From contig NZ_KN214137.1 of NCBI RefSeq assembly GCF_000763055.1, forward strand, positions 151,314-203,303: 51,990 nt of DNA. Direction: 5' to 3'. The position numbers and the translations under genes were made by a program. Below, one piece after another: positions 1 to 51,990 of this stretch. The DNA is from Collinsella sp. 4_8_47FAA. Its GTDB lineage: Bacteria > Actinomycetota > Coriobacteriia > Coriobacteriales > Coriobacteriaceae. Under the pieces are notes generated by a model. It worked only from the letters and a program-made list of their open reading frames with translations, did no database searches and was not told the DNA's origin. Position 1 is the stretch's first letter; the number at the start of each line of letters is the position of its first letter.

Positions 1-324
1 GGTGAGGCCGCCGGCGTAGCCCTGGCCGAGCAGCCGCTCGAATATCACCTGCGAGTTGGTGACGCCCTTCCGCAGGAGGTCGTCCACCAGGCCGGTGTGG
101 CCGGCGAGCACGCCCGGCGCGGCCCTCCTCCCGCTGTTCCCGTGGGGCAGGGCCCTGAACCCGTGTGCCCTGACCGTCCTCGCGCGGGAGCGGGTGAGCC
201 CCGTCCTCCTGCAGAACTCCGCGAGGTTGCATGCCTGCGGGTCGAACCCGTCGCCCTCCTCCGCGGCCATCTCCCGGAGCGCCGCGTCTATAATCTCCTG
301 TAGGTCATCGTGTCTCTCGTTCAC
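1..324 (-). CDS. IS21-like transposase (IstA type), N-terminal part, cut by window edge
   Basis: This open frame of 108 codons runs off the left edge with no stop. It starts at a GTG (324) preceded by AGGAGG at 334-339, a spacing of 9 nt. The product begins VNERHDDLQE, has a helix-turn-helix-like stretch (LAEFCRRTGLTRSRA) and then GHTGLVDDLLRKGV...IFERLLGQGYAGG, which resembles the N-terminal region of IS21 IstA proteins. Codon use is strongly GC-ended with many AGG arginines, unlike the AT-rich genes to its right and like the IS30 gene at the other window end. Visible: frame, start and composition. Inferred: the IS21 assignment, because the DDE catalytic domain lies outside the window. Confidence 0.6.
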   Translation of the reverse strand, partial: MNERHDDLQEIIDAALREMAAEEGDGFDPQACNLAEFCRRTGLTRSRARTVRAHGFRALPHGNSGRRAAPGVLAGHTGLVDDLLRKGVTNSQVIFERLLGQGYAGGLT

Positions 325-450
325 CTCAATGGTCCTCCTAACGCCGGCGTGTTGGCACCACCAGCGTAGTGGCGGCGGGGAGGCACGGTGGCCATTATTC
401 GGTGACCGGGATTGGTCAAAATAGTTTGACTATTAGCGGCTAAAATCGCC
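1..450 (-). mobile_element. End of an insertion sequence abutting a truncated gene
   Basis: High-GC sequence carrying the IstA-like gene stops at roughly 380-450, where composition falls sharply and a truncated acyltransferase frame begins. I could not identify the terminal inverted repeat, so the right boundary is approximate. The abrupt junction and the broken neighbour support insertion into the acyltransferase gene. Confidence 0.45.
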
Positions 451-455
451 CGGCG

Positions 456-917
456 CTAACAAAGCCCCTCCAATATATAGGGGAGCAGCAAAATAAGGCC
501 GGCATCAGAAGTGTTAAACCACCATCCATACCCCGTGGCAATTGGAAAGACCGTATTGATAAAGAAAGAGGCCGAAAGGGGCAAACTGCCCGTAAAAATA
601 GAAATAATCCCTAAAGTTATACTGTAAAAAACAACCTCATTGTTAAGAATTATTAGCTTCTTGACCGCATCTTTAATGCTAAAAGAAGCTCTGTCGGCTA
701 TAAACCAAACGGCTATAAACCAAACGGCGATAAACACGAAGCAGCCAACTGCAACTTTTCCAATAGGGAGAAACACTCCCTTAAAAATAAAACGGGTTAA
801 AGGACTAGCAAAAACCGATATATCATCTGCATTATGTATTACAAAATGATGCGCAAATACACACCACATTGAGATTAACCAAAAAAGCTCGACAATGGAA
901 TTACGTTCTTTTGCCAT
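456..917 (-). pseudogene. Acyltransferase family 3 membrane protein, 3'-truncated
   Basis: The ATG at 917 has GGAG six nt upstream, so the longer upstream reading (to 1034) is unlikely to be used. The product (about 153 aa) begins MAKERNSIVELFWLISMWCV followed by AHH, the usual start of acyltransferase-3 (OafA/WecH-type) proteins with the histidine in the first membrane helix. Several hydrophobic helices follow, up to GYGWWF...LLLPYI. Family members run to about 330-370 aa; this one stops soon after LLLPY, where the IS-like sequence begins. It would have O-acylated a cell-surface glycan; as it stands it is probably non-functional. The truncation is seen; the cause (IS insertion) is inferred. 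Confidence 0.65.
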
Positions 918-1267
918 GGAGTTCTCCGGCTGGCTTAAGTTGACTCTATGCATCGATACAAGCCAATTGGCGTACAGTAGTGGTGAATTATAACGGCTGA
1001 GACGATTTAACAATCGGACCAAGGACCTCGTCACCGCTGTCCATCCAGATGACTATTTACAGCGAAACACCCCAGTCAAATTATGCTTCGGAAAGAATAT
1101 TGCTCAGGCAGTTCGATAATGAAAGGACTTTTGACTCAAGAGCGAGCCCCCACCACCGGGACCACTCGAGCATAACGGTCCCTGGGCTCCGGCACTAGAT
1201 TGACAACCACCCTGGGAGACTTAATGAGGAATAGCCGAAGGAACTGAATCAAACCATCGTATTGAGC
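918..1267. other. Gap without a recognisable gene; possible promoter for the acyltransferase
   Basis: No convincing coding frame on either strand. On the minus strand a perfect TATAAT lies at 987-992 with a TTGTTA-like hexamer at 1008-1013 (spacer only 15 nt), which could serve the truncated acyltransferase at 917. The rest (about 1030-1260) is featureless, without clear repeats. Confidence 0.35.
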
Positions 1268-1621
1268 TCATTCATGATTAGACCATTTCTCAAGTTCCTT
1301 TTCGAGTAGGGCAATCCTATGAGTAAGGTTTTTAATCGCCAAAACATGACGACTCACGGCAACGCTAAGAGACAGAGAGATTGCAAGCAACAGCACGATT
1401 GCACCCAAAAAAAGGAAATTGGCTGGGTTGACAAACCCAATAGCTGTTGAGCAACTATAAATAATTTGAGGACATATATCACAAATCAAGGCCGCCATAC
1501 ACATCAAAATCCACAACAGAGAGTACTTAAGAAGCATCTTTCCGTTGGACACGAGCCGCAAAACATAGACGAGAAAGCCGCCGAAAAAGAGGGCCGCACC
1601 AATCCTCAAAATTAGATTCAT
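1268..1621 (-). CDS. DUF2304 small membrane protein
   Basis: 117 aa with three hydrophobic segments (roughly residues 3-21, 30-50 and 68-90) and a C-terminal charged, coiled-coil-like tail (HRIALLEKELEKW). This is the layout of DUF2304 proteins, typically encoded next to DPM1-like glycosyltransferases. Its ATG overlaps the stop codon of the upstream GT2 gene by one base (TAATG), so translation is probably coupled. Family knowledge suggests an accessory role to the polyprenyl-phosphate glycosyltransferase; the biochemical function is not established. Confidence 0.75.
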   Translation of the reverse strand: MNLILRIGAALFFGGFLVYVLRLVSNGKMLLKYSLLWILMCMAALICDICPQIIYSCSTAIGFVNPANFLFLGAIVLLLAISLSLSVAVSRHVLAIKNLTHRIALLEKELEKWSNHE

Positions 1622-2367
1622 TATTTATCTCCCCTATGAACCCAGCACACAAGAACAATGGCTAACGTGACATTGATCATGTAGTAGACGGAAGAGAAGC
1701 CCCCGATGGACGAACGTCCGCCTTGGCGTTCATTCATCTTTACAGGCGCCTCCATAACGGGAAGACCAAGCTTCATAGCCAAAGCAATCGACTCTGGCTC
1801 CGGGTAGTCATCAGGATAACTCTTGCAGAACAGGTCGATAGCATCTTTATTGCATGCCCTAAAACCAGAAGTGGGATCGGTGACCACCTTACCCGTAAGC
1901 AGCTCGAGCAAAAATGAAAGCCACCTGATTCCAACGCGACGCATAAAAGTTGACTGAAAACCATCAGTCTCAACCAGAAATCGAGAGCCTATCGCCAGGC
2001 TCGCCCCACCCTCAATCAGCTTTACAAGCTCAGGAACATAAGAAGGATCATGCTGGCCATCGCCGTCAACCTGAATGTCAATATCATAGCCAAATCTCTG
2101 AGCATACTTATGGCCCGCTTGGACCGCTCCACCGATACCAAGGTTCTGTGGCAGGTCCAATATGTTGACACCATGCTCTCGACAAAGCTCAAGCGTTCCA
2201 TCTTGTGACCCGTCGTTGATTACAACATAGTCATATCCCGCAGCTTTTATAGACGCAACGGTATCGAGAATGCACTCCTGTTCGTTATAGGCAGGGATTA
2301 TTACGAGAACACGCGGATATCCTTTTGAACATGTTGTTGCAGCAAGAGACAATCGAGATTCATCCAT
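1621..2367 (-). CDS. GT2 glycosyltransferase, polyprenyl-phosphate mannosyl/glucosyltransferase (DPM1-like)
   Basis: 248 aa. It begins after a short leader with VLVIIPAYNEQECILDTVAS, followed by the NDGSQDGT motif, NLGIGGAVQAGHKYA, the DxD-type metal-binding VDGDGQHDP, and DPTSGFRACN near the C-terminal third, all typical of dolichol/undecaprenyl-phosphate sugar transferases. It should load a sugar from a nucleotide sugar onto a lipid-phosphate carrier at the cytoplasmic membrane face. There are no C-terminal membrane helices of the larger subclass; the following DUF2304 protein may provide membrane association. The start at 2367 lacks a strong ribosome binding site. The exact sugar cannot be read from sequence. 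Confidence 0.85.
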   Translation of the reverse strand: MDESRLSLAATTCSKGYPRVLVIIPAYNEQECILDTVASIKAAGYDYVVINDGSQDGTLELCREHGVNILDLPQNLGIGGAVQAGHKYAQRFGYDIDIQVDGDGQHDPSYVPELVKLIEGGASLAIGSRFLVETDGFQSTFMRRVGIRWLSFLLELLTGKVVTDPTSGFRACNKDAIDLFCKSYPDDYPEPESIALAMKLGLPVMEAPVKMNERQGGRSSIGGFSSVYYMINVTLAIVLVCWVHRGDK

Positions 2368-2676
2368 TCCAAAAAAGTTGGCTCTTAGCGACGCTTGAAG
2401 AAATTGCGACTCTTACAGCCCAACGCACAGCTTAACTCAAACTTAAGTTTACAGTATCCTGACTAGCCATCGCGAAGTTACATCTCAAGCTTAGATATTT
2501 AGCTTGCTTAACTGGGGCCCACACGGAGTCCCCACCCATCATAGCAGGGTAAGGGCCCCGTGCACCTCTGTCTCAAATGCGGAACGCATGTCCTGAGTCC
2601 TCAACGCCGTCCCATTCGAACCAATCTAATCCAACTATTATCCCCTCTTACTATAGCCATGACTTATAGCGCTAGT
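2368..2676. other. Intergenic gap, no gene seen
   Basis: 309 bp between the DUF2142 gene and the DPM1-like gene, both on the minus strand. It contains a GGGGCCC...GGGCCCC inverted pair around 2514-2565 with a large loop, but no T-run that would make it a clear terminator, and no supported reading frame. Confidence 0.4.
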
Positions 2677-4662
2677 TTAGAAAAATCGGATATACAAAAG
2701 CTCGAAAATCACAAAATACAGCAGCCCAAATGGAATCCCGAGCATAAAGGCTGTACATTTAGTCTTCTCTTCCTCATCGCAGTAAATAGGAAACCTGAGC
2801 AAAAGACAGGCGAAAGGTATTAACAAAGGTATGAGGTATCGCGCCTGAACACCCGCAACTGTCTGGCTTCCAACTCCTGTAAAGGCGATGTATAGAGCCA
2901 AAGCAACTAAATAGCAAGTAGCAAGAACCAGGAATAGAGTCCAAACAATCCCGAAACGGCTAAACTTAAATTTAGTAACTTTTTCATTATCAATAATGCA
3001 TATAGCCTCAAACAACACGATGGGAAGATATGAAAGCCATGGGAACAGATTGGACACGTCCCCAAGATAAGCCATATTCGTTGATATTGAATTGAGAAAC
3101 GCCGGGGTCAGCATCGATCCAAAAACGAAATTCGAGATTACAACTATAGTTCCAACTGGATTTGCAAGCACTCCCGTCGTTTGACCAGCCGTAGAGACTT
3201 CGGAGGCACCACGTGCATCAGAAATGTTATTTACGACAGAAGAGAAATATGGCGTCAAGAAAGATAAAATCATTATGGCGCAAACGAATAGTGCAGCTCC
3301 AATCAAGATACGTCTTTGCTTGCTCGAAGTATATTTATCTGCAGGAATTAAAAGCGCAAGTCCGAATAAGGGAAAATAAATCGCTTTAGCTGCAAATCCG
3401 ATTGCAAAAGATAATAGAAATCCGAAGAATGTTTTTGCAGAAATATCCTCTTCAGAAACAAGCATCTTCAACAAAAGAGCTGTTCCTAGCAAACTGAACG
3501 ATATCACACAGGGATCATACGAGTAACTGGCTGCCATTAACACGGCAGACGGGAACAACGCAATACAAGTGAAAAGACATTTTCTGCAAGGGGCTATACG
3601 AATTGCGATTCCGCAGATAACTGCATACGCAAGTAAATTAAATAATTTTCCCAATGCAAATTTGATAGAAAATGGGAGATGAAGCAAGCGACCCAAACAA
3701 AGGCCGATAGATGAAGGAATATAGGCAATTTTAGAAAGAGCCACACTATCAAAACAATTAACACGTTCGATACCTTCAGCTATATTATTTTTATCGGCCT
3801 CTCTGACTAATTGCTCAACAGAGCCACGGTTAAACTCTCTTGTTTCATCTATTGGGTACTTACCCAAAGATGCATCCAAACTAAAGCCGTCCCCCCTATA
3901 AAACTGTTCGACTATCATTCGGTCAGAATTTGTTATTTCAGCATTTGTGAGGTAGGAAACACTATTTGCATTTCCATAGTGGACCTCATCATCCCATGTC
4001 AGAAAATTTGTAACGGGGAAGCAAATAATTACGGATAGACCGACCGAGACAATGCATGCGAAAGCGAACAGTTCGGGCTTCAGATAAGAAGTGCCCCCAT
4101 TAATAGCAATCAACCCGATCAAAACAGTAATGGGCAAAGCAGACGCGAACAACACCGTCTTTGACTTATCGAGCGGAATGCCAATAAAAGCGATTAAAAC
4201 AGCAAAGCCAACAGAAACCGTCAAAAAAAAGAAACACTTCTTAGTATCAGTTTTCTTAACCGAGGCTACAAAGCTCTTCACCAGGCCATAGCAAAGCTCA
4301 ATGCCTTGAAACGCTAAAACTAAATGAAAGCATATAACAAGACTTGCGATATTCCATGCGTCAAGATCGAAGGGGCCAAACGTCTTCGCACCAGTCAATA
4401 TGATTAAAACTAGCAGAAAGCTGCTGAGAATGCTGGACGCGACGAGGACGGTTATCTGACGAATAGCGTCACCACCCGACTGTGATTTCGGTTGCAAATA
4501 TAAGCACGCAACAGCAACGACATCGCAAAAGAGTTCAAGAATGAATAGATTTAAATTCTTATAGTGCAATGATGTCGCAATAGCTAATAAAAGAAGTCCC
4601 AGCCCAAAGATGGCAAGCGCGTACTCGCTTTTCTTAATTGCAGGATTATTCAAAACGTGCAT
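2677..4662 (-). CDS. DUF2142 polytopic membrane protein
   Basis: About 661 aa with a dozen or so hydrophobic helices. The large extracytoplasmic loop contains TWDDEVHY, the acidic D-E-x-H signature seen at the start of DUF2142 and other GT-C-like proteins, and then FPSAVLMAASYSYDP, also typical of the family. DUF2142 genes usually sit in surface-polysaccharide or teichoic-acid clusters, consistent with the neighbours. A polymerase or lipid-linked sugar transferase role is plausible but not shown. Start: the ATG at 4662 is preferred, although GGAG abuts it with no spacer; a TTG at 4668 in the same frame is the alternative. Confidence 0.75.
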   Translation of the reverse strand: MHVLNNPAIKKSEYALAIFGLGLLLLAIATSLHYKNLNLFILELFCDVVAVACLYLQPKSQSGGDAIRQITVLVASSILSSFLLVLIILTGAKTFGPFDLDAWNIASLVICFHLVLAFQGIELCYGLVKSFVASVKKTDTKKCFFFLTVSVGFAVLIAFIGIPLDKSKTVLFASALPITVLIGLIAINGGTSYLKPELFAFACIVSVGLSVIICFPVTNFLTWDDEVHYGNANSVSYLTNAEITNSDRMIVEQFYRGDGFSLDASLGKYPIDETREFNRGSVEQLVREADKNNIAEGIERVNCFDSVALSKIAYIPSSIGLCLGRLLHLPFSIKFALGKLFNLLAYAVICGIAIRIAPCRKCLFTCIALFPSAVLMAASYSYDPCVISFSLLGTALLLKMLVSEEDISAKTFFGFLLSFAIGFAAKAIYFPLFGLALLIPADKYTSSKQRRILIGAALFVCAIMILSFLTPYFSSVVNNISDARGASEVSTAGQTTGVLANPVGTIVVISNFVFGSMLTPAFLNSISTNMAYLGDVSNLFPWLSYLPIVLFEAICIIDNEKVTKFKFSRFGIVWTLFLVLATCYLVALALYIAFTGVGSQTVAGVQARYLIPLLIPFACLLLRFPIYCDEEEKTKCTAFMLGIPFGLLYFVIFELLYIRFF

Positions 4663-4765
4663 CTCCAACTAAAGACAAAATCGAATAGGGTAAGTCGACA
4701 ATAACAAATTCGTATCTCAAATCCAACTTCACTCAAAAGCTAAGCAAAAGCCAGCCAAGTATCAC

Positions 4766-5911
4766 TTAGCAAATACAAAACGCCTTCTCGACATCCATAG
4801 CAGTGGCATCCCAGTTATATCGATTTTCAACAAGCGCCCTAGAGTTTCGAGACTGAAGAGAAAGCAGCTTTCGATCATCAAAAAGCCTGCATAATGCCGA
4901 AACCACCTCATCAGATGCCATGGACCGAATTATTGTGCCGTAGCTATCATCTAAGATAAGCTCGCGTGCCCCGCCCACGTCTGTTACCACTGCAGGCGTT
5001 CCGCAGGCTGAAGCTTCAAGAAGTACCGTTGAAAAGCCTTCGGAACGAGTTGGAAGACAAAGCACATCTGCTTGCTGAAGTAAGGAGGAAATATCCTCTG
5101 TGTTACATCTCCCAAGCCAAAACAAGTTAGACGAACAAGCTTCCTTGACCTCATTAGCCAGCGGACCATCCCCTGCAAGAACAAAACAAATATCACGCTT
5201 GGTAATATCTTTTGTGCGAGCCGCCTCAATAATTGAATAAATTCCCTTTTCAGGAATAAGCCGCCCGACAAAAGCTACAACCAAAGATGACTGAGGGATA
5301 CCTAATTCAGATCGGAAATCTCTCCCCGAAGAAATACTCCTATAGAATGAGGCATTGATTGAGTTTGAAATTACGCCTTTTGCAGTGATATTAAAGTGCT
5401 GAAGCCATTCAACACTTTTAGAAGAAATCCCATAGAAATCAGGTTCAAACGACTTTACGCGATCAGTAATCCAATCTTCATATCGGCGAACAAAATAATC
5501 AAGAAATGGCTGATTGAAAGAGAGATACGCTGAGCCGTGGTCGAGAACAACAGCCTTAGCACTATGATCCGCAGCAAACTTCAGCCCTTCGAGCGAGAGA
5601 GGGAAAAGTCTCGTGTTTATCAGAACACCATTCCACTCATAATCATCAAGGGTTTGCAGGAGTCGGTAATAATCACTGGTTTTTTTGGGAAGAGGAAGTC
5701 TTCCATCAAGTAACGGAATGCAAGGAAGACGAATTACCTCCAGGCCGTTTTCGACTGAATGACCGACTCCCACGCGCATCGAATCATTAGTAACGATAAC
5801 CACCCTATCGCCGCGTGCAGTCAAGGCGTGAGCGAGACCATCGACAAAATTACCAATTCCACTAAGTTGCGGGTGATAATGGTGAGTGAAAATACAAATA
5901 GAGGAGCTCAT
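4766..5911 (-). CDS. GT4 family glycosyltransferase (GT-B fold)
   Basis: About 381 aa. The N-terminal domain opens with CIFTHHYHPQLSGIGNFVDG, the glycine-containing acceptor-side loop of GT-B enzymes. The C-terminal domain has VVAFVGRLIPEKGIYSIIEA, LAGDGPL and the donor-binding E-x7-E motif in SEGFSTVLLEASACGTPAVV. It should transfer a sugar from a nucleotide donor to a growing lipid-linked glycan in the cytoplasm. The ATG at 5911 has GAGG seven nt upstream; a GTG lies one codon earlier. It follows licD by about 30 nt in the same orientation, within the surface-glycan block. Confidence 0.87.
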   Translation of the reverse strand: MSSSICIFTHHYHPQLSGIGNFVDGLAHALTARGDRVVIVTNDSMRVGVGHSVENGLEVIRLPCIPLLDGRLPLPKKTSDYYRLLQTLDDYEWNGVLINTRLFPLSLEGLKFAADHSAKAVVLDHGSAYLSFNQPFLDYFVRRYEDWITDRVKSFEPDFYGISSKSVEWLQHFNITAKGVISNSINASFYRSISSGRDFRSELGIPQSSLVVAFVGRLIPEKGIYSIIEAARTKDITKRDICFVLAGDGPLANEVKEACSSNLFWLGRCNTEDISSLLQQADVLCLPTRSEGFSTVLLEASACGTPAVVTDVGGARELILDDSYGTIIRSMASDEVVSALCRLFDDRKLLSLQSRNSRALVENRYNWDATAMDVEKAFCIC

Positions 5912-5944
5912 CACATAACCTCATCTGATATAGATGTCATATCC

Positions 5945-6805
5945 TTAATTCTGTGCCGTCCAGACTTCCCCATCTCCAAAGTCGAGCAAGAGCGGAAGAT
6001 GGGTATGTCGATTATCCGGTGACGGTATTTTTTTCCAATCGCCATACATCGTTGTAAGATATTTATCCGTCATACGAGGAACAGGGAATTCACTGCCTTC
6101 GAAAACCGCACTGCTCAGAGGGAAAATCTCTGAAATAGGCACTGGCGCCATATTCGGCCAGCTTAACGTCAGACAGTAATCAGAGACCTCACCCGTATTT
6201 GAGTCGGCAATACAGGAATCGAACAAATCCTGGTAAGAGCATGCGCCTCGAGAAACCAGTTGTTCCACCACGTGCATAGCAGAACAACCAATTTGCTCGA
6301 GTTGACCAAGGAACCCTTTATGAGGGACAACAATGGAAGAAGAATGATATAAATAGGCTCTTTTCTGTGCAATTGATGCAGTTCGGACTTGCTTTGCACG
6401 AAGGCGTTTATCTGTATAGAGCTGGTCATATGGAAAGATGTCGACAAAAATGCCCATCGAACTGGAAGCCTCTCGAGCCTCTTGATTCTCGAAGCGAGTT
6501 CCATCGCGATACACCTTAGCAAACATCGCAGCATAGCCAGTAGTATTCCGCGATGTATGGAGCGAATATCCTTCCGGTAACCCACCCTCGGCTAAAGAGC
6601 AAAAGCGGTCATAATCTGAACGCATCATTCCGATATCTATATCATCATCCCAAGGGATAAACCCCCTATGACGCATTGCTCCTAAACATGTTCCACCGTC
6701 AAGCCACCACCTGATGCCGTGCTTAGAGCAGAATGCGGCGACAACCTGAAGGATATCCAATTCAGTGTTTTGAAGCTTTAATAGCGCGTGAGCTTTAGAC
6801 ATCAT
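5945..6805 (-). CDS. licD: LicD family phosphocholine transferase
   Basis: 286 aa. Residues 34-60 hold the LicD signature WLDGGTCLGAMRHRGFIPWD followed by DDIDIG, a nucleotidyltransferase-like core with the acidic metal-binding cluster. LicD proteins transfer phosphocholine from CDP-choline to a sugar of a cell-surface polymer. Here the activation genes (licC/licA fusion and licB) lie about 7 kb away, supporting that substrate rather than another phospho-alcohol. The start is the ATG at 6805, four nt after the flippase stop; a second ATG follows at once. A longer frame (to 6913) would run through the flippase gene and is rejected. Confidence in the family is high; the acceptor sugar is unknown. 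Confidence 0.88.
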   Translation of the reverse strand: MMSKAHALLKLQNTELDILQVVAAFCSKHGIRWWLDGGTCLGAMRHRGFIPWDDDIDIGMMRSDYDRFCSLAEGGLPEGYSLHTSRNTTGYAAMFAKVYRDGTRFENQEAREASSSMGIFVDIFPYDQLYTDKRLRAKQVRTASIAQKRAYLYHSSSIVVPHKGFLGQLEQIGCSAMHVVEQLVSRGACSYQDLFDSCIADSNTGEVSDYCLTLSWPNMAPVPISEIFPLSSAVFEGSEFPVPRMTDKYLTTMYGDWKKIPSPDNRHTHLPLLLDFGDGEVWTAQN

Positions 6806-6809
6806 CGGC

Positions 6810-8054
6810 CTATCTCTTTTCCCCGAACCATTGTTGCGTCTGTTTCCCCAAAACAGAAGACTGATAAATAAGGCAAATGGCATTGGATATAAGCGCCGAT
6901 ACAGTAGGGCCATTTAAGCCAAACAGCATTTGCGCAGGAGCCATAACAGCGACAGCACTAATTAAGGACAGCATGCTGCCAACAAATACCCCTCGGTAAT
7001 TATCAAGAGAAACCAACAAATCGTTGACAAACCAAGCGATGCCAGTCAAAAAGGCACAAGCCAACATAGGCTGAAGGAGATCGGTATGTTTAGCTATTCC
7101 AGCGCCATAAAACAGTGACAGCAATAATTTACCGAAAAAGAAAAGGGCAACTGAAGATATGACACCGACAAAAAAGATGCCAGCAAGTATTTTACCTATG
7201 AGCGAAAAAAAGGACTTTTCTCTAGAATGGTAACGCTCTACTAGATAACCTAATAAAGGATTATAAATATAGGTCGCACCCATTTGGATAATTGCCACAG
7301 GTGCAGCAACTGATGCATAAATACCCAGAGCAGAATCTCCGTATGAATAAGATAAATACTGCCTGGGAATATTCGGCGCCGCAGAAGCAGCAATGCCGCC
7401 AAGAACGATGGGCAAACAGCTACATAGGAAGGCTCTGACCTTCGCTCGGCTAATTCCAAGCTTGATTGCAGAAATCCGATTTGATCTTGGATAATCGTAA
7501 ATAACTCCGATGCCTATTGTCACTACCGTCATAAGCAACAGTGCACCTTCGAGGCTATTAAAAAATCCAAAGACAAGAATGAATGAAAGGAGAGAGCCGA
7601 TGCCCTGCATTATGAGGGATTTCCCAATATAGTCCATCCTATGACCAACCTGATCATTAGCATGCATGACATCAATGACTAAGCCAGCGGTTTTATAGAG
7701 AGCATACAGAAGAATAGCGGGCACCGTACCAATACGACACGTTGCAATGGAATAGACGGCTAACATTGCAAACGCTATAAAAGTAGTAAAGAAACGAAAA
7801 GTCAGGTATTCACCAGCAGAGTTTTTCCTTTCAATATCTGCAATTTGCACCGTGTACATCCTGTATTGGGCTAATTGAGAAAACATGTTGAAAATAGACA
7901 TAGCCAGCGAATAAATGCCTGCAGCACTATATCCATCAGACAGCCGAACGACCAAAATGGTGATAAGCCACTGACAGCCTAAATTAGTCAACGAACCGAC
8001 GGTATTCCAGAACATATTATGTTTAATCGAAAGAGTCTTCTCTGTGGCCTTCAC
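6810..8054 (-). CDS. Oligosaccharide flippase (Wzx/MATE-like)
   Basis: 414 aa, almost entirely hydrophobic, with about 12-14 predicted helices in the pattern of polysaccharide biosynthesis transporters. The N-terminus WNTVGSLTNLGCQWLITILV and the repeated aromatic/Gly helices match the Wzx group of the MOP superfamily. It should flip the undecaprenyl-linked oligosaccharide built by the neighbouring glycosyltransferases. The best start is a GTG at 8054 with a weak AGAAGGG about 11 nt upstream; an internal ATG at residue 14 is an alternative. The stop lies four nt before licD, so the two are probably cotranscribed. Confidence 0.85.
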   Translation of the reverse strand: MKATEKTLSIKHNMFWNTVGSLTNLGCQWLITILVVRLSDGYSAAGIYSLAMSIFNMFSQLAQYRMYTVQIADIERKNSAGEYLTFRFFTTFIAFAMLAVYSIATCRIGTVPAILLYALYKTAGLVIDVMHANDQVGHRMDYIGKSLIMQGIGSLLSFILVFGFFNSLEGALLLMTVVTIGIGVIYDYPRSNRISAIKLGISRAKVRAFLCSCLPIVLGGIAASAAPNIPRQYLSYSYGDSALGIYASVAAPVAIIQMGATYIYNPLLGYLVERYHSREKSFFSLIGKILAGIFFVGVISSVALFFFGKLLLSLFYGAGIAKHTDLLQPMLACAFLTGIAWFVNDLLVSLDNYRGVFVGSMLSLISAVAVMAPAQMLFGLNGPTVSALISNAICLIYQSSVLGKQTQQWFGEKR

Positions 8055-8098
8055 AAATATAAGCGCCCTTCTAAACCTGTCGAAATGAGGATACGGAG

Positions 8099-9064
8099 CT
8101 ATCTCGCAGCTTTAAGTTCTTTTAAAATCAAAATAAACAGCCAATTCGGCACAAGACGTATAATGATATCTGCTTTAGCGATAGACGGGCAAGCTCGTCG
8201 GTATTTAAGTAAACCAATTATGGAGCGCCGCTCCCTTGCTTCAGCGAACCCCAATATTTCCTTTAGATGCGGTGAATCGGGAAATCTATCGGCAAATCGC
8301 CTAGCAGTATCAACCCTGTTTTTAACTCTTGTCGAATACCAATCATCTTTTGAAGAAACACCTGCAAGGAATCCAGTTTCGTTACCACCATGTCGACGAT
8401 ACTTAACCAAAGGAGTCATAGTAAAGCTGCACTTCCCCAGTTCACTGCAACCCAATGTCAACCACAAGTCATGTGCAGTCGATTCCGGAAAGGGAATCAT
8501 CGACTTCGCCGCACTCGCATCTAACATGAGAGCCATACCAATGCCGTAACATACGCTTGCGGCCTGTACAGTAATATCCTCTCCAGAGCACCAATTTACT
8601 TCCGGCGAATTAGGATGAGCTTTCCTATAACTCTTTACCAGAATATTTCCGTTTTCGTCAATTACCGATCTATCACAAACATCTAGAATTGAGCCTTCTT
8701 CTAGCATATGGTTGAGCGAAACTTCAACTCTATTAGGCTCCCAAATATCATCCTGATCGCAAAGTACTACGTAATCCCCTTCCGCCAAGGAGAGCAGCGC
8801 CTCGAACGATTTGACATAACCGAGATTATTATCACCGTGATAATACCGATAGGCGTTTTTCGTTATATGCGCTTGGATAAACCGCTCTAATGAATCCGAT
8901 TCAGGGCAGTCATTTCTAACTAGAAGCGTAAGCGGAAACGTTTGTTTATCTATCGAATCAAGTTGTTCCGCGAAAAACTTAAGATCGGGTTTATAAGCTG
9001 AGAGAAGTACGCATACGCCAATATCATTTCCCATTTCTATTTCCAAAAATCCTCTCAAATTCAT
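8099..9064 (-). CDS. GT2 glycosyltransferase, rhamnosyltransferase-like
   Basis: 321 aa. It has the GT2 start VCVLLSAYKPDLKFFAEQLD, the nucleotide-binding VRNDCPESD region, NLGYVKSFEALL, and the metal-binding CDQDDIWEP, which is characteristic of the WbbL/RfbF-like rhamnosyltransferase subgroup. HDLWL around residue 200 fits the acceptor/catalytic segment. The ATG at 9064 opens the longest frame, but an ATG at 9034 (residue 11) with GGA nine nt upstream may be the real start. First gene of the minus-strand glycan block, followed by the flippase after 44 nt. Donor sugar not determinable. Confidence 0.83.
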   Translation of the reverse strand: MNLRGFLEIEMGNDIGVCVLLSAYKPDLKFFAEQLDSIDKQTFPLTLLVRNDCPESDSLERFIQAHITKNAYRYYHGDNNLGYVKSFEALLSLAEGDYVVLCDQDDIWEPNRVEVSLNHMLEEGSILDVCDRSVIDENGNILVKSYRKAHPNSPEVNWCSGEDITVQAASVCYGIGMALMLDASAAKSMIPFPESTAHDLWLTLGCSELGKCSFTMTPLVKYRRHGGNETGFLAGVSSKDDWYSTRVKNRVDTARRFADRFPDSPHLKEILGFAEARERRSIIGLLKYRRACPSIAKADIIIRLVPNWLFILILKELKAAR

Positions 9065-9153
9065 TGCTAAAGATTATCAAAGCACCCTCAGTTAAAAGAA
9101 ACTCTTTTAAAAATAGAGTATTTATCCCTGTCTCTTAAAACGAGTGCCTAATA

Positions 9154-11223
9154 TCAATAAGTAACAACCTTCGTTCCATAGGGAATGTTATCGTAAATCC
9201 ATTTTGCATTCTGAATCTCAAGGCGTACGCATCCAGCAGAGGATGGAACGCCCATCGTGGGATCCATCACGCGGTTGCTGTTGACGTAGTAGGGTGAGGA
9301 ATGGAATAAGTAATCACCATAGAACTGCGTGTAGTAATAGCAAGTATATCCATGCCCAAAGGAGTTTCCCTTACCGTAGACCTGATACTCCCCTATCACC
9401 GTAGGCGTGCTAGCTTTTCCCGTCGAACATACATATCGACGGTTTAAGGACCAGTTATTCCAGGATCCAGTGTAAATACTCGTAACGCAACGTGACGTAT
9501 CGACAAGTATCAGCCAATTTGTATTGCTTGAATAACTTTGAGCCTTAGCATCCATATAGTCTGACACCCACGCGCCGTTGGCCATGAAGTAATTCCAGGA
9601 TCCGTCCACAACGCGCCAGCCAGTAGCCATGGCGCCACTAGCGTCGAGCCAATACCAGGTACCCCCCAGGTTAAGCCACCCTGTTTGCATATAACCAGAC
9701 GAATTCAAGTAATACAAAGATCCGTTAACGGCAACCCAGCCGGTTTTCATAACGTAGGTAGATGGGTCCAAATAGAACCAGGAGCCATCCTTGTACAGCC
9801 AGTCAGATCGTGCATAGCCAGCGGTCTCATCAAAGAAGTACCATTTTCCGTTAACGTTCTTCCATCCAGCGTAGGGGGAGCCATCGGTTGGATCAGCATA
9901 GAACTTGCACCCTCCAAGCGTCACAAACCCGTGAGCTTCGGCTAATTCGCCATCACCGTTTGTTGTAAATAGCTTTCCACTACGCAACGCTCCACACAAT
10001 GAGCAATCAGAACCAGCAAAAGCCTTAGACGGCTCATCCTGGACCGAGTCCTGGACATCTACCCATTCACGACAAGCAACAGCGCCTGAAGTTTTTGCAT
10101 AATAGCTTTTCCCATTTACAGAAAAATGACCTAGCAGCATTTTACCGTCGGCGGCAGGATCGAGATAATAGTATTGGCTATTGTCCTTCAGCCATCCCGT
10201 CTTTACAATGCCCGACGCATGAGAAGGCTCAGCGTAATACCAGTCTCCATCGCTCATAAACCAGCCGAGTGACAGCGCTCCCGTTGAAGAAAAATGATAT
10301 TGATTGGATCCGATGACAAAAAAGCCGGTAGCCATTCTATTGTCATTTGCGACATCGAGCCAATACCAAACGCCATTCACCAAACGCCAGCCCGATGCAA
10401 GTGCGCCGGAACCGTCAGCGTAATACCAGTCCGTCCCATCAAACGCCCAACCAACAGCCATTGCGCCTGAATCCGATAAATAGTAACGAGACGAACCGAC
10501 AGAAACGATTCCTCTAGACATAACACCATCATTGGCGGGATCAAGCCAATACCAGTTATTGCCAGTTTGAAGCCAGCCGGTTAAGACTTCACCATTGCTA
10601 CCCCAATACCATAAACCGTTATCAAGGCACCATCCATTAATCAGTCCATAGGTTCCAAGAAGATAAGGGTGCCCATCAATAACACGTCGACCAGTAGCCA
10701 TAGAACAGCTGTTAAGGGAGTCAAACCAGTACCATTGACCTCCAATAAACTGCCAGCCACTTGCCAAAGCGCCTGATGGACCCGCGTAATACCACTTATT
10801 TTCAGTAAAAATCCAACCGCAGCTCATTGCGCCGTCACGAGCGGGGTCTAAGTAGTACAGCGAGTCGTCAATATTCTGCATTCCGGTCAAACGACAGCCA
10901 TCTAGATAGTAATACCAGGACAAACCGTTCCATTGCCATCCAGATAGTTGTTCTGTAGTCGACGGGTCTTGGCTTTCGACAACCTGTAGACTCGAATCTT
11001 CCGTTGTCTTGCCGGCACAATCACTGGAGTCTTGAGAGCAAAAGCCACCGGCAAATGCTCCCAACCTTCCTGTCGAGTCGCGCCCTACGACACCGTTATC
11101 CGCCCCCTCTTCCACGGCATAAGCAGTGCTAGAAAATGCGGGGGCGGAAACTGAAAACAAGGCGGAAAATAGCATCAAGCCAATTACTCGCCAGCAAATT
11201 CGATGATCAATCCGGACATTCAT
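9154..11223 (-). CDS. Choline-binding-repeat protein with C-terminal L,D-transpeptidase (YkuD) domain
   Basis: 689 aa. A signal peptide (residues 1 to about 36, ending STAYA) is followed by a long array of about 20-residue aromatic repeats (W-x-W-x-G-x-W-Y-Y...G-x-M-x-x-G) up to about residue 560. Residues 565-689 form a YkuD-type L,D-transpeptidase: NWLILVDTSRC, then His641 (LFHSSPYY) and catalytic Cys665 in SSAGCVRL. The protein would bind a choline-decorated wall polymer and form 3-3 peptidoglycan crosslinks or attach proteins outside the membrane. It is 42 nt downstream of, and in line with, the NlpC/P60 repeat gene, so an operon is likely. The binding ligand is inferred from repeat type and the lic genes nearby. 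Confidence 0.9.
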   Translation of the reverse strand: MNVRIDHRICWRVIGLMLFSALFSVSAPAFSSTAYAVEEGADNGVVGRDSTGRLGAFAGGFCSQDSSDCAGKTTEDSSLQVVESQDPSTTEQLSGWQWNGLSWYYYLDGCRLTGMQNIDDSLYYLDPARDGAMSCGWIFTENKWYYAGPSGALASGWQFIGGQWYWFDSLNSCSMATGRRVIDGHPYLLGTYGLINGWCLDNGLWYWGSNGEVLTGWLQTGNNWYWLDPANDGVMSRGIVSVGSSRYYLSDSGAMAVGWAFDGTDWYYADGSGALASGWRLVNGVWYWLDVANDNRMATGFFVIGSNQYHFSSTGALSLGWFMSDGDWYYAEPSHASGIVKTGWLKDNSQYYYLDPAADGKMLLGHFSVNGKSYYAKTSGAVACREWVDVQDSVQDEPSKAFAGSDCSLCGALRSGKLFTTNGDGELAEAHGFVTLGGCKFYADPTDGSPYAGWKNVNGKWYFFDETAGYARSDWLYKDGSWFYLDPSTYVMKTGWVAVNGSLYYLNSSGYMQTGWLNLGGTWYWLDASGAMATGWRVVDGSWNYFMANGAWVSDYMDAKAQSYSSNTNWLILVDTSRCVTSIYTGSWNNWSLNRRYVCSTGKASTPTVIGEYQVYGKGNSFGHGYTCYYYTQFYGDYLFHSSPYYVNSNRVMDPTMGVPSSAGCVRLEIQNAKWIYDNIPYGTKVVTY

Positions 11224-11265
11224 TTCAGGCCCCTAACCGGTACCGGCTGTCTTACAGGGAATCAA

Positions 11266-13437
11266 TTAAATAAACGGACGAGCTGCGCCGATTACATTTC
11301 CCCTTGCGCTAATAGGATGAATTCCGACACCCTGATGAGGCCAAGAGTCGATCATCATACCGCCGCCAAGTGCAATTGCGATATGCCCGCGATAATAAAC
11401 AACATCGCCACGTTGAATCGAGCTCGTGCTCACGGGCATAAAGATATTGCTTCGATACCAATTCATGGAATTGTAGGTTTGGCTTGGATCCCAGCGATAG
11501 TTATAAGGGTTGTAAACACCCATATCCATGCCAGTAGCATAAAGGCACTGCAAGACAAAACCAGAGCAATCAACAGCTCCACCGGGAGCGGTAGACCAAG
11601 GCTCAATATATTGCGTACCAATATACTCATAGGCGCGCTGGATAAAGGCGTTCACGCAATCTTCCCGCGTTGCTTCGACAGAAATGCGAGAAGGGGTCAC
11701 ATAGGTAAAGTATCCGGTGCAATAGCTAGGCAGCTGAACAGTCCAAGAACTGACCTGAGGATACTGGGATGGATTTTGCCAGCCAACTTTGTCGCACTGA
11801 CCATCGCTCCAGAAAACTCGACGAACGCCATCGATGGTTCTTGCGCCCGTTGCCATAGCGCCGCTACCGTCTAGCCAATACCACTTACCCGAATCTTTAA
11901 GCCAGCCAACATGCATGCTTCCATTGGACTCAAGGTAATACCATGTTCCATTCAGGCATTTCCAACCAGTTGCCATTTTTCCGTCAGCGTTTAGGTAATA
12001 CCATGCACCGCCAGTAAAAACCCATCCGGTCTTCATCACGCCAGAATCGGCATCAAGCCAATACCAATCGCCGTCAATCTGCAGCCATCCAAGATGAATG
12101 GCACCCGTTCCGGGCTCAGCGTAAAACCTTAGATTTGCGACATTAACCCAGCCGGACGCAACCTGCCAACCATCAGCTCCAGCGGTTTTTAGGATAGTGT
12201 CGTTTTCGCGAATCACATCCTTGCAAAGATATCCATTATCATCAGCGTATCTTTGAACGCCGTCATTAACGGTAACCCAGCTTGAAACCACAAGCCTACC
12301 GCTCTGGTTTGCAAAACAATCGTTGCCGCTCACCTCAAATAAGCCCGTTTTCATGAGATGGCTAACAGGGTCCAAATAATACCAACTCGTGCCATCTTTA
12401 TACCAGTCAGAAATAAGCGCACCAGATTGAGAGGCTTGATACCAGCCGTTCTCGGACTGAGCCCAGCCAACAGCCATAACCCCATTGGGGTTCAAATAAT
12501 ATGCTGCGTTACCAAGGTCTAAATACCCAACGAACATTTTGCCGTCGGAAGCTGGGTCGAGATAATACCAAGCGCCGTTAACGAGTTTCCAGCCAGTAGC
12601 CGCAATACCGTTGGAACAGTAATACCAATCTGCTCCGTCTTTGTACCATCCACTTGCGAGGCCATAGTCACCAAAAATGTAACTGCTTCCATCGATGTCG
12701 TGACGGCCTTTGAACATAGCCAGCGTCTGCGGGTCAAAGTAATAACGAGCTCCGCCTATCGACTGCCATGATGAAGCGAGGGCGCCAGACGAATAGGCCC
12801 AGTACCAATTCCCGTCTAGGAGAATCCAACCGGTTTTCATAGCGCCAGAAGCATCTAAATAGTATTTCCCGCTCCCGAGGTTGACAAAACCAACCTGCAT
12901 AACATGAGAAACAGGATCCAAGTAATACCATGTGCCGTTTTGGTAAAGCCAACCAGCAGCTAAATCGCCTCCAGCATTGGCATAAAACCAATTTCCATCT
13001 GAGTTACGTAGCCAGCAGTTCTGATATAGCGCGCCAAAAGGCGTTGCGGCATTGCCGTCATTCGCATAAAACGAAGCAGTCGATCCGCCAGCATCGGTCA
13101 CATTGAAATAACCTGTCTGCATTGCACCATCATTGGCTGGATCAAGCCAATACCAATAGCCCCCGCTTTGCAGCCAGCCAGTTTGGTGTTTACCGTTTTT
13201 TCCGTAATACCAAACTCCAGACGACTCGTCTCGTTGCCAGCCATCTTTTATGACGGAAGAATTATCAGGTTGCAAATCATCGGAAACCACAGAAGAAAAA
13301 TCCGCTTTTGACTCAATACTCTGAGCCTCAACGGAATCCTGTGCAAACGCGACATTCGCACTCAGGGGCAAGCAGCAAGCAGTGATTAATGACGCAGCAG
13401 CACAAACAAGCGTGGCCTTCTTTTCGAATCGATACAT
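11266..13437 (-). CDS. Choline-binding-repeat protein with C-terminal NlpC/P60 endopeptidase domain
   Basis: 723 aa. Signal peptide (residues 1-32, ending VAFA), a short linker, then tandem aromatic wall-binding repeats to about residue 550. The C-terminal NlpC/P60 domain has catalytic Cys624 in VDCSGFV and His685 in YRGHIAIALGGG. Such enzymes cut the D-gamma-Glu to diamino-acid bond of peptidoglycan stems. The ATG at 13437 has GGGAGGG six nt upstream. It is divergent from the licC-licA fusion, with a 165-bp intergenic region that contains a palindrome (13536-13554), so the two transcripts may share control. Domain calls are firm; choline as ligand is inferred. Confidence 0.9.
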   Translation of the reverse strand: MYRFEKKATLVCAAASLITACCLPLSANVAFAQDSVEAQSIESKADFSSVVSDDLQPDNSSVIKDGWQRDESSGVWYYGKNGKHQTGWLQSGGYWYWLDPANDGAMQTGYFNVTDAGGSTASFYANDGNAATPFGALYQNCWLRNSDGNWFYANAGGDLAAGWLYQNGTWYYLDPVSHVMQVGFVNLGSGKYYLDASGAMKTGWILLDGNWYWAYSSGALASSWQSIGGARYYFDPQTLAMFKGRHDIDGSSYIFGDYGLASGWYKDGADWYYCSNGIAATGWKLVNGAWYYLDPASDGKMFVGYLDLGNAAYYLNPNGVMAVGWAQSENGWYQASQSGALISDWYKDGTSWYYLDPVSHLMKTGLFEVSGNDCFANQSGRLVVSSWVTVNDGVQRYADDNGYLCKDVIRENDTILKTAGADGWQVASGWVNVANLRFYAEPGTGAIHLGWLQIDGDWYWLDADSGVMKTGWVFTGGAWYYLNADGKMATGWKCLNGTWYYLESNGSMHVGWLKDSGKWYWLDGSGAMATGARTIDGVRRVFWSDGQCDKVGWQNPSQYPQVSSWTVQLPSYCTGYFTYVTPSRISVEATREDCVNAFIQRAYEYIGTQYIEPWSTAPGGAVDCSGFVLQCLYATGMDMGVYNPYNYRWDPSQTYNSMNWYRSNIFMPVSTSSIQRGDVVYYRGHIAIALGGGMMIDSWPHQGVGIHPISARGNVIGAARPFI

Positions 13438-13535
13438 AAGCGACCCTCCCAGATATCTCGTTTATTTATTTTAGTCCACATTCCAGGATTGATTTTCGTT
13501 ACCGTCTGTTCAGTCTGTGTAGATAAATTTAATAA

Positions 13536-13565
13536 ATTGAACAAATCGTTCAATCATTCTATTCT
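13536..13565 (+). promoter_or_regulatory. Candidate promoter with overlapping palindromic operator upstream of licC-licA
   Basis: A 7-bp perfect inverted repeat, ATTGAAC-aaatc-GTTCAAT (13536-13554), covers a -35-like TTGAAC (13537-13542). A TATTCT at 13560-13565 follows with a 17-nt spacer. The GTG start of the fusion gene lies 37 nt further on with GGAGG at 13592-13596. Position over the -35 suggests a repressor site. Sequence match is seen; function is inferred. Confidence 0.5.
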
Positions 13566-13602
13566 TTTTCTAAGCAATGAACATCTTAATTGGAGGCCTG
13601 TA

Positions 13603-15375
13603 GTGAAACTGACCAAGCGTAACTTTACAGTTCTGTACGAATACCTAAAGAACCCATATGCTAGCCAGCGAGAAGTTGCCGAGCGCACTGGCCTTTCACT
13701 TGGATCAGTAAACGCATCAAATAAAGAGCTTACGAATGAGGGCCTTCTCGAATCGGACAGCCTAACCGACAGCGGTTACGAAGCACTTCACCCCTATAAG
13801 GTTGAAAACGCAGTGATATTGGCTGCGGGGCTTTCGAGCCGCTTTGCTCCCATTTCGTATGAAAAGCCCAAAGGCCTTTTAAAGGTACGTGGTGAGATTC
13901 TCATCGAACGTCAGATTAGGCAGCTGCAAGACGCAGGTATCAGCAATATCACCGTCGTTGTCGGCTATAAAAAAGAATATTTCTTCTATCTCGAAAGCAA
14001 GTTCGGCGTCTCGATTGTCGTCAACAACGAATATGCATCCAAAAATAACCACGCATCGCTTATGTGCGTAAAAGAGCGGCTTGGCAACACCTATATTTGC
14101 TCAAGCGATGATTACCTTCTAAACAATCCGTTTGAAGCATACGTTTGGAAAGCATTTTATTCTGCTCAATATGCTGAAGGCGCCACCAAAGAATGGTGCA
14201 TTCAAACCGGAGCAATGGACAGAATTACCAATGTTACGATTGGCGGTTCCGATGCTTGGTATATGCTCGGACATGTCTACTTTGATAAAGCCTTCTCGCT
14301 TGCATTTAAGCAGATTCTTGAAACGGAATATAACAAGCCCGAAACAACGGACAAGCTTTGGGAAGATCTATATATCGAGCACATCAAGGAGCTCGATATG
14401 GTTATCAAGAAGTATCCTGAGGGCGAGATCAACGAATTCGATTCTCTTGATGAGCTGCGTGCCTTTGATCCGCATTTTATCGAAAACGTTGACTCCGATA
14501 TTTTCGATAACATCGAGCAAGTGCTCGGCTGCTCCAAATCAGAGATTCACGACGTTTATCCCCTTAAACAAGGTCTTACGAATCTATCGTGCCACTTTAG
14601 AACCAATGACGGAGAGTACGTTTACCGCCATCCGGGAGTCGGGACCGAACTGCTTATTAACAGAAATGGAGAAGTAGCCGCACTTAAAAAGGCCAAGGAA
14701 CTCGGCCTTGACGACACGTTCATTCATGAGGACCCAAAGCGTGGTTGGAAAATTTCGAAGTTTGTACCCAACGCAAAGCAGCCTGATCCGCATGATGCTG
14801 CCCAAATGAATCGAATGATGCAGATGTGTCGTTCGCTTCACGAGAGTGGTGCAAATGTTGAAACCGAATTTGACTTCTACCTCGAAGCGAAGCGCTACGA
14901 ATCACTTCTTCTGGAAAAAGGTCCCATCGACATTCCAGGCTACAGGGAAATGTCCGCCGAAATCGATGAATTGGAGCACTTTGTACAGGCCGATAATGCA
15001 CCAAAATGCCTTTGCCACAATGACTTCTTTTACCTCAATTTCCTTATCGATGAGAACGACAAGTACTATCTCATTGACTGGGAATATGCTGGCATGAGCG
15101 ATTACGCAAACGATTTTGGAACATGCAGTGTCTGCTGCGAGCTTTCCGAAGATGAAGTCGACCGCGCGCTTGATGCATATTTTGGGCGCAAGGCAACAAA
15201 CAACGAAGTTGCGCATAACTATGCGCACATTGCCCTTGCAGGATGGTGCTGGTACCTCTGGTCTCTTCTGAAAGAAGCCGAAGGTGACTTCGTGGGCGAG
15301 TGGCTCTATATCTACTTCAATTACGGTGCCAAATACCTTAAAAAGGCACTGGAGATCTATCGGAAAGGTGAATAA
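13603..15375 (+). CDS. licC-licA: Winged-helix / CTP:phosphocholine cytidylyltransferase / choline kinase fusion
   Basis: 590 aa from the GTG at 13603 (GGAGG six nt upstream); the longer frame from 13489 has no start signal. Residues 1-60 look like a winged helix (QREVAERTGLSLGSVNASNKEL). Residues about 69-290 are a LicC-type nucleotidyltransferase with NAVILAAGLSSRFAPISYEKP. Residues about 325-590 are a LicA-type choline kinase: the Brenner-like motif CHNDFFYLNFLI and the Mg-binding LIDWEYAGMSDYANDFG. The protein should phosphorylate choline and convert it to CDP-choline, combining two steps that are separate in Haemophilus and Streptococcus. The HTH part suggests a regulatory role. The licB-like permease starts two nt after its stop. 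Confidence 0.88.
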   Translation: MKLTKRNFTVLYEYLKNPYASQREVAERTGLSLGSVNASNKELTNEGLLESDSLTDSGYEALHPYKVENAVILAAGLSSRFAPISYEKPKGLLKVRGEILIERQIRQLQDAGISNITVVVGYKKEYFFYLESKFGVSIVVNNEYASKNNHASLMCVKERLGNTYICSSDDYLLNNPFEAYVWKAFYSAQYAEGATKEWCIQTGAMDRITNVTIGGSDAWYMLGHVYFDKAFSLAFKQILETEYNKPETTDKLWEDLYIEHIKELDMVIKKYPEGEINEFDSLDELRAFDPHFIENVDSDIFDNIEQVLGCSKSEIHDVYPLKQGLTNLSCHFRTNDGEYVYRHPGVGTELLINRNGEVAALKKAKELGLDDTFIHEDPKRGWKISKFVPNAKQPDPHDAAQMNRMMQMCRSLHESGANVETEFDFYLEAKRYESLLLEKGPIDIPGYREMSAEIDELEHFVQADNAPKCLCHNDFFYLNFLIDENDKYYLIDWEYAGMSDYANDFGTCSVCCELSEDEVDRALDAYFGRKATNNEVAHNYAHIALAGWCWYLWSLLKEAEGDFVGEWLYIYFNYGAKYLKKALEIYRKGE

Positions 15376-15377
15376 CG

Positions 15378-16319
15378 ATGCAATTCGGCTTTTTTAGCGG
15401 TCTTCTTTGGGGCCTTGATACAGTGATTCTTGGAATCGGCTTGGCGCTTGCGCCCTATATTGGATCGGCGGAAGCGCTTGCATGCGCCTCCATTGCGGGA
15501 TCCTTTCTCCATGATGCCTTCTGTGCAATCTGGCTCTTTGGCTACATGGGAGTTAGAGGCAGACTAAAAGACACGCTCGCTGCACTTAAAACTCGTTCGG
15601 GCAAGGTTGTCATCGCCGGCGCTCTACTCGGTGGACCTATCGGAATGACCGGCTACGTATTAGCGATTAATAACATCGGAGCTGCCTACACGGCAATCAT
15701 CTCCGCCTTCTATCCCGCGGTCGGAGCGTTCCTTTCGTTCGTGCTGCTGAAGGAGAAAATGGGCAAAGGTCAGATACTTTCCCTTCTCGTTGCTCTTTGC
15801 GGCGTAATGACGATGGGCTATCTATCGGCCGGATCGAGCGAGATTGCAAATGCCCCCCTCGGCTTACTCGGCGCGGTGCTTGCCGTTATTGGATGGGGAT
15901 CCGAAGCGGTGCTGTGCGCATGGGGAATGAAAGATGATGCCGTTGATGACGAAACGGCTTTGCAAATCCGTGAAACTACGAGTGCGCTTGTTTATGGAGT
16001 ACTCGTACTCCCCCTCTTCGGAGCATGGCATTTCACGCTGGGTGCCATCCCGAGCATGCCCACATTGATTATTGCACTCGCCGGACTCGCAGGAACTGCA
16101 TCCTATCTGTTCTATTACAAGGGCATCGCGGCAATCGGAGCAGCGCGTGCGATGGCTCTGAATATATCCTATTCGGCATGGTCGGTGGTCTTTGGCCTGA
16201 TCTTGCTTGGAACAATTCCCGACGTGGCATCCGTAATCTGCTGCGTTGTAATTGTGTGCGGAACAGTTTTGGCAGCTAGTAACTGGGACGAACTATTTGG
16301 ACGTAATAGGACAGCGTAG
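15378..16319 (+). CDS. licB: LicB-like choline permease (DMT/EamA superfamily)
   Basis: 313 aa with ten predicted membrane helices in two EamA-like halves; the first begins LLWGLDTVILGIGLALAPYI and the second SAWSVVFGLILLGTIPD. The drug/metabolite transporter fold, together with its place two nt downstream of the licC-licA fusion, marks it as the choline uptake protein LicB. It would supply choline for phosphocholine decoration of a surface polymer. A strong bidirectional terminator follows 18 nt after the stop. Other DMT substrates are possible in principle, but operon context makes choline by far the likeliest. Confidence 0.85.
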   Translation: MQFGFFSGLLWGLDTVILGIGLALAPYIGSAEALACASIAGSFLHDAFCAIWLFGYMGVRGRLKDTLAALKTRSGKVVIAGALLGGPIGMTGYVLAINNIGAAYTAIISAFYPAVGAFLSFVLLKEKMGKGQILSLLVALCGVMTMGYLSAGSSEIANAPLGLLGAVLAVIGWGSEAVLCAWGMKDDAVDDETALQIRETTSALVYGVLVLPLFGAWHFTLGAIPSMPTLIIALAGLAGTASYLFYYKGIAAIGAARAMALNISYSAWSVVFGLILLGTIPDVASVICCVVIVCGTVLAASNWDELFGRNRTA

Positions 16320-16337
16320 CTTGATTAACAATGTAGC

Positions 16338-16370
16338 AAAAGGGGAGAGCTCGTCGAGCTCTCCCCTTTT
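16338..16370. terminator. Bidirectional intrinsic terminator between licB and the C39-repeat gene
   Basis: A perfect 15-bp stem (arms 16338-16352 and 16356-16370) with a 3-nt loop, AAAAGGGGAGAGCTC paired with its complement, giving a U-run on either strand. It ends both the plus-strand lic operon and the convergent minus-strand gene that stops at 16381. Confidence 0.9.
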
Positions 16371-16380
16371 AGCATCATGG

Positions 16381-18522
16381 CTATTCAATTACCACGGCCT
16401 GGCTATCCATCTGTTGCCACGTGCCGAAGAACACTTGGGCATTTCGCGTAACATTGCCGTTAATCGAATCCGAAAGATAGACAATTCCCTGCTCGTCATC
16501 ATAGCCTTTAAGGACTACGGCATGATTACCGCCCCACAGACCATAGGAATGCCCGTTATACCAACGCGCAGCATAACGGCCTCCTGGCCAACTTCCCCAT
16601 TCGGTATTCCACATCTCAACAGGTTGACCACAGGTCAGCCTGTTCTTAATGGAAGAAATTGACGAGAAAGAGACGTCTTTTGCCTGCTTGCCACTTCCAG
16701 CAGCACGCAGAAAGTTATTACCAGCAATAGTAATCGCAGGTGCGACGCATCCCATGAGACCCCCGCTGCTACGCCTTGGATTGCCATCAAAAGCGGTAAC
16801 AAAATTGCCATTGCTTCCCTTGGGCAAATAGTAATCCGCAATAATCGTCTTACCTAAACCGAAACCATAGTAGTTAAGCAAGTTTGTAAGGGCAACCGAC
16901 TCACAGCCAGTAGGAAGTTCCGGGTACTGCGAATAGCACGGGACATCGACCCAAGCGCCAACCATTGCGCCGGATGAACTGAACTTGTAGTCAGTAGAGC
17001 CGATCCAATACCAACCGTTGCTCAACATTACTCCCCCACGTGCGGCATCAAGGTAATACCATGTGCCCCCACGGGAAAGCCATCCCGTTTTCATTATGCC
17101 AGAAGCGGAATCTAGCCAGTACCAGTTACCGCCATCGTTAAGCCAGCCGGTCGCCATTCGACCATCCGAGTTAAAGTAATACCAAGACCCAGCTATTTGC
17201 TGCCATCCAGTCAGAATTACCCCATCAGCAGAACAATAATATCGAGCACCCTGACTCTCAATCCAACCAGTTCTGGCATTACCGTCATCGTCAATCAGCT
17301 GGATTCCCGAATCGGTCATGATGCCTTTAAGGTCAATTGCGCCGCCGGATGACGAATGATACATCCAAGCCCCATCACCGTTTGACCAGCAATTAGCCAT
17401 CATCTTGCCGGTACTATTAAATATGTATTCACATGATCCGATAGTTTGAACGCCCGTGGTCATGGCATGCGTCGAGGGATCGAGCCAGTACCACGTACCG
17501 CTTAGGTTGAGCCAGCCGGAGGCGAGGGCGCCGGAGCCAGTCGCGTAGTACCAGGTCCCGCCGTCGAGCACCCATCCGGTCGCCATCGCGCCGGAGGCGC
17601 TGAACCAGTACGCTGAGCCGTTGCACGCGTGGAGGCCCGTCACCATGGCGCCGCCCGCGTCGGGCTCGAGCCAGTACCAGGAACCGCCGGTGTAAAGCCA
17701 GCCGGTCGAGGCGATACCGTCAGCGAACCAGTACCAGGAGCCGTCGACGAAGCCCCAGCCGTTAAGGGGGCCGCAGCTGCCGAAGTAGCGGCGGACGCCC
17801 TGCGCGTCCGTCTGGTAACCCGTCAGCATGGCCCCCGTCCGGGCGTCGAAGCAGTAGGGCACGCCGCCGACGGATACGGGGCCGCGCGCCAGCGCGCCGG
17901 AGCCAGTCGCGTAGTACCAGGTCCCGCCGTCGAGGACCCACCCGGTCGCCATCGCGCCGGACGAATTAAACCAGTACAGGGAGCCGTTGCACTCGTGAAG
18001 GCCGGTAGCCATGGCATGGGTGGAGGGATCAAGCCAGTACCAGGCGCTGCCGACGTAGGCCCAACCGGAGGCGAGGGCGCCGGAGCCCGTCGCGTAGTAC
18101 CAGGTACCGCCGTCGAGGACCCACCCGGTCGCCATCGCGCCGGAGGCGTCAAACCAGTACGCGGAGCCATTGCACTCATGGAGCCCGATGGCCATGGCAT
18201 GCGTCGAGGGGTCGAGCCAATACCAGGCCCCATTGGTATAGAGCCAGCCAGAATGCAACGAGACCGGATTGACTGAATCCACATAGAACCAGTTGCCGTC
18301 AAACGAATTCCAACCCAGATTCCATTTGACGGATTCTTGAGCAGGACCATCATCGATTGAATCGGAAGGAGAAAGAGTCGAGGGGACGGATTGCCGCTCA
18401 AAATCAGTAGGGATGGAGGAGCTTATGGGTTCTGCGTTCGCGATATCAACCACACCGGGTCCAGCGAGCAGTAGAGTTGAAAGAATGATTAGGATTAATG
18501 TTATTTGCTTTTTCCTTGCCAT
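16381..18522 (-). CDS. Choline-binding-repeat protein with C-terminal C39-like cysteine peptidase domain
   Basis: 713 aa. Signal peptide 1-31 (ending ANA), aromatic wall-binding repeats from about 70 to 520, then a peptidase_C39_2-like domain: VPCYSQYPELPTGCES with catalytic Cys540, His667 in GGNHAVVLKGY and Asp685 in LSDSING. C39-like domains cleave peptides; in wall-bound proteins the substrate is often unknown. The start has GGGGG six nt upstream of the ATG at 18522. The middle of the repeat array (about 17490-18010) is much more GC-rich than the rest and nearly identical to part of the adjacent GH25 gene, a sign of recent recombination. Confidence 0.88.
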   Translation of the reverse strand: MARKKQITLILIILSTLLLAGPGVVDIANAEPISSSIPTDFERQSVPSTLSPSDSIDDGPAQESVKWNLGWNSFDGNWFYVDSVNPVSLHSGWLYTNGAWYWLDPSTHAMAIGLHECNGSAYWFDASGAMATGWVLDGGTWYYATGSGALASGWAYVGSAWYWLDPSTHAMATGLHECNGSLYWFNSSGAMATGWVLDGGTWYYATGSGALARGPVSVGGVPYCFDARTGAMLTGYQTDAQGVRRYFGSCGPLNGWGFVDGSWYWFADGIASTGWLYTGGSWYWLEPDAGGAMVTGLHACNGSAYWFSASGAMATGWVLDGGTWYYATGSGALASGWLNLSGTWYWLDPSTHAMTTGVQTIGSCEYIFNSTGKMMANCWSNGDGAWMYHSSSGGAIDLKGIMTDSGIQLIDDDGNARTGWIESQGARYYCSADGVILTGWQQIAGSWYYFNSDGRMATGWLNDGGNWYWLDSASGIMKTGWLSRGGTWYYLDAARGGVMLSNGWYWIGSTDYKFSSSGAMVGAWVDVPCYSQYPELPTGCESVALTNLLNYYGFGLGKTIIADYYLPKGSNGNFVTAFDGNPRRSSGGLMGCVAPAITIAGNNFLRAAGSGKQAKDVSFSSISSIKNRLTCGQPVEMWNTEWGSWPGGRYAARWYNGHSYGLWGGNHAVVLKGYDDEQGIVYLSDSINGNVTRNAQVFFGTWQQMDSQAVVIE
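17490..18010 (-). repeat. High-GC repeat block, copy 1 (in the C39 gene)
   Basis: About 520 bp nearly identical to 18903-19423, offset by 1413 bp. It encodes choline-binding repeats that include the unusual units GGVPYCFDARTGAMLTGY and RRYFGSCGPLNGWG. GC content jumps relative to the flanking repeats of the same gene. Only a handful of residues differ between copies. Confidence 0.85.
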
Positions 18523-18622
18523 GTGCAGCCCCCAGTAGTTACCAATTTTTATATAAACATAGTCTACAAATGGATAGCTAAGAGCAATATGTAATTAGAA
18601 AAAAGCAATTAAGGAAGAGTTG

Positions 18623-20356
18623 CTAGCCGAGCCAAGCGCCATTACTAGCAAAAGAGTATTTCACCCCATCGATTTCTTGAACACCCGTAGTCATAGCGTG
18701 CGTCGAGGGGTCAAGCCAGTACCAGGCGCCGCCGACGTAGGCCCAGCCGGAGGTGAGGGCGCCGGAGCTCGTCGCGTAGTACCATGTGCCGCCGTCGAGG
18801 ACCCATCCGGTCGCCATCGAGCCGGAGCCGTTGAACCAGTACATGGAGCCGTTGCACCCATGGAGCCCGGTGGCCATGGCGTGCGTCGAGGGATCGAGCC
18901 AGTACCACGTACCGTTTAAGTTGAGCCAGCCGGAGGCGAGGGCGCCGGAGCCCGTCGCGTAGTACCAGGTGCCGCCGTCGAGCACCCAGCCGGTCGCCAT
19001 GGCGCCGGAGGCGTTGAACCAGTACGCTGCGCCGTTGCACGCGTGGAGGCCCGTCGCCATGGCGCCGCCCGCGTCGGGCTCGAGCCAGTACCAGGAGCCG
19101 CCGGTGTAAAGCCAGCCGGTCGAGGCGATACCGTCAGCGAACCAGTACCAGGAGCCGTCGACGAGGCCCCAGCCGTTAAGGGGGCCGCAGTTGCCGAAGT
19201 AGCGGCGGACGCCCTGCGCGTCCGCCTGGTAGCCCGTCAGCATGGCCCCCGTCCGGGCGTCGAAGCAGTAGGGCACGCCGCCGACGGATACGGGGCCGCG
19301 CGCCAGCGCGCCGGAGCCCGTCGCGTAGTACCAGGTCCCGCCGTCGAGGACCCATCCGGTCGCCATCGCGCCGGAGGAGTTGAACCAGTACAGGGAGCCG
19401 TTGCACTCGTGGAGCCCGGTGGCCATTACACCGCCCGCGTCGGGGTCGAGCCAATACCAGGCTCCGCCCTGGCGCAACCATCCGGTATACGCTTTGCCGT
19501 CAGAGGTTGCGTAATACCAAGTGCCCTCTTTTAACTGCCAGTAATAAAGAGAGACATCAACATACGCGTAATTCATATCAACGTTTCCGCTAATACCAGA
19601 AACTTTTCCGCGGCTTGTATACTGCCAAAAGCTGTAACTGCCGGTATAGTGACATTGGGAGTTGTATTGAGCAATCCAATGATCCCAAGAACCGCTCTTA
19701 AATACAGGGTCGGTCAATATATTGTTAAACCAATTTAGGTTTGCATAAATGCCTGGCTTATATCCAGCACTAGAAATCTTATTACAGAATGTCTGAGCTC
19801 TAGATGCAATTCCGGATTGACGACCATCTGCAATAATTGTCTTGTCCTCAAGATCGTAATACACCGGTAGCCTAGGATTGTGCCCCGATAGGCAGTCAAT
19901 CACCATGGACGCCTCATCGGCTGCCTGTTGATTATCAAAAGCATATGAATAGATATAGACGCCGTAAGGAATTCCGAGTCGCTCGCACTCAGAAATATTT
20001 CGATTAAATTGATAGTCAACTCGACCGCCCCAAGATGGAGCGCCAAATCCAACACGCAGAATAGCGAAATCGATACCAGAAGCCTTAACAGCATTCCAGT
20101 CAATACGTCCTTGATGCTCACTGACATCGATGCCCTGCGCCGTAGCCCCATCGGGAAGAATGTCCATGGACAATAAGGCTATTCCATCTTCTTCGGAAGA
20201 AGCATCCTCTGCGACCAATTGTCCATCCTCATAACGCCAGGAATTCTCAACTAGGGACCGCGCAGCTTCCGCGTTCGAAGGAAAAACAAACACAGAAATG
20301 GGCGCAAGGACCATCAGCACCAACAATGCCGAAAATAACTTAAGATGTTTGCTCAT
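18623..20356 (-). CDS. GH25 lysozyme with C-terminal choline-binding repeats
   Basis: 577 aa. Signal peptide 1-31, a 40-residue linker, then a glycoside hydrolase 25 domain (about 74-270): GIDVSEHQGRIDW with Asp77, the acidic pair in VYYDLED (Asp168, Glu170), and WQYTSRGKVSGISGNVDMN. Aromatic repeats fill the C-terminal half. It should cleave the MurNAc-GlcNAc bond of peptidoglycan, like pneumococcal or phage Cpl-1-type lysozymes. Among the five enzymatic repeat proteins here, this is the only one with the catalytic domain first. The ATG at 20356 has GAGG five nt upstream. About half of the repeat region is the GC-rich block shared with the neighbouring C39 gene. Confidence 0.92.
   Translation of the reverse strand: MSKHLKLFSALLVLMVLAPISVFVFPSNAEAARSLVENSWRYEDGQLVAEDASSEEDGIALLSMDILPDGATAQGIDVSEHQGRIDWNAVKASGIDFAILRVGFGAPSWGGRVDYQFNRNISECERLGIPYGVYIYSYAFDNQQAADEASMVIDCLSGHNPRLPVYYDLEDKTIIADGRQSGIASRAQTFCNKISSAGYKPGIYANLNWFNNILTDPVFKSGSWDHWIAQYNSQCHYTGSYSFWQYTSRGKVSGISGNVDMNYAYVDVSLYYWQLKEGTWYYATSDGKAYTGWLRQGGAWYWLDPDAGGVMATGLHECNGSLYWFNSSGAMATGWVLDGGTWYYATGSGALARGPVSVGGVPYCFDARTGAMLTGYQADAQGVRRYFGNCGPLNGWGLVDGSWYWFADGIASTGWLYTGGSWYWLEPDAGGAMATGLHACNGAAYWFNASGAMATGWVLDGGTWYYATGSGALASGWLNLNGTWYWLDPSTHAMATGLHGCNGSMYWFNGSGSMATGWVLDGGTWYYATSSGALTSGWAYVGGAWYWLDPSTHAMTTGVQEIDGVKYSFASNGAWLG
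18903..19423 (-). repeat. High-GC repeat block, copy 2 (in the GH25 gene)
   Basis: Partner of 17490-18010. The same order of repeat units is kept in frame in a different protein, so the block was exchanged as a multi-repeat cassette rather than by single-repeat expansion. The boundaries are read by eye and approximate. Confidence 0.85.
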
Positions 20357-20618
20357 GTAAACCTCGTCATTCGTTCTTGTTTGCGTCTAGCTTACAGCAT
20401 GGCTGTGAAAGATTCCCGAACATCCAACTGGACAAGGCGCCATCTAGGACGACAAATAACTGCACGCAATACCACAATGTAAACAAGAACTTCCCAGCAG
20501 GGTGAAACCAAGGACTCCTGGTCCCTACTCTTTGCCCAAAGAATGCCGACATCAGTTAGCTTTCAAACCAGATGTCAAAAAGGCAGGGGGCCCAGAGAGT
20601 CCCCTACAACTCGGAATT

Positions 20619-22646
20619 CTAACGAATCAATATTACTTTCGATGGACCCAAAGCAGTCAAACCAGAAATACGGTTTCCATAACCGTCACTATGCCAAAAC
20701 AAGTTTTCGCTCGGCGAATTGCCCCAGAAAAAGCCAATGTGGCTATCGTCCGCATATGGGTTGTAAGGATTGAAGAACACAATGTCCCCCTTACGAGCCA
20801 AACCGCTACGTAACAACTCATCAATAGAGTTGAAATAAGTCACGTTTGCGCACGTATCGATAGCGTAGCCGTACCAACGATAAGCGTTAACGCAGCCGCC
20901 CCTTCCGGGACCACCACTCCAAGGGGAATGGCTCTGCTCGGCGGCAATTGGAGCTAAATCCCCGCCTGCTTTCATATATGCATGCGATACAAATCCGCCG
21001 CAGTTCATACCGGTATACCCGTCCCAACGAGGATCACCCTTTGGATGCATGCATGATTCTTGGCTAAGATGCGTATCATAGCGTGTTCCACGGTAATAGC
21101 CATCGTTCTCGTGGCTCATAAGCCAATTGACCAGGCTGGACCTATTAACCCCTAAAACAGAACCAGACGTATTCAACCATGCACCACTTGCATTGAAGTA
21201 ATAGTCAACGCCATCGATTTTCAGCCACCCGTTAGCAAACATGGCGCCCGAAGGCTGGAGCCAGTACCACGTACCGCCGTCATTAAGCCATCCAGTTTTC
21301 ATCTTGAATGTGGAAGGATCCATCCAATACCACGCGCCGTTGACATATTGCCAACCAGACTTAAGGACACCATTGGAAGATGTGTAGTACCAAGTGTTGT
21401 CGCTTTCGTCAGAAGCGTCATTCGACATAATCCAACCAGATGCCACATTAACGACACCGTTTGCGTCCGCATAGAAAACCGAGTCTCCAATATGAATTGT
21501 ACCTGGCAATGAAGACAAGTCGGCACGATCAGCGATTACGGGAGATCCATCAGATGAAGTAGGCAACGGCTCGCTCAGTGCTCCAGACGAATTCGCCCAT
21601 GAAATACCGTCGCTCAAGTTGATCCAGCACGAAGATGCCATCGCACCGGAATCATAAGAATAATAGCGCGTGTCGCCTACCGTATATTCACCAGTACGCA
21701 TTGCGCCGGATACATCATCAAGGTAATACCAGGCGCTTCCGGACTTTATCCATCGCCCTCGTTGAATTGCTCCGTTTGATGCGGCGTAGTACCAAGTATC
21801 ATCAGCAAGTGCCCAGCCTGTTGCCATGGCACCTGAACTCGTAAGGAAATAGGAGGATGTACCCACTTGCACAAAGCCCGTGAGCATAATATGGCTTCCT
21901 GGATCCAGGTAATACCAAGAATTCCCTAGAAGTAACCAGCCTCCATGCAGCAAGCCGTTGGAGTCAGCGTAATACCAGTTGTTGTCAATAAGCGCCCACT
22001 GGGAGGAGAGCATGGCCCCCGAACTGTTAAAGATATAAGAGGTGCCATTACATTCTTTCAGCCCGGTGGCCATAGAACCATCTGCAGGATCAAGCCAGTA
22101 CCAACGACCCCCATCCGAGAGCCAGCCCTTTACCAGAGCGCCAGAGCCGGAGAAATAACGCCAAGCAGAAGTGGAGCCCGTAGAATCTAGGTACCAGCCG
22201 ACACGCATTGCACCCGAAGAGGAGAATCCATAAGTCGCACCCCCGACTTGGACCAATCCATCCTGAGCCATTCGACCTTCGTCGTCGAACCAGTACCAGC
22301 TACCGTTTATATGTCTCCAAGAGGAAACAGCGATCGTTCCGTCGGACAAGCCCCAACGCCAAAAACCAGCCCCTTCTTCGGGTGATATCCACCCCTGATG
22401 CCAAACAATTTGATTCGAAACCTCAGAAGGGGTCTCATTATCCACCTGAGAGTTCTGCTCGACAGCGAAGGTCGAATCGCGCTGAGCATCAATGGCTGAC
22501 TCAACAGAAGCAATAGCAACGTTAGATGCGGAACCTTCGTCAGTGTTATTCGAATCAAGGGCGTATAACATCGAGGGCGAACTCAAAAGGAGCCCCAAAG
22601 AAACAAGGCCGGAAAAGACCAGCACCCCGAATGAGCATTTCTTCAT
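20619..22646 (-). CDS. Choline-binding-repeat protein with C-terminal NlpC/P60-like domain
   Basis: 675 aa. The signal peptide MKKCSFGVLVFSGLVSLGLL to YALD argues for the ATG at 22646 rather than the GTG at 22667. Aromatic repeats occupy about residues 60-485. The C-terminal 180 residues contain GMNCGGFVSHAY with a probable nucleophile Cys549, DSHIGFFWG with His636 and a further His652 (FWHSDG), the order found in NlpC/P60-type papain-fold peptidases. This head is clearly different from that of the 11266-13437 protein (little shared sequence outside the motifs). It probably cuts a peptidoglycan peptide or amide bond; the precise bond is unknown. Confidence 0.8.
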   Translation of the reverse strand: MKKCSFGVLVFSGLVSLGLLLSSPSMLYALDSNNTDEGSASNVAIASVESAIDAQRDSTFAVEQNSQVDNETPSEVSNQIVWHQGWISPEEGAGFWRWGLSDGTIAVSSWRHINGSWYWFDDEGRMAQDGLVQVGGATYGFSSSGAMRVGWYLDSTGSTSAWRYFSGSGALVKGWLSDGGRWYWLDPADGSMATGLKECNGTSYIFNSSGAMLSSQWALIDNNWYYADSNGLLHGGWLLLGNSWYYLDPGSHIMLTGFVQVGTSSYFLTSSGAMATGWALADDTWYYAASNGAIQRGRWIKSGSAWYYLDDVSGAMRTGEYTVGDTRYYSYDSGAMASSCWINLSDGISWANSSGALSEPLPTSSDGSPVIADRADLSSLPGTIHIGDSVFYADANGVVNVASGWIMSNDASDESDNTWYYTSSNGVLKSGWQYVNGAWYWMDPSTFKMKTGWLNDGGTWYWLQPSGAMFANGWLKIDGVDYYFNASGAWLNTSGSVLGVNRSSLVNWLMSHENDGYYRGTRYDTHLSQESCMHPKGDPRWDGYTGMNCGGFVSHAYMKAGGDLAPIAAEQSHSPWSGGPGRGGCVNAYRWYGYAIDTCANVTYFNSIDELLRSGLARKGDIVFFNPYNPYADDSHIGFFWGNSPSENLFWHSDGYGNRISGLTALGPSKVILIR

Positions 22647-22726
22647 AGCAGCACGGTATCCAATCACGCAGCGACCCCGTCACCTCAGGGCAACGGGGTC
22701 TCAATCAAAACTAACTCAGTAATGTG

Positions 22727-23983
22727 CTAGCCAATTTGCTGGCAGTTTTTGCACTCTCGTGAAGCACCACGCCTCTGGGCCTCCTGAATAGAGATCCGCG
22801 AATAGCCCTTTGCGTCCTTACCAACGGTACGGCACTTATGCGTATGGTAAACATTGCTACCGTTCTTATACCAAACTAGGCCGTAGCCCGGAATCCACTT
22901 ACCGTCCTCGCCGACATAATAGGAGCCGATCCAGGCATTAGTAGCCATGGCACCGGAAGACTGGAGGTAGTAGTCGCCGACCCAGGAGTCGTGGGCCATA
23001 GCGCCGGAACCGCTAAAGTAGTACCAGGCGCCGCCGATCTGACGCCAGCCGGTGGCCATCACGCCGGAATCGTCGAACCAGTACCAAACTCCACCAACGT
23101 TGGCCCAAGAGTTAGAGGCCATAGCGCCCGAACCTCCGAGCCAATACCACGTGCCGCCATTGCTGAGCCAGCCGGTTACCATGGCGCCCGAACCACTCGC
23201 ATAGTACCAAGAGCCACCTGCCAAGAACCAGCCGGTAGCCATCGCGCCGGAATCGCCGAACCAGTACCAGGAGCCGCCCAGGCTGCGCCAGCCGTTAGCA
23301 ACCATGGCGCCCGAGCCATCGAGGTAGAACCACGTACCGCCGATATTGAGCCAGCCAGTGACCATCGCACCGGAAGCGTTGGCGTAGTACCACGTCCCCG
23401 AAACGTTGATCCAGCCGGTCAGCATGACACCATACTCGTCGAAAAAATACCAAGTTCCACCGATATTATGCCAACCGGTCAGCAGTTCGCCACTGAAGGT
23501 CGCATAGAACCACTTTCCATAGATGGAGTCATAGAGCCAGCCGCTATGCTGCATGCGGCCATCGGCGTTGGCACCAGGGGTGTTCAGGAAGTAGTTCTTG
23601 CCGTCAATCTGAACTCGGCCGTATGCCATATCATGGCTTTCGGGGTAAAAGTAATACTTGTCCCCACCGATAGACTGCCAGCCCGACACCGCGATCCCGT
23701 CAGCGCCAAAATAGTACCAGACAGCTTCGTATTCGTTATGCCACTGGTTCGTGACCATGGCGCCAGTTTCGGGATCGAAATAGCGAAGGTTGCCGTCCTC
23801 GCACCGAACGAGTCCAGTCTTCGGACGACCGTCGGAACACCATTCCGTAATCGGTCCACCGTCTCCGCCACCGCCAGCAATATCAGCAAATGAGGGCACC
23901 GGGGCAACCGTCATGCAGGCAGCGGCAAATGCAACAACTCCCAGCACTGTTAGTCCGCGCCATCTTTCTCGAAGGTTTTTCAT
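22727..23983 (-). CDS. Choline-binding-repeat protein without enzyme domain, Cys/His C-terminus
   Basis: 418 aa. Signal peptide 1-33 (ending SFA), a glycine-rich linker, then wall-binding repeats to about residue 370. No catalytic domain is visible. The last 40 residues have His380, His382, Cys384 and, after a helix-like stretch (SIQEAQRRG), Cys411-x2-Cys414. This arrangement resembles the small putative metal-binding tail seen on some secreted nucleases and wall proteins (YHxxxC...I...A...G..xC..C). It could be an adhesin or a regulator of the other wall enzymes; that is a guess. The ATG at 23983 has AAAGGAT five nt upstream. Codons are more GC-rich than in the older repeat genes. Confidence 0.8.
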   Translation of the reverse strand: MKNLRERWRGLTVLGVVAFAAACMTVAPVPSFADIAGGGGDGGPITEWCSDGRPKTGLVRCEDGNLRYFDPETGAMVTNQWHNEYEAVWYYFGADGIAVSGWQSIGGDKYYFYPESHDMAYGRVQIDGKNYFLNTPGANADGRMQHSGWLYDSIYGKWFYATFSGELLTGWHNIGGTWYFFDEYGVMLTGWINVSGTWYYANASGAMVTGWLNIGGTWFYLDGSGAMVANGWRSLGGSWYWFGDSGAMATGWFLAGGSWYYASGSGAMVTGWLSNGGTWYWLGGSGAMASNSWANVGGVWYWFDDSGVMATGWRQIGGAWYYFSGSGAMAHDSWVGDYYLQSSGAMATNAWIGSYYVGEDGKWIPGYGLVWYKNGSNVYHTHKCRTVGKDAKGYSRISIQEAQRRGASRECKNCQQIG

Positions 23984-24307
23984 ACGACATCCTTTCTCCG
24001 AGATTTAAGGCTCTCTTAAGTTATTTTTAAACTATCAATTCAGTATTTCAACGGGAAATCGATAAAAGGTGTCTTTGTGACTGCAATTTAAATATGAGTC
24101 GCCACACCTCAACCGTTACGCTGAATAGCTTCTAAGGCAAACTTAGCGCATGAACGAACTGATTAAACGAGTGAACTGATTAATAAAGCAACAAAATACA
24201 AACCTTGGTCATCAATCACATCTACCGCGGGCCGATAACGCCCGCCTAATGTGCTGCGATATAATCAATCTCACTAAATGCCAAATCAGCAAGCCGAAGG
24301 AGCTAAC
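23984..24307. other. Divergent intergenic region with a promoter element for the DUF4869 pair
   Basis: 324 bp with no supported coding frame. A perfect TATAAT at 24260-24265 lies 43 nt before the DUF4869 start; no good -35 hexamer is present at 16-18 nt. A 6-bp GC stem (GCGGGC at 24227-24232, GCCCGC at 24240-24245) sits just upstream of it and could bind a regulator. Confidence 0.4.
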
Positions 24308-24757
24308 GTGCTAACAATTCACTATGGTGATATGGAAAACGTTATCTACAACACGTCGGTTTACTTCGATAACGTCTATTCGCCCCAGTGGTTTCAAGAC
24401 TCCTTTGCCCAAAGGGTCATTAAATCCATCGATAAAGGCACCGTGGTAGGCCCCAATGCAATCGATACCAAGATTCTAGGCGTCATTCCTCCCGAGAAAC
24501 TATCCAGCGGCACCAAAACACTACTGCTTATGTACTTTATGCCGCAGAATATATATAACGCCTCAAATTGCGGTGATAATTGCGCCTACTGGATTCTGAG
24601 GATCGCCGCGCAAAAGGATCTAACAATCAATCTCTACCATTTAATGGATTTCGGAAACGGAAAATTCACGGCTGCCATTGCGAACACAGGCGATGTCGTT
24701 CACACGATGTTTGACCTTGTCCCCATAGCTGGAAAATGCCTAAGGGAGAACTCCTGA
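24308..24757 (+). CDS. DUF4869 domain protein
   Basis: 149 aa from the GTG at 24308 with AAGGAG six nt upstream; an ATG at 24278 in the same frame has no start signal. The sequence LTIHYGDMENVIYNTSVYFD, LSSGTKTLLLMYF and CGDNCAYWILRIAAQKDLTI matches the DUF4869 pattern, a soluble family of unknown function found mainly in gut Firmicutes and Actinobacteria. A CGDNC pair of cysteines is central. It overlaps the following ATPase gene by one base (TGATG), so the two products are made together and probably act together. Confidence 0.75.
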   Translation: MLTIHYGDMENVIYNTSVYFDNVYSPQWFQDSFAQRVIKSIDKGTVVGPNAIDTKILGVIPPEKLSSGTKTLLLMYFMPQNIYNASNCGDNCAYWILRIAAQKDLTINLYHLMDFGNGKFTAAIANTGDVVHTMFDLVPIAGKCLRENS

Positions 24758-25734
24758 TGCGCGGATCATACAAGGTAACTATTCAAAATAACCGGGTTCA
24801 GTTTAAACTGACCATCAATCGAAATCTGACCATCATCCAAGGCAACAGTGCTACAGGCAAGACAACTTTGCTTGAAATGGTGGCAGCTCACGAAGATCTT
24901 GGGGCACAAAGCGGCGTAACAGTAAGTTGCAAAGTGCCCTGTAAAACAATATCTGGAAAATATTGGCGCAGAGATCTCCAAGAAATTTCCAGCAGTATTG
25001 TATTTATTGATGAGGGCAATACTTTTGTTCGATCAAGAGAATTTGCCCATGAAGCAAAACGTAGCTCAAACTACTACGTAATCGTCGCCAGAGAGTCACT
25101 GCGTCAACTGCCCTATAGCGCTGATGAAATCTACGGTCTTAAGAACACCAACCGAACCACAACGAAGTATCCCGTTTACTCTCGTGTCTACACCTCTACA
25201 TATCGTATTTACGGTGATACTGATTTTAGAGGCGAGAGGCCCGAGCTTGTCATCGTCGAGGACACAAATTCGGGCTACGAATTCTTCAGTTTGCTATGCA
25301 AAAAGAGCAGCATTAAGTGCATCAGCGCGGGAGGAAAATCAAACATTTGCAACTGCATTATGGACGCACCGGAAAACGACATCCTCGTGATTGCCGACGG
25401 CGCCGCCTTTGGACCAGAAATTGCGGAAGCAGCTGCTCTATTGCGCCGAAAGAACATCAAGCTATTCCTACCGGAATCGTTTGAATGGCTCGTGTTGAAG
25501 TCGGGATTATTCAACAGCAAACACATTAAGGACATGCTGCTTAACCCCGCTGAACATATCGAAAGCTCAAAGTTCTTTAGCTGGGAGAAGTTCTTTACTG
25601 CAGAACTCATCGAATGCTCACGAGACACACGTTTTCGATATGACAAGAGCTGCTTGAACGAGGAGTACTTGAACCCCACCGCTCTTGCGGCTCTTGAAGA
25701 TACTTTGCCGGAACTTGGCATTACTTCGCACTAA
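24757..25734 (+). CDS. P-loop ATPase with a possible Toprim-like C-terminal half
   Basis: 325 aa from the ATG at 24757 (GGGAG eight nt upstream). Walker A is GNSATGKTTL (residues 29-38) and a Walker B-like strand is SIVFIDEGN (81-88). Only about 45 residues separate them, and no ABC signature or coiled coil is visible, so this is not a normal SMC/OLD ATPase. The C-terminal half has ELVIVEDTNSGYEFF (Glu168, Asp169), a glycine-rich SAGGKSN and ILVIADGAAFGPEI, which together recall the order of Toprim acidic motifs, though the second aspartate of DxD is missing. Coupled to DUF4869. Function unknown; a defence or stress role is a hypothesis. Confidence 0.65.
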   Translation: MRGSYKVTIQNNRVQFKLTINRNLTIIQGNSATGKTTLLEMVAAHEDLGAQSGVTVSCKVPCKTISGKYWRRDLQEISSSIVFIDEGNTFVRSREFAHEAKRSSNYYVIVARESLRQLPYSADEIYGLKNTNRTTTKYPVYSRVYTSTYRIYGDTDFRGERPELVIVEDTNSGYEFFSLLCKKSSIKCISAGGKSNICNCIMDAPENDILVIADGAAFGPEIAEAAALLRRKNIKLFLPESFEWLVLKSGLFNSKHIKDMLLNPAEHIESSKFFSWEKFFTAELIECSRDTRFRYDKSCLNEEYLNPTALAALEDTLPELGITSH

Positions 25735-28217
25735 AACGAGAAGTACTCACTGTCGGAGGATAGGTTTGGTCCGAGCCACGGGTCGCCATCGAGGAAGAAC
25801 TCAGGCCAGCGCCGCATGAACAGTGCCTGCTCGCGCTTCCAGCGGCGCAGCTTTTCCTCGTTGGCCTCTTCCCTGCCGCGCGAGGTGAACTCGTAGTGAT
25901 ACAGCTCGGCATAGGGCGTAAAGATGGTGCGGTAGCCCGCCTCCCACACACGAAGGCAAAAGTCCGCGTCGTTGAAGCCGACGGCGAATTCCTCGTCGTA
26001 GCCTCCGACCCGCTCAAATACGTCGCGTCGGACCATCTGACAGGCACCTGTTACGGCGCTAAAGCTGCCCGGTCGTACGGCACGAGCAAGATAGCCCTCG
26101 CGCTTTGCCGAGAAGTCCTGGTTGGCATGGGCAAGTGCGCCGCGCACCCCAACCACAATGCCGGCATGCTGCACCAGATGATCGGCAAAGTAGAGTTTGG
26201 CGCCCACCACGCCCGCATCGGGACGCTGCAGATAACCCATCATCTCTTCGATAAAGTCGGGGCTTATGACCTCGGTATCGTTGTTGAGCAGCAGCAGATA
26301 GTCGCCCTTGGCATGCTCCACGCCAAAGTTAATGATCTGGGAGTAATTGAACTCGCCCGGCCAGTACACAACGCGCGCGCTACCTTTGCCCTCAGATGCC
26401 GCGACCACGCGCTCCGGCAGGGTTTCGTAATACGCAAACGTCTCCGGGGCTTCGCTGTTGTTCTCCACCAAGACGATCTCGTAGTTGGCATACGTGGCCT
26501 TCTGGGCGATCGACATCGCACAAGCATCGAGCGTCTCAACATGGTCCTTGGTGGGAATCACAATGCTCACCAGTGGCGCAGGCTCCGGCAGCGCATAGCG
26601 CATGCGGTAGACAAACGGCGTCTCGGTCTCCTCGACCGTTCCGTGAACGCCCAGCGAGTCAAAGTGGCGCTGCAGAGCCAGGCGCCCGGCCTCGATGGCA
26701 TACGGTTTGCTGTCGGCGGATCCGTCGGCGGTCGATCCCGGATGAACGCGCCAGTGATACAGCACGTGCGCAACATGCTCAAACCGCGCGTCCGCCGAAA
26801 GGCAGCGAAGCGTCAGGTCGTAGTCCTGGGCACCCGCAACGTCTTCTGGGGACGTGCCGATACGATCGATAAGCGTCTTCTCCACCATCAGGAAATGCGT
26901 CACGCAGTTATGGCTATAGAGCAGGTCGACGTTGAGTTTGGTCTTAAAGACCGGCTGGCCCCACTCCCCCGTTTTCTGGAACATGTCCTCGTCGCAGAAT
27001 AGGACCTGGGGACGCTCGTCCTCGGCCGCCTTATTCAGCGCGGAAACATAGTGGAATAACGCGTCCGGCTCCAGAATGTCATCGTGGTCCAAGAACGCGA
27101 TGTAGTCGCCCATCGCTTGCTCAATACCTGCGTTGGTGTTGACCACAATGCCGCCGTTGCCGGGCAGCCCAATGCGACGAACGCGCTCGTCGTGGGTGCC
27201 TGCCGCAAGATTGGCCACCGCATCCCATTCGGGCGAGGCGTCCATAAGCAGCAATTCCCAGTTGTCATAGCTCTGGGCTAGCACCGAGTCCAGCAGCTCG
27301 CGCAGGTAGACCCGATCTGTCTTGTAGCACGGCACCACAATGCTCACGAGCGGTCTATAGGCAAAGGCCGCCGAAGCGACACGCTGGCACGCCAGATCGG
27401 CCGGCTTTGCGCGATGCTGCTCAAACCAACGTCGATAAGCTGCGTCGTCTGCACGCGCGTCCTTCATGCGGTTCCAGCTGTCGTCGACCATGCCGTTGTA
27501 CAGGCGACCATCCATGGCGCAAAAACCGCTCTGAATCTGCTCTGTGGGATCACTCGCAATCGCGACAAAATCCCGTATATCCTGAGGCATCTCTACGCTC
27601 AGATACGTTTTATTGACGCGGCAACCGTTGCGCTGCGGCACATCGCCCTGCGATTCAAACACATGCACGGTGGCATCGATGACATTCATATGCGCATCGA
27701 AGATCTGGAGCTCAGGTGCGCACTGGAGGTCCCCAGCCCAGGTAACCTCATAGCGCCACACCGCGCCGACGTCTGCCGGTAAATAACGAACGGCATCGAT
27801 CTCATAGCGACCGCAGCACTCGCTGCGCTGTGCATCGCGAACGAGTGCACACATCGCAGGCTTTGCTTTGTAGTTAATCTTGGATTCCAGCTTGGCCACG
27901 CGGCTATCGAGGCGAATGGAGCCAAGCTTTTGGCCACCGGACACAAATGCAGCGTCGATCGCAGAGCCATCCAAAAACGGAAGCACCAAGACGGCAAGCT
28001 CGCGCTCGTAATCGGCAACGGAAGGGCAAAGCGCCAGCACACGGCCATGGTCAACCGGGAGTACCAGCGACGGCACACAAGAACCGCTCGTCGTCGCATG
28101 GGCAAACGCTTGAGAACCCTCCCGCTCAATAAGCGCGGCGACATCCTGACCGGCAAAACGAAGCAGCACAAATAGACGGCCCTGACTGCGGCAAAGCGCC
28201 AAACGCTTGATACTCAT
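25731..28217 (-). CDS. Two-domain GT2 glycosyltransferase
   Basis: 828 aa. An N-terminal region (about 1-290) has no recognisable fold. Two complete GT2 domains follow: the first at about 293 with PLVSIVVPCYKTDRVYLREL and the metal-binding FLDHDDILEPDAL; the second at about 555 with PLVSIVIPTKDHVETLDACA, LLNNDTEV and a C-terminal DADFCLRVWEAGY. Proteins of this plan, as in rhamnan and O-antigen synthesis, build alternating linkages. The stop overlaps the convergent ATPase gene by four bases. Downstream of another GT2 gene with no gap, in the same orientation. The sugars cannot be assigned. Confidence 0.87.
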   Translation of the reverse strand: MSIKRLALCRSQGRLFVLLRFAGQDVAALIEREGSQAFAHATTSGSCVPSLVLPVDHGRVLALCPSVADYERELAVLVLPFLDGSAIDAAFVSGGQKLGSIRLDSRVAKLESKINYKAKPAMCALVRDAQRSECCGRYEIDAVRYLPADVGAVWRYEVTWAGDLQCAPELQIFDAHMNVIDATVHVFESQGDVPQRNGCRVNKTYLSVEMPQDIRDFVAIASDPTEQIQSGFCAMDGRLYNGMVDDSWNRMKDARADDAAYRRWFEQHRAKPADLACQRVASAAFAYRPLVSIVVPCYKTDRVYLRELLDSVLAQSYDNWELLLMDASPEWDAVANLAAGTHDERVRRIGLPGNGGIVVNTNAGIEQAMGDYIAFLDHDDILEPDALFHYVSALNKAAEDERPQVLFCDEDMFQKTGEWGQPVFKTKLNVDLLYSHNCVTHFLMVEKTLIDRIGTSPEDVAGAQDYDLTLRCLSADARFEHVAHVLYHWRVHPGSTADGSADSKPYAIEAGRLALQRHFDSLGVHGTVEETETPFVYRMRYALPEPAPLVSIVIPTKDHVETLDACAMSIAQKATYANYEIVLVENNSEAPETFAYYETLPERVVAASEGKGSARVVYWPGEFNYSQIINFGVEHAKGDYLLLLNNDTEVISPDFIEEMMGYLQRPDAGVVGAKLYFADHLVQHAGIVVGVRGALAHANQDFSAKREGYLARAVRPGSFSAVTGACQMVRRDVFERVGGYDEEFAVGFNDADFCLRVWEAGYRTIFTPYAELYHYEFTSRGREEANEEKLRRWKREQALFMRRWPEFFLDGDPWLGPNLSSDSEYFSF

Positions 28218-29285
28218 CTACACCTCTCGCTTTCCCAGGGCGTTCGCTGCCATGCGTTTGCAGGCACCCAGGCGCCCAAACCTCAAGACGTCGTAATCGA
28301 ACATGAGCTTTTTGCACTCGCGGGCATTGGGGGCCTTGCTGGTAAGCGCCGCACGCACCATAACAGCAACAGAAGGAGCGCATTGTGCGAGCGCAGCAAC
28401 GCTGCCCACGGCAGAGCCGGCGAGCGCCGTGGCAACGGCAGCAAACACCTTGCCGCAGTCCGAACCCAGCAACCTGAGCGCATCGTACAGCACCAGATCG
28501 CAGAGGAAGTACGCCAGGTCATCGGCATGCTGAGCATCGAGACCGTCGCGCCGCCAGTCAGCCAGCACCGCGGAGTAAATCTTCACGTGCTCCAGCAGAC
28601 GTGTCTCGTCGTCGTAGCGCATGGTGTCCATGAGCGAGCCCTTGCGCGCCACGCGATAGTCATACAGCTTGTTCGAGATAAGCGCGGTCTTGTGCGAACG
28701 ACCGTACACGGCAAAATCGAAGACCTGGTCCTCGCCGTACTTAACGGTTTCGTCGAACACGATCCCGTTGCCCAGCAAAAACTCACGCTTGCAGGCGGTG
28801 CGCCATGCAAAGGGGCGAGATGCTTCCTTAAACAGCAAGTCAGAGTTATAGCCTTCAAACGACACATCGCGCGGGCTCAGCACAAAGTTAAGCCACGGAT
28901 ACCCCGCCTCCAGCGGATACGGATTCGCGCCAAAGGTCAAAACGTCGCAGTCCTCGCGCTCAAAGGCATCGACGATCACTCGGCATGCATCGGGCGTAAA
29001 GCGGTCGTCGGAATCCAAGAACGCGACGATAGGCGCCGTGGACGCGGCGATGCCTGCATTACGCGCACTCGACAGGCCGCCGTTCTCCTTATCAACCAGC
29101 GTAAAGCGCGCGTCCTTTTCGCAATAGGCAACCGCAATATCGCGCGAGCCGTCCGGCGAGCCATCGTTGACCAGCACGCCTTCCCAATCGGGCATGTCCT
29201 GCGCAAGCAGGGAGTCCAGGCACCAGGTCAGGCACTCCTCCACTTTATAGATGGGAACGACAACGGAAATCTTGGGGGTAGCCAT
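28218..29285 (-). CDS. GT2 glycosyltransferase
   Basis: About 355 aa from the ATG at 29285, nine nt after GGAG; a GTG two codons earlier would be too close to it. It opens PKISVVVPIYKVEECLTWCL, with NDGSPDGS, NGGLSSARNAGI and the DxD-like FLDSDDRF. The mid-protein segment AWRTACKREFLL...KYGEDQVFDFAVY is the common acceptor-side pattern of capsule and teichoic GT2 enzymes. The C-terminal 100 residues are Ala-rich helices. Gene end abuts the two-domain GT2 gene, so it is part of one minus-strand operon from 32.6 down to 25.7 kb. Confidence 0.87.
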   Translation of the reverse strand: MATPKISVVVPIYKVEECLTWCLDSLLAQDMPDWEGVLVNDGSPDGSRDIAVAYCEKDARFTLVDKENGGLSSARNAGIAASTAPIVAFLDSDDRFTPDACRVIVDAFEREDCDVLTFGANPYPLEAGYPWLNFVLSPRDVSFEGYNSDLLFKEASRPFAWRTACKREFLLGNGIVFDETVKYGEDQVFDFAVYGRSHKTALISNKLYDYRVARKGSLMDTMRYDDETRLLEHVKIYSAVLADWRRDGLDAQHADDLAYFLCDLVLYDALRLLGSDCGKVFAAVATALAGSAVGSVAALAQCAPSVAVMVRAALTSKAPNARECKKLMFDYDVLRFGRLGACKRMAANALGKREV

Positions 29286-29297
29286 AATCACTCGCTC

Positions 29298-30416
29298 CTA
29301 CTGTGCGGCGGGAACGTCATCAGGGTGCGGGTTGTCGCCGTAGGTGCGCTGATACGTCAGCACGCGCCACACCAGCGGCAGGCCGCCAATCTTAAAGTAA
29401 TGCTTAAACGTATTGAGCTTGCCCGGCTTCTTAAAGTCAAAGCGCGAATCGATATAGGCGCGAGGCGACTTGACCATCAGACGCAAATCGGTCTCGCCAC
29501 GCGGGTCGAACAGCGACAGGTCAAAGCAACCGGCATCCCAATCGGCCTTCAGCTCGGGTGAAGCCTTCTCCCAAAACTGCTCGCGTAGCTCATCGACCAG
29601 ACGCTCATCATTCCAACGGTACGTATCGACCTTCATGCGCATTAAAATGCCCTGGAGCTGAGCCTTGAGCTCGGGACGCTCGTCCAAAAAACGTTGCATC
29701 TCGGCATATTCGTCGCACACGCAAAACACTTTGTTGGGCGAATTAACGGAGCTCTTCTCGTTATCCTGGCGATAGCACAAAATGGGAGCCGCAATAAACG
29801 CGGCACGCTCGGCGCAAGCCCAAACCTTAAAGTTAAAGCCTGCGTCCTGATACGAAGCTCCCGGCGTGGGAAGGAACCGAATCTGATTATCGTTGAGGAA
29901 CTCGCGCCGATAGATAGCCGACCAAATGGAAGGTTTGCGGTAGAAGATGCCCGGGCGATCGACGGGGCGATACGCGGCGCCCGTCATATGCTCGTCGATA
30001 ATCCCAAACAGCTCACGGCGCTCGCTGGGCGTGGACCAATACAGGTAAAAGTCGCCCTTCACCACATCGGCATGCTCAGCATCGGCCTTGGCGACCAGCT
30101 TTTGGAGCGAATCCTCAAACATAAAGTCGTCGGACTCAAGGATGCCCACGTACTCGCCGCGCGCCATCTCCAGGCCGCGGTTCATCGAGTCACCGTAGCC
30201 GCTGTTGGCCTTGTCGATCATCTTCACACGGGGGTCGCGCTCCATGTACTCGCGGATGATATCCGGCGAGCTATCGGTGGAGCCGTCGTTGATACAGATG
30301 ATCTCGATGTCCTTGAGCGTCTGCGCCACGGCGGAATCGAGGCACTCGCGCAGGTAGCGCTCGACATTGCAAATGGGGACAAGCAGCGAAACTTTAGGGG
30401 TATCAGAGTTCTGCAA
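29298..30416 (-). CDS. GT2 glycosyltransferase (paralogue of the gene at 31538-32641)
   Basis: 372 aa, started by a TTG at 30416 with a strong AGGAGGT five nt upstream. GT2 motifs: VSLLVPICNVERYLRECLDS, INDGSTDSS, NSGYGDSMNRGLEMA, and ILESDDFM as the metal site. Downstream, KPSIWSAIYRREFL and LPTPGASYQD are shared with the gene at 31538-32641. It is the product of a duplication with another GT2 gene between the copies. Probably acts in the cytoplasm on a lipid-linked repeat unit. Donor unknown. Confidence 0.87.
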   Translation of the reverse strand: MQNSDTPKVSLLVPICNVERYLRECLDSAVAQTLKDIEIICINDGSTDSSPDIIREYMERDPRVKMIDKANSGYGDSMNRGLEMARGEYVGILESDDFMFEDSLQKLVAKADAEHADVVKGDFYLYWSTPSERRELFGIIDEHMTGAAYRPVDRPGIFYRKPSIWSAIYRREFLNDNQIRFLPTPGASYQDAGFNFKVWACAERAAFIAAPILCYRQDNEKSSVNSPNKVFCVCDEYAEMQRFLDERPELKAQLQGILMRMKVDTYRWNDERLVDELREQFWEKASPELKADWDAGCFDLSLFDPRGETDLRLMVKSPRAYIDSRFDFKKPGKLNTFKHYFKIGGLPLVWRVLTYQRTYGDNPHPDDVPAAQ

Positions 30417-30490
30417 GAGAACCTCCTGTTGAATAGCGTGTAACAGGGTTATTTTAGCAGCCGAGTTGCGGCGGGCGGCAGCGCTTGGAA

Positions 30491-31531
30491 TTAGATAAAG
30501 CGCTCCAGGCAGGCTTTGAGACCGCGAGTCGAAAGATAGAACAGCGTGGCGTCTGCCATCGTAACGCCCGAGGTCGCCGTAACGAGCTTGTGAGCAACAC
30601 GGCGAACGGCGCCCTTAGCAGGCATATCCGCCCACTCCGTTCCCAAAAACGTCGTGAGGTCCATGTTGACGCGAGCCGCCACGCGATGGAAGTCATCGGC
30701 ATCCAAGCGCGCCAGGTCGAACACAATGAGGTCCAAAAACCAAGTTATCAGCTCGCCGGGGCACAGGTCCAAAAGACCGTAGGCCGCCCAGTCCTCCAAG
30801 ACTTCCTCGAGCATCCTCATGTGGGCGTCAAGCTTTTTGGCGCGAGCCTCGACACTGTTGAACTCGTGCGTCGCCGATTCGCTCTCCATCACGTAGTGGT
30901 AGAACTTGTCCGGCATGACAACGGTCTTGCGGGCAAGCGCATAAGCCGCAAATTGGAAGACGACGTCCTCGCCCAAAGCCAAACCGGGGGCGAAGCGAAT
31001 ACCTTCGCGATTGAGCAGCTCGCGCGAAAAAGCCGCACGGCAGGCATAGGGCTGCGCATTCGAATGGAACAGCAGTTGGGGATCACGGGCGCCAAAGATA
31101 CCAGCTTTGGGGCTCATGAGTTGCTGGACGCGTTTGGGGGCAGCATCGGCAGGTTCACAGACGCCGCCAAAAACGGCGGCCTCGGCATCTGCAGATTCCA
31201 TGGCATGCAGCACGCGCTCGATCGTCTGGGCATCGATGTAATCGTCGGCGTCCACAAAAAAGACAGTCTCGCCCTCGGCGGCATCGATTCCGGCATTTCG
31301 AGCACACGAGACGCCCGCGTTTTCCTGGTCAATCACCAGTACGCGATCGTCGGCCTGCGCGATCCGGCGCAACACGTTCAACGAATCATCAGTCGAACCG
31401 TCGTTAACGCAGACAACCTGAATCGAGCGCTCGGACTGGGCCAACAGCGAATCGACGCATCGCTGAATAGAACGCGCAGAGTTGTAAACGGGGACGACAA
31501 TGGTAGCTTTAGGACACGAGACCTCTCCCAT
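30491..31531 (-). CDS. GT2 glycosyltransferase
   Basis: 346 aa. ATIVVPVYNSARSIQRCVDS, NDGSTDDS, NAGVSCARNAGIDAA and the metal site FVDADDYID define a GT2 domain in the first 110 residues; LALGEDVVFQFAAYAL gives the acceptor-side ED motif. The ATG at 31531 lies six nt after the stop of the upstream GT2 gene, whose last codons (AGGGGGTAGG) supply the ribosome binding site. It sits between two GT2 paralogues but is not closely similar to them. Confidence 0.86.
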   Translation of the reverse strand: MGEVSCPKATIVVPVYNSARSIQRCVDSLLAQSERSIQVVCVNDGSTDDSLNVLRRIAQADDRVLVIDQENAGVSCARNAGIDAAEGETVFFVDADDYIDAQTIERVLHAMESADAEAAVFGGVCEPADAAPKRVQQLMSPKAGIFGARDPQLLFHSNAQPYACRAAFSRELLNREGIRFAPGLALGEDVVFQFAAYALARKTVVMPDKFYHYVMESESATHEFNSVEARAKKLDAHMRMLEEVLEDWAAYGLLDLCPGELITWFLDLIVFDLARLDADDFHRVAARVNMDLTTFLGTEWADMPAKGAVRRVAHKLVTATSGVTMADATLFYLSTRGLKACLERFI

Positions 31532-31537
31532 GCCGAC

Positions 31538-32641
31538 CTACCCCCTCAGCGATTCGATAAGGAAGGCAGCAACCACGCCTGGGCCTCCAACCGAGGCGTA
31601 ATACTTAGCACGCCCCAAGGCACCATCCGTCGCAAAACTCGGATGCTCGTCAACCCAGCCCTCAGGATCTTTGAGGATGGCAGCGAGATTTGCGCGCTTC
31701 CACGGCTTGAGGTCGTCAAGCGAAAAGTCCCCGGCGTCCAAGGCCGCTTGGAACTCCTTGGCCATCTGAACCAGGAACTCCTTATAGAACTTAGGCGCCA
31801 AACGCACGTAGTTCCACATATACGAATCGTACTTAATGAGTTGATTGAACTTGAGCATGCGCGCGACATCGCCGCTTGCGTGGTCACGGGCATAATCCTC
31901 TCGAATCCAACGCTCAATCTCGGCATACTCGGTATTGACGCAAAAGACCTTAGCCGAAGAATTGACCGAGGAATTCTCGTTGTCCTGGCGATACGACAAC
32001 ACGGCATCGTGCAGGTAAATAGCCTTATCGGCGCACGCGATCACCTTAAAGGCGAATGACGTGTCCTGAAAGGATGCCCCCGGAGTCGGCAGAAACTTAA
32101 TGCCGTTGCGGTCAAGAAAATCGCGACGGTACACGGCCGACCAAATCGACGGCTTTTGCTTAAAGAACCGCGTCGTATCGCTCGGGTGCACCGGCTTGCC
32201 GCAGTCCTTGGCCTTAAACATCTCGTGCAGCGAACGGCGCTCCTCGGGCTTAGACCAGTAGAAATCAAAGTTCGCCTTCGCAAAGTCGGCATTATTGCTA
32301 TCGGCAGCCGAGACAAGCTTTTCGAGTGCGTCGGGCGCCATAAAGTCATCGGACTCCAAGATGCCAACGTACTTGCCACGCGCCATCTCCAGACCGTGGT
32401 TCATCGAGTCGCCGTAGCCGCTGTTGGCCTTGTCGATCATCTTGACGCGCCTATCGCGCTCCATATACTCGCGGATAATCGCCGGCGAGTTGTCGGTCGA
32501 CCCGTCGTTAATGCAGATGATCTCAATATCCTTGAGCGTCTGCGCCAGGGCGGAATCGAGGCACTCGCGCAGGTAGCGCTGAACATTGTAAATGGGAATA
32601 AGCAGCGACAGAACAGGGCTGCCAGAGGCGTTAGTAGACAA
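31538..32641 (-). CDS. GT2 glycosyltransferase (paralogue of the gene at 29298-30416)
   Basis: 367 aa, started by a TTG at 32641 with AGGAG five nt upstream; both paralogues use TTG. Motifs are LSLLIPIYNVQRYLRECLDS, INDGSTDNS, NSGYGDSMNHGLEMA, ILESDDFM. The first 110 residues are nearly identical to those of the partner; the C-terminal thirds differ, as expected for enzymes that kept the donor but changed acceptor. First gene of the minus-strand GT2 operon; divergent from the gene at 32898. Confidence 0.87.
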   Translation of the reverse strand: MSTNASGSPVLSLLIPIYNVQRYLRECLDSALAQTLKDIEIICINDGSTDNSPAIIREYMERDRRVKMIDKANSGYGDSMNHGLEMARGKYVGILESDDFMAPDALEKLVSAADSNNADFAKANFDFYWSKPEERRSLHEMFKAKDCGKPVHPSDTTRFFKQKPSIWSAVYRRDFLDRNGIKFLPTPGASFQDTSFAFKVIACADKAIYLHDAVLSYRQDNENSSVNSSAKVFCVNTEYAEIERWIREDYARDHASGDVARMLKFNQLIKYDSYMWNYVRLAPKFYKEFLVQMAKEFQAALDAGDFSLDDLKPWKRANLAAILKDPEGWVDEHPSFATDGALGRAKYYASVGGPGVVAAFLIESLRG

Positions 32642-32897
32642 ATGTGCTCCTTAGGAAATACCTGTCGTTTCATGGTATCAAAGGGTCAGCGCGCCAGCGG
32701 GCGTTTATATAATCTATGGAGCCTCTTGCGGGCAAAGCAGCCCCACGTCATGCGGCGGGCCCATGGCAGGTTCCTGCGTTTTATTCAAAGCTTGCCGCTA
32801 AGGTGCGCCGAGCCTTTACAATAGGACAGTCCCAAGGACGTATTCGATAGCTTCCGTGCAGCGCTCGCCCGCCGCGCGTGAAAGGATATATTGCCCC

Positions 32898-33920
32898 ATG
32901 CCTTCAACCCTTCCCGCCCCCATCGACAAGCTCGCCATCGTCGTCGTTACGTACAAGCGCCAGGAACTCCTGGCCAACTTGTTCGACTCCATGACCGAGC
33001 TCACGGCAACGCCCTGGCGCATCGTGATTGTCGATAACGAGAATTCGCGCGAGACCGAGGCCATGTGCACCGCATTCAACGAGCGCCTGGCCAACCTGTG
33101 GGGCATCGACACCGAGCAGCCCGACGCGCAGGGCGGCACCGACCGTGTCATCTACGCCCCGCAGCTCGAAAACGGCGGCGGTGCGGGCGGCTTCTCCGCC
33201 GGCACTAAATGCGCCTACGACTTGGGGGCCCAGTGGTTCTGGGTCATGGACGACGACGTGCTCGTCATCCCCGAAGGCATCGAGCGCTTGGCCAAGTGGA
33301 CCGACCGCTACGACGTCATCCAGGGTTCGCGCCTGGACTTTGACGGCGGCGCCTTCTTTTGGCAGTACCAGCTCATCCTTTCGCTCGGCATTCCCAACCC
33401 CGTCGCCAAGTGGGATTTAGGCCCCGAGGGCTATCGCGCCATGAACCAGCTGTGCTTTGAGGGCGGCATGTTCTCGCGCCGCGTGGTCGACAAGATTGGC
33501 CTGCCTGACGCGCGCTTCTTCATCTACGGCGACGATGCCTGCTACGGCTACGTAGCCAGCCAACACTTCCCCGCCGCCGTTGTTGCCGACGTGGTGCTCA
33601 AGCGTGCCCGCGCTGTCTCTAACTGGGACATCGCCGGTAAGCGCCAACTCAACTCCACGAGCGACACCAACCGCTACTACATCATGCGCAACCGCGGTTA
33701 TCTGGCCCGCTACATGCAGATCTATGGCGACTATCACCCCATGCTGTTCCGTCTGGGCAACGCCGCGACCTTCTGCAAGGAGTTCATTCGCCTGGCCGCC
33801 GTTGACAAGTGCTTTAAGACCGGTATTCCGGCGCTGCGCCGTGGCATGAAGGACGCCCGCAAGATCGTCAAGGACCCCAACTGGAAGCCCATGCCACCCC
33901 TGAAGGACACGGAACAGTAA
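32898..33920 (+). CDS. GT2 glycosyltransferase, galactofuranosyltransferase (GlfT)-like
   Basis: 340 aa from the ATG at 32898, with AAAGGA about 11 nt upstream; a longer frame (32856) lacks a start signal. It reads LAIVVVTYKRQELLANLFDS, VDNENS, ENGGGAGGFSAG, the metal site VMDDDVL, then FEGGMFSRRVVDKIGLPD and FIYGDDACYG. The NGGGAGGF and W-x-MDDD pattern is typical of GlfT-like and related actinobacterial wall galactan transferases. Only plus-strand GT in this block; the 256-bp gap before it has a TATAAT at 32708-32713 without a good -35. Confidence 0.85.
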   Translation: MPSTLPAPIDKLAIVVVTYKRQELLANLFDSMTELTATPWRIVIVDNENSRETEAMCTAFNERLANLWGIDTEQPDAQGGTDRVIYAPQLENGGGAGGFSAGTKCAYDLGAQWFWVMDDDVLVIPEGIERLAKWTDRYDVIQGSRLDFDGGAFFWQYQLILSLGIPNPVAKWDLGPEGYRAMNQLCFEGGMFSRRVVDKIGLPDARFFIYGDDACYGYVASQHFPAAVVADVVLKRARAVSNWDIAGKRQLNSTSDTNRYYIMRNRGYLARYMQIYGDYHPMLFRLGNAATFCKEFIRLAAVDKCFKTGIPALRRGMKDARKIVKDPNWKPMPPLKDTEQ

Positions 33921-33937
33921 AGGGCTTTCGACCGCCG

Positions 33938-35734
33938 CTACAGACGTTGGCACACCACGGACACACGCTGCCCATCAAAACCGAACCCCCAGCGCATGCG
34001 ACCCACGCCGGGTCGCGGCACACGGATTTCGTCGATGCCGTCGCGCTCTATGTCGAGTAGCGACTGCACGGCCAGCAATTCCAGGCCCAGCGCATCAACA
34101 TCGGGGTCATACATCATGTTAATCGTTATCAGCGGGCGCTCGTCCAGCATGCCAATCGTATCTGCTACGTCGAACACAGCACCCGTAGGGAAAACCTGGA
34201 TGTCCCAGCGACCTGCGCCACACTTTCGCCTCGAGGCAGGATTGGCATAGCCCGGCAAGCCAAAGCAGAGCCCCTGCAAGAGCAGATGATATGGCGGCGG
34301 TTTATCTGGGTCGGTCTCACCGATCCCCGCATCCCCCAGGATGCGGCTTAGCGCCCGCCTCACGGTATCCTCGTTCCCACGGCACAGCCCGTCGCGAAAC
34401 GCATCGACGTCTCGAATGTCTTCGGCAGCGCACTCAAACCACTCAACAATCACTAGACGCAAGGCCTGGCGAAGCTCTTTATTGGGCAATCGCAAAGCAC
34501 GGAGGCGATCGCCATGCTCTGGCTCCTCAGTCATATCCGTCGTGAGAAAACCGGACAGATACAGCGCTGTCCACATGCCATCGTCAGGCGAGACATCTGG
34601 CTCTGCAGTGCCCAAACAAAGCGGGACCTCAGCGCACCCATGGGCCTCGAGCAAATCAAACAAGACCGAAAGGCGGTCGAGATTCCACCCGGCAACTACC
34701 CTACTCAGGCAATCCGCATGCCCATACAGATCGGCGCGCACAGGCGCCGTGCAGCCTCGGTCCAGAAAACCGATCACACGCGCTGGACTCGAGCAATAGG
34801 CCCTACCAAACCGATATCCCTCGAGCCATTCACGCGCATCATCCAGGCATTCCTCGCGTCCAGCATGACTCAACAGAGCCTGGACCTCGGCATCCGAAAA
34901 ACCGAAACATCGGTCACACCACGCCGACAGCGGCGTCGTCAGACAATACGAGCAGCCGCGCGAAGAAAGCGCCGCTTCGGCAGGACCGGGGCACTCCCCC
35001 ATCAGACACGTCAGCCGCAACGAATCGCGCGCAGTGGCAATGGCGTCGAACAGCACGCGATCGAATAGCCCTGCCGGATCGGCGCCGGAAGCGCCCCTCG
35101 CGCACGCACGGCCCAACCACGCCGCGTCGTACCCATCAACGAGCAATACAACCTGCTCATCGCAGGCCATCTCCAGCAGCCCAATGAGCACGCCAAGCAC
35201 CGAGGCGACCTCATCCTCGCTCGCCGCGCCACGCGCAACGCGTTCGATGTGACGCACCTTGTCTCGAGCTAAATCCGGAGCCTCCAAGAGCGCCAACAAG
35301 CGAGCGCACTCGCCCGAAAGGGCATCGCGCACGGCGCCGGTAACAGCGGGGCCACGCCTCGCAGCGCCAGAAAAGTCCAGCGATATCACCGGATAGCAAG
35401 CGTACTCATCCCGATAGCGCCCGCCGTCTGCATCCCAAATCTGAGCATCGGCAAACAAACGCTGACCAGCGCGACCGACCGCTGGACGCTCCAGAAAAGC
35501 CCTGAGCATCGACAAGTTCATGCTCTTGCCAAAACCCTCGGGTCGACAGCACACCACAACGGACGCGTCGCAGTCCAACACATCGGCAATAAACATGGTC
35601 TTGTCGACCAGCATGCAGCAACCAAGAGCTTCCGCATAGTCGTGCATGCCAATGGGCAAAATCGCATCGTCATCACAGCCAATCAAACGCACGCCAAAGC
35701 CGGCAGCACAACCATTATTTGCCTGTTCAGACAC
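33938..35734 (-). CDS. AAA-ATPase-like protein with probable PD-(D/E)XK nuclease-like C-terminus
   Basis: 598 aa from the GTG at 35734, nine nt after a GGGGG ribosome binding site (35744-35748); the 44 extra codons upstream have no support. LPIGMHDYAEALGCCMLVDK followed by TMFIADVL and the P-loop RPEGFGKSMNLSML (residues 64-77) identify the AAA-ATPase_like family, usually RPRRFGKS. These proteins generally end in a PD-(D/E)XK domain; here the last 90 residues (FDVADTIGM...LLAVQSLLDIERDGIDEI) look degenerate. Often found in many copies in gut anaerobes; role unknown, with mobile or defence links proposed. Convergent with the GlfT-like gene. Confidence 0.72.
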   Translation of the reverse strand: MSEQANNGCAAGFGVRLIGCDDDAILPIGMHDYAEALGCCMLVDKTMFIADVLDCDASVVVCCRPEGFGKSMNLSMLRAFLERPAVGRAGQRLFADAQIWDADGGRYRDEYACYPVISLDFSGAARRGPAVTGAVRDALSGECARLLALLEAPDLARDKVRHIERVARGAASEDEVASVLGVLIGLLEMACDEQVVLLVDGYDAAWLGRACARGASGADPAGLFDRVLFDAIATARDSLRLTCLMGECPGPAEAALSSRGCSYCLTTPLSAWCDRCFGFSDAEVQALLSHAGREECLDDAREWLEGYRFGRAYCSSPARVIGFLDRGCTAPVRADLYGHADCLSRVVAGWNLDRLSVLFDLLEAHGCAEVPLCLGTAEPDVSPDDGMWTALYLSGFLTTDMTEEPEHGDRLRALRLPNKELRQALRLVIVEWFECAAEDIRDVDAFRDGLCRGNEDTVRRALSRILGDAGIGETDPDKPPPYHLLLQGLCFGLPGYANPASRRKCGAGRWDIQVFPTGAVFDVADTIGMLDERPLITINMMYDPDVDALGLELLAVQSLLDIERDGIDEIRVPRPGVGRMRWGFGFDGQRVSVVCQRL

Positions 35735-35870
35735 CAAAACGTTCCCCCTAAATCGCAACACGATGCCAATTGTAATGACCGCCTCGCGCGTACCGATGTC
35801 GCCGCGCGAACATATCGGGCAACGGTAGCAACAAGAGGTGTGAGGGGGCACACCTAATCGTTGCACAACA

Positions 35871-35905
35871 AAAAACGGGCCGATGCATTCGCACCGGACC
35901 CCGTC
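35871..35905 (-). terminator. Probable intrinsic terminator after the wall-anchored protein gene
   Basis: On the minus strand a GC-rich imperfect hairpin (CGGG-CCG-GC paired with GC-CGG-CCCG around a GAAT loop) is followed by a run of six T. It starts about 30 nt after the stop at 35937. Confidence 0.65.
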
Positions 35906-35936
35906 CCAACTCTTTAGTTATCTAGCAACCGAGAGG

Positions 35937-37715
35937 CTACTCCTCCGAGCTGTCCTCCCCAGAAGCTTTCTTCTGCTGATCAAGCTTATGCTTACCACTT
36001 ACGATAGACGTAGCGCCCAGTGTGGCCAAGCTCGCGCTGGCAAGGCTCGCCATCACGATCAAGTCGCCCGTCTTGGGCATGTTGCCGCCAGATGACTTGG
36101 TTGTGGTGGTCGTGGTGGTTGTAGTGGTAACCGTTTTGGAGTCATTTTGCTCCTGGACTTGGTTGTCAGCACCGCTCTTGTCGTCGTCTTCGGACTGTTT
36201 CTTTTCGCCCTCGGTCTTGCTCTCGTCCTTCTTCTGAGCGGATTTGTCGTCCTTCGCCTCAGAGCCAGAACCCTTATCGGATTTGGTCTTCTCGGAAGCC
36301 TTGTCCTTGGAGTCGCCCTTTGCGGCCTCGGTCTTTTCCGTGGAAACCTGATCAGAGTTGTCCTTGTTCTGAGTCGAGCCGTTATTGACACCAGCCATCA
36401 GCGAAGAGCCCAGCGTAGAACCAAGCTGCACGGAGAAAGAAGGCTTCTTGTCCGGCGAAGCAACGGGAGCGTCCGGCGCCTTATTCGAGTCGTCCTTGGA
36501 AGCATCGGAATCAGGGGTTGCTTCAGAGCCGGAGCCATTGTTAGAGCCGGTGCCAACGGACGAATCGCTCGAGCCGGTGGATGAGTTAGAGGTGTCAGCG
36601 TCGGTCGAACCAGAAGCATCGCTGTCCGTATTGCCGGCAGAGCTTGAAGACGAATCGCCCGCAGCAGAGCCGTTCGAATCGGAGCCGTTCGAGGTGGAAC
36701 CGTCGTTGATAGTGCCACCAGCAGAGCCATTACCGTCAGCATCGGTCGAGGGCGCATCCATCCTGTCATCGTTGGCATCGTCACTCGAGCCGTCATTCGA
36801 ATCAGGCGTCGGCGAGGGCGCCGGCGTGGGCTCGGGCTGCACGGGCGTCGCGGCGGCAGCCTCGTCCTCAGCGATATAAACCAAGCAGTCCTTTAGCTCG
36901 TTGCGGTAGCGGTTCTTCCAGCCCTCATGATACTGGGGCTGACTCGAAAACTTAGTGGCGACATTGTTGACTACGCTATTGGAAAGCGCCGTCACAAACT
37001 CGCGATCGGACATATCGTTGGAAAGATTCGCCCAGCGGAAAAAGTCCCTGCAGCCACCAGTGCCGCACATGTTGGTAATGCTCCACACCATGCCCTTGAC
37101 GCAGTCAGCGCGGCCCGAAATATCAATACCCAGGCCGCTCTTGAGCCACGCCTCGGTCACCGCATAGTACGAGTTGTACGCATAAGCATCTTGAAGTGCT
37201 GAGAACTCAACAGGATCGGTGTTGTAAGCACCCTGGAAGGCCTCCTGCGCAATACGGCCCAACTCGGTGAGCTGGCCGTTCTCGTACATGGCATTGCTCG
37301 TGTTGGAAATCTCGCTGCCGCGATCAATCGCATCCTTGAGCATGCTGTACTTGGCAGAATCGTAGTTGTAAACCTGCTTCATAAACGGAATGAGCGACCA
37401 GCGGCGATCAAACTGATAGTAACCCAGTGCGTTATAGCCGTCACCATACGAAAATCCCTGGTTGTAGTTACCATGGCTCTCGTACTTGGTAAAGTACTTC
37501 ATCTCGGGAGTCACGTTGACAAACGAAACGCCCTGGACCGACCTCAGCACGCCCGAGAAGGACTGCTGGGTGTAGAGACCCTTATCGATATCGGTGGCAT
37601 CCGAGGCAATGCCCGGCGTGGGCTCCTCGGCAGCGGCGGGTGCCGGCGCGGAAACGGCGCCAAACGAAAGCGCCAGCGTCAGGCCCGCGACAATAGCAGA
37701 ATGCTTGGGCTGCAT
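35937..37715 (-). CDS. Sortase-anchored, Ser/Asp/Thr-rich wall protein with N-terminal lysozyme-like domain
   Basis: 592 aa. Signal peptide 1-29 (ending AAAEE). Residues about 70-280 form a folded domain with YFTKYESHGNYNQG, NALGYYQFDRRWSLIPF and a later Cys pair (NMCGTGGC); the early Glu and GYYQFDRR recall lysozyme or chitosanase-type hydrolases, but the match is weak. Residues 290-540 are low-complexity Ser/Asp/Gly/Asn, then Lys/Glu/Asp, then ten consecutive Thr. The end has the sortase motif variant MPKTGD, one hydrophobic helix and an unusually long charged tail (about 20 residues). Probably exposed on the cell surface with a stalk. The gene has AGGGAGG upstream of its ATG and a terminator after it. 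Confidence 0.75.
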   Translation of the reverse strand: MQPKHSAIVAGLTLALSFGAVSAPAPAAAEEPTPGIASDATDIDKGLYTQQSFSGVLRSVQGVSFVNVTPEMKYFTKYESHGNYNQGFSYGDGYNALGYYQFDRRWSLIPFMKQVYNYDSAKYSMLKDAIDRGSEISNTSNAMYENGQLTELGRIAQEAFQGAYNTDPVEFSALQDAYAYNSYYAVTEAWLKSGLGIDISGRADCVKGMVWSITNMCGTGGCRDFFRWANLSNDMSDREFVTALSNSVVNNVATKFSSQPQYHEGWKNRYRNELKDCLVYIAEDEAAAATPVQPEPTPAPSPTPDSNDGSSDDANDDRMDAPSTDADGNGSAGGTINDGSTSNGSDSNGSAAGDSSSSSAGNTDSDASGSTDADTSNSSTGSSDSSVGTGSNNGSGSEATPDSDASKDDSNKAPDAPVASPDKKPSFSVQLGSTLGSSLMAGVNNGSTQNKDNSDQVSTEKTEAAKGDSKDKASEKTKSDKGSGSEAKDDKSAQKKDESKTEGEKKQSEDDDKSGADNQVQEQNDSKTVTTTTTTTTTTKSSGGNMPKTGDLIVMASLASASLATLGATSIVSGKHKLDQQKKASGEDSSEE

Positions 37716-37843
37716 AAGATCCTCCCTGCATTGGTGTAGTTAAAGTGCGGTTTGCAAAGATAGAATTAAGTATTGCAGCTCACCCGTTGTTGCACAACAA
37801 CCCCTCGGTAAACGGCAACAACCCTCCGCGAAATCTTAAGGAA

Positions 37844-38263
37844 TTAGACAAACTGGTCATCGGGCGCCAACAGAAGCTCGCCGTAACGTTTCGTCAGCCC
37901 GTCTCTCAACTGACAGAAAGCGGGAATATATACGTTCAAGATGCGCTGAATCAAATCTTGAGCGAGCTTGTTGTCGTAGATATGGACGTTCGTATTGCGG
38001 TCTCTGAGCATATCCAGCCAGGCTGCCTCATCAATAAAGTCGTAGAATCGGTAGGACTCCTTCAAGATGGCACGAGGAGACCCCGACGCGGCAAGCGTGG
38101 CGCCCTCATACTCGAGCAGACGCTTAAGGAGCTTCCAGCTCAGTTCAAATTGAAGATTGAACTTATTAATCAATCCACTCTGAACAAAATCATTGTTGAG
38201 ATCCTGATTGGGCGCATCCTCAAGATTCGCCAACGCGCTGGCAAAGTTCTCATATTTTTTCAT
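37844..38263 (-). CDS. HEPN domain protein (HI0074 family), partner of MNT
   Basis: 139 aa. KFNLQFELSWKLLKRLLEYE and the R-x4-H motif Arg89-NTNV-His94 followed by Tyr96 (RNTNVHIYD) identify the HI0074-type HEPN family, the RNase-like toxin half of MNT-HEPN (type VII) toxin-antitoxin pairs. The start overlaps the end of the MNT gene by 14 bp, so translation is coupled. Either a true toxin or a housekeeping nucleotidyltransferase substrate-binding protein; sequence cannot separate these. Confidence 0.82.
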   Translation of the reverse strand: MKKYENFASALANLEDAPNQDLNNDFVQSGLINKFNLQFELSWKLLKRLLEYEGATLAASGSPRAILKESYRFYDFIDEAAWLDMLRDRNTNVHIYDNKLAQDLIQRILNVYIPAFCQLRDGLTKRYGELLLAPDDQFV

Positions 38264-38537
38264 ACAGAATCACACCATCCCTGGCAATTTCATCGAGCAA
38301 TTGCTGCGATAAGGGCTCATCGAGATTGACGACATCTACATCTAAAAGAGTATCAAGACGCTCCTCGATCAAATATGACAACCGGCCGAAATCCCGGCAA
38401 CCTGCTACTGCGATGTCAATATCGCTCTTAGGCAAGTTGTCACCTCGAGCGCGGGAGCCAAACAGCACAACCTTCTCGGCGTCACATTCCCGAGCAAAAA
38501 CTTCAATTTGCTTATACACCTTGTCGAGAGATGCCAT
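38250..38537 (-). CDS. MNT minimal nucleotidyltransferase
   Basis: 95 aa. VVLFGSRARGDNLPKSDIDI (residues 23-42) is the GSxARG...D-x-D nucleotidyltransferase core (Asp39, Asp41). In MNT-HEPN pairs the MNT protein inactivates the HEPN toxin by AMP transfer to the tyrosine near RX4-6H. It begins nine nt after the Rrf2 stop and overlaps the HEPN gene by 14 bp, making an rrf2-mnt-hepn transcription unit. Confidence 0.85.
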   Translation of the reverse strand: MASLDKVYKQIEVFARECDAEKVVLFGSRARGDNLPKSDIDIAVAGCRDFGRLSYLIEERLDTLLDVDVVNLDEPLSQQLLDEIARDGVILYEKI

Positions 38538-38545
38538 TTGCAGCC

Positions 38546-38977
38546 CTACAGCTTAATGTCAAAGTTGATCTCGGGAACGGCGGCCAAGTCGGCCAACGTC
38601 ACGCCGTCGACGTACTTTTCGATCACGTCGTCCAAACCGCGCCAGAACTTGACGGTCGAGCACAAATCGCTGCGGGTGCAGCTGTTGTCGATGCCATCGC
38701 ACGCCACCGGAGCCGTGCTGCCCTCGACGGCACGCAGGATGTCGCCGGCGCGCACCTCGGCCGGGTCCTTCGCCATCATGTAGCCGCCGCCCTTACCGCG
38801 CACGCTCCTAAGCAGGCCCGCCTTCATGAGCGGACGAACCAGCTGCTCCAAATACTTTTGTGAAATATGCTCGCGGTCAGCAACCTCGCGAAGGGCAATC
38901 TTGCCCTCGGCGTCACCAAGCGCTGCGATATAGATCATCAGACGGAGGGCATAGCGGCCCTTAGAAGAAATGAGCAT
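38546..38977 (-). CDS. Rrf2/IscR-family transcriptional regulator
   Basis: 143 aa from the ATG at 38977, preceded by GAGAGGG. MLISSKGRYALRLMIYIAAL starts the winged helix; EHISQKYLEQLVRPLMKAGL is the recognition region. Cys93, Cys100 and Cys106 (spacing C-x6-C-x5-C, IscR has C-x5-C-x5-C) probably hold a [2Fe-2S] cluster. It is divergent from sufC and should sense Fe-S status and control the suf operon and itself. Confidence 0.9.
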   Translation of the reverse strand: MLISSKGRYALRLMIYIAALGDAEGKIALREVADREHISQKYLEQLVRPLMKAGLLRSVRGKGGGYMMAKDPAEVRAGDILRAVEGSTAPVACDGIDNSCTRSDLCSTVKFWRGLDDVIEKYVDGVTLADLAAVPEINFDIKL

Positions 38978-39010
38978 ACCTACCCTCTCATCGTAGCCGA
39001 GACAAAATAC

Positions 39011-39057
39011 CAGGCTTGTTTGTCCCAAATCTTATGCACGCGGGGCAAACAAGCCTG
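39011..39057. promoter_or_regulatory. Strong 16-bp inverted repeat between rrf2 and suf
   Basis: Arms CAGGCTTGTTTGTCCC (39011-39026) and GGGGCAAACAAGCCTG (39042-39057) pair with one T-G wobble around a 15-nt loop. It lies 34 nt upstream of the rrf2 start and about 50 nt upstream of the suf -35 element. It may be an operator, an attenuator in the rrf2 leader (TATTTTGTC follows on that strand), or both. No known Rrf2 site matches it exactly. Confidence 0.6.
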
Positions 39058-39107
39058 ATTATTATGTCCCACATCTAAAAAGTCGAGTGGATTAGTCGGG
39101 TTTTCCC

Positions 39108-39135
39108 TTGACTAACGCCGAACCCATAGTAACTT
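39108..39135 (+). promoter_or_regulatory. Candidate suf promoter
   Basis: TTGACT at 39108-39113 and a weak TAACTT at 39130-39135 (16-nt spacer), about 65 nt before the sufC start. The -35 lies in a TTAGTC...GACTAA inverted repeat (about 39092-39115) that could be a regulator site. The -10 match is poor. Confidence 0.4.
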
Positions 39136-39199
39136 TATTCCGAGAAGATTCCTAGGGTTTAGTACACCTATGAGTACACCATATACAGAGAGGGACAGC

Positions 39200-40000
39200 A
39201 TGAGCGCAAATCCGCTGCTTTCCATCGAAGGTCTGACCGCCTCCGTGGACGAGAAGACCATCCTCCACAACGTCAACCTCAACGTCGCCGCCGGCGAGAC
39301 CCACGTTCTGATGGGACCCAACGGCGCCGGCAAGTCCACCCTCGGCCACCTGGTCATGGGCGACCCCGTTTACACGGTCAACGACGGCCGCATCGTCTTT
39401 GACGGCCAGGACATCACTGAGCTCACCACCGACAAGCGCTCGCGCGCCGGCCTGTTCCTGAGCTTCCAGGCCCCGGTCGAGATTCCGGGCGTGCCGCTGT
39501 CGAGCTTTTTGCGCGCCAGCATCGCCGGCCGCCCCGGCCTGGAGATGAAGGGCAAGGAGTTCCGCCGTCGCGTCAAGGAGCTCGCGGCAGAGCTCAACAT
39601 GGATACCGCCTACCTCAACCGCGAGCTGGGCGTGGGCTTCTCGGGCGGCGAGAAGAAGAAGGTCGAGATGCTCCAGCTCCTGTTGCTGCAGCCCAAGCTC
39701 GCCATCCTCGACGAGACCGACTCGGGCCTAGACGTCGACGCCCTGTCCACCGTCAGCCACGGCATGGACGCCTACCGCAAGAGCTGCGACGGCTCCATGC
39801 TCATCATCACACACAACACGCGCATCTTGGAGCACCTGGATGTCGACCGCGTCCACGTTATGGTCAAGGGCCACATCGTGCGCGAGGACGACGCCTCGCT
39901 CATCCCCTGGATCGACAAGAACGGTTTTGAGACCTTCGAGCGCGAGGCCGCCGAGCAGCGCGCCCAGGCCGAGGCCGCCGCTGCCGAGCAGCAGGCGTAA
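39200..40000 (+). CDS. sufC: SufC, Fe-S assembly ATPase
   Basis: 266 aa from the ATG at 39200 with GAGAGGG five nt upstream; ten extra codons from 39170 are unlikely. Walker A GPNGAGKSTL, signature GVGFSGGEKKKVEM and Walker B LAILDETDSGLDVDAL are all intact. SufC is the soluble ABC ATPase of the SufBCD scaffold. First gene of sufCBDSU; sufB starts 12 nt after its stop. Confidence 0.96.
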   Translation: MSANPLLSIEGLTASVDEKTILHNVNLNVAAGETHVLMGPNGAGKSTLGHLVMGDPVYTVNDGRIVFDGQDITELTTDKRSRAGLFLSFQAPVEIPGVPLSSFLRASIAGRPGLEMKGKEFRRRVKELAAELNMDTAYLNRELGVGFSGGEKKKVEMLQLLLLQPKLAILDETDSGLDVDALSTVSHGMDAYRKSCDGSMLIITHNTRILEHLDVDRVHVMVKGHIVREDDASLIPWIDKNGFETFEREAAEQRAQAEAAAAEQQA

Positions 40001-40012
40001 AGGGGCGACGCA

Positions 40013-41425
40013 ATGACCAAGAACCGCACCGAGGTCGCGGACATCGACCGCAGCCTCTACGACTTCACCTATGGCGAGGAGGGATTCGAGCGCCTCGACG
40101 CCGGCATCACGCCCGACATCGTGCGCGAGATTAGCGCCAAAAAGGACGAGCCGCAGTGGATGCTCGACCTGCGCTTAAAGTCCCTCGAGATCTTCAACCG
40201 TTTTCCCGACCCGACGTGGGGCCCCTCCATCGAGGGCCTGGACATGGACAACATCGTCACCTACGTCAAGCCCAACACCGAACAAAAGCACGACTGGGAG
40301 TCGGTGCCCGACGACATCAAGAATACCTTTGAGCGCCTGGGCATCCCCGAGGCCGAGCGCAGCTACCTGGCAGGCGTCGGCGCGCAGTACGACTCCGAGC
40401 TGGTCTACCACAACATGCAGGACACGGCGTCCAAGATGGGCATCGTCTATTCCGGCATCGAGGAGGCCCTGCACGACCCGCAGTGGGAGCCGCTCATCCA
40501 CGAGAAGTTTATGACGCTCATCCCGCCCACCGACCACAAGTTTGCGGCCCTGCACGGCGCCGTATGGTCGGGCGGCTCGTTTGTCTACGTGCCCAAGGGC
40601 ACCAAGTTGGACTTCCCGCTGCAGAGCTACTTCCGCCTTAACGCCAAGGGCGCCGGCCAGTTTGAGCACACGCTTATCATCGTCGAGGACGACGCTGACC
40701 TGCACTTTATCGAGGGCTGCTCCGCGCCCAAGTACAACGTGGCCAACCTCCACGCCGGCGCCGTCGAGCTCTTTGTGGGCAAGCGCGCGCACCTGCGCTA
40801 CTCGACCATCGAGAACTGGTCCAAGAACATGTACAACCTCAACACCAAGCGTGCGCGCGTGGACGAGGATGGCGACATCGAATGGATCAGCGGCTCCTTC
40901 GGCAGCCACGTGGGCTACCTCTACCCCATGAGCGTGCTCAGCGGACGCCGCGCCCGCTCGAGCTTTACCGGCATTACCTTTGCCGGCGCCGGCCAGAACC
41001 TGGATACCGGCTGCAAGGTCGTGCTCAACGCGCCCGATACTTCGGCAACCGTCGAGACCAAGGGCATCTCCAAGAGCGGCGGCATCCAGACCTTCCGCAG
41101 CTCCATCGTGGCCACGCCCAAGGCCGAGGGTTCCAAGGCAACCGTGAGCTGCCAGTCGCTCATGCTCGACGACCAGAGCCGCTCCGACACCATCCCCGCC
41201 ATGGACATCCGCGCCAAGAATGTCGACATCGGCCACGAGGCCACCATCGGCCGTATCGGCGACGATAAGGTGTTCTACCTGATGAGCCGCGGTATCTCGG
41301 AGGAAGAAGCCCGTACCATGATCGTCAACGGCTTTGCCAACCCGGTCTCCAAGGAGCTGCCGCTGGAGTACGCCGTCGAGATGAACAACCTGATCAAGCT
41401 CGAGATGGAAGGAGCGATCGGATAA
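40013..41425 (+). CDS. sufB: SufB, Fe-S scaffold subunit
   Basis: 470 aa, normal length. It has the SufB features KMGIVYSGIEEAL, FVYVPKGTKLDFPLQSYFRL and EGCSAPKYNVANLHAGAVEL, and the C-terminal HEATIGRIGDDKVFYLMSRG typical of SufB/SufD beta-helix ends. It forms the SufBC2D complex on which clusters are built. Its TAA overlaps the sufD ATG by one base. Confidence 0.96.
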   Translation: MTKNRTEVADIDRSLYDFTYGEEGFERLDAGITPDIVREISAKKDEPQWMLDLRLKSLEIFNRFPDPTWGPSIEGLDMDNIVTYVKPNTEQKHDWESVPDDIKNTFERLGIPEAERSYLAGVGAQYDSELVYHNMQDTASKMGIVYSGIEEALHDPQWEPLIHEKFMTLIPPTDHKFAALHGAVWSGGSFVYVPKGTKLDFPLQSYFRLNAKGAGQFEHTLIIVEDDADLHFIEGCSAPKYNVANLHAGAVELFVGKRAHLRYSTIENWSKNMYNLNTKRARVDEDGDIEWISGSFGSHVGYLYPMSVLSGRRARSSFTGITFAGAGQNLDTGCKVVLNAPDTSATVETKGISKSGGIQTFRSSIVATPKAEGSKATVSCQSLMLDDQSRSDTIPAMDIRAKNVDIGHEATIGRIGDDKVFYLMSRGISEEEARTMIVNGFANPVSKELPLEYAVEMNNLIKLEMEGAIG

Positions 41426-42696
41426 TGAAACAGACCACGAACACCGCTGCTACCACCCTTGAGCAGGTCAATGCGATGCCGGCTGCCACATGGGGCTGGC
41501 TGAAGATGAACCAGACCAAGCTCGAGCTCTCTGACGAGCTTGCCGCCGCTCCCGCCGAGACCGTTAAGGTTGAGGGCTTGGACGAGCAATTTGCTGGCGT
41601 GGCAGACGCGTTCGACGCCGCCATGGACGCCATGGCCGAGCGCTTCCCCGAGCGCCGCGCCTCCGCGCCCGGCGATGCCGCCGACCGCGCCCGCATCACG
41701 CCCGAGACCGAGCTCGACATGCCCGCCACCTCCGTCTACCAGGCCGGTGCCATTAAGCTGGAGGAGGAGCTCTCCCCCGCTGAGGCCTTCGAGACTGGCA
41801 TGGGCGAGGCTGCCTACACCTACCTGGCCGACCACGCCACCAAGCGCGTCGTCATCGATGTGCCCGCATACAAGCACGCCACGGTTACCGTGCGTGTGAG
41901 CGGTGTCGATGCCGCCGCGGCCATCGCCGCCATCGACGTCGTCGTCCGTCCCCAGTCGACGCTCGACCTGCAGATCGCCCTGGACTCCCCCGTTGCCGGC
42001 GAAGGCGTCGTGGGATCCGTGCTGCGCGTGTGCGCCCACGAGTACGCCACCGTCAACGTGGCCTGCACGCAGACGCTCGACGATAGCTGGATCGCACTCG
42101 ACGATACCGGCCTGTTCCTGGACGAGGGCGCGCGCGTCAACGTGCAACACACCGTCCTGGGTGCCGGCGCCAGCGCCACCGGCCTTGCCGGCGACCTGCT
42201 GGGCGATACCGCCAAGGTCACCATCGATACTGACTACCTTGGCGCCCGCGAGCAGGTGCGCGACTTTAACTACGAGCTGCGCCACCGCGGTCGCAAGACC
42301 GAGTGCGAGATCGACGCCAACGGCGTGCTGACCGGCACGTCCAAGAAGGTCTACCGTGGCACCATCGACCTCGTGCACGGCTGCAAGGGTGCAACCGGCA
42401 CCGAGCGCGAGACGGTGCTTTTGGCCAACAAGGGCGTCGACAACAAGACCATTCCCGTCATTCTCTGCGACGAGGACGACGTCGCCGGCAACCACGGCGC
42501 CACCATCGGTCACGTCCGCGACGAGCAGCTGTTCTACCTCGCCTGCCGCGGTCTTGACCAAAACGCCGCCGAGGACCTGTTCATCCGCGCCAAGCTGGAG
42601 GACGCCGCGCTTTCCGCCACCGACGAGCGCACCCGCGCCGGCATCGTCCGCCTGGGCAACAACCTGATCGACAACTTTGAAGAGGAGCTCGCATGA
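41425..42696 (+). CDS. sufD: SufD, Fe-S scaffold subunit
   Basis: 423 aa, more diverged than SufB as usual. It keeps the shared C-terminal end NHGATIGHVRDEQLFYLACR and the beta-helix core (SKKVYRGTIDLVHGCKGATG). It pairs with SufB in the scaffold. The start overlaps sufB by one base and its end overlaps sufS by four (ATGA), indicating coupled translation. Confidence 0.94.
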   Translation: MKQTTNTAATTLEQVNAMPAATWGWLKMNQTKLELSDELAAAPAETVKVEGLDEQFAGVADAFDAAMDAMAERFPERRASAPGDAADRARITPETELDMPATSVYQAGAIKLEEELSPAEAFETGMGEAAYTYLADHATKRVVIDVPAYKHATVTVRVSGVDAAAAIAAIDVVVRPQSTLDLQIALDSPVAGEGVVGSVLRVCAHEYATVNVACTQTLDDSWIALDDTGLFLDEGARVNVQHTVLGAGASATGLAGDLLGDTAKVTIDTDYLGAREQVRDFNYELRHRGRKTECEIDANGVLTGTSKKVYRGTIDLVHGCKGATGTERETVLLANKGVDNKTIPVILCDEDDVAGNHGATIGHVRDEQLFYLACRGLDQNAAEDLFIRAKLEDAALSATDERTRAGIVRLGNNLIDNFEEELA

Positions 42697-44018
42697 TCGA
42701 CACCGAGCACGTTAAATGCGACACCTGTACCGCACCGGAGCCTATGGAGCTCGACGCCAGCGACGAGGCCTCGCGCGGCTGGCCTACCGTCGACATCGAG
42801 ACCAATCCCTACAAGGCACAATTCCCGCTTTTCCAGCAGCACCCCGAGATCGCCTTCCTCGATAGCGCCGCCACCGCGCAGCGCCCCGCCTGCGTGCTTG
42901 ACGCCGAACGCGACTTCTACCAGCGCATGAACGCCAACCCCCTGCGCGGACTGTACTCGCTGTCCGTCGAGGCAACCGACGCCATCGCGAAGGTCCGCCA
43001 GCAGATCGCCGACCTCATCGGCGCCTCACAGGCCAACGAGGTCGTCTTCACCCGCAACACGAGCGAGTCGCTCAACCTGGTCGCCAAGAGCTTTGCGCCA
43101 ACGGTGCTCGAGCCCGGTGACGAGGTCGTCATTACCATCATGGAGCACCACTCCAACCTGATTCCGTGGCAGCAGGTCTGCCGCGAGACCGGCGCCAAGC
43201 TCGTCTACCTCTACCCCACCAAGACCGGCCAGCTCACCACCGAGGAAGTTCTTGCCAAGGTTGGTCCCAAGACCAAGATCCTGGCCGTGGGCCAGGTCTC
43301 CAACGTGCTGGGCGTCGAGAACCCGGTCAAGAACCTCGGCAAGCTCGTGCACAAGTACGGCGGCTATCTGGTCGTCGACGGCGCGCAGTCGCTGCCGCAC
43401 ATGCCGGTCGATGTGGCCGACCTGGGCGCCGACTTCTTTGCCTTTAGCGCGCACAAGGCCATGGGCCCCATGGGCATCGGCGTGCTGTGGGGCAAGATGG
43501 ACCTGCTCAACGCCATGCCGCCCATGCTCACCGGCGGCGAGATGATCGATTCCGTCACCGAGCAGGACGCCGTCTGGGCGCCCGTCCCCGAGAAATTTGA
43601 GGCCGGCACCCAGGACGCCGCCGGCATCTTCGCCACAGGCGCAGCACTCGACTACCTGGTCAACACGGTGGGTTACGAGAACATTCAGGCCCGCGAGCAG
43701 GCACTCGTCCACTACCTGATGGGCGAGCTCATGCAGCTCGACTTTGTCCAGATCATCGGCTCCATCTATTGGGACAATCACCATGGCGTCGTGAGCTTTA
43801 ACGTCAAGGGTATCCACCCGCACGATGTCGCGAGCATCATGGACATGGACGGCGTCTGCATCCGCGCCGGTCACCACTGCGCACAGCCGCTGCTCACCTG
43901 GCTGGGCGTCGAGAACCTTGCCTGCTGCCGCGCCAGCGTGGCCTTCTACAACGACAAGGCCGACATTGACAAGTTCATCGCCGGTCTGCATCACGTTTGG
44001 AGCACGTTCAATGGGTAA
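42693..44018 (+). CDS. sufS: SufS cysteine desulfurase
   Basis: 441 aa. It has the PLP lysine in FSAHKAMGPMGIGVLWG, the N-terminal FLDSAATAQRP and MNANPLRGLYSLSVEAT, and the catalytic cysteine in IRAGHHCAQPLL. It abstracts sulfur from cysteine and passes it to SufU. The N-terminus has about 40 extra residues (with CDTC) before the usual SufS start, which is a mild oddity. It overlaps sufU by eight bases. Confidence 0.95.
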   Translation: MIDTEHVKCDTCTAPEPMELDASDEASRGWPTVDIETNPYKAQFPLFQQHPEIAFLDSAATAQRPACVLDAERDFYQRMNANPLRGLYSLSVEATDAIAKVRQQIADLIGASQANEVVFTRNTSESLNLVAKSFAPTVLEPGDEVVITIMEHHSNLIPWQQVCRETGAKLVYLYPTKTGQLTTEEVLAKVGPKTKILAVGQVSNVLGVENPVKNLGKLVHKYGGYLVVDGAQSLPHMPVDVADLGADFFAFSAHKAMGPMGIGVLWGKMDLLNAMPPMLTGGEMIDSVTEQDAVWAPVPEKFEAGTQDAAGIFATGAALDYLVNTVGYENIQAREQALVHYLMGELMQLDFVQIIGSIYWDNHHGVVSFNVKGIHPHDVASIMDMDGVCIRAGHHCAQPLLTWLGVENLACCRASVAFYNDKADIDKFIAGLHHVWSTFNG

Positions 44019-44433
44019 TCTGTACACCTCCACCACATTTATGGAGCACAACTCGCACCCCGACTATAAGTACGAGATGGACGCTCCCACGCACGAGCAC
44101 GACGGCATCAACCCCAGCTGCGGTGACGAACTCACCTTGCAGCTGCGCGTCGAGAACGGCGTGATCGAGGAGGCCTCCTTTACCGGTCATGGCTGCGCCA
44201 TCAGCCAGGCCAGCGCCGACATCATGGCCGACCTCATCACCGGCGAGACGGTCGAGGAGGCGCGCCGCCTGGCGGGGCTCTTCCTCGCCATGATCCGCGG
44301 CGAACAGCTCTCCGAGGAAGACCTGGAAGACCTAGACGAGGCTGCCCAGCTCCAGGACATCTCGCACATGCCCGCCCGCGTCAAATGCGCCGAGCTCGCC
44401 TGGCGCACCCTCGACGGCATGCTCGAGGGGTAA
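44011..44433 (+). CDS. sufU: SufU sulfur-transfer protein
   Basis: 140 aa from the ATG at 44011, inside the end of sufS. The three zinc-ligand cysteines are present: Cys37 with Asp39 (NPSCGDELT), Cys62 (GHGCAISQAS) and Cys126 (RVKCAELAW). SufU takes sulfur from SufS and hands it to SufBCD; this SufS-SufU pair is the Gram-positive type. Last gene of the operon; a terminator follows 45 nt later. Confidence 0.95.
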   Translation: MGNLYTSTTFMEHNSHPDYKYEMDAPTHEHDGINPSCGDELTLQLRVENGVIEEASFTGHGCAISQASADIMADLITGETVEEARRLAGLFLAMIRGEQLSEEDLEDLDEAAQLQDISHMPARVKCAELAWRTLDGMLEG

Positions 44434-44477
44434 ACTAACCAGTAGCGTATGCCCCGAATCCAAGGTTTTTGATTGCC

Positions 44478-44507
44478 GAGCCGCCCGATACGGGCGGCTC
44501 TGTTTTT
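44478..44507 (+). terminator. Intrinsic terminator of the suf operon
   Basis: Perfect 9-bp stem GAGCCGCCC/GGGCGGCTC with a 5-nt loop (GATAC) followed by TGTTTTT. Confidence 0.92.
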
Positions 44508-44513
44508 CCTAAT

Positions 44514-44550
44514 GAGCGCCGGACGCACGAAGTCCGCGCGTCCGGCGCTC
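44514..44550. repeat. 13-bp perfect inverted repeat just after the suf terminator
   Basis: GAGCGCCGGACGC (44514-44526) and GCGTCCGGCGCTC (44538-44550) with an 11-nt loop and no T-run. It lies seven nt after the suf terminator. It may be a REP-like element, a second terminator or a processing hairpin. Confidence 0.6.
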
Positions 44551-45104
44551 CGTCTGTCATTTACCACACAGCAGACGCGAACACGGGCGTTTTCCACAGC
44601 ACCAAAGGCCTGCGGCAGGGCCCCGGACCCGCCAAGCAATGCGCCAAGCCCCGTTCTGCTGAGCTCCGACTCGCTTCGCGCCTGCCGCAGAAGGGTCCCA
44701 TAGGATGCTGCGTGCATTTTTGCGAGTATTCAGCACGCCAAGCTGTGTGCATACGCATCGGAAGCGTTAATCAACGTCTCCAGGCGCATAAATATTGTGT
44801 TTTAGACCAGACATCGCGGTCTGACGGGACGCAGGCACATACTCCGGGGGTGCAACGGCAGGGATCAATAGCTTAGGGGCCCGTGTGTTGCAAGATTGTG
44901 GCAGTGCCGACAGCACCACGATGCTGAAAACTCCGTTTTTTGCACGGCGCAGACGGGGGTAGGCACGGGCAAACCCGGACTGAGCTGTTATTTTATGCAA
45001 GATGACGATTGTTCTATGCATATTAAGAAGTGCAGTTACCGTACCAAGCTTTTGAACGCTGGTTGCGGCGTATGGACGACCCCAGCTGCGGTGAACAGGC
45101 GACC
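44551..45104. other. Gene-poor gap with a possible remnant gene start at 45030
   Basis: No full gene is supported; the small frames seen overlap each other and lack start signals. From the GTG at 45030 a short frame reads VQLPYQAFERWLRRMDDP, which resembles the N-terminus of phospho-sugar mutases, but similarity ends at about 45080-45105, exactly where the transposase gene ends. This could be a gene fragment cut by the transposase element. Low confidence. Confidence 0.25.
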
Positions 45105-45917
45105 CTACATCACGTTTCCGCCAGCCCGCATCGCCGTTCGCGCGCGGGCGCGCACGATACGAGAGACGGTACTTTTGCCAATCCCGGTATACCGCTCAAT
45201 CTGACGCACTGTAAAGCCGGCATTGTTCAATCCAACAATAACGGTATCGCGCTGCGCCGGCGGTACAGTTTTAACCCCGTTGAGCGGAACCCCTAGCTCC
45301 TTCGCCAACTTGTTGGCAAAGGCGTGGCGTTCCCACTCCGTCTCTTTCATATCGCGCAGCGCCGGTTCGCCGCTGTCGGGCGTCGAAAGCGAATAGGCAG
45401 CAAAGGCCTCGGCAGAACCAAAAAGCTCAAGCACGCAAGAAGGATCGGAAAATCCCCTCGTGGCATCTGCCGCATCACTGTCGTAAGCGCGCAGATGCTC
45501 CGCAAAGCTGCTCCAGGGGTAACGCTCGATTAGGCTCATGCCCGCCTCCTGCGGATCGGCGTGAACGGAGCGAATAGCCTCCATCACCTGCCAGTCGGTA
45601 TCGAGCGAGCGCCGGTCAAAACGGTTCTGGAACAGATGCCCTGTGCGCCCCGTGCGTTTATTGAACCGCCGCGCGTACGTCAAAAGCAGCCGGTGCATCG
45701 CCGCGCTCATCGCGTCCTCGTAATCTGCAAGCACCAGACGCACGTGATTGCCCATAAGGCACCAGGCGATAACCGTCACGCCCGCCTTGCGGCAGCACTC
45801 ACGCATCAGCTCCAAGAACTCCCACCGGTCTTCATCGCCCTCAAAGATGAGCTGCTTGCCCGTACCGCGGGCACAGACATGGTAAAAGCCGGTAACCGTT
45901 CTCCAAACGCGCTGCAT
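45105..45917 (-). CDS. REP-associated (Y1, IS200-like) transposase homologue with altered catalytic residues and C-terminal HTH
   Basis: 270 aa from the ATG at 45917 (GGGAG four nt upstream). FYHVCARGTGKQLIFEGDED, AWCLMGNHVRLVL and GRTGHLFQNRFDRRS match the RAYT/Y1 transposase family. The HUH motif normally reads NHVHLLL; here the second His is Arg60 (His58-Val-Arg60). The segment usually RYI-x-x-NP, holding the likely catalytic Tyr, is RSVHADP (Ser117). The C-terminal 60 residues contain a helix-turn-helix, TVRQIERYTGIGKSTVSRIV. Single-copy, GC-rich and intact in frame, it may be an inactive or repurposed DNA-binding protein. Positions of catalytic residues are inferred by motif. Confidence 0.8.
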   Translation of the reverse strand: MQRVWRTVTGFYHVCARGTGKQLIFEGDEDRWEFLELMRECCRKAGVTVIAWCLMGNHVRLVLADYEDAMSAAMHRLLLTYARRFNKRTGRTGHLFQNRFDRRSLDTDWQVMEAIRSVHADPQEAGMSLIERYPWSSFAEHLRAYDSDAADATRGFSDPSCVLELFGSAEAFAAYSLSTPDSGEPALRDMKETEWERHAFANKLAKELGVPLNGVKTVPPAQRDTVIVGLNNAGFTVRQIERYTGIGKSTVSRIVRARARTAMRAGGNVM

Positions 45918-46320
45918 GGCGCTCCCTTCGCCGGGATCTGCTTGCCATCCAATACAGCACGATTGAAGCGTGCCATCAAAACATTCACGCAAAACAATTC
46001 GCTCGCGCGGCCAAAGGCAGTAAACAGGCGGCGAACGGCACCGTTGCAACAGGTCAACCCCCGCAACGCTTACAAGAGCTGCCCAAAAGCTTGCCAAAGA
46101 CGGACCCCCTCTACGGAAGTTCGCGACCACAGAACATAGAGTTAAACCGTTTCAATTAAAACTTCCGGACTTCTCGCTACGAAAACTGAGCCGTTCGCCG
46201 AATATTCCGTGCATTTCGCGGTATTATAGGGGCTGCATGTCATGTCCCTTTCGAAGGGTCGCCCGGCAATCGCCAGCCACGGCCCCCAGACGGGACGCCA
46301 ACACGATAGAGAGGAGAGGC
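45918..46320. other. Intergenic gap before the NifU-like gene
   Basis: 403 bp without a supported gene. A -10-like TATTAT lies near 46220 (GCGGTATTATAGGGG), about 100 nt before the ATG at 46321, without a clear -35. The upstream extension of the transposase frame (to 46130) has no start signal and is not counted as coding. Confidence 0.35.
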
Positions 46321-47055
46321 ATGCAGTACTCACAGGAAGTGGAGAACATGTGCCCCGTTGCCAAGGGTGCATACCACGGCCCCGCACCCATCCCCGAGGA
46401 GGGCAAGTGGGTCCAGGCTAAGGAGATTTCCGACATCTCCGGTCTTACGCACGGTGTGGGTTGGTGCGCACCTCAGCAGGGCGCCTGCAAGCTCACGCTG
46501 AACGTCAAGGACGGCATCATCGAGGAGGCCCTCGTTGAGACCATCGGCTGCTCGGGCATGACCCACTCTGCCGCCATGGCTTCCGAGATCCTTCCCGGTA
46601 AGACCATCCTCGAGGCCCTCAACACCGACCTCGTCTGCGACGCCATCAACGTTGCTATGCGCGAGATCTTCCTGCAGATCGTTTACGGCCGCAGCCAGAC
46701 CGCGTTCTCCGAGGGCGGCCTGCCCGTGGGCGCCTCCCTCGACGACCTCGGCAAGGGCCTTCGCTCTCAGGTCGGCACCATGTTCGGCACCAAGGCCAAG
46801 GGCGCTCGTTACCTCGAGCTCGCTCAGGGCTACGTCACCCGCATGGCTCTCAACGACAAGAACGAGATCATCGCGTTCGAGTTCCTGAACCTCGGCAAGT
46901 TCACCGACGCCGTCAAGGCCGGCAAGACCCCCGAGGAGGCCATCGCTGGCGCTATGGGCCACTATGGTCAGTGGGAGAACGCTGCCAAGTACATCGACCC
47001 GCGCACCGACGAGGAGACTCACTCCGTCGCCAGCGTGTTCCCGGTTCACGAGTAG
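46321..47055 (+). CDS. NifU-like Fe-S scaffold protein paired with GGGtGRT protein
   Basis: 244 aa from the ATG at 46321 (GAGGAG five nt upstream). It has a NifU N-terminal-like core: WCAPQQGACKLTLNVKDGII, then ETIGCSGMTHSAAMASEIL. Cys11, Cys49, Cys56, Cys77 and Cys106 could bind metal. It is about 100 residues longer than IscU/SufU, with a C-terminal helical domain (EEAIAGAMGHYGQWENAAKY). The gene always seen with such proteins, GGGtGRT, follows 18 nt later. A specialised Fe-S carrier or enzyme-loading scaffold is likely, but its client is unknown. Codon use is highly optimised, suggesting strong expression. Confidence 0.8.
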   Translation: MQYSQEVENMCPVAKGAYHGPAPIPEEGKWVQAKEISDISGLTHGVGWCAPQQGACKLTLNVKDGIIEEALVETIGCSGMTHSAAMASEILPGKTILEALNTDLVCDAINVAMREIFLQIVYGRSQTAFSEGGLPVGASLDDLGKGLRSQVGTMFGTKAKGARYLELAQGYVTRMALNDKNEIIAFEFLNLGKFTDAVKAGKTPEEAIAGAMGHYGQWENAAKYIDPRTDEETHSVASVFPVHE

Positions 47056-47073
47056 AAAGGGAGGGAAATAACT

Positions 47074-48078
47074 ATGACTGTTACGTTCGAAGGTTACGAG
47101 CGCCGCGCTGACAAGATCAACAAGTGCCTCGCCGACAACGGCATCGCCTCCCTCGAGGAAGCTCTGCAGATCTGCACCGACAAGGGCTTCAACCCGCGTG
47201 AGATCGTCAACAACACCCAGTCCATCGCCTTCCAGAACGCCGAGTGGGCCTACACCCTCGGTTGCGCTCTCGCTGTCAAGCGTGGCGCCAAGTCTGCTTC
47301 TGAGGCTGCCGCCATCATCGGCGAGGGCATCCAGGCCTTCACCGTTCCCGGCTCCGTCGCCGAGGACCGCAAGGTCGGTCTGGGCCACGGCAACCTGGGC
47401 GCTATGCTGCTCTCCGACGACACCGAGTGCTTCGCCTTCCTGGCCGGTCACGAGTCCTTCGCTGCCGCTGAGGGTGCTATCGGCCTGGCTCTGAACGCCA
47501 ACAAGGCTCGCAAGAAGCCGCTGCGCGTTATTCTCAACGGTCTGGGCAAGGACGCCGCTCAGATCATCGCCCGCATCAACGGCTTCACCTACGTGAAGAC
47601 CCAGTTCGACTACTTCACGGGCGAGCTCAAGGTCGTCGAGACCATCCCCTACTCCGATGGTCCCCGTGCCGCCGTCAACTGCTACGGCGCCGACGACGTC
47701 CGCGAGGGCGTTGCCATCATGTGGCACGAGAACGTCGACATCTCGATTACCGGTAACTCCACCAACCCCACGCGCTTCCAGCACCCCGTCGCTGGCACCT
47801 ACAAGAAGGAGCGCCTCGAGGCTGGCAAGAAGTACTTCTCCGTCGCTTCTGGTGGCGGCACTGGCCGTACCCTGCACCCGGACAACATGGGCGCCGGCCC
47901 CGCCTCTTACGGCATGACCGACACCATGGGCCGTATGCACTCCGACGCCCAGTTCGCCGGTTCTTCCTCCGTGCCTGCGCACGTCGACATGATGGGTCTC
48001 ATCGGCATGGGCAACAACCCCATGGTCGGTGCCACCGTCGCCTGCGCTGTCGCCGTCGAGGAGGCCCTCAAGGCCTAA
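47074..48078 (+). CDS. GGGtGRT protein
   Basis: 334 aa with the name-giving motif GGGTGRT at residues 260-266. An uncharacterised family found in anaerobes next to a NifU-like scaffold gene, as here. Conserved Cys residues (18, 34, 64, 119, 203), a Gly/His stretch LGHGNLGAMLLSDDTECFAF and many Gly residues suggest a cofactor- or nucleotide-binding enzyme. GGGAGG lies nine nt upstream of the ATG. Strong codon bias, matching its neighbour, implies abundant protein. Function unknown. Confidence 0.85.
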   Translation: MTVTFEGYERRADKINKCLADNGIASLEEALQICTDKGFNPREIVNNTQSIAFQNAEWAYTLGCALAVKRGAKSASEAAAIIGEGIQAFTVPGSVAEDRKVGLGHGNLGAMLLSDDTECFAFLAGHESFAAAEGAIGLALNANKARKKPLRVILNGLGKDAAQIIARINGFTYVKTQFDYFTGELKVVETIPYSDGPRAAVNCYGADDVREGVAIMWHENVDISITGNSTNPTRFQHPVAGTYKKERLEAGKKYFSVASGGGTGRTLHPDNMGAGPASYGMTDTMGRMHSDAQFAGSSSVPAHVDMMGLIGMGNNPMVGATVACAVAVEEALKA

Positions 48079-48113
48079 TCGCACCCGCGCGATGCTCATA
48101 TAGTTGAGCTTTG

Positions 48114-48146
48114 GAGCCGCTACCCACCCGGGTAGCGGCTCTTTTT
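48114..48146 (+). terminator. Intrinsic terminator after the GGGtGRT gene
   Basis: Perfect 12-bp stem GAGCCGCTACCC / GGGTAGCGGCTC, 4-nt loop, followed by TTTTT. Confidence 0.93.
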
Positions 48147-48334
48147 GTTTGCGCTGTCGCAGGGTAGCTAATGCCGATATATCAATTGGGGCGAAATACA
48201 AGATGTGATGAGATGGAGCGTCAGAGCGTCCATGACGCCCACCTGCCATATTTGCCCTTTACCGATTTGCCGAGTCTTTGCGGCCCCATTGCCGATCACC
48301 CGTGCGACAATGCGCCGGACGAGAAAGGAATCCG

Positions 48335-49861
48335 ATGGAATCGACTGATGTACTGGTAATTGGATCTGGCATTGCGGGCCTTTGCGCCGCCATCGAAGCG
48401 GCACGCACGGGTGCAACCGTCACTGTGGCAAGCGCCGGCAAGACTATGAGTGGATCGAGCTTCTTCCCCGGAACCTGGGGCCTAGGGCTTATCGGGCCCG
48501 TTAACGAAGACGACGAGCAGGACCTCATCGACACCATCCTGGCCGTCGGCGGCGGCGTTGCCGACCCCGAACTCGTCCAAGCGTTCGTCCACGGCATTCC
48601 CCAAGCGATTGACTGGCTCGAGCAAGACCTGGGCGTTGAGCTCCAGCGTCCGCAAAGCGCCAAGAGTGCTCAACAAAAGCAATTTATCCCCTGCTTTGAC
48701 CACAAGACGCGCATGTGGCGCGGCCTCACCCGCAAGCCCCTTGAGGACGCTCTGACGACCTGGATCGAGTCGCTCGGCATTCGCCTGCTCCCCCGCCATG
48801 AGCTTATCGACCTTGTTGAGGACACGAACGGCAGAATAACCGGAACCGTACTCTACGACCTTACCGAAAATCGAATCGTGCCCTTTGCTGCCAAGGCCAC
48901 GGTCATCGCAGCCGGTGGCACAGGCGGCCTGTTCGAGCGCAGCCTTACGTCGGCTGATGTGCTCAGTTCCTCGCAGGCCATCGCGCTGGCGCACGGCGCA
49001 ACACTTACTAATATAGAGTTCATGCAGATGATGCCCGGCTTCATCGAGCCCAGGCGTAACTTGGTCTTCAATGAGAAAACCTGGCGCTACGTGCACGTAG
49101 ACCAGCCGGTAGATATTGCCGACGACAAGCTGGACGACCTGCTCGAGCAGCGCTCTGGATATGGTCCCTTCACGTCACGCTTGGCCTCCCGCGCTATCGA
49201 TCTCGTCATCGATCAGGCAGGTGTCGAAGGCCTGGCACTCCACTACGACTTCCCCCGCGAGGATGTCCCAGAGTTTGTGCAGACCTTTGCCACCTGGCTG
49301 CAAGACGAGCACGGCATCGCGCCGACCGACGAGATGCGCGTTGCGATGTATGCCCACGCTGCTAACGGCGGCATCAAGATCGATAAGACCGCGCACACGG
49401 GCGTTGAGGGCCTCTACGCTTGCGGCGAGGCGACAGGCGGCATGCACGGCGCCGACCGCATTGGTGGCTTGTCAAGCGCCAACGGCATCGTATTCGGACG
49501 TATCGCGGGCGCATCGGCAGCCCTCACAGCGCAGAAAGAGCCTGAAGCGGCCCTGAAGACGGATATCACCCTCCCCCAGTACGGCATTGCCACAACAGAT
49601 GCCGATCGCCTGACACACAGCCTTAGGCACACGATGAGCACCTTTTGCATGATCAACAGGACCGAAACAGGCCTATCCGAGGCCCTGCAACAGCTTGAAA
49701 GCCTGCAAGACAAGGCCATGGCGCTGAGCAAGCCGCATGCTGATGACAGCGAGATCGCAGCCCTCGCCCGCCTACAGTCGCAGATTCAGCTGTCGACGGA
49801 GATGGTCAAAGCCATGCGTAAGCGGACCGAAAGTCTCGGATCGCACTATCGAGCGGATTAA
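48335..49861 (+). CDS. FAD-dependent oxidoreductase, fumarate reductase / L-aspartate oxidase family
   Basis: 508 aa from the ATG at 48335 (AAAGGA five nt upstream); 19 codons further up have no start signal. The FAD-binding DVLVIGSGIAGLCAAIEAAR (GxGxxG at 10-15), TVIAAGGTGGLFERS and the C-terminal GLYACGEATGGMHGADRIGG are typical of the family. The substrate-side HTMGGV segment is replaced by AHAANGGIKID, and there is no heme- or flavin-transfer motif, so the electron acceptor is unknown. No nadA or nadC adjoins, so an L-aspartate oxidase role is unproven. A monocistronic unit ends in a hairpin. Confidence 0.82.
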   Translation: MESTDVLVIGSGIAGLCAAIEAARTGATVTVASAGKTMSGSSFFPGTWGLGLIGPVNEDDEQDLIDTILAVGGGVADPELVQAFVHGIPQAIDWLEQDLGVELQRPQSAKSAQQKQFIPCFDHKTRMWRGLTRKPLEDALTTWIESLGIRLLPRHELIDLVEDTNGRITGTVLYDLTENRIVPFAAKATVIAAGGTGGLFERSLTSADVLSSSQAIALAHGATLTNIEFMQMMPGFIEPRRNLVFNEKTWRYVHVDQPVDIADDKLDDLLEQRSGYGPFTSRLASRAIDLVIDQAGVEGLALHYDFPREDVPEFVQTFATWLQDEHGIAPTDEMRVAMYAHAANGGIKIDKTAHTGVEGLYACGEATGGMHGADRIGGLSSANGIVFGRIAGASAALTAQKEPEAALKTDITLPQYGIATTDADRLTHSLRHTMSTFCMINRTETGLSEALQQLESLQDKAMALSKPHADDSEIAALARLQSQIQLSTEMVKAMRKRTESLGSHYRAD

Positions 49862-49903
49862 ACCGGACACCTATCTAAAGCAGAACACAATCAATCGATA
49901 TCC

Positions 49904-49939
49904 ATGGGCCCCGTGAGCTTGAAGCAGCACGGGGCCCAT
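49904..49939 (+). terminator. Hairpin after the flavoprotein gene
   Basis: 12-bp perfect stem ATGGGCCCCGTG/CACGGGGCCCAT with a 12-nt loop; the following sequence (TCGTGT) lacks a good T-run, so termination is likely but not certain. Confidence 0.6.
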
Positions 49940-50022
49940 TCGTGTCCGCACGACAGCGTATCCTTATTCTGAATATAGAGCGGGCAAAGCCCGCATAGAA
50001 AATAGACCAGCGAGGAGGAGAT

Positions 50023-50883
50023 ATGGACAGCAGGGATATCGAGAAATGGCGTGTCGAACTTGACAGCTACGCCCATGTGGAAGACGGCGTTGAGTATTGG
50101 CTCGCACGCGATTTAATGGAACCCATGGGGTACACTCGATGGGAGAACTTCGCCGAAGTTGTTAAGAGGGCAAAAGTCTCGTGCGAAACAAACAAAACTC
50201 CAGTTGATTCCCATTTTCGTGACACCACGAAAATGGTAACTGCCGGTGTCGCCGCTCGCGCGGTTAAAGACTACAAACTTACGCGCTATGCATGCTATTT
50301 AATCGCACAGAACGGAGATTCAAACAAGCCAGAGATCGCGCTCGCCCAGGCATACTTTGCCGTGCAGACGCGCCGCCAAGAGCTCATAGAGCAGCGCTTC
50401 GCAGAGATTCAGCGCTTGCAGGCGCGCCACTCGCTATCCGATTCAGAGAAACAGCTCTCGGGTATTGCGTTCAAACGCGGCGTGGACTCCAAAGGATTCG
50501 CGATCATCAAGTCGAAGGGCGATGAGGCGTTATTCGGCGGCAGAAGCACGGCGGAAATGAAGCAGCAGCTCGGCGTACCCAAGAGCGCGGCATTGGCGGA
50601 CAGGTTAGCCGATGTCCTCATCAAAGCAAAGGACCTCACGAACTCGATGACGGCCTTCAACGCCGAGGAACACGACTTGTACGGTCTGGACCAGATCAAA
50701 CAAGAACACGTCGAGAACAACACGAGCGTGCGTGGCAGCCTCATCGACCGCGGAATTGTTCCCGAGAACCTACCGCCTGCCGAGGATACAAAAAAGCTCG
50801 AGCGTCGCGTGAAGGCAGACGAGAAGAAACTCAAGGAGGGTACTGACGGTTTCACCGATCCCCAGGGTAGACTCAATCTGTGA
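50023..50883 (+). CDS. dinD: DinD-like DNA-damage-inducible protein D
   Basis: 286 aa, close to E. coli DinD (274 aa). The N-terminal BRO-N-like part has YWLARDLMEPMGYTRWENF and KDYKLTRYACYLIAQNGDSN; the rest matches DinD (LSGIAFKRGVDSKGFAIIKS, GLDQIKQEHVENNTSVRG). In E. coli it is LexA-controlled and limits RecA-mediated strand exchange. The start has GAGGAGGAG six nt upstream. No SOS box is obvious in the 120 bp before it. The 15-bp hairpin GCGGGCAAAGCCCGC lies about 25 nt upstream of the ribosome binding site. Confidence 0.88.
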   Translation: MDSRDIEKWRVELDSYAHVEDGVEYWLARDLMEPMGYTRWENFAEVVKRAKVSCETNKTPVDSHFRDTTKMVTAGVAARAVKDYKLTRYACYLIAQNGDSNKPEIALAQAYFAVQTRRQELIEQRFAEIQRLQARHSLSDSEKQLSGIAFKRGVDSKGFAIIKSKGDEALFGGRSTAEMKQQLGVPKSAALADRLADVLIKAKDLTNSMTAFNAEEHDLYGLDQIKQEHVENNTSVRGSLIDRGIVPENLPPAEDTKKLERRVKADEKKLKEGTDGFTDPQGRLNL

Positions 50884-50900
50884 AAGCGGCCGCGCCCTTT

Positions 50901-50987
50901 CGGGTTCGACCCCATGCGAGGTTAACAAAAAAGCGACCAGCCTAAGCCAGTCGCTTTAACATGCTTTGGGTGGGCCGTCAGGGGGTC
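50901..50987 (-). repeat. 87-bp direct repeat, copy A, with 17-nt tRNA-Lys remnant and terminator
   Basis: Matches 51078-51164 at 85 of 87 positions. It holds (reading on the minus strand) the last 17 nt of a tRNA-Lys, then the operon terminator (stem around 50930-50957, T-run 50925-50932). The tRNA body is missing and replaced by unrelated GC-rich sequence. Confidence 0.9.
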
Positions 50988-51077
50988 AGCCTGCTGCGCA
51001 GGCGGTCGCTGCGGCGCTTCGCGCCTTGCGCGCTGCGCTGGCAAATGCTTACGCATTTCCTCAGCTCCGCGCCCCGA
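50988..51077. other. GC-rich spacer between the two repeat copies
   Basis: Contains short hairpins (GGCGCTTCGCGCC at about 51013 and AAATGCTTACGCATTT at about 51045) and no gene. It replaces the tRNA-Lys body in copy A. Confidence 0.5.
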
Positions 51078-51164
51078 CGGGTTCGACCCCATGTGAGGTT
51101 AACAAAAAAGCGACCAGCCTAAGCCAGTCGCTTTAACATGCCTTGGGTGGGCCGTCAGGGGGTC
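51078..51164 (-). repeat. 87-bp direct repeat, copy B, overlapping the tRNA-Lys 3' end
   Basis: Pairs with 50901-50987. Its right 17 bp are the acceptor and T-stem end of the intact tRNA-Lys at 51148-51220. Confidence 0.9.
51102..51134 (-). terminator. Intrinsic terminator of the tRNA-His-Lys-Lys operon
   Basis: On the minus strand AAAGCGACTGGC-TTAG-GCTGGTCGCTTT (two G-T wobbles, 12-bp stem) is followed by TTTTTT. It is 13 nt beyond the last tRNA. Confidence 0.85.
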
Positions 51165-51220
51165 GAACCCTGGACCTTGGGATTAAGAGTCCCCTGCTCT
51201 ACCAACTGAGCTAACGACCC
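51148..51220 (-). tRNA. tRNA-Lys (CTT), no encoded CCA
   Basis: 73 nt with a 7-bp acceptor (GGGTCGT/ACGGCCC, one G-T), D arm TAGCTCAGTTGGTAGAGC, anticodon loop with CTT (GACTCTTAATC) and T arm CAGGG-TTCGACC-CCCTG. The three bases after the discriminator A are CCC, not CCA. Third gene of the minus-strand tRNA operon. Confidence 0.95.
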
Positions 51221-51263
51221 AAAGCTAAAGTCCGTTGTGGCGGACTTTAGAGGAGATATCGTG

Positions 51264-51339
51264 TGGTGGGCCGTCAGGGGTTCGAACCCTGGACCTTGGG
51301 ATTAAGAGTCCCCTGCTCTACCAACTGAGCTAACGACCC
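51264..51339 (-). tRNA. tRNA-Lys (CTT), CCA encoded
   Basis: 76 nt including CCA. Same as the neighbouring tRNA-Lys apart from T-loop TTCGAAC and the CCA end. 44 nt from the next copy and 22 nt from tRNA-His. Confidence 0.95.
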
Positions 51340-51361
51340 GATATCAACACGAAGCAAGAAC

Positions 51362-51439
51362 TGGGGTGGGTAAAGGGACTCGAACCCTCGACCTACGGGA
51401 CCACAACCCGTCGCTCTAGCCAACTGAGCTACACCCACC
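51362..51439 (-). tRNA. tRNA-His (GTG)
   Basis: 78 nt with CCA encoded (51362-51364). It has the extra G at -1 (51439) paired with C73, acceptor GTGGGTG/TACCCAC, anticodon GTG in TTGTGGT and a T arm with one G-T pair. First gene of the tRNA operon. Confidence 0.95.
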
Positions 51440-51465
51440 GTGTCCTGTGCGCTTCGCGCTCGACT

Positions 51466-51494
51466 ATTATTGCAAGGAACGCCACGCGATGCAA
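51466..51494 (-). promoter_or_regulatory. Promoter of the tRNA-His-Lys-Lys operon
   Basis: On the minus strand TTGCAT (51489-51494) and AATAAT (51466-51471) with a 17-nt spacer. It starts about 27 nt before the tRNA-His 5' end. Good match to the housekeeping sigma consensus. Confidence 0.75.
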
Positions 51495-51556
51495 GCCCCA
51501 ATTTTCAAGAATTTTGAAAAGAGTTTTTCGCCTTGATTCTCATTTTCATTGCAACA

Positions 51557-51598
51557 GCCTCAGGACTCAGCGCAACGCGTTGCGCTGAGTCCTGAGGC
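51557..51598. repeat. 42-bp perfect palindrome at the left side of the IS30 element
   Basis: Two 21-bp arms GCCTCAGGACTCAGCGCAACG and its exact complement with no loop, centre ACGCGT... at 51577/51578. It lies 65 nt before the IS30 transposase start. It may be the IS inverted repeat joined to an inverted copy, or a palindromic target. Confidence 0.85.
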
Positions 51599-51599
51599 G

Positions 51600-51990
51600 C
51601 GAATCCGGGTAGGCAACCCCAGAGGGGCCGGAATCCCCCGGCCCGCGATGGAGGGAGGCCGGCATGTCCAGACCCAAGCCGTCCGGAAGGTCGTACGGGA
51701 GGCTCACGAGGCACGAGAGGAACACGGTCGAGAGGATGCTCGACCGCAACCGCAGCGCCCGCGAGATCGCCGCGGAGCTCGGCAGGTCGCCCTCGACCGT
51801 GACCAGGGAGGTGGCGGCGCACCGCTACGTCACCGCGCCGCGCTCGCGCTACGGCGAGCCCGCGCCCGCGGACCTGTCGGGGGCCTGCCCCAGGCTCTCC
51901 GCGTGGCCGAGGTGCTGCAACGGCTGCTCGCACAGGAGGGGCTACGGCTGCTCGAGGAGGCCCAGGGTGTTCTACAGCGCCAGGAGGGCG
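51600..51990 (+). mobile_element. IS30-family element, left part
   Basis: High-GC sequence from the palindrome onwards carries an IS30 transposase gene that runs off the window. The exact left end is not resolved; it is either inside or just right of the palindrome at 51557-51598. Confidence 0.6.
51664..51990 (+). CDS. IS30-family transposase, N-terminal part, cut by window edge
   Basis: 109 codons open to the right edge, from the ATG at 51664 with GGAGGGAGG six nt upstream. YGRLTRHERNTVERMLDRNR followed by SAREIAAELGRSPSTVTREV is the IS30 N-terminal helix-turn-helix (HTH_38). A Cys-rich stretch (Cys75, Cys84, Cys85, Cys88, Cys96) follows, as in many actinobacterial IS30 proteins. The DDE domain lies beyond the window. 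GC-ended codons and AGG arginines match the IS21-like gene on the left edge. Confidence 0.85.
   Translation, partial: MSRPKPSGRSYGRLTRHERNTVERMLDRNRSAREIAAELGRSPSTVTREVAAHRYVTAPRSRYGEPAPADLSGACPRLSAWPRCCNGCSHRRGYGCSRRPRVFYSARRA

Follow-up and report, generated by a model that had tools for sequence, protein, structure and literature searches.

Most bacteria known to display phosphocholine live in the airways or the mouth. In enteric bacteria, NadR joins an HTH repressor, a nucleotidylyltransferase and a kinase in one chain, serving a salvage pathway and with its operator at promoters.

A published species table likewise consists mainly of airway and oral bacteria, lists Actinomyces gerencseriae among the species that TEPC-15, an anti-phosphocholine antibody, recognises, and is accompanied by a description of Lic-1 genes in A. 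gerencseriae and A. viscosus (PMC10434233, in its accessible sections). LicC/LicA-type clusters have also been described in Atopobium rimae and Olsenella uli (PMC6697681, in its accessible sections). For these actinobacterial lic genes, the accessible sections of both papers mention neither choline-binding repeat proteins, nor an enzyme-fused winged helix, nor an operator. A search of the literature on phosphocholine in Collinsella and Coriobacteriia, lic genes and HTH-fused choline kinases, with most subscription papers outside its reach, returned no report of the locus described here, of a regulatory role for the fusion or of its operator.

Gene content of the locus

The window, that is the whole analysed stretch of 51,990 nucleotides, is from the Collinsella aerofaciens group and carries LicD, an HTH-LicC-LicA fusion, a LicB relative, a Wzx-fold flippase, glycosyltransferases and six secreted choline-binding-repeat proteins (Table 1). 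The licD gene, LicC/LicA fusion, LicB-like permease and six repeat proteins named in the preliminary description were all recovered in place by Pfam and PDB matches, with E-values (5e-32 to 2e-57 for the PF19127/PF01473 matches of the repeat proteins) that exclude chance.

Table 1. Features of the locus, in window coordinates
Feature	Position	Strand	Evidence
DUF2304 protein, partner of family 2 glycosyltransferase	1268-1621		PF10066
Family 2 glycosyltransferase, paired with DUF2304 protein	1621..2367	-	PF00535
DUF2142 membrane protein	2677..4668	-	PF09913 E 3e-34
Group 1 (family 4 type) glycosyltransferase	4766..5914	-	PF00534 E 7e-32
LicD-family phosphotransferase	5945..6805	-	PF04991 E 5e-45
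Flippase, MOP/Wzx fold	6810..8054	-	AlphaFold2 pLDDT 90; WzxE 9G9N TM 0.80
Family 2 glycosyltransferase	8099..9064	-	PF00535 E 1e-12
Choline-binding-repeat protein 1, YkuD L,D-transpeptidase domain	9154..11223	-	PF19127, PF03734; both Trp in 11/11 hairpins
Choline-binding-repeat protein 2, NlpC/P60 domain; divergent from fusion gene	11266..13437	-	PF01473, PF00877; both Trp in 12/13 hairpins
Putative operator copy 1, inverted repeat of TGTTCA-N25-TGAACA type	13507..13543	.	Pattern scan; conserved before homologous genes
Putative operator copy 2, spacing as copy 1	13548..13583	.	Pattern scan; between divergent starts 13437 and 13603
HTH-LicC-LicA fusion (winged helix, CTP:phosphocholine cytidylyltransferase, choline kinase)	13603..15375	+	Pfam HTH_24; PDB sequence matches 1JYK (S. 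pneumoniae CTP:phosphocholine cytidylyltransferase) E 8e-39 for LicC part, 4R77 (choline kinase) E 1e-24 for LicA part
Winged-helix part of fusion, likely DNA-binding	about 13624-13752	+	Pfam HTH_24
LicB choline permease (EamA/DMT family), directly 3' of fusion gene	15378..16319	+	PDB 7B0K/7PAF
Choline-binding-repeat protein 3, C39-like peptidase domain	16381..18522	-	PF19127, PF13529; both Trp in 12/13 hairpins
Choline-binding-repeat protein 4, GH25 muramidase domain	18623..20356	-	PF19127, PF01183; both Trp in 9/9 hairpins
Choline-binding-repeat protein 5, NlpC/P60-like C-terminal domain below cut-off	20619..22667	-	PF19127; PF00877 E 0.0014; both Trp in 8/9 hairpins
Choline-binding-repeat protein 6, repeats and short Cys/His tail	22727..23983	-	PF19127 E 1e-55; both Trp in 10/10 hairpins
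DUF4869/ATPase pair, beyond range of preliminary description	24278-25734
Second glycosyltransferase block, beyond range of preliminary description	25731-33920
Right flank of allelic site, conserved: five glycosyltransferase genes	25731..32641	-

The fusion gene has a GTG start with GGAGG shortly upstream; a promoter scan of positions 13300-13700 found no sigma-70-like promoter. Eight of the 11 LicA pocket and catalytic residues named in the accessible part of PMC4364537 are identical in the fusion (T29, D176, N181, D194, E196, Y197, W251 and W254), and in the alignment to 4R77 the other three, Y268, V178 and E213, are Trp, Phe and Cys. Leu and Ser take the place of two further contacts from the same source, Q31 and N32. 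The two residues that separate LicC from the phosphonate enzyme PntC (positions from the accessible part of PMC6697681) gave a mixed picture, with D105 replaced by Ser and D192 by the Glu of PntC.

This Glu would fit a cytidylyltransferase whose substrate is a different small amine (2-aminoethylphosphonate or phosphoethanolamine) and not phosphocholine, as would the phosphonate LicC-like enzymes of Atopobium and Olsenella (PMC6697681, accessible part) and the rarity of LicB-like neighbours in the second LicCA clade (4/31 loci). Such a substrate is nevertheless highly improbable. The fused kinase retains the aromatic choline pocket, the Ser at D105 is unlike the Glu of PntC, and a LicB-like gene adjoins 42/49 loci of the window's own clade (L176 was too short to be placed in the LicCA tree). 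The genome also has no match to the PEP mutase family PF13714, for which 11/14 control genomes were positive. This absence argues against the main rival substrate and leaves phosphonate activation unsupported; phosphoethanolamine is still compatible with all of these points.

The permease has S. pneumoniae LicB as its sole significant PDB match (E 4.6e-33, residues 3-298 of 313). LicD-type enzymes transfer several phospho-groups; the LicD of the window is the only PF04991 match in the genome (profile search, E 0.001) and scored 52.5 against the nearest NCBIfam model (Mf1), which has a cut-off of 225. The flippase had no usable Pfam match (E 0.54) and no PDB match by sequence, and its predicted structure points to a MOP fold. 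A polymerase-like role for the DUF2142 protein is a guess.

CDP-choline could also be consumed by a CDP-alcohol transferase to make phosphatidylcholine rather than a surface glycan, as it is with the LicCA fusion of Treponema denticola, and the genome has two CDP-alcohol phosphotransferase genes. Both lie elsewhere on the contig, at a distance of more than 110 kb from the window, whereas LicD, the flippase and glycosyltransferases adjoin licCA and the repeats track licCA, so that this fate is extremely unlikely and a surface glycan remains the preferred destination.

Choline-binding repeats and their distribution

All 30 PF01473 matches in the genome (E 0.001) are in this locus, and each of the six repeat proteins has an N-terminus that is signal-peptide-like as judged by eye. 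The two-Trp hairpin consensus that forms the choline site (GW and WYY; PMC5137146 and PMC4929436, accessible parts) is present in 62/65 hairpins of the window. For the C-terminal part of protein 5, the AlphaFold2 model had a pLDDT of 36.

Within the genus, the first choline-site Trp was found in 163/174 hairpins of three LicCA-positive genomes vs 3/47 in three LicCA-negative ones. Outside the genus it was kept in three LicCA-negative genomes (G182 3/3, G184 3/4 and G190 4/4). Repeats were inspected in seven LicCA-negative repeat genomes plus G085, which has a match to the kinase half only; LicCA-negative G110 and G266 had no scorable repeat protein. Repeat presence alone was rejected as a marker of choline binding, LicCA-negative Collinsella carrying PF19127 repeats of another subtype.

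The preliminary description suggested looking across Coriobacteriia for lic genes and repeat proteins that occur together. Among 296 genomes they did: 66 had both LicCA and repeats, 23 had repeats without LicCA, 51 had LicCA without repeats and 156 had neither (Fisher p 2e-15, kinship uncorrected), with G085 scored as LicCA-positive. That the repeat and LicCA scans covered the same 296 genomes was inferred from identical settings and handles. Where a genome in this set had 10 or more repeat matches, LicCA was present in 42/46 cases, and with 15 or more in 33/33; 22 candidates per genome were scored, and the match counts are lower bounds. Among 41 genomes of the genus, at least 20 matches were found in 7/11 with full-length LicCA vs 0/30 others. 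PF19127 was not matched in 51/117 LicCA genomes, which suggests that docking is optional, and LicCA was absent from 23/89 repeat genomes.

For gene linkage, the 30 best LicCA loci were picked by LicCA score alone; six are the window itself or near copies of it. A LicB-like gene lay within 1.5 kb in 29 of the 30, with 26-30% identity in five cases, and 16 had a repeat protein as neighbour. G204 has LicCA but lacks both a LicD match and a LicB neighbour in the stretch examined. Most of the 20 regions from other genera were picked for LicCA near repeats and serve to illustrate layout only.

An alternative is that the repeats bind carbohydrate, as glucan-binding and clostridial toxin repeats do, that the lic genes serve an unrelated phospho-glycan and that their neighbourhood is a mere pool of cell-envelope genes. 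PF01473 does cover glucan-binding and toxin repeats (PMC4929436, accessible part), and clostridial toxin repeats are the best-scoring PDB matches of protein 6; the repeat genomes that have no LicCA, and the three outside the genus that keep the first Trp, point the same way. Against this, CbpF, CbpJ and LytA are also matched by protein 6, at lower scores, two-Trp hairpins follow LicCA within the genus, every genome rich in repeats has LicCA at the higher threshold, and lic and repeat genes are linked. We regard carbohydrate binding as improbable and choline-binding repeats as the better reading.

An exchangeable block at a fixed site

In the LicCA-negative relative G091, both flanks of the locus are kept with about 25 kb of other DNA between them, and this DNA had no blastn match of at least 300 bases in the compared stretch of the window's contig. 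Another relative keeps the choline genes and most docking genes with a different LicD, flippase and glycosyltransferases. These sequence comparisons identify the phosphocholine block as an allele that can be exchanged at a fixed glycan site. That docking genes stay constant where LicD and glycan genes are exchanged suggests that the surface sugar can be changed without loss of docked wall proteins.

A conserved inverted repeat before the fusion gene

The inverted repeat TGTTCA-N25-TGAACA was found before the fusion gene at 34/47 loci in the window's clade and 24/31 in the second clade, compared with 0.06 and 0.04 in shuffles that kept base composition in 20-base blocks and did not keep dinucleotides. 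L101, L146 and L176, in which the gene was cut or the locus nearly copies the window, are left out of these counts, and the gene starts of L117 and L131 were moved by 60 bases. The loci concerned come from two phyla, Actinomycetota and Bacillota, the latter including Streptococcus oralis. Of the strict sites in 80 loci, 58/80 fell within the 1.8% of bases at the fusion-gene start. The window's genome has five sites, two of them before the fusion gene.

The repeat could instead serve a separate regulator as its operator, with some other role for the fused winged helix. It is kept with some eroded HTHs (L140, L144, L145, L141, L175 and L187) and missing with some intact ones, including L161, L162, L155, L109, L172, L148, L118, L112, L123, L191 and L200. 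However, it precedes the fusion gene in two phyla and was absent before all HTH-less homologues (0/5, five controls in all), and where two licCA genes flank licB (L107, L108, L116 and L134) it lies before the first licCA. The HTH score was also higher with the repeat than without it (median 88 vs 50, p 1.6e-4, relatedness uncorrected). This comparison drops L186, which has no usable frame; the pairs L140/L194, L144/L195 and L141/L196 each seem to be one gene entered twice, L187 is part of the L116 operon and the L192 site is inside the gene, so that the 69/97 count is somewhat inflated. A separate regulator is, on balance, unlikely.

Recognition of the repeat by the fused winged helix is the reading we prefer. 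A regulon covering all the docked proteins was rejected: in 22 locus stretches the repeat was found before 9/74 repeat-protein ORFs, and each of these nine diverges from licCA; several are near copies, and L049 and L101 are apparently one contig. The pattern scan found no such repeat before proteins 3-6 of the window, a match at 23582 being intragenic and of other spacing.

The conserved inverted repeat before the fusion gene is a new finding, from which we infer, by analogy, a self-regulating choline enzyme. It is reasonably likely that HTH-LicC-LicA, besides being a two-step enzyme, is a choline-sensing transcription factor across Actinomycetota and Bacillota (including S. oralis). It would bind TGTTCA-N25-TGAACA, whose half-sites are spaced by about three helical turns, at the promoter of its own gene, would set phosphocholine display according to choline supply and would be the equivalent of NadR for choline. 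In Collinsella its control would extend to one or more of the docked wall enzymes.

Proposed model and significance

The proposal in the preliminary description that a phosphocholine (lic) route and docked repeat proteins form one locus is well supported by these genomic data, and the locus very probably encodes a complete, self-contained phosphocholine surface system comprising both the pathway and the docking of repeat proteins. LicB would import choline, which the fused LicA part would phosphorylate and the LicC part then convert to CDP-choline. LicD would move phosphocholine onto a lipid-linked glycan made by the adjacent glycosyltransferases, the Wzx-type flippase would export the phosphocholine-bearing glycan, and the six secreted wall enzymes and proteins would be held on it via choline-binding repeats. 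Regulation would come from the winged helix at the N-terminus of the fusion, which probably binds the two putative operator copies between the fusion gene and repeat protein 2, presumably as a choline-responsive repressor, and would tune the pathway and this one docked protein to choline supply.

Gut Collinsella with wall phosphocholine would add a source of ligand for C-reactive protein, the PAF receptor and anti-phosphocholine antibodies. As the block is a single allele of the glycan site, even close relatives would differ in this source. The conserved inverted repeat makes a role of the fusion enzyme as a choline-responsive regulator directly testable.

Comparison with known systems

The S. 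pneumoniae Lic-1 pathway (LicA-LicB-LicC-LicD) resembles the locus in its four activities, as judged by homology, and in choline-type repeat proteins that include wall hydrolases; the flippase of the window belongs to the same superfamily as S. pneumoniae TacF (PMC13385700, accessible part). S. pneumoniae has two LicD, whereas the window has one, with LicC and LicA fused to a winged helix, and no tarI/tarJ-like gene was noticed among the neighbours scanned. The window's block also differs in being an exchangeable allele in an actinobacterium, with all the genome's PF01473 matches in one locus.

Actinomyces gerencseriae DSM 6844 has the same fusion (55%), LicB (57%) and LicD (29%) together. The LicC part falls in the same LicC-like nucleotidyltransferase family as PntC; the fusion differs in its fused choline kinase, the adjacent LicB and the lack of a genomic PEP mutase family match. 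The likeness to NadR is one of analogy: substrate (choline) and operator differ, presumably ancestry too, while the fusion has the same order of parts, with HTH_24, 1JYK and 4R77 matches in one chain, and an operator-like repeat at what would be its own promoter.

Gene content and relationship of the strain

From left to right, the locus encodes a DUF2304 protein, its partner glycosyltransferase, a DUF2142 membrane protein, a group 1 glycosyltransferase and LicD, followed by a flippase, a family 2 glycosyltransferase and the secreted repeat proteins 1 and 2. The HTH-LicC-LicA fusion gene (LicCA) and licB are transcribed divergently from repeat proteins 1 and 2, and repeat proteins 3–6 lie further to the right. 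The fusion gene product matched the solved LicC and LicA of S. pneumoniae, and the permease matched solved LicB; we take the HTH-LicC-LicA arrangement to resemble NadR. Structural modelling predicts a WzxE-like fold for the flippase. The domains accompanying the repeats were YkuD, NlpC/P60, C39-like, GH25 and one NlpC-like domain below the cut-off, while one protein consisted of repeats and a short Cys/His tail. Genome searches returned a single LicD, a single LytR-CpsA-Psr-type protein (on a contig other than that of the window), two CDP-alcohol phosphotransferases, both more than 110 kb from the window, and no match to the PEP mutase family.

Two further elements accompany the locus (table below). 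A diverged version of the DUF4869/ATPase-like pair was present left of the window in locus L041, and such pairs recur near glycan loci of relatives. The insertion element at the left edge, presumably IS21-like, carries TGTTAGCGCC terminal repeats and includes 600 N on the window's contig; a copy in G099 occupies a different nearby position.

The window spans bases 151314-203303 of contig C4 in a 2.28 Mb genome. Its fusion gene and the counterpart in Collinsella aerofaciens 1001136B_160425_H1 (L101) shared 99 % identity and paired in the tree, and the window's organism therefore belongs in the C. aerofaciens group. C. aerofaciens is a common human gut species.

Coordinates of the putative operator copies and accompanying elements
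Feature	Position in window	Location	Remark
Putative operator, copy 1	13507-13543	Upstream of fusion gene	TGTTCA-N25-TGAACA type
Putative operator, copy 2	13548-13583	Upstream of fusion gene	Same spacing as copy 1
DUF4869 protein and ATPase-like partner	24278-25734		
Insertion element, end	1-461	Extends left beyond window	

Co-occurrence of LicCA and PF19127 repeats

Of 296 genomes of the class Coriobacteriia, 89 (40 of 120 genera) contained PF19127 repeats, and 117 (54 of 120 genera) had a LicCA match at E 1e-10. Both were present in 66 genomes, repeats only in 23, LicCA only in 51 and neither in 156 (p 2e-15, uncorrected for kinship). LicCA was present in 42 of the 46 genomes with at least 10 repeat matches and in all 33 with at least 15. 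Within 1.5 kb of LicCA, a LicB-like gene was present at 29 of the best 30 loci, and a gene for a choline-type repeat protein at 16.

Within the genus Collinsella, 12 of 41 genomes had a LicCA match, or 11 when G085, matching over the kinase half only at 29 %, was left out; the counted match in G135 had one stop as listed, yet a 592-residue open frame. At least 20 repeat matches were found in 7 of these 11, namely the window's genome, five that were 99 % identical to the window at LicCA, and G129 (70 %). A repeat-protein fragment adjoining LicB at a contig edge in G220 is absent from the match count. In G204, LicCA was present with neither LicB nor LicD within the stretch examined.

Repeat subtype

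In published descriptions, the GW and WYY motifs of the consensus repeat each contribute a Trp, and these two residues of a single hairpin surround the choline (PMC5137146, PMC4929436). Both were present in 62 of 65 window hairpins, and their share was 0.88 to 1.00 in 15 other LicCA-positive loci. The LicCA-negative sample comprised 7 of the 23 repeat-only genomes, together with G085. In the Collinsella controls carrying PF19127 repeats without full-length LicCA, the first Trp was found in 0/15 (G085), 2/18 (G019) and 1/14 (G037) hairpins. Exceptions with the first Trp were the LicCA-negative genomes G182, G184 and G190, all outside the genus; no protein of the Collinsella genome G110 or of the non-Collinsella genome G266 contained sufficient hairpins to be scored.

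Among the lic-negative Collinsella G019 and G037 (L058, L059), two of the repeat proteins without the first Trp had, by eye, an esterase-like tail. The repeats of these genomes would be an unexplored, presumably wall-binding subtype. An extra 615-residue repeat protein, 37–38 % like protein 5, lies left of the block in G121, G099 and G116 (L042, L045, L053); the window genome had no PF01473 match at that place.

An exchangeable block

G091, which lacks LicCA, shares the left flank of the locus (window -9778 to -1334, 90–97 % identical) and the right flank (25731-32626, 93.5 %), and the approximately 25 kb between them had no blastn match of at least 300 bases. In G141 the right flank was conserved together with a section of the left one (-7626 to -3963); in G284 the right flank was conserved. 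Relative to the window, G121 was 99 % identical in the fusion gene, 100 % in LicB and 89–96 % in proteins 2–6, but only 27 % in LicD and 23 % in the flippase; none of its ORFs in 60 kb had as best match the group 1 glycosyltransferase, the flippase-adjacent family 2 glycosyltransferase or protein 1. Thus, exchange affects the putative acceptor genes, whereas the choline genes and the majority of the predicted docked proteins are retained.

The wider LicCA family and a putative operator

A midpoint-rooted tree of LicCA from 79 of 80 named loci and the window comprised two sets. Set 1 (49 rows) held 47 Actinomycetota and two rows without a group, one being the window; set 2 (31 rows) held 17 Bacillota, 13 Actinomycetota and one other. 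LicB-like neighbours were found for 42 of 49 in set 1 (counting L176, window left out) and 4 of 31 in set 2. Set 1 includes Schaalia, Gardnerella vaginalis, Atopobium, Slackia, Olsenella and Actinomyces gerencseriae, the last listed among species recognized by the anti-phosphocholine antibody TEPC-15 in the available text of PMC10434233. Five human-faecal records that lack annotation and carry the label Bacteriophage sp. (among them MT836088 and MT839846) also contain LicCA-like genes (~27–39 % identity); these records may represent host DNA.

Upstream regions were scanned for inverted repeats with 26–28 bases between GTTC and GAAC. Such repeats preceded the fusion gene in 34 of 47 regions in set 1 and 24 of 31 in set 2 (shuffles, 0.06 and 0.04). 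A spacing of 27 bases clearly predominated, with 24 regions in set 1 and 15 in set 2. Strict sites numbered 80 over the 80 loci (1.43 Mb), and 58 of them clustered near the start of the fusion gene, in 1.8 % of all bases. The window genome had only five such sites, two of them upstream of the fusion gene, compared with four for the pattern read backwards. No site was found in the 500 bases searched for five HTH-less homologues. There were exceptions in both directions: some homologues with an intact HTH lacked the repeat, and some with an eroded HTH retained it. The same repeat accompanied the HTH-LicC-LicA fusion in Streptococcus oralis and other Streptococcus (L170, L171, L177, L178), with no LicB-like neighbour within the fetched stretch, and in Gardnerella vaginalis (L133, L135), with a LicB relative (42–45 %) and a LicD (26–27 %).

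In one of the two window copies CGTTCA replaces TGTTCA. Half-site starts are 31 bases apart, approximately three turns, a spacing that would suit two recognition helices on one face. Since the fusion gene and repeat protein 2 start on either side of the putative operator, the simplest reading of the sequence would be repression of both. In four loci (L107, L108, L116, L134) two different fusion genes flank licB and the inverted repeat precedes the first; the pair may serve two substrates, or one copy may be mainly a regulator.

Comparison with known systems

Actinomyces was already known to carry lic genes (PMC10434233), and LicC-like clusters had been described for Atopobium and Olsenella (PMC6697681); docked repeat proteins, an allelic block or the operator were found neither in the available portions of these two papers nor in the wider literature searched. 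In its predicted workings the window locus resembles the pneumococcal system of Lic enzymes and choline-binding proteins, and as far as its features could be tested from sequence it is a variant of that system.
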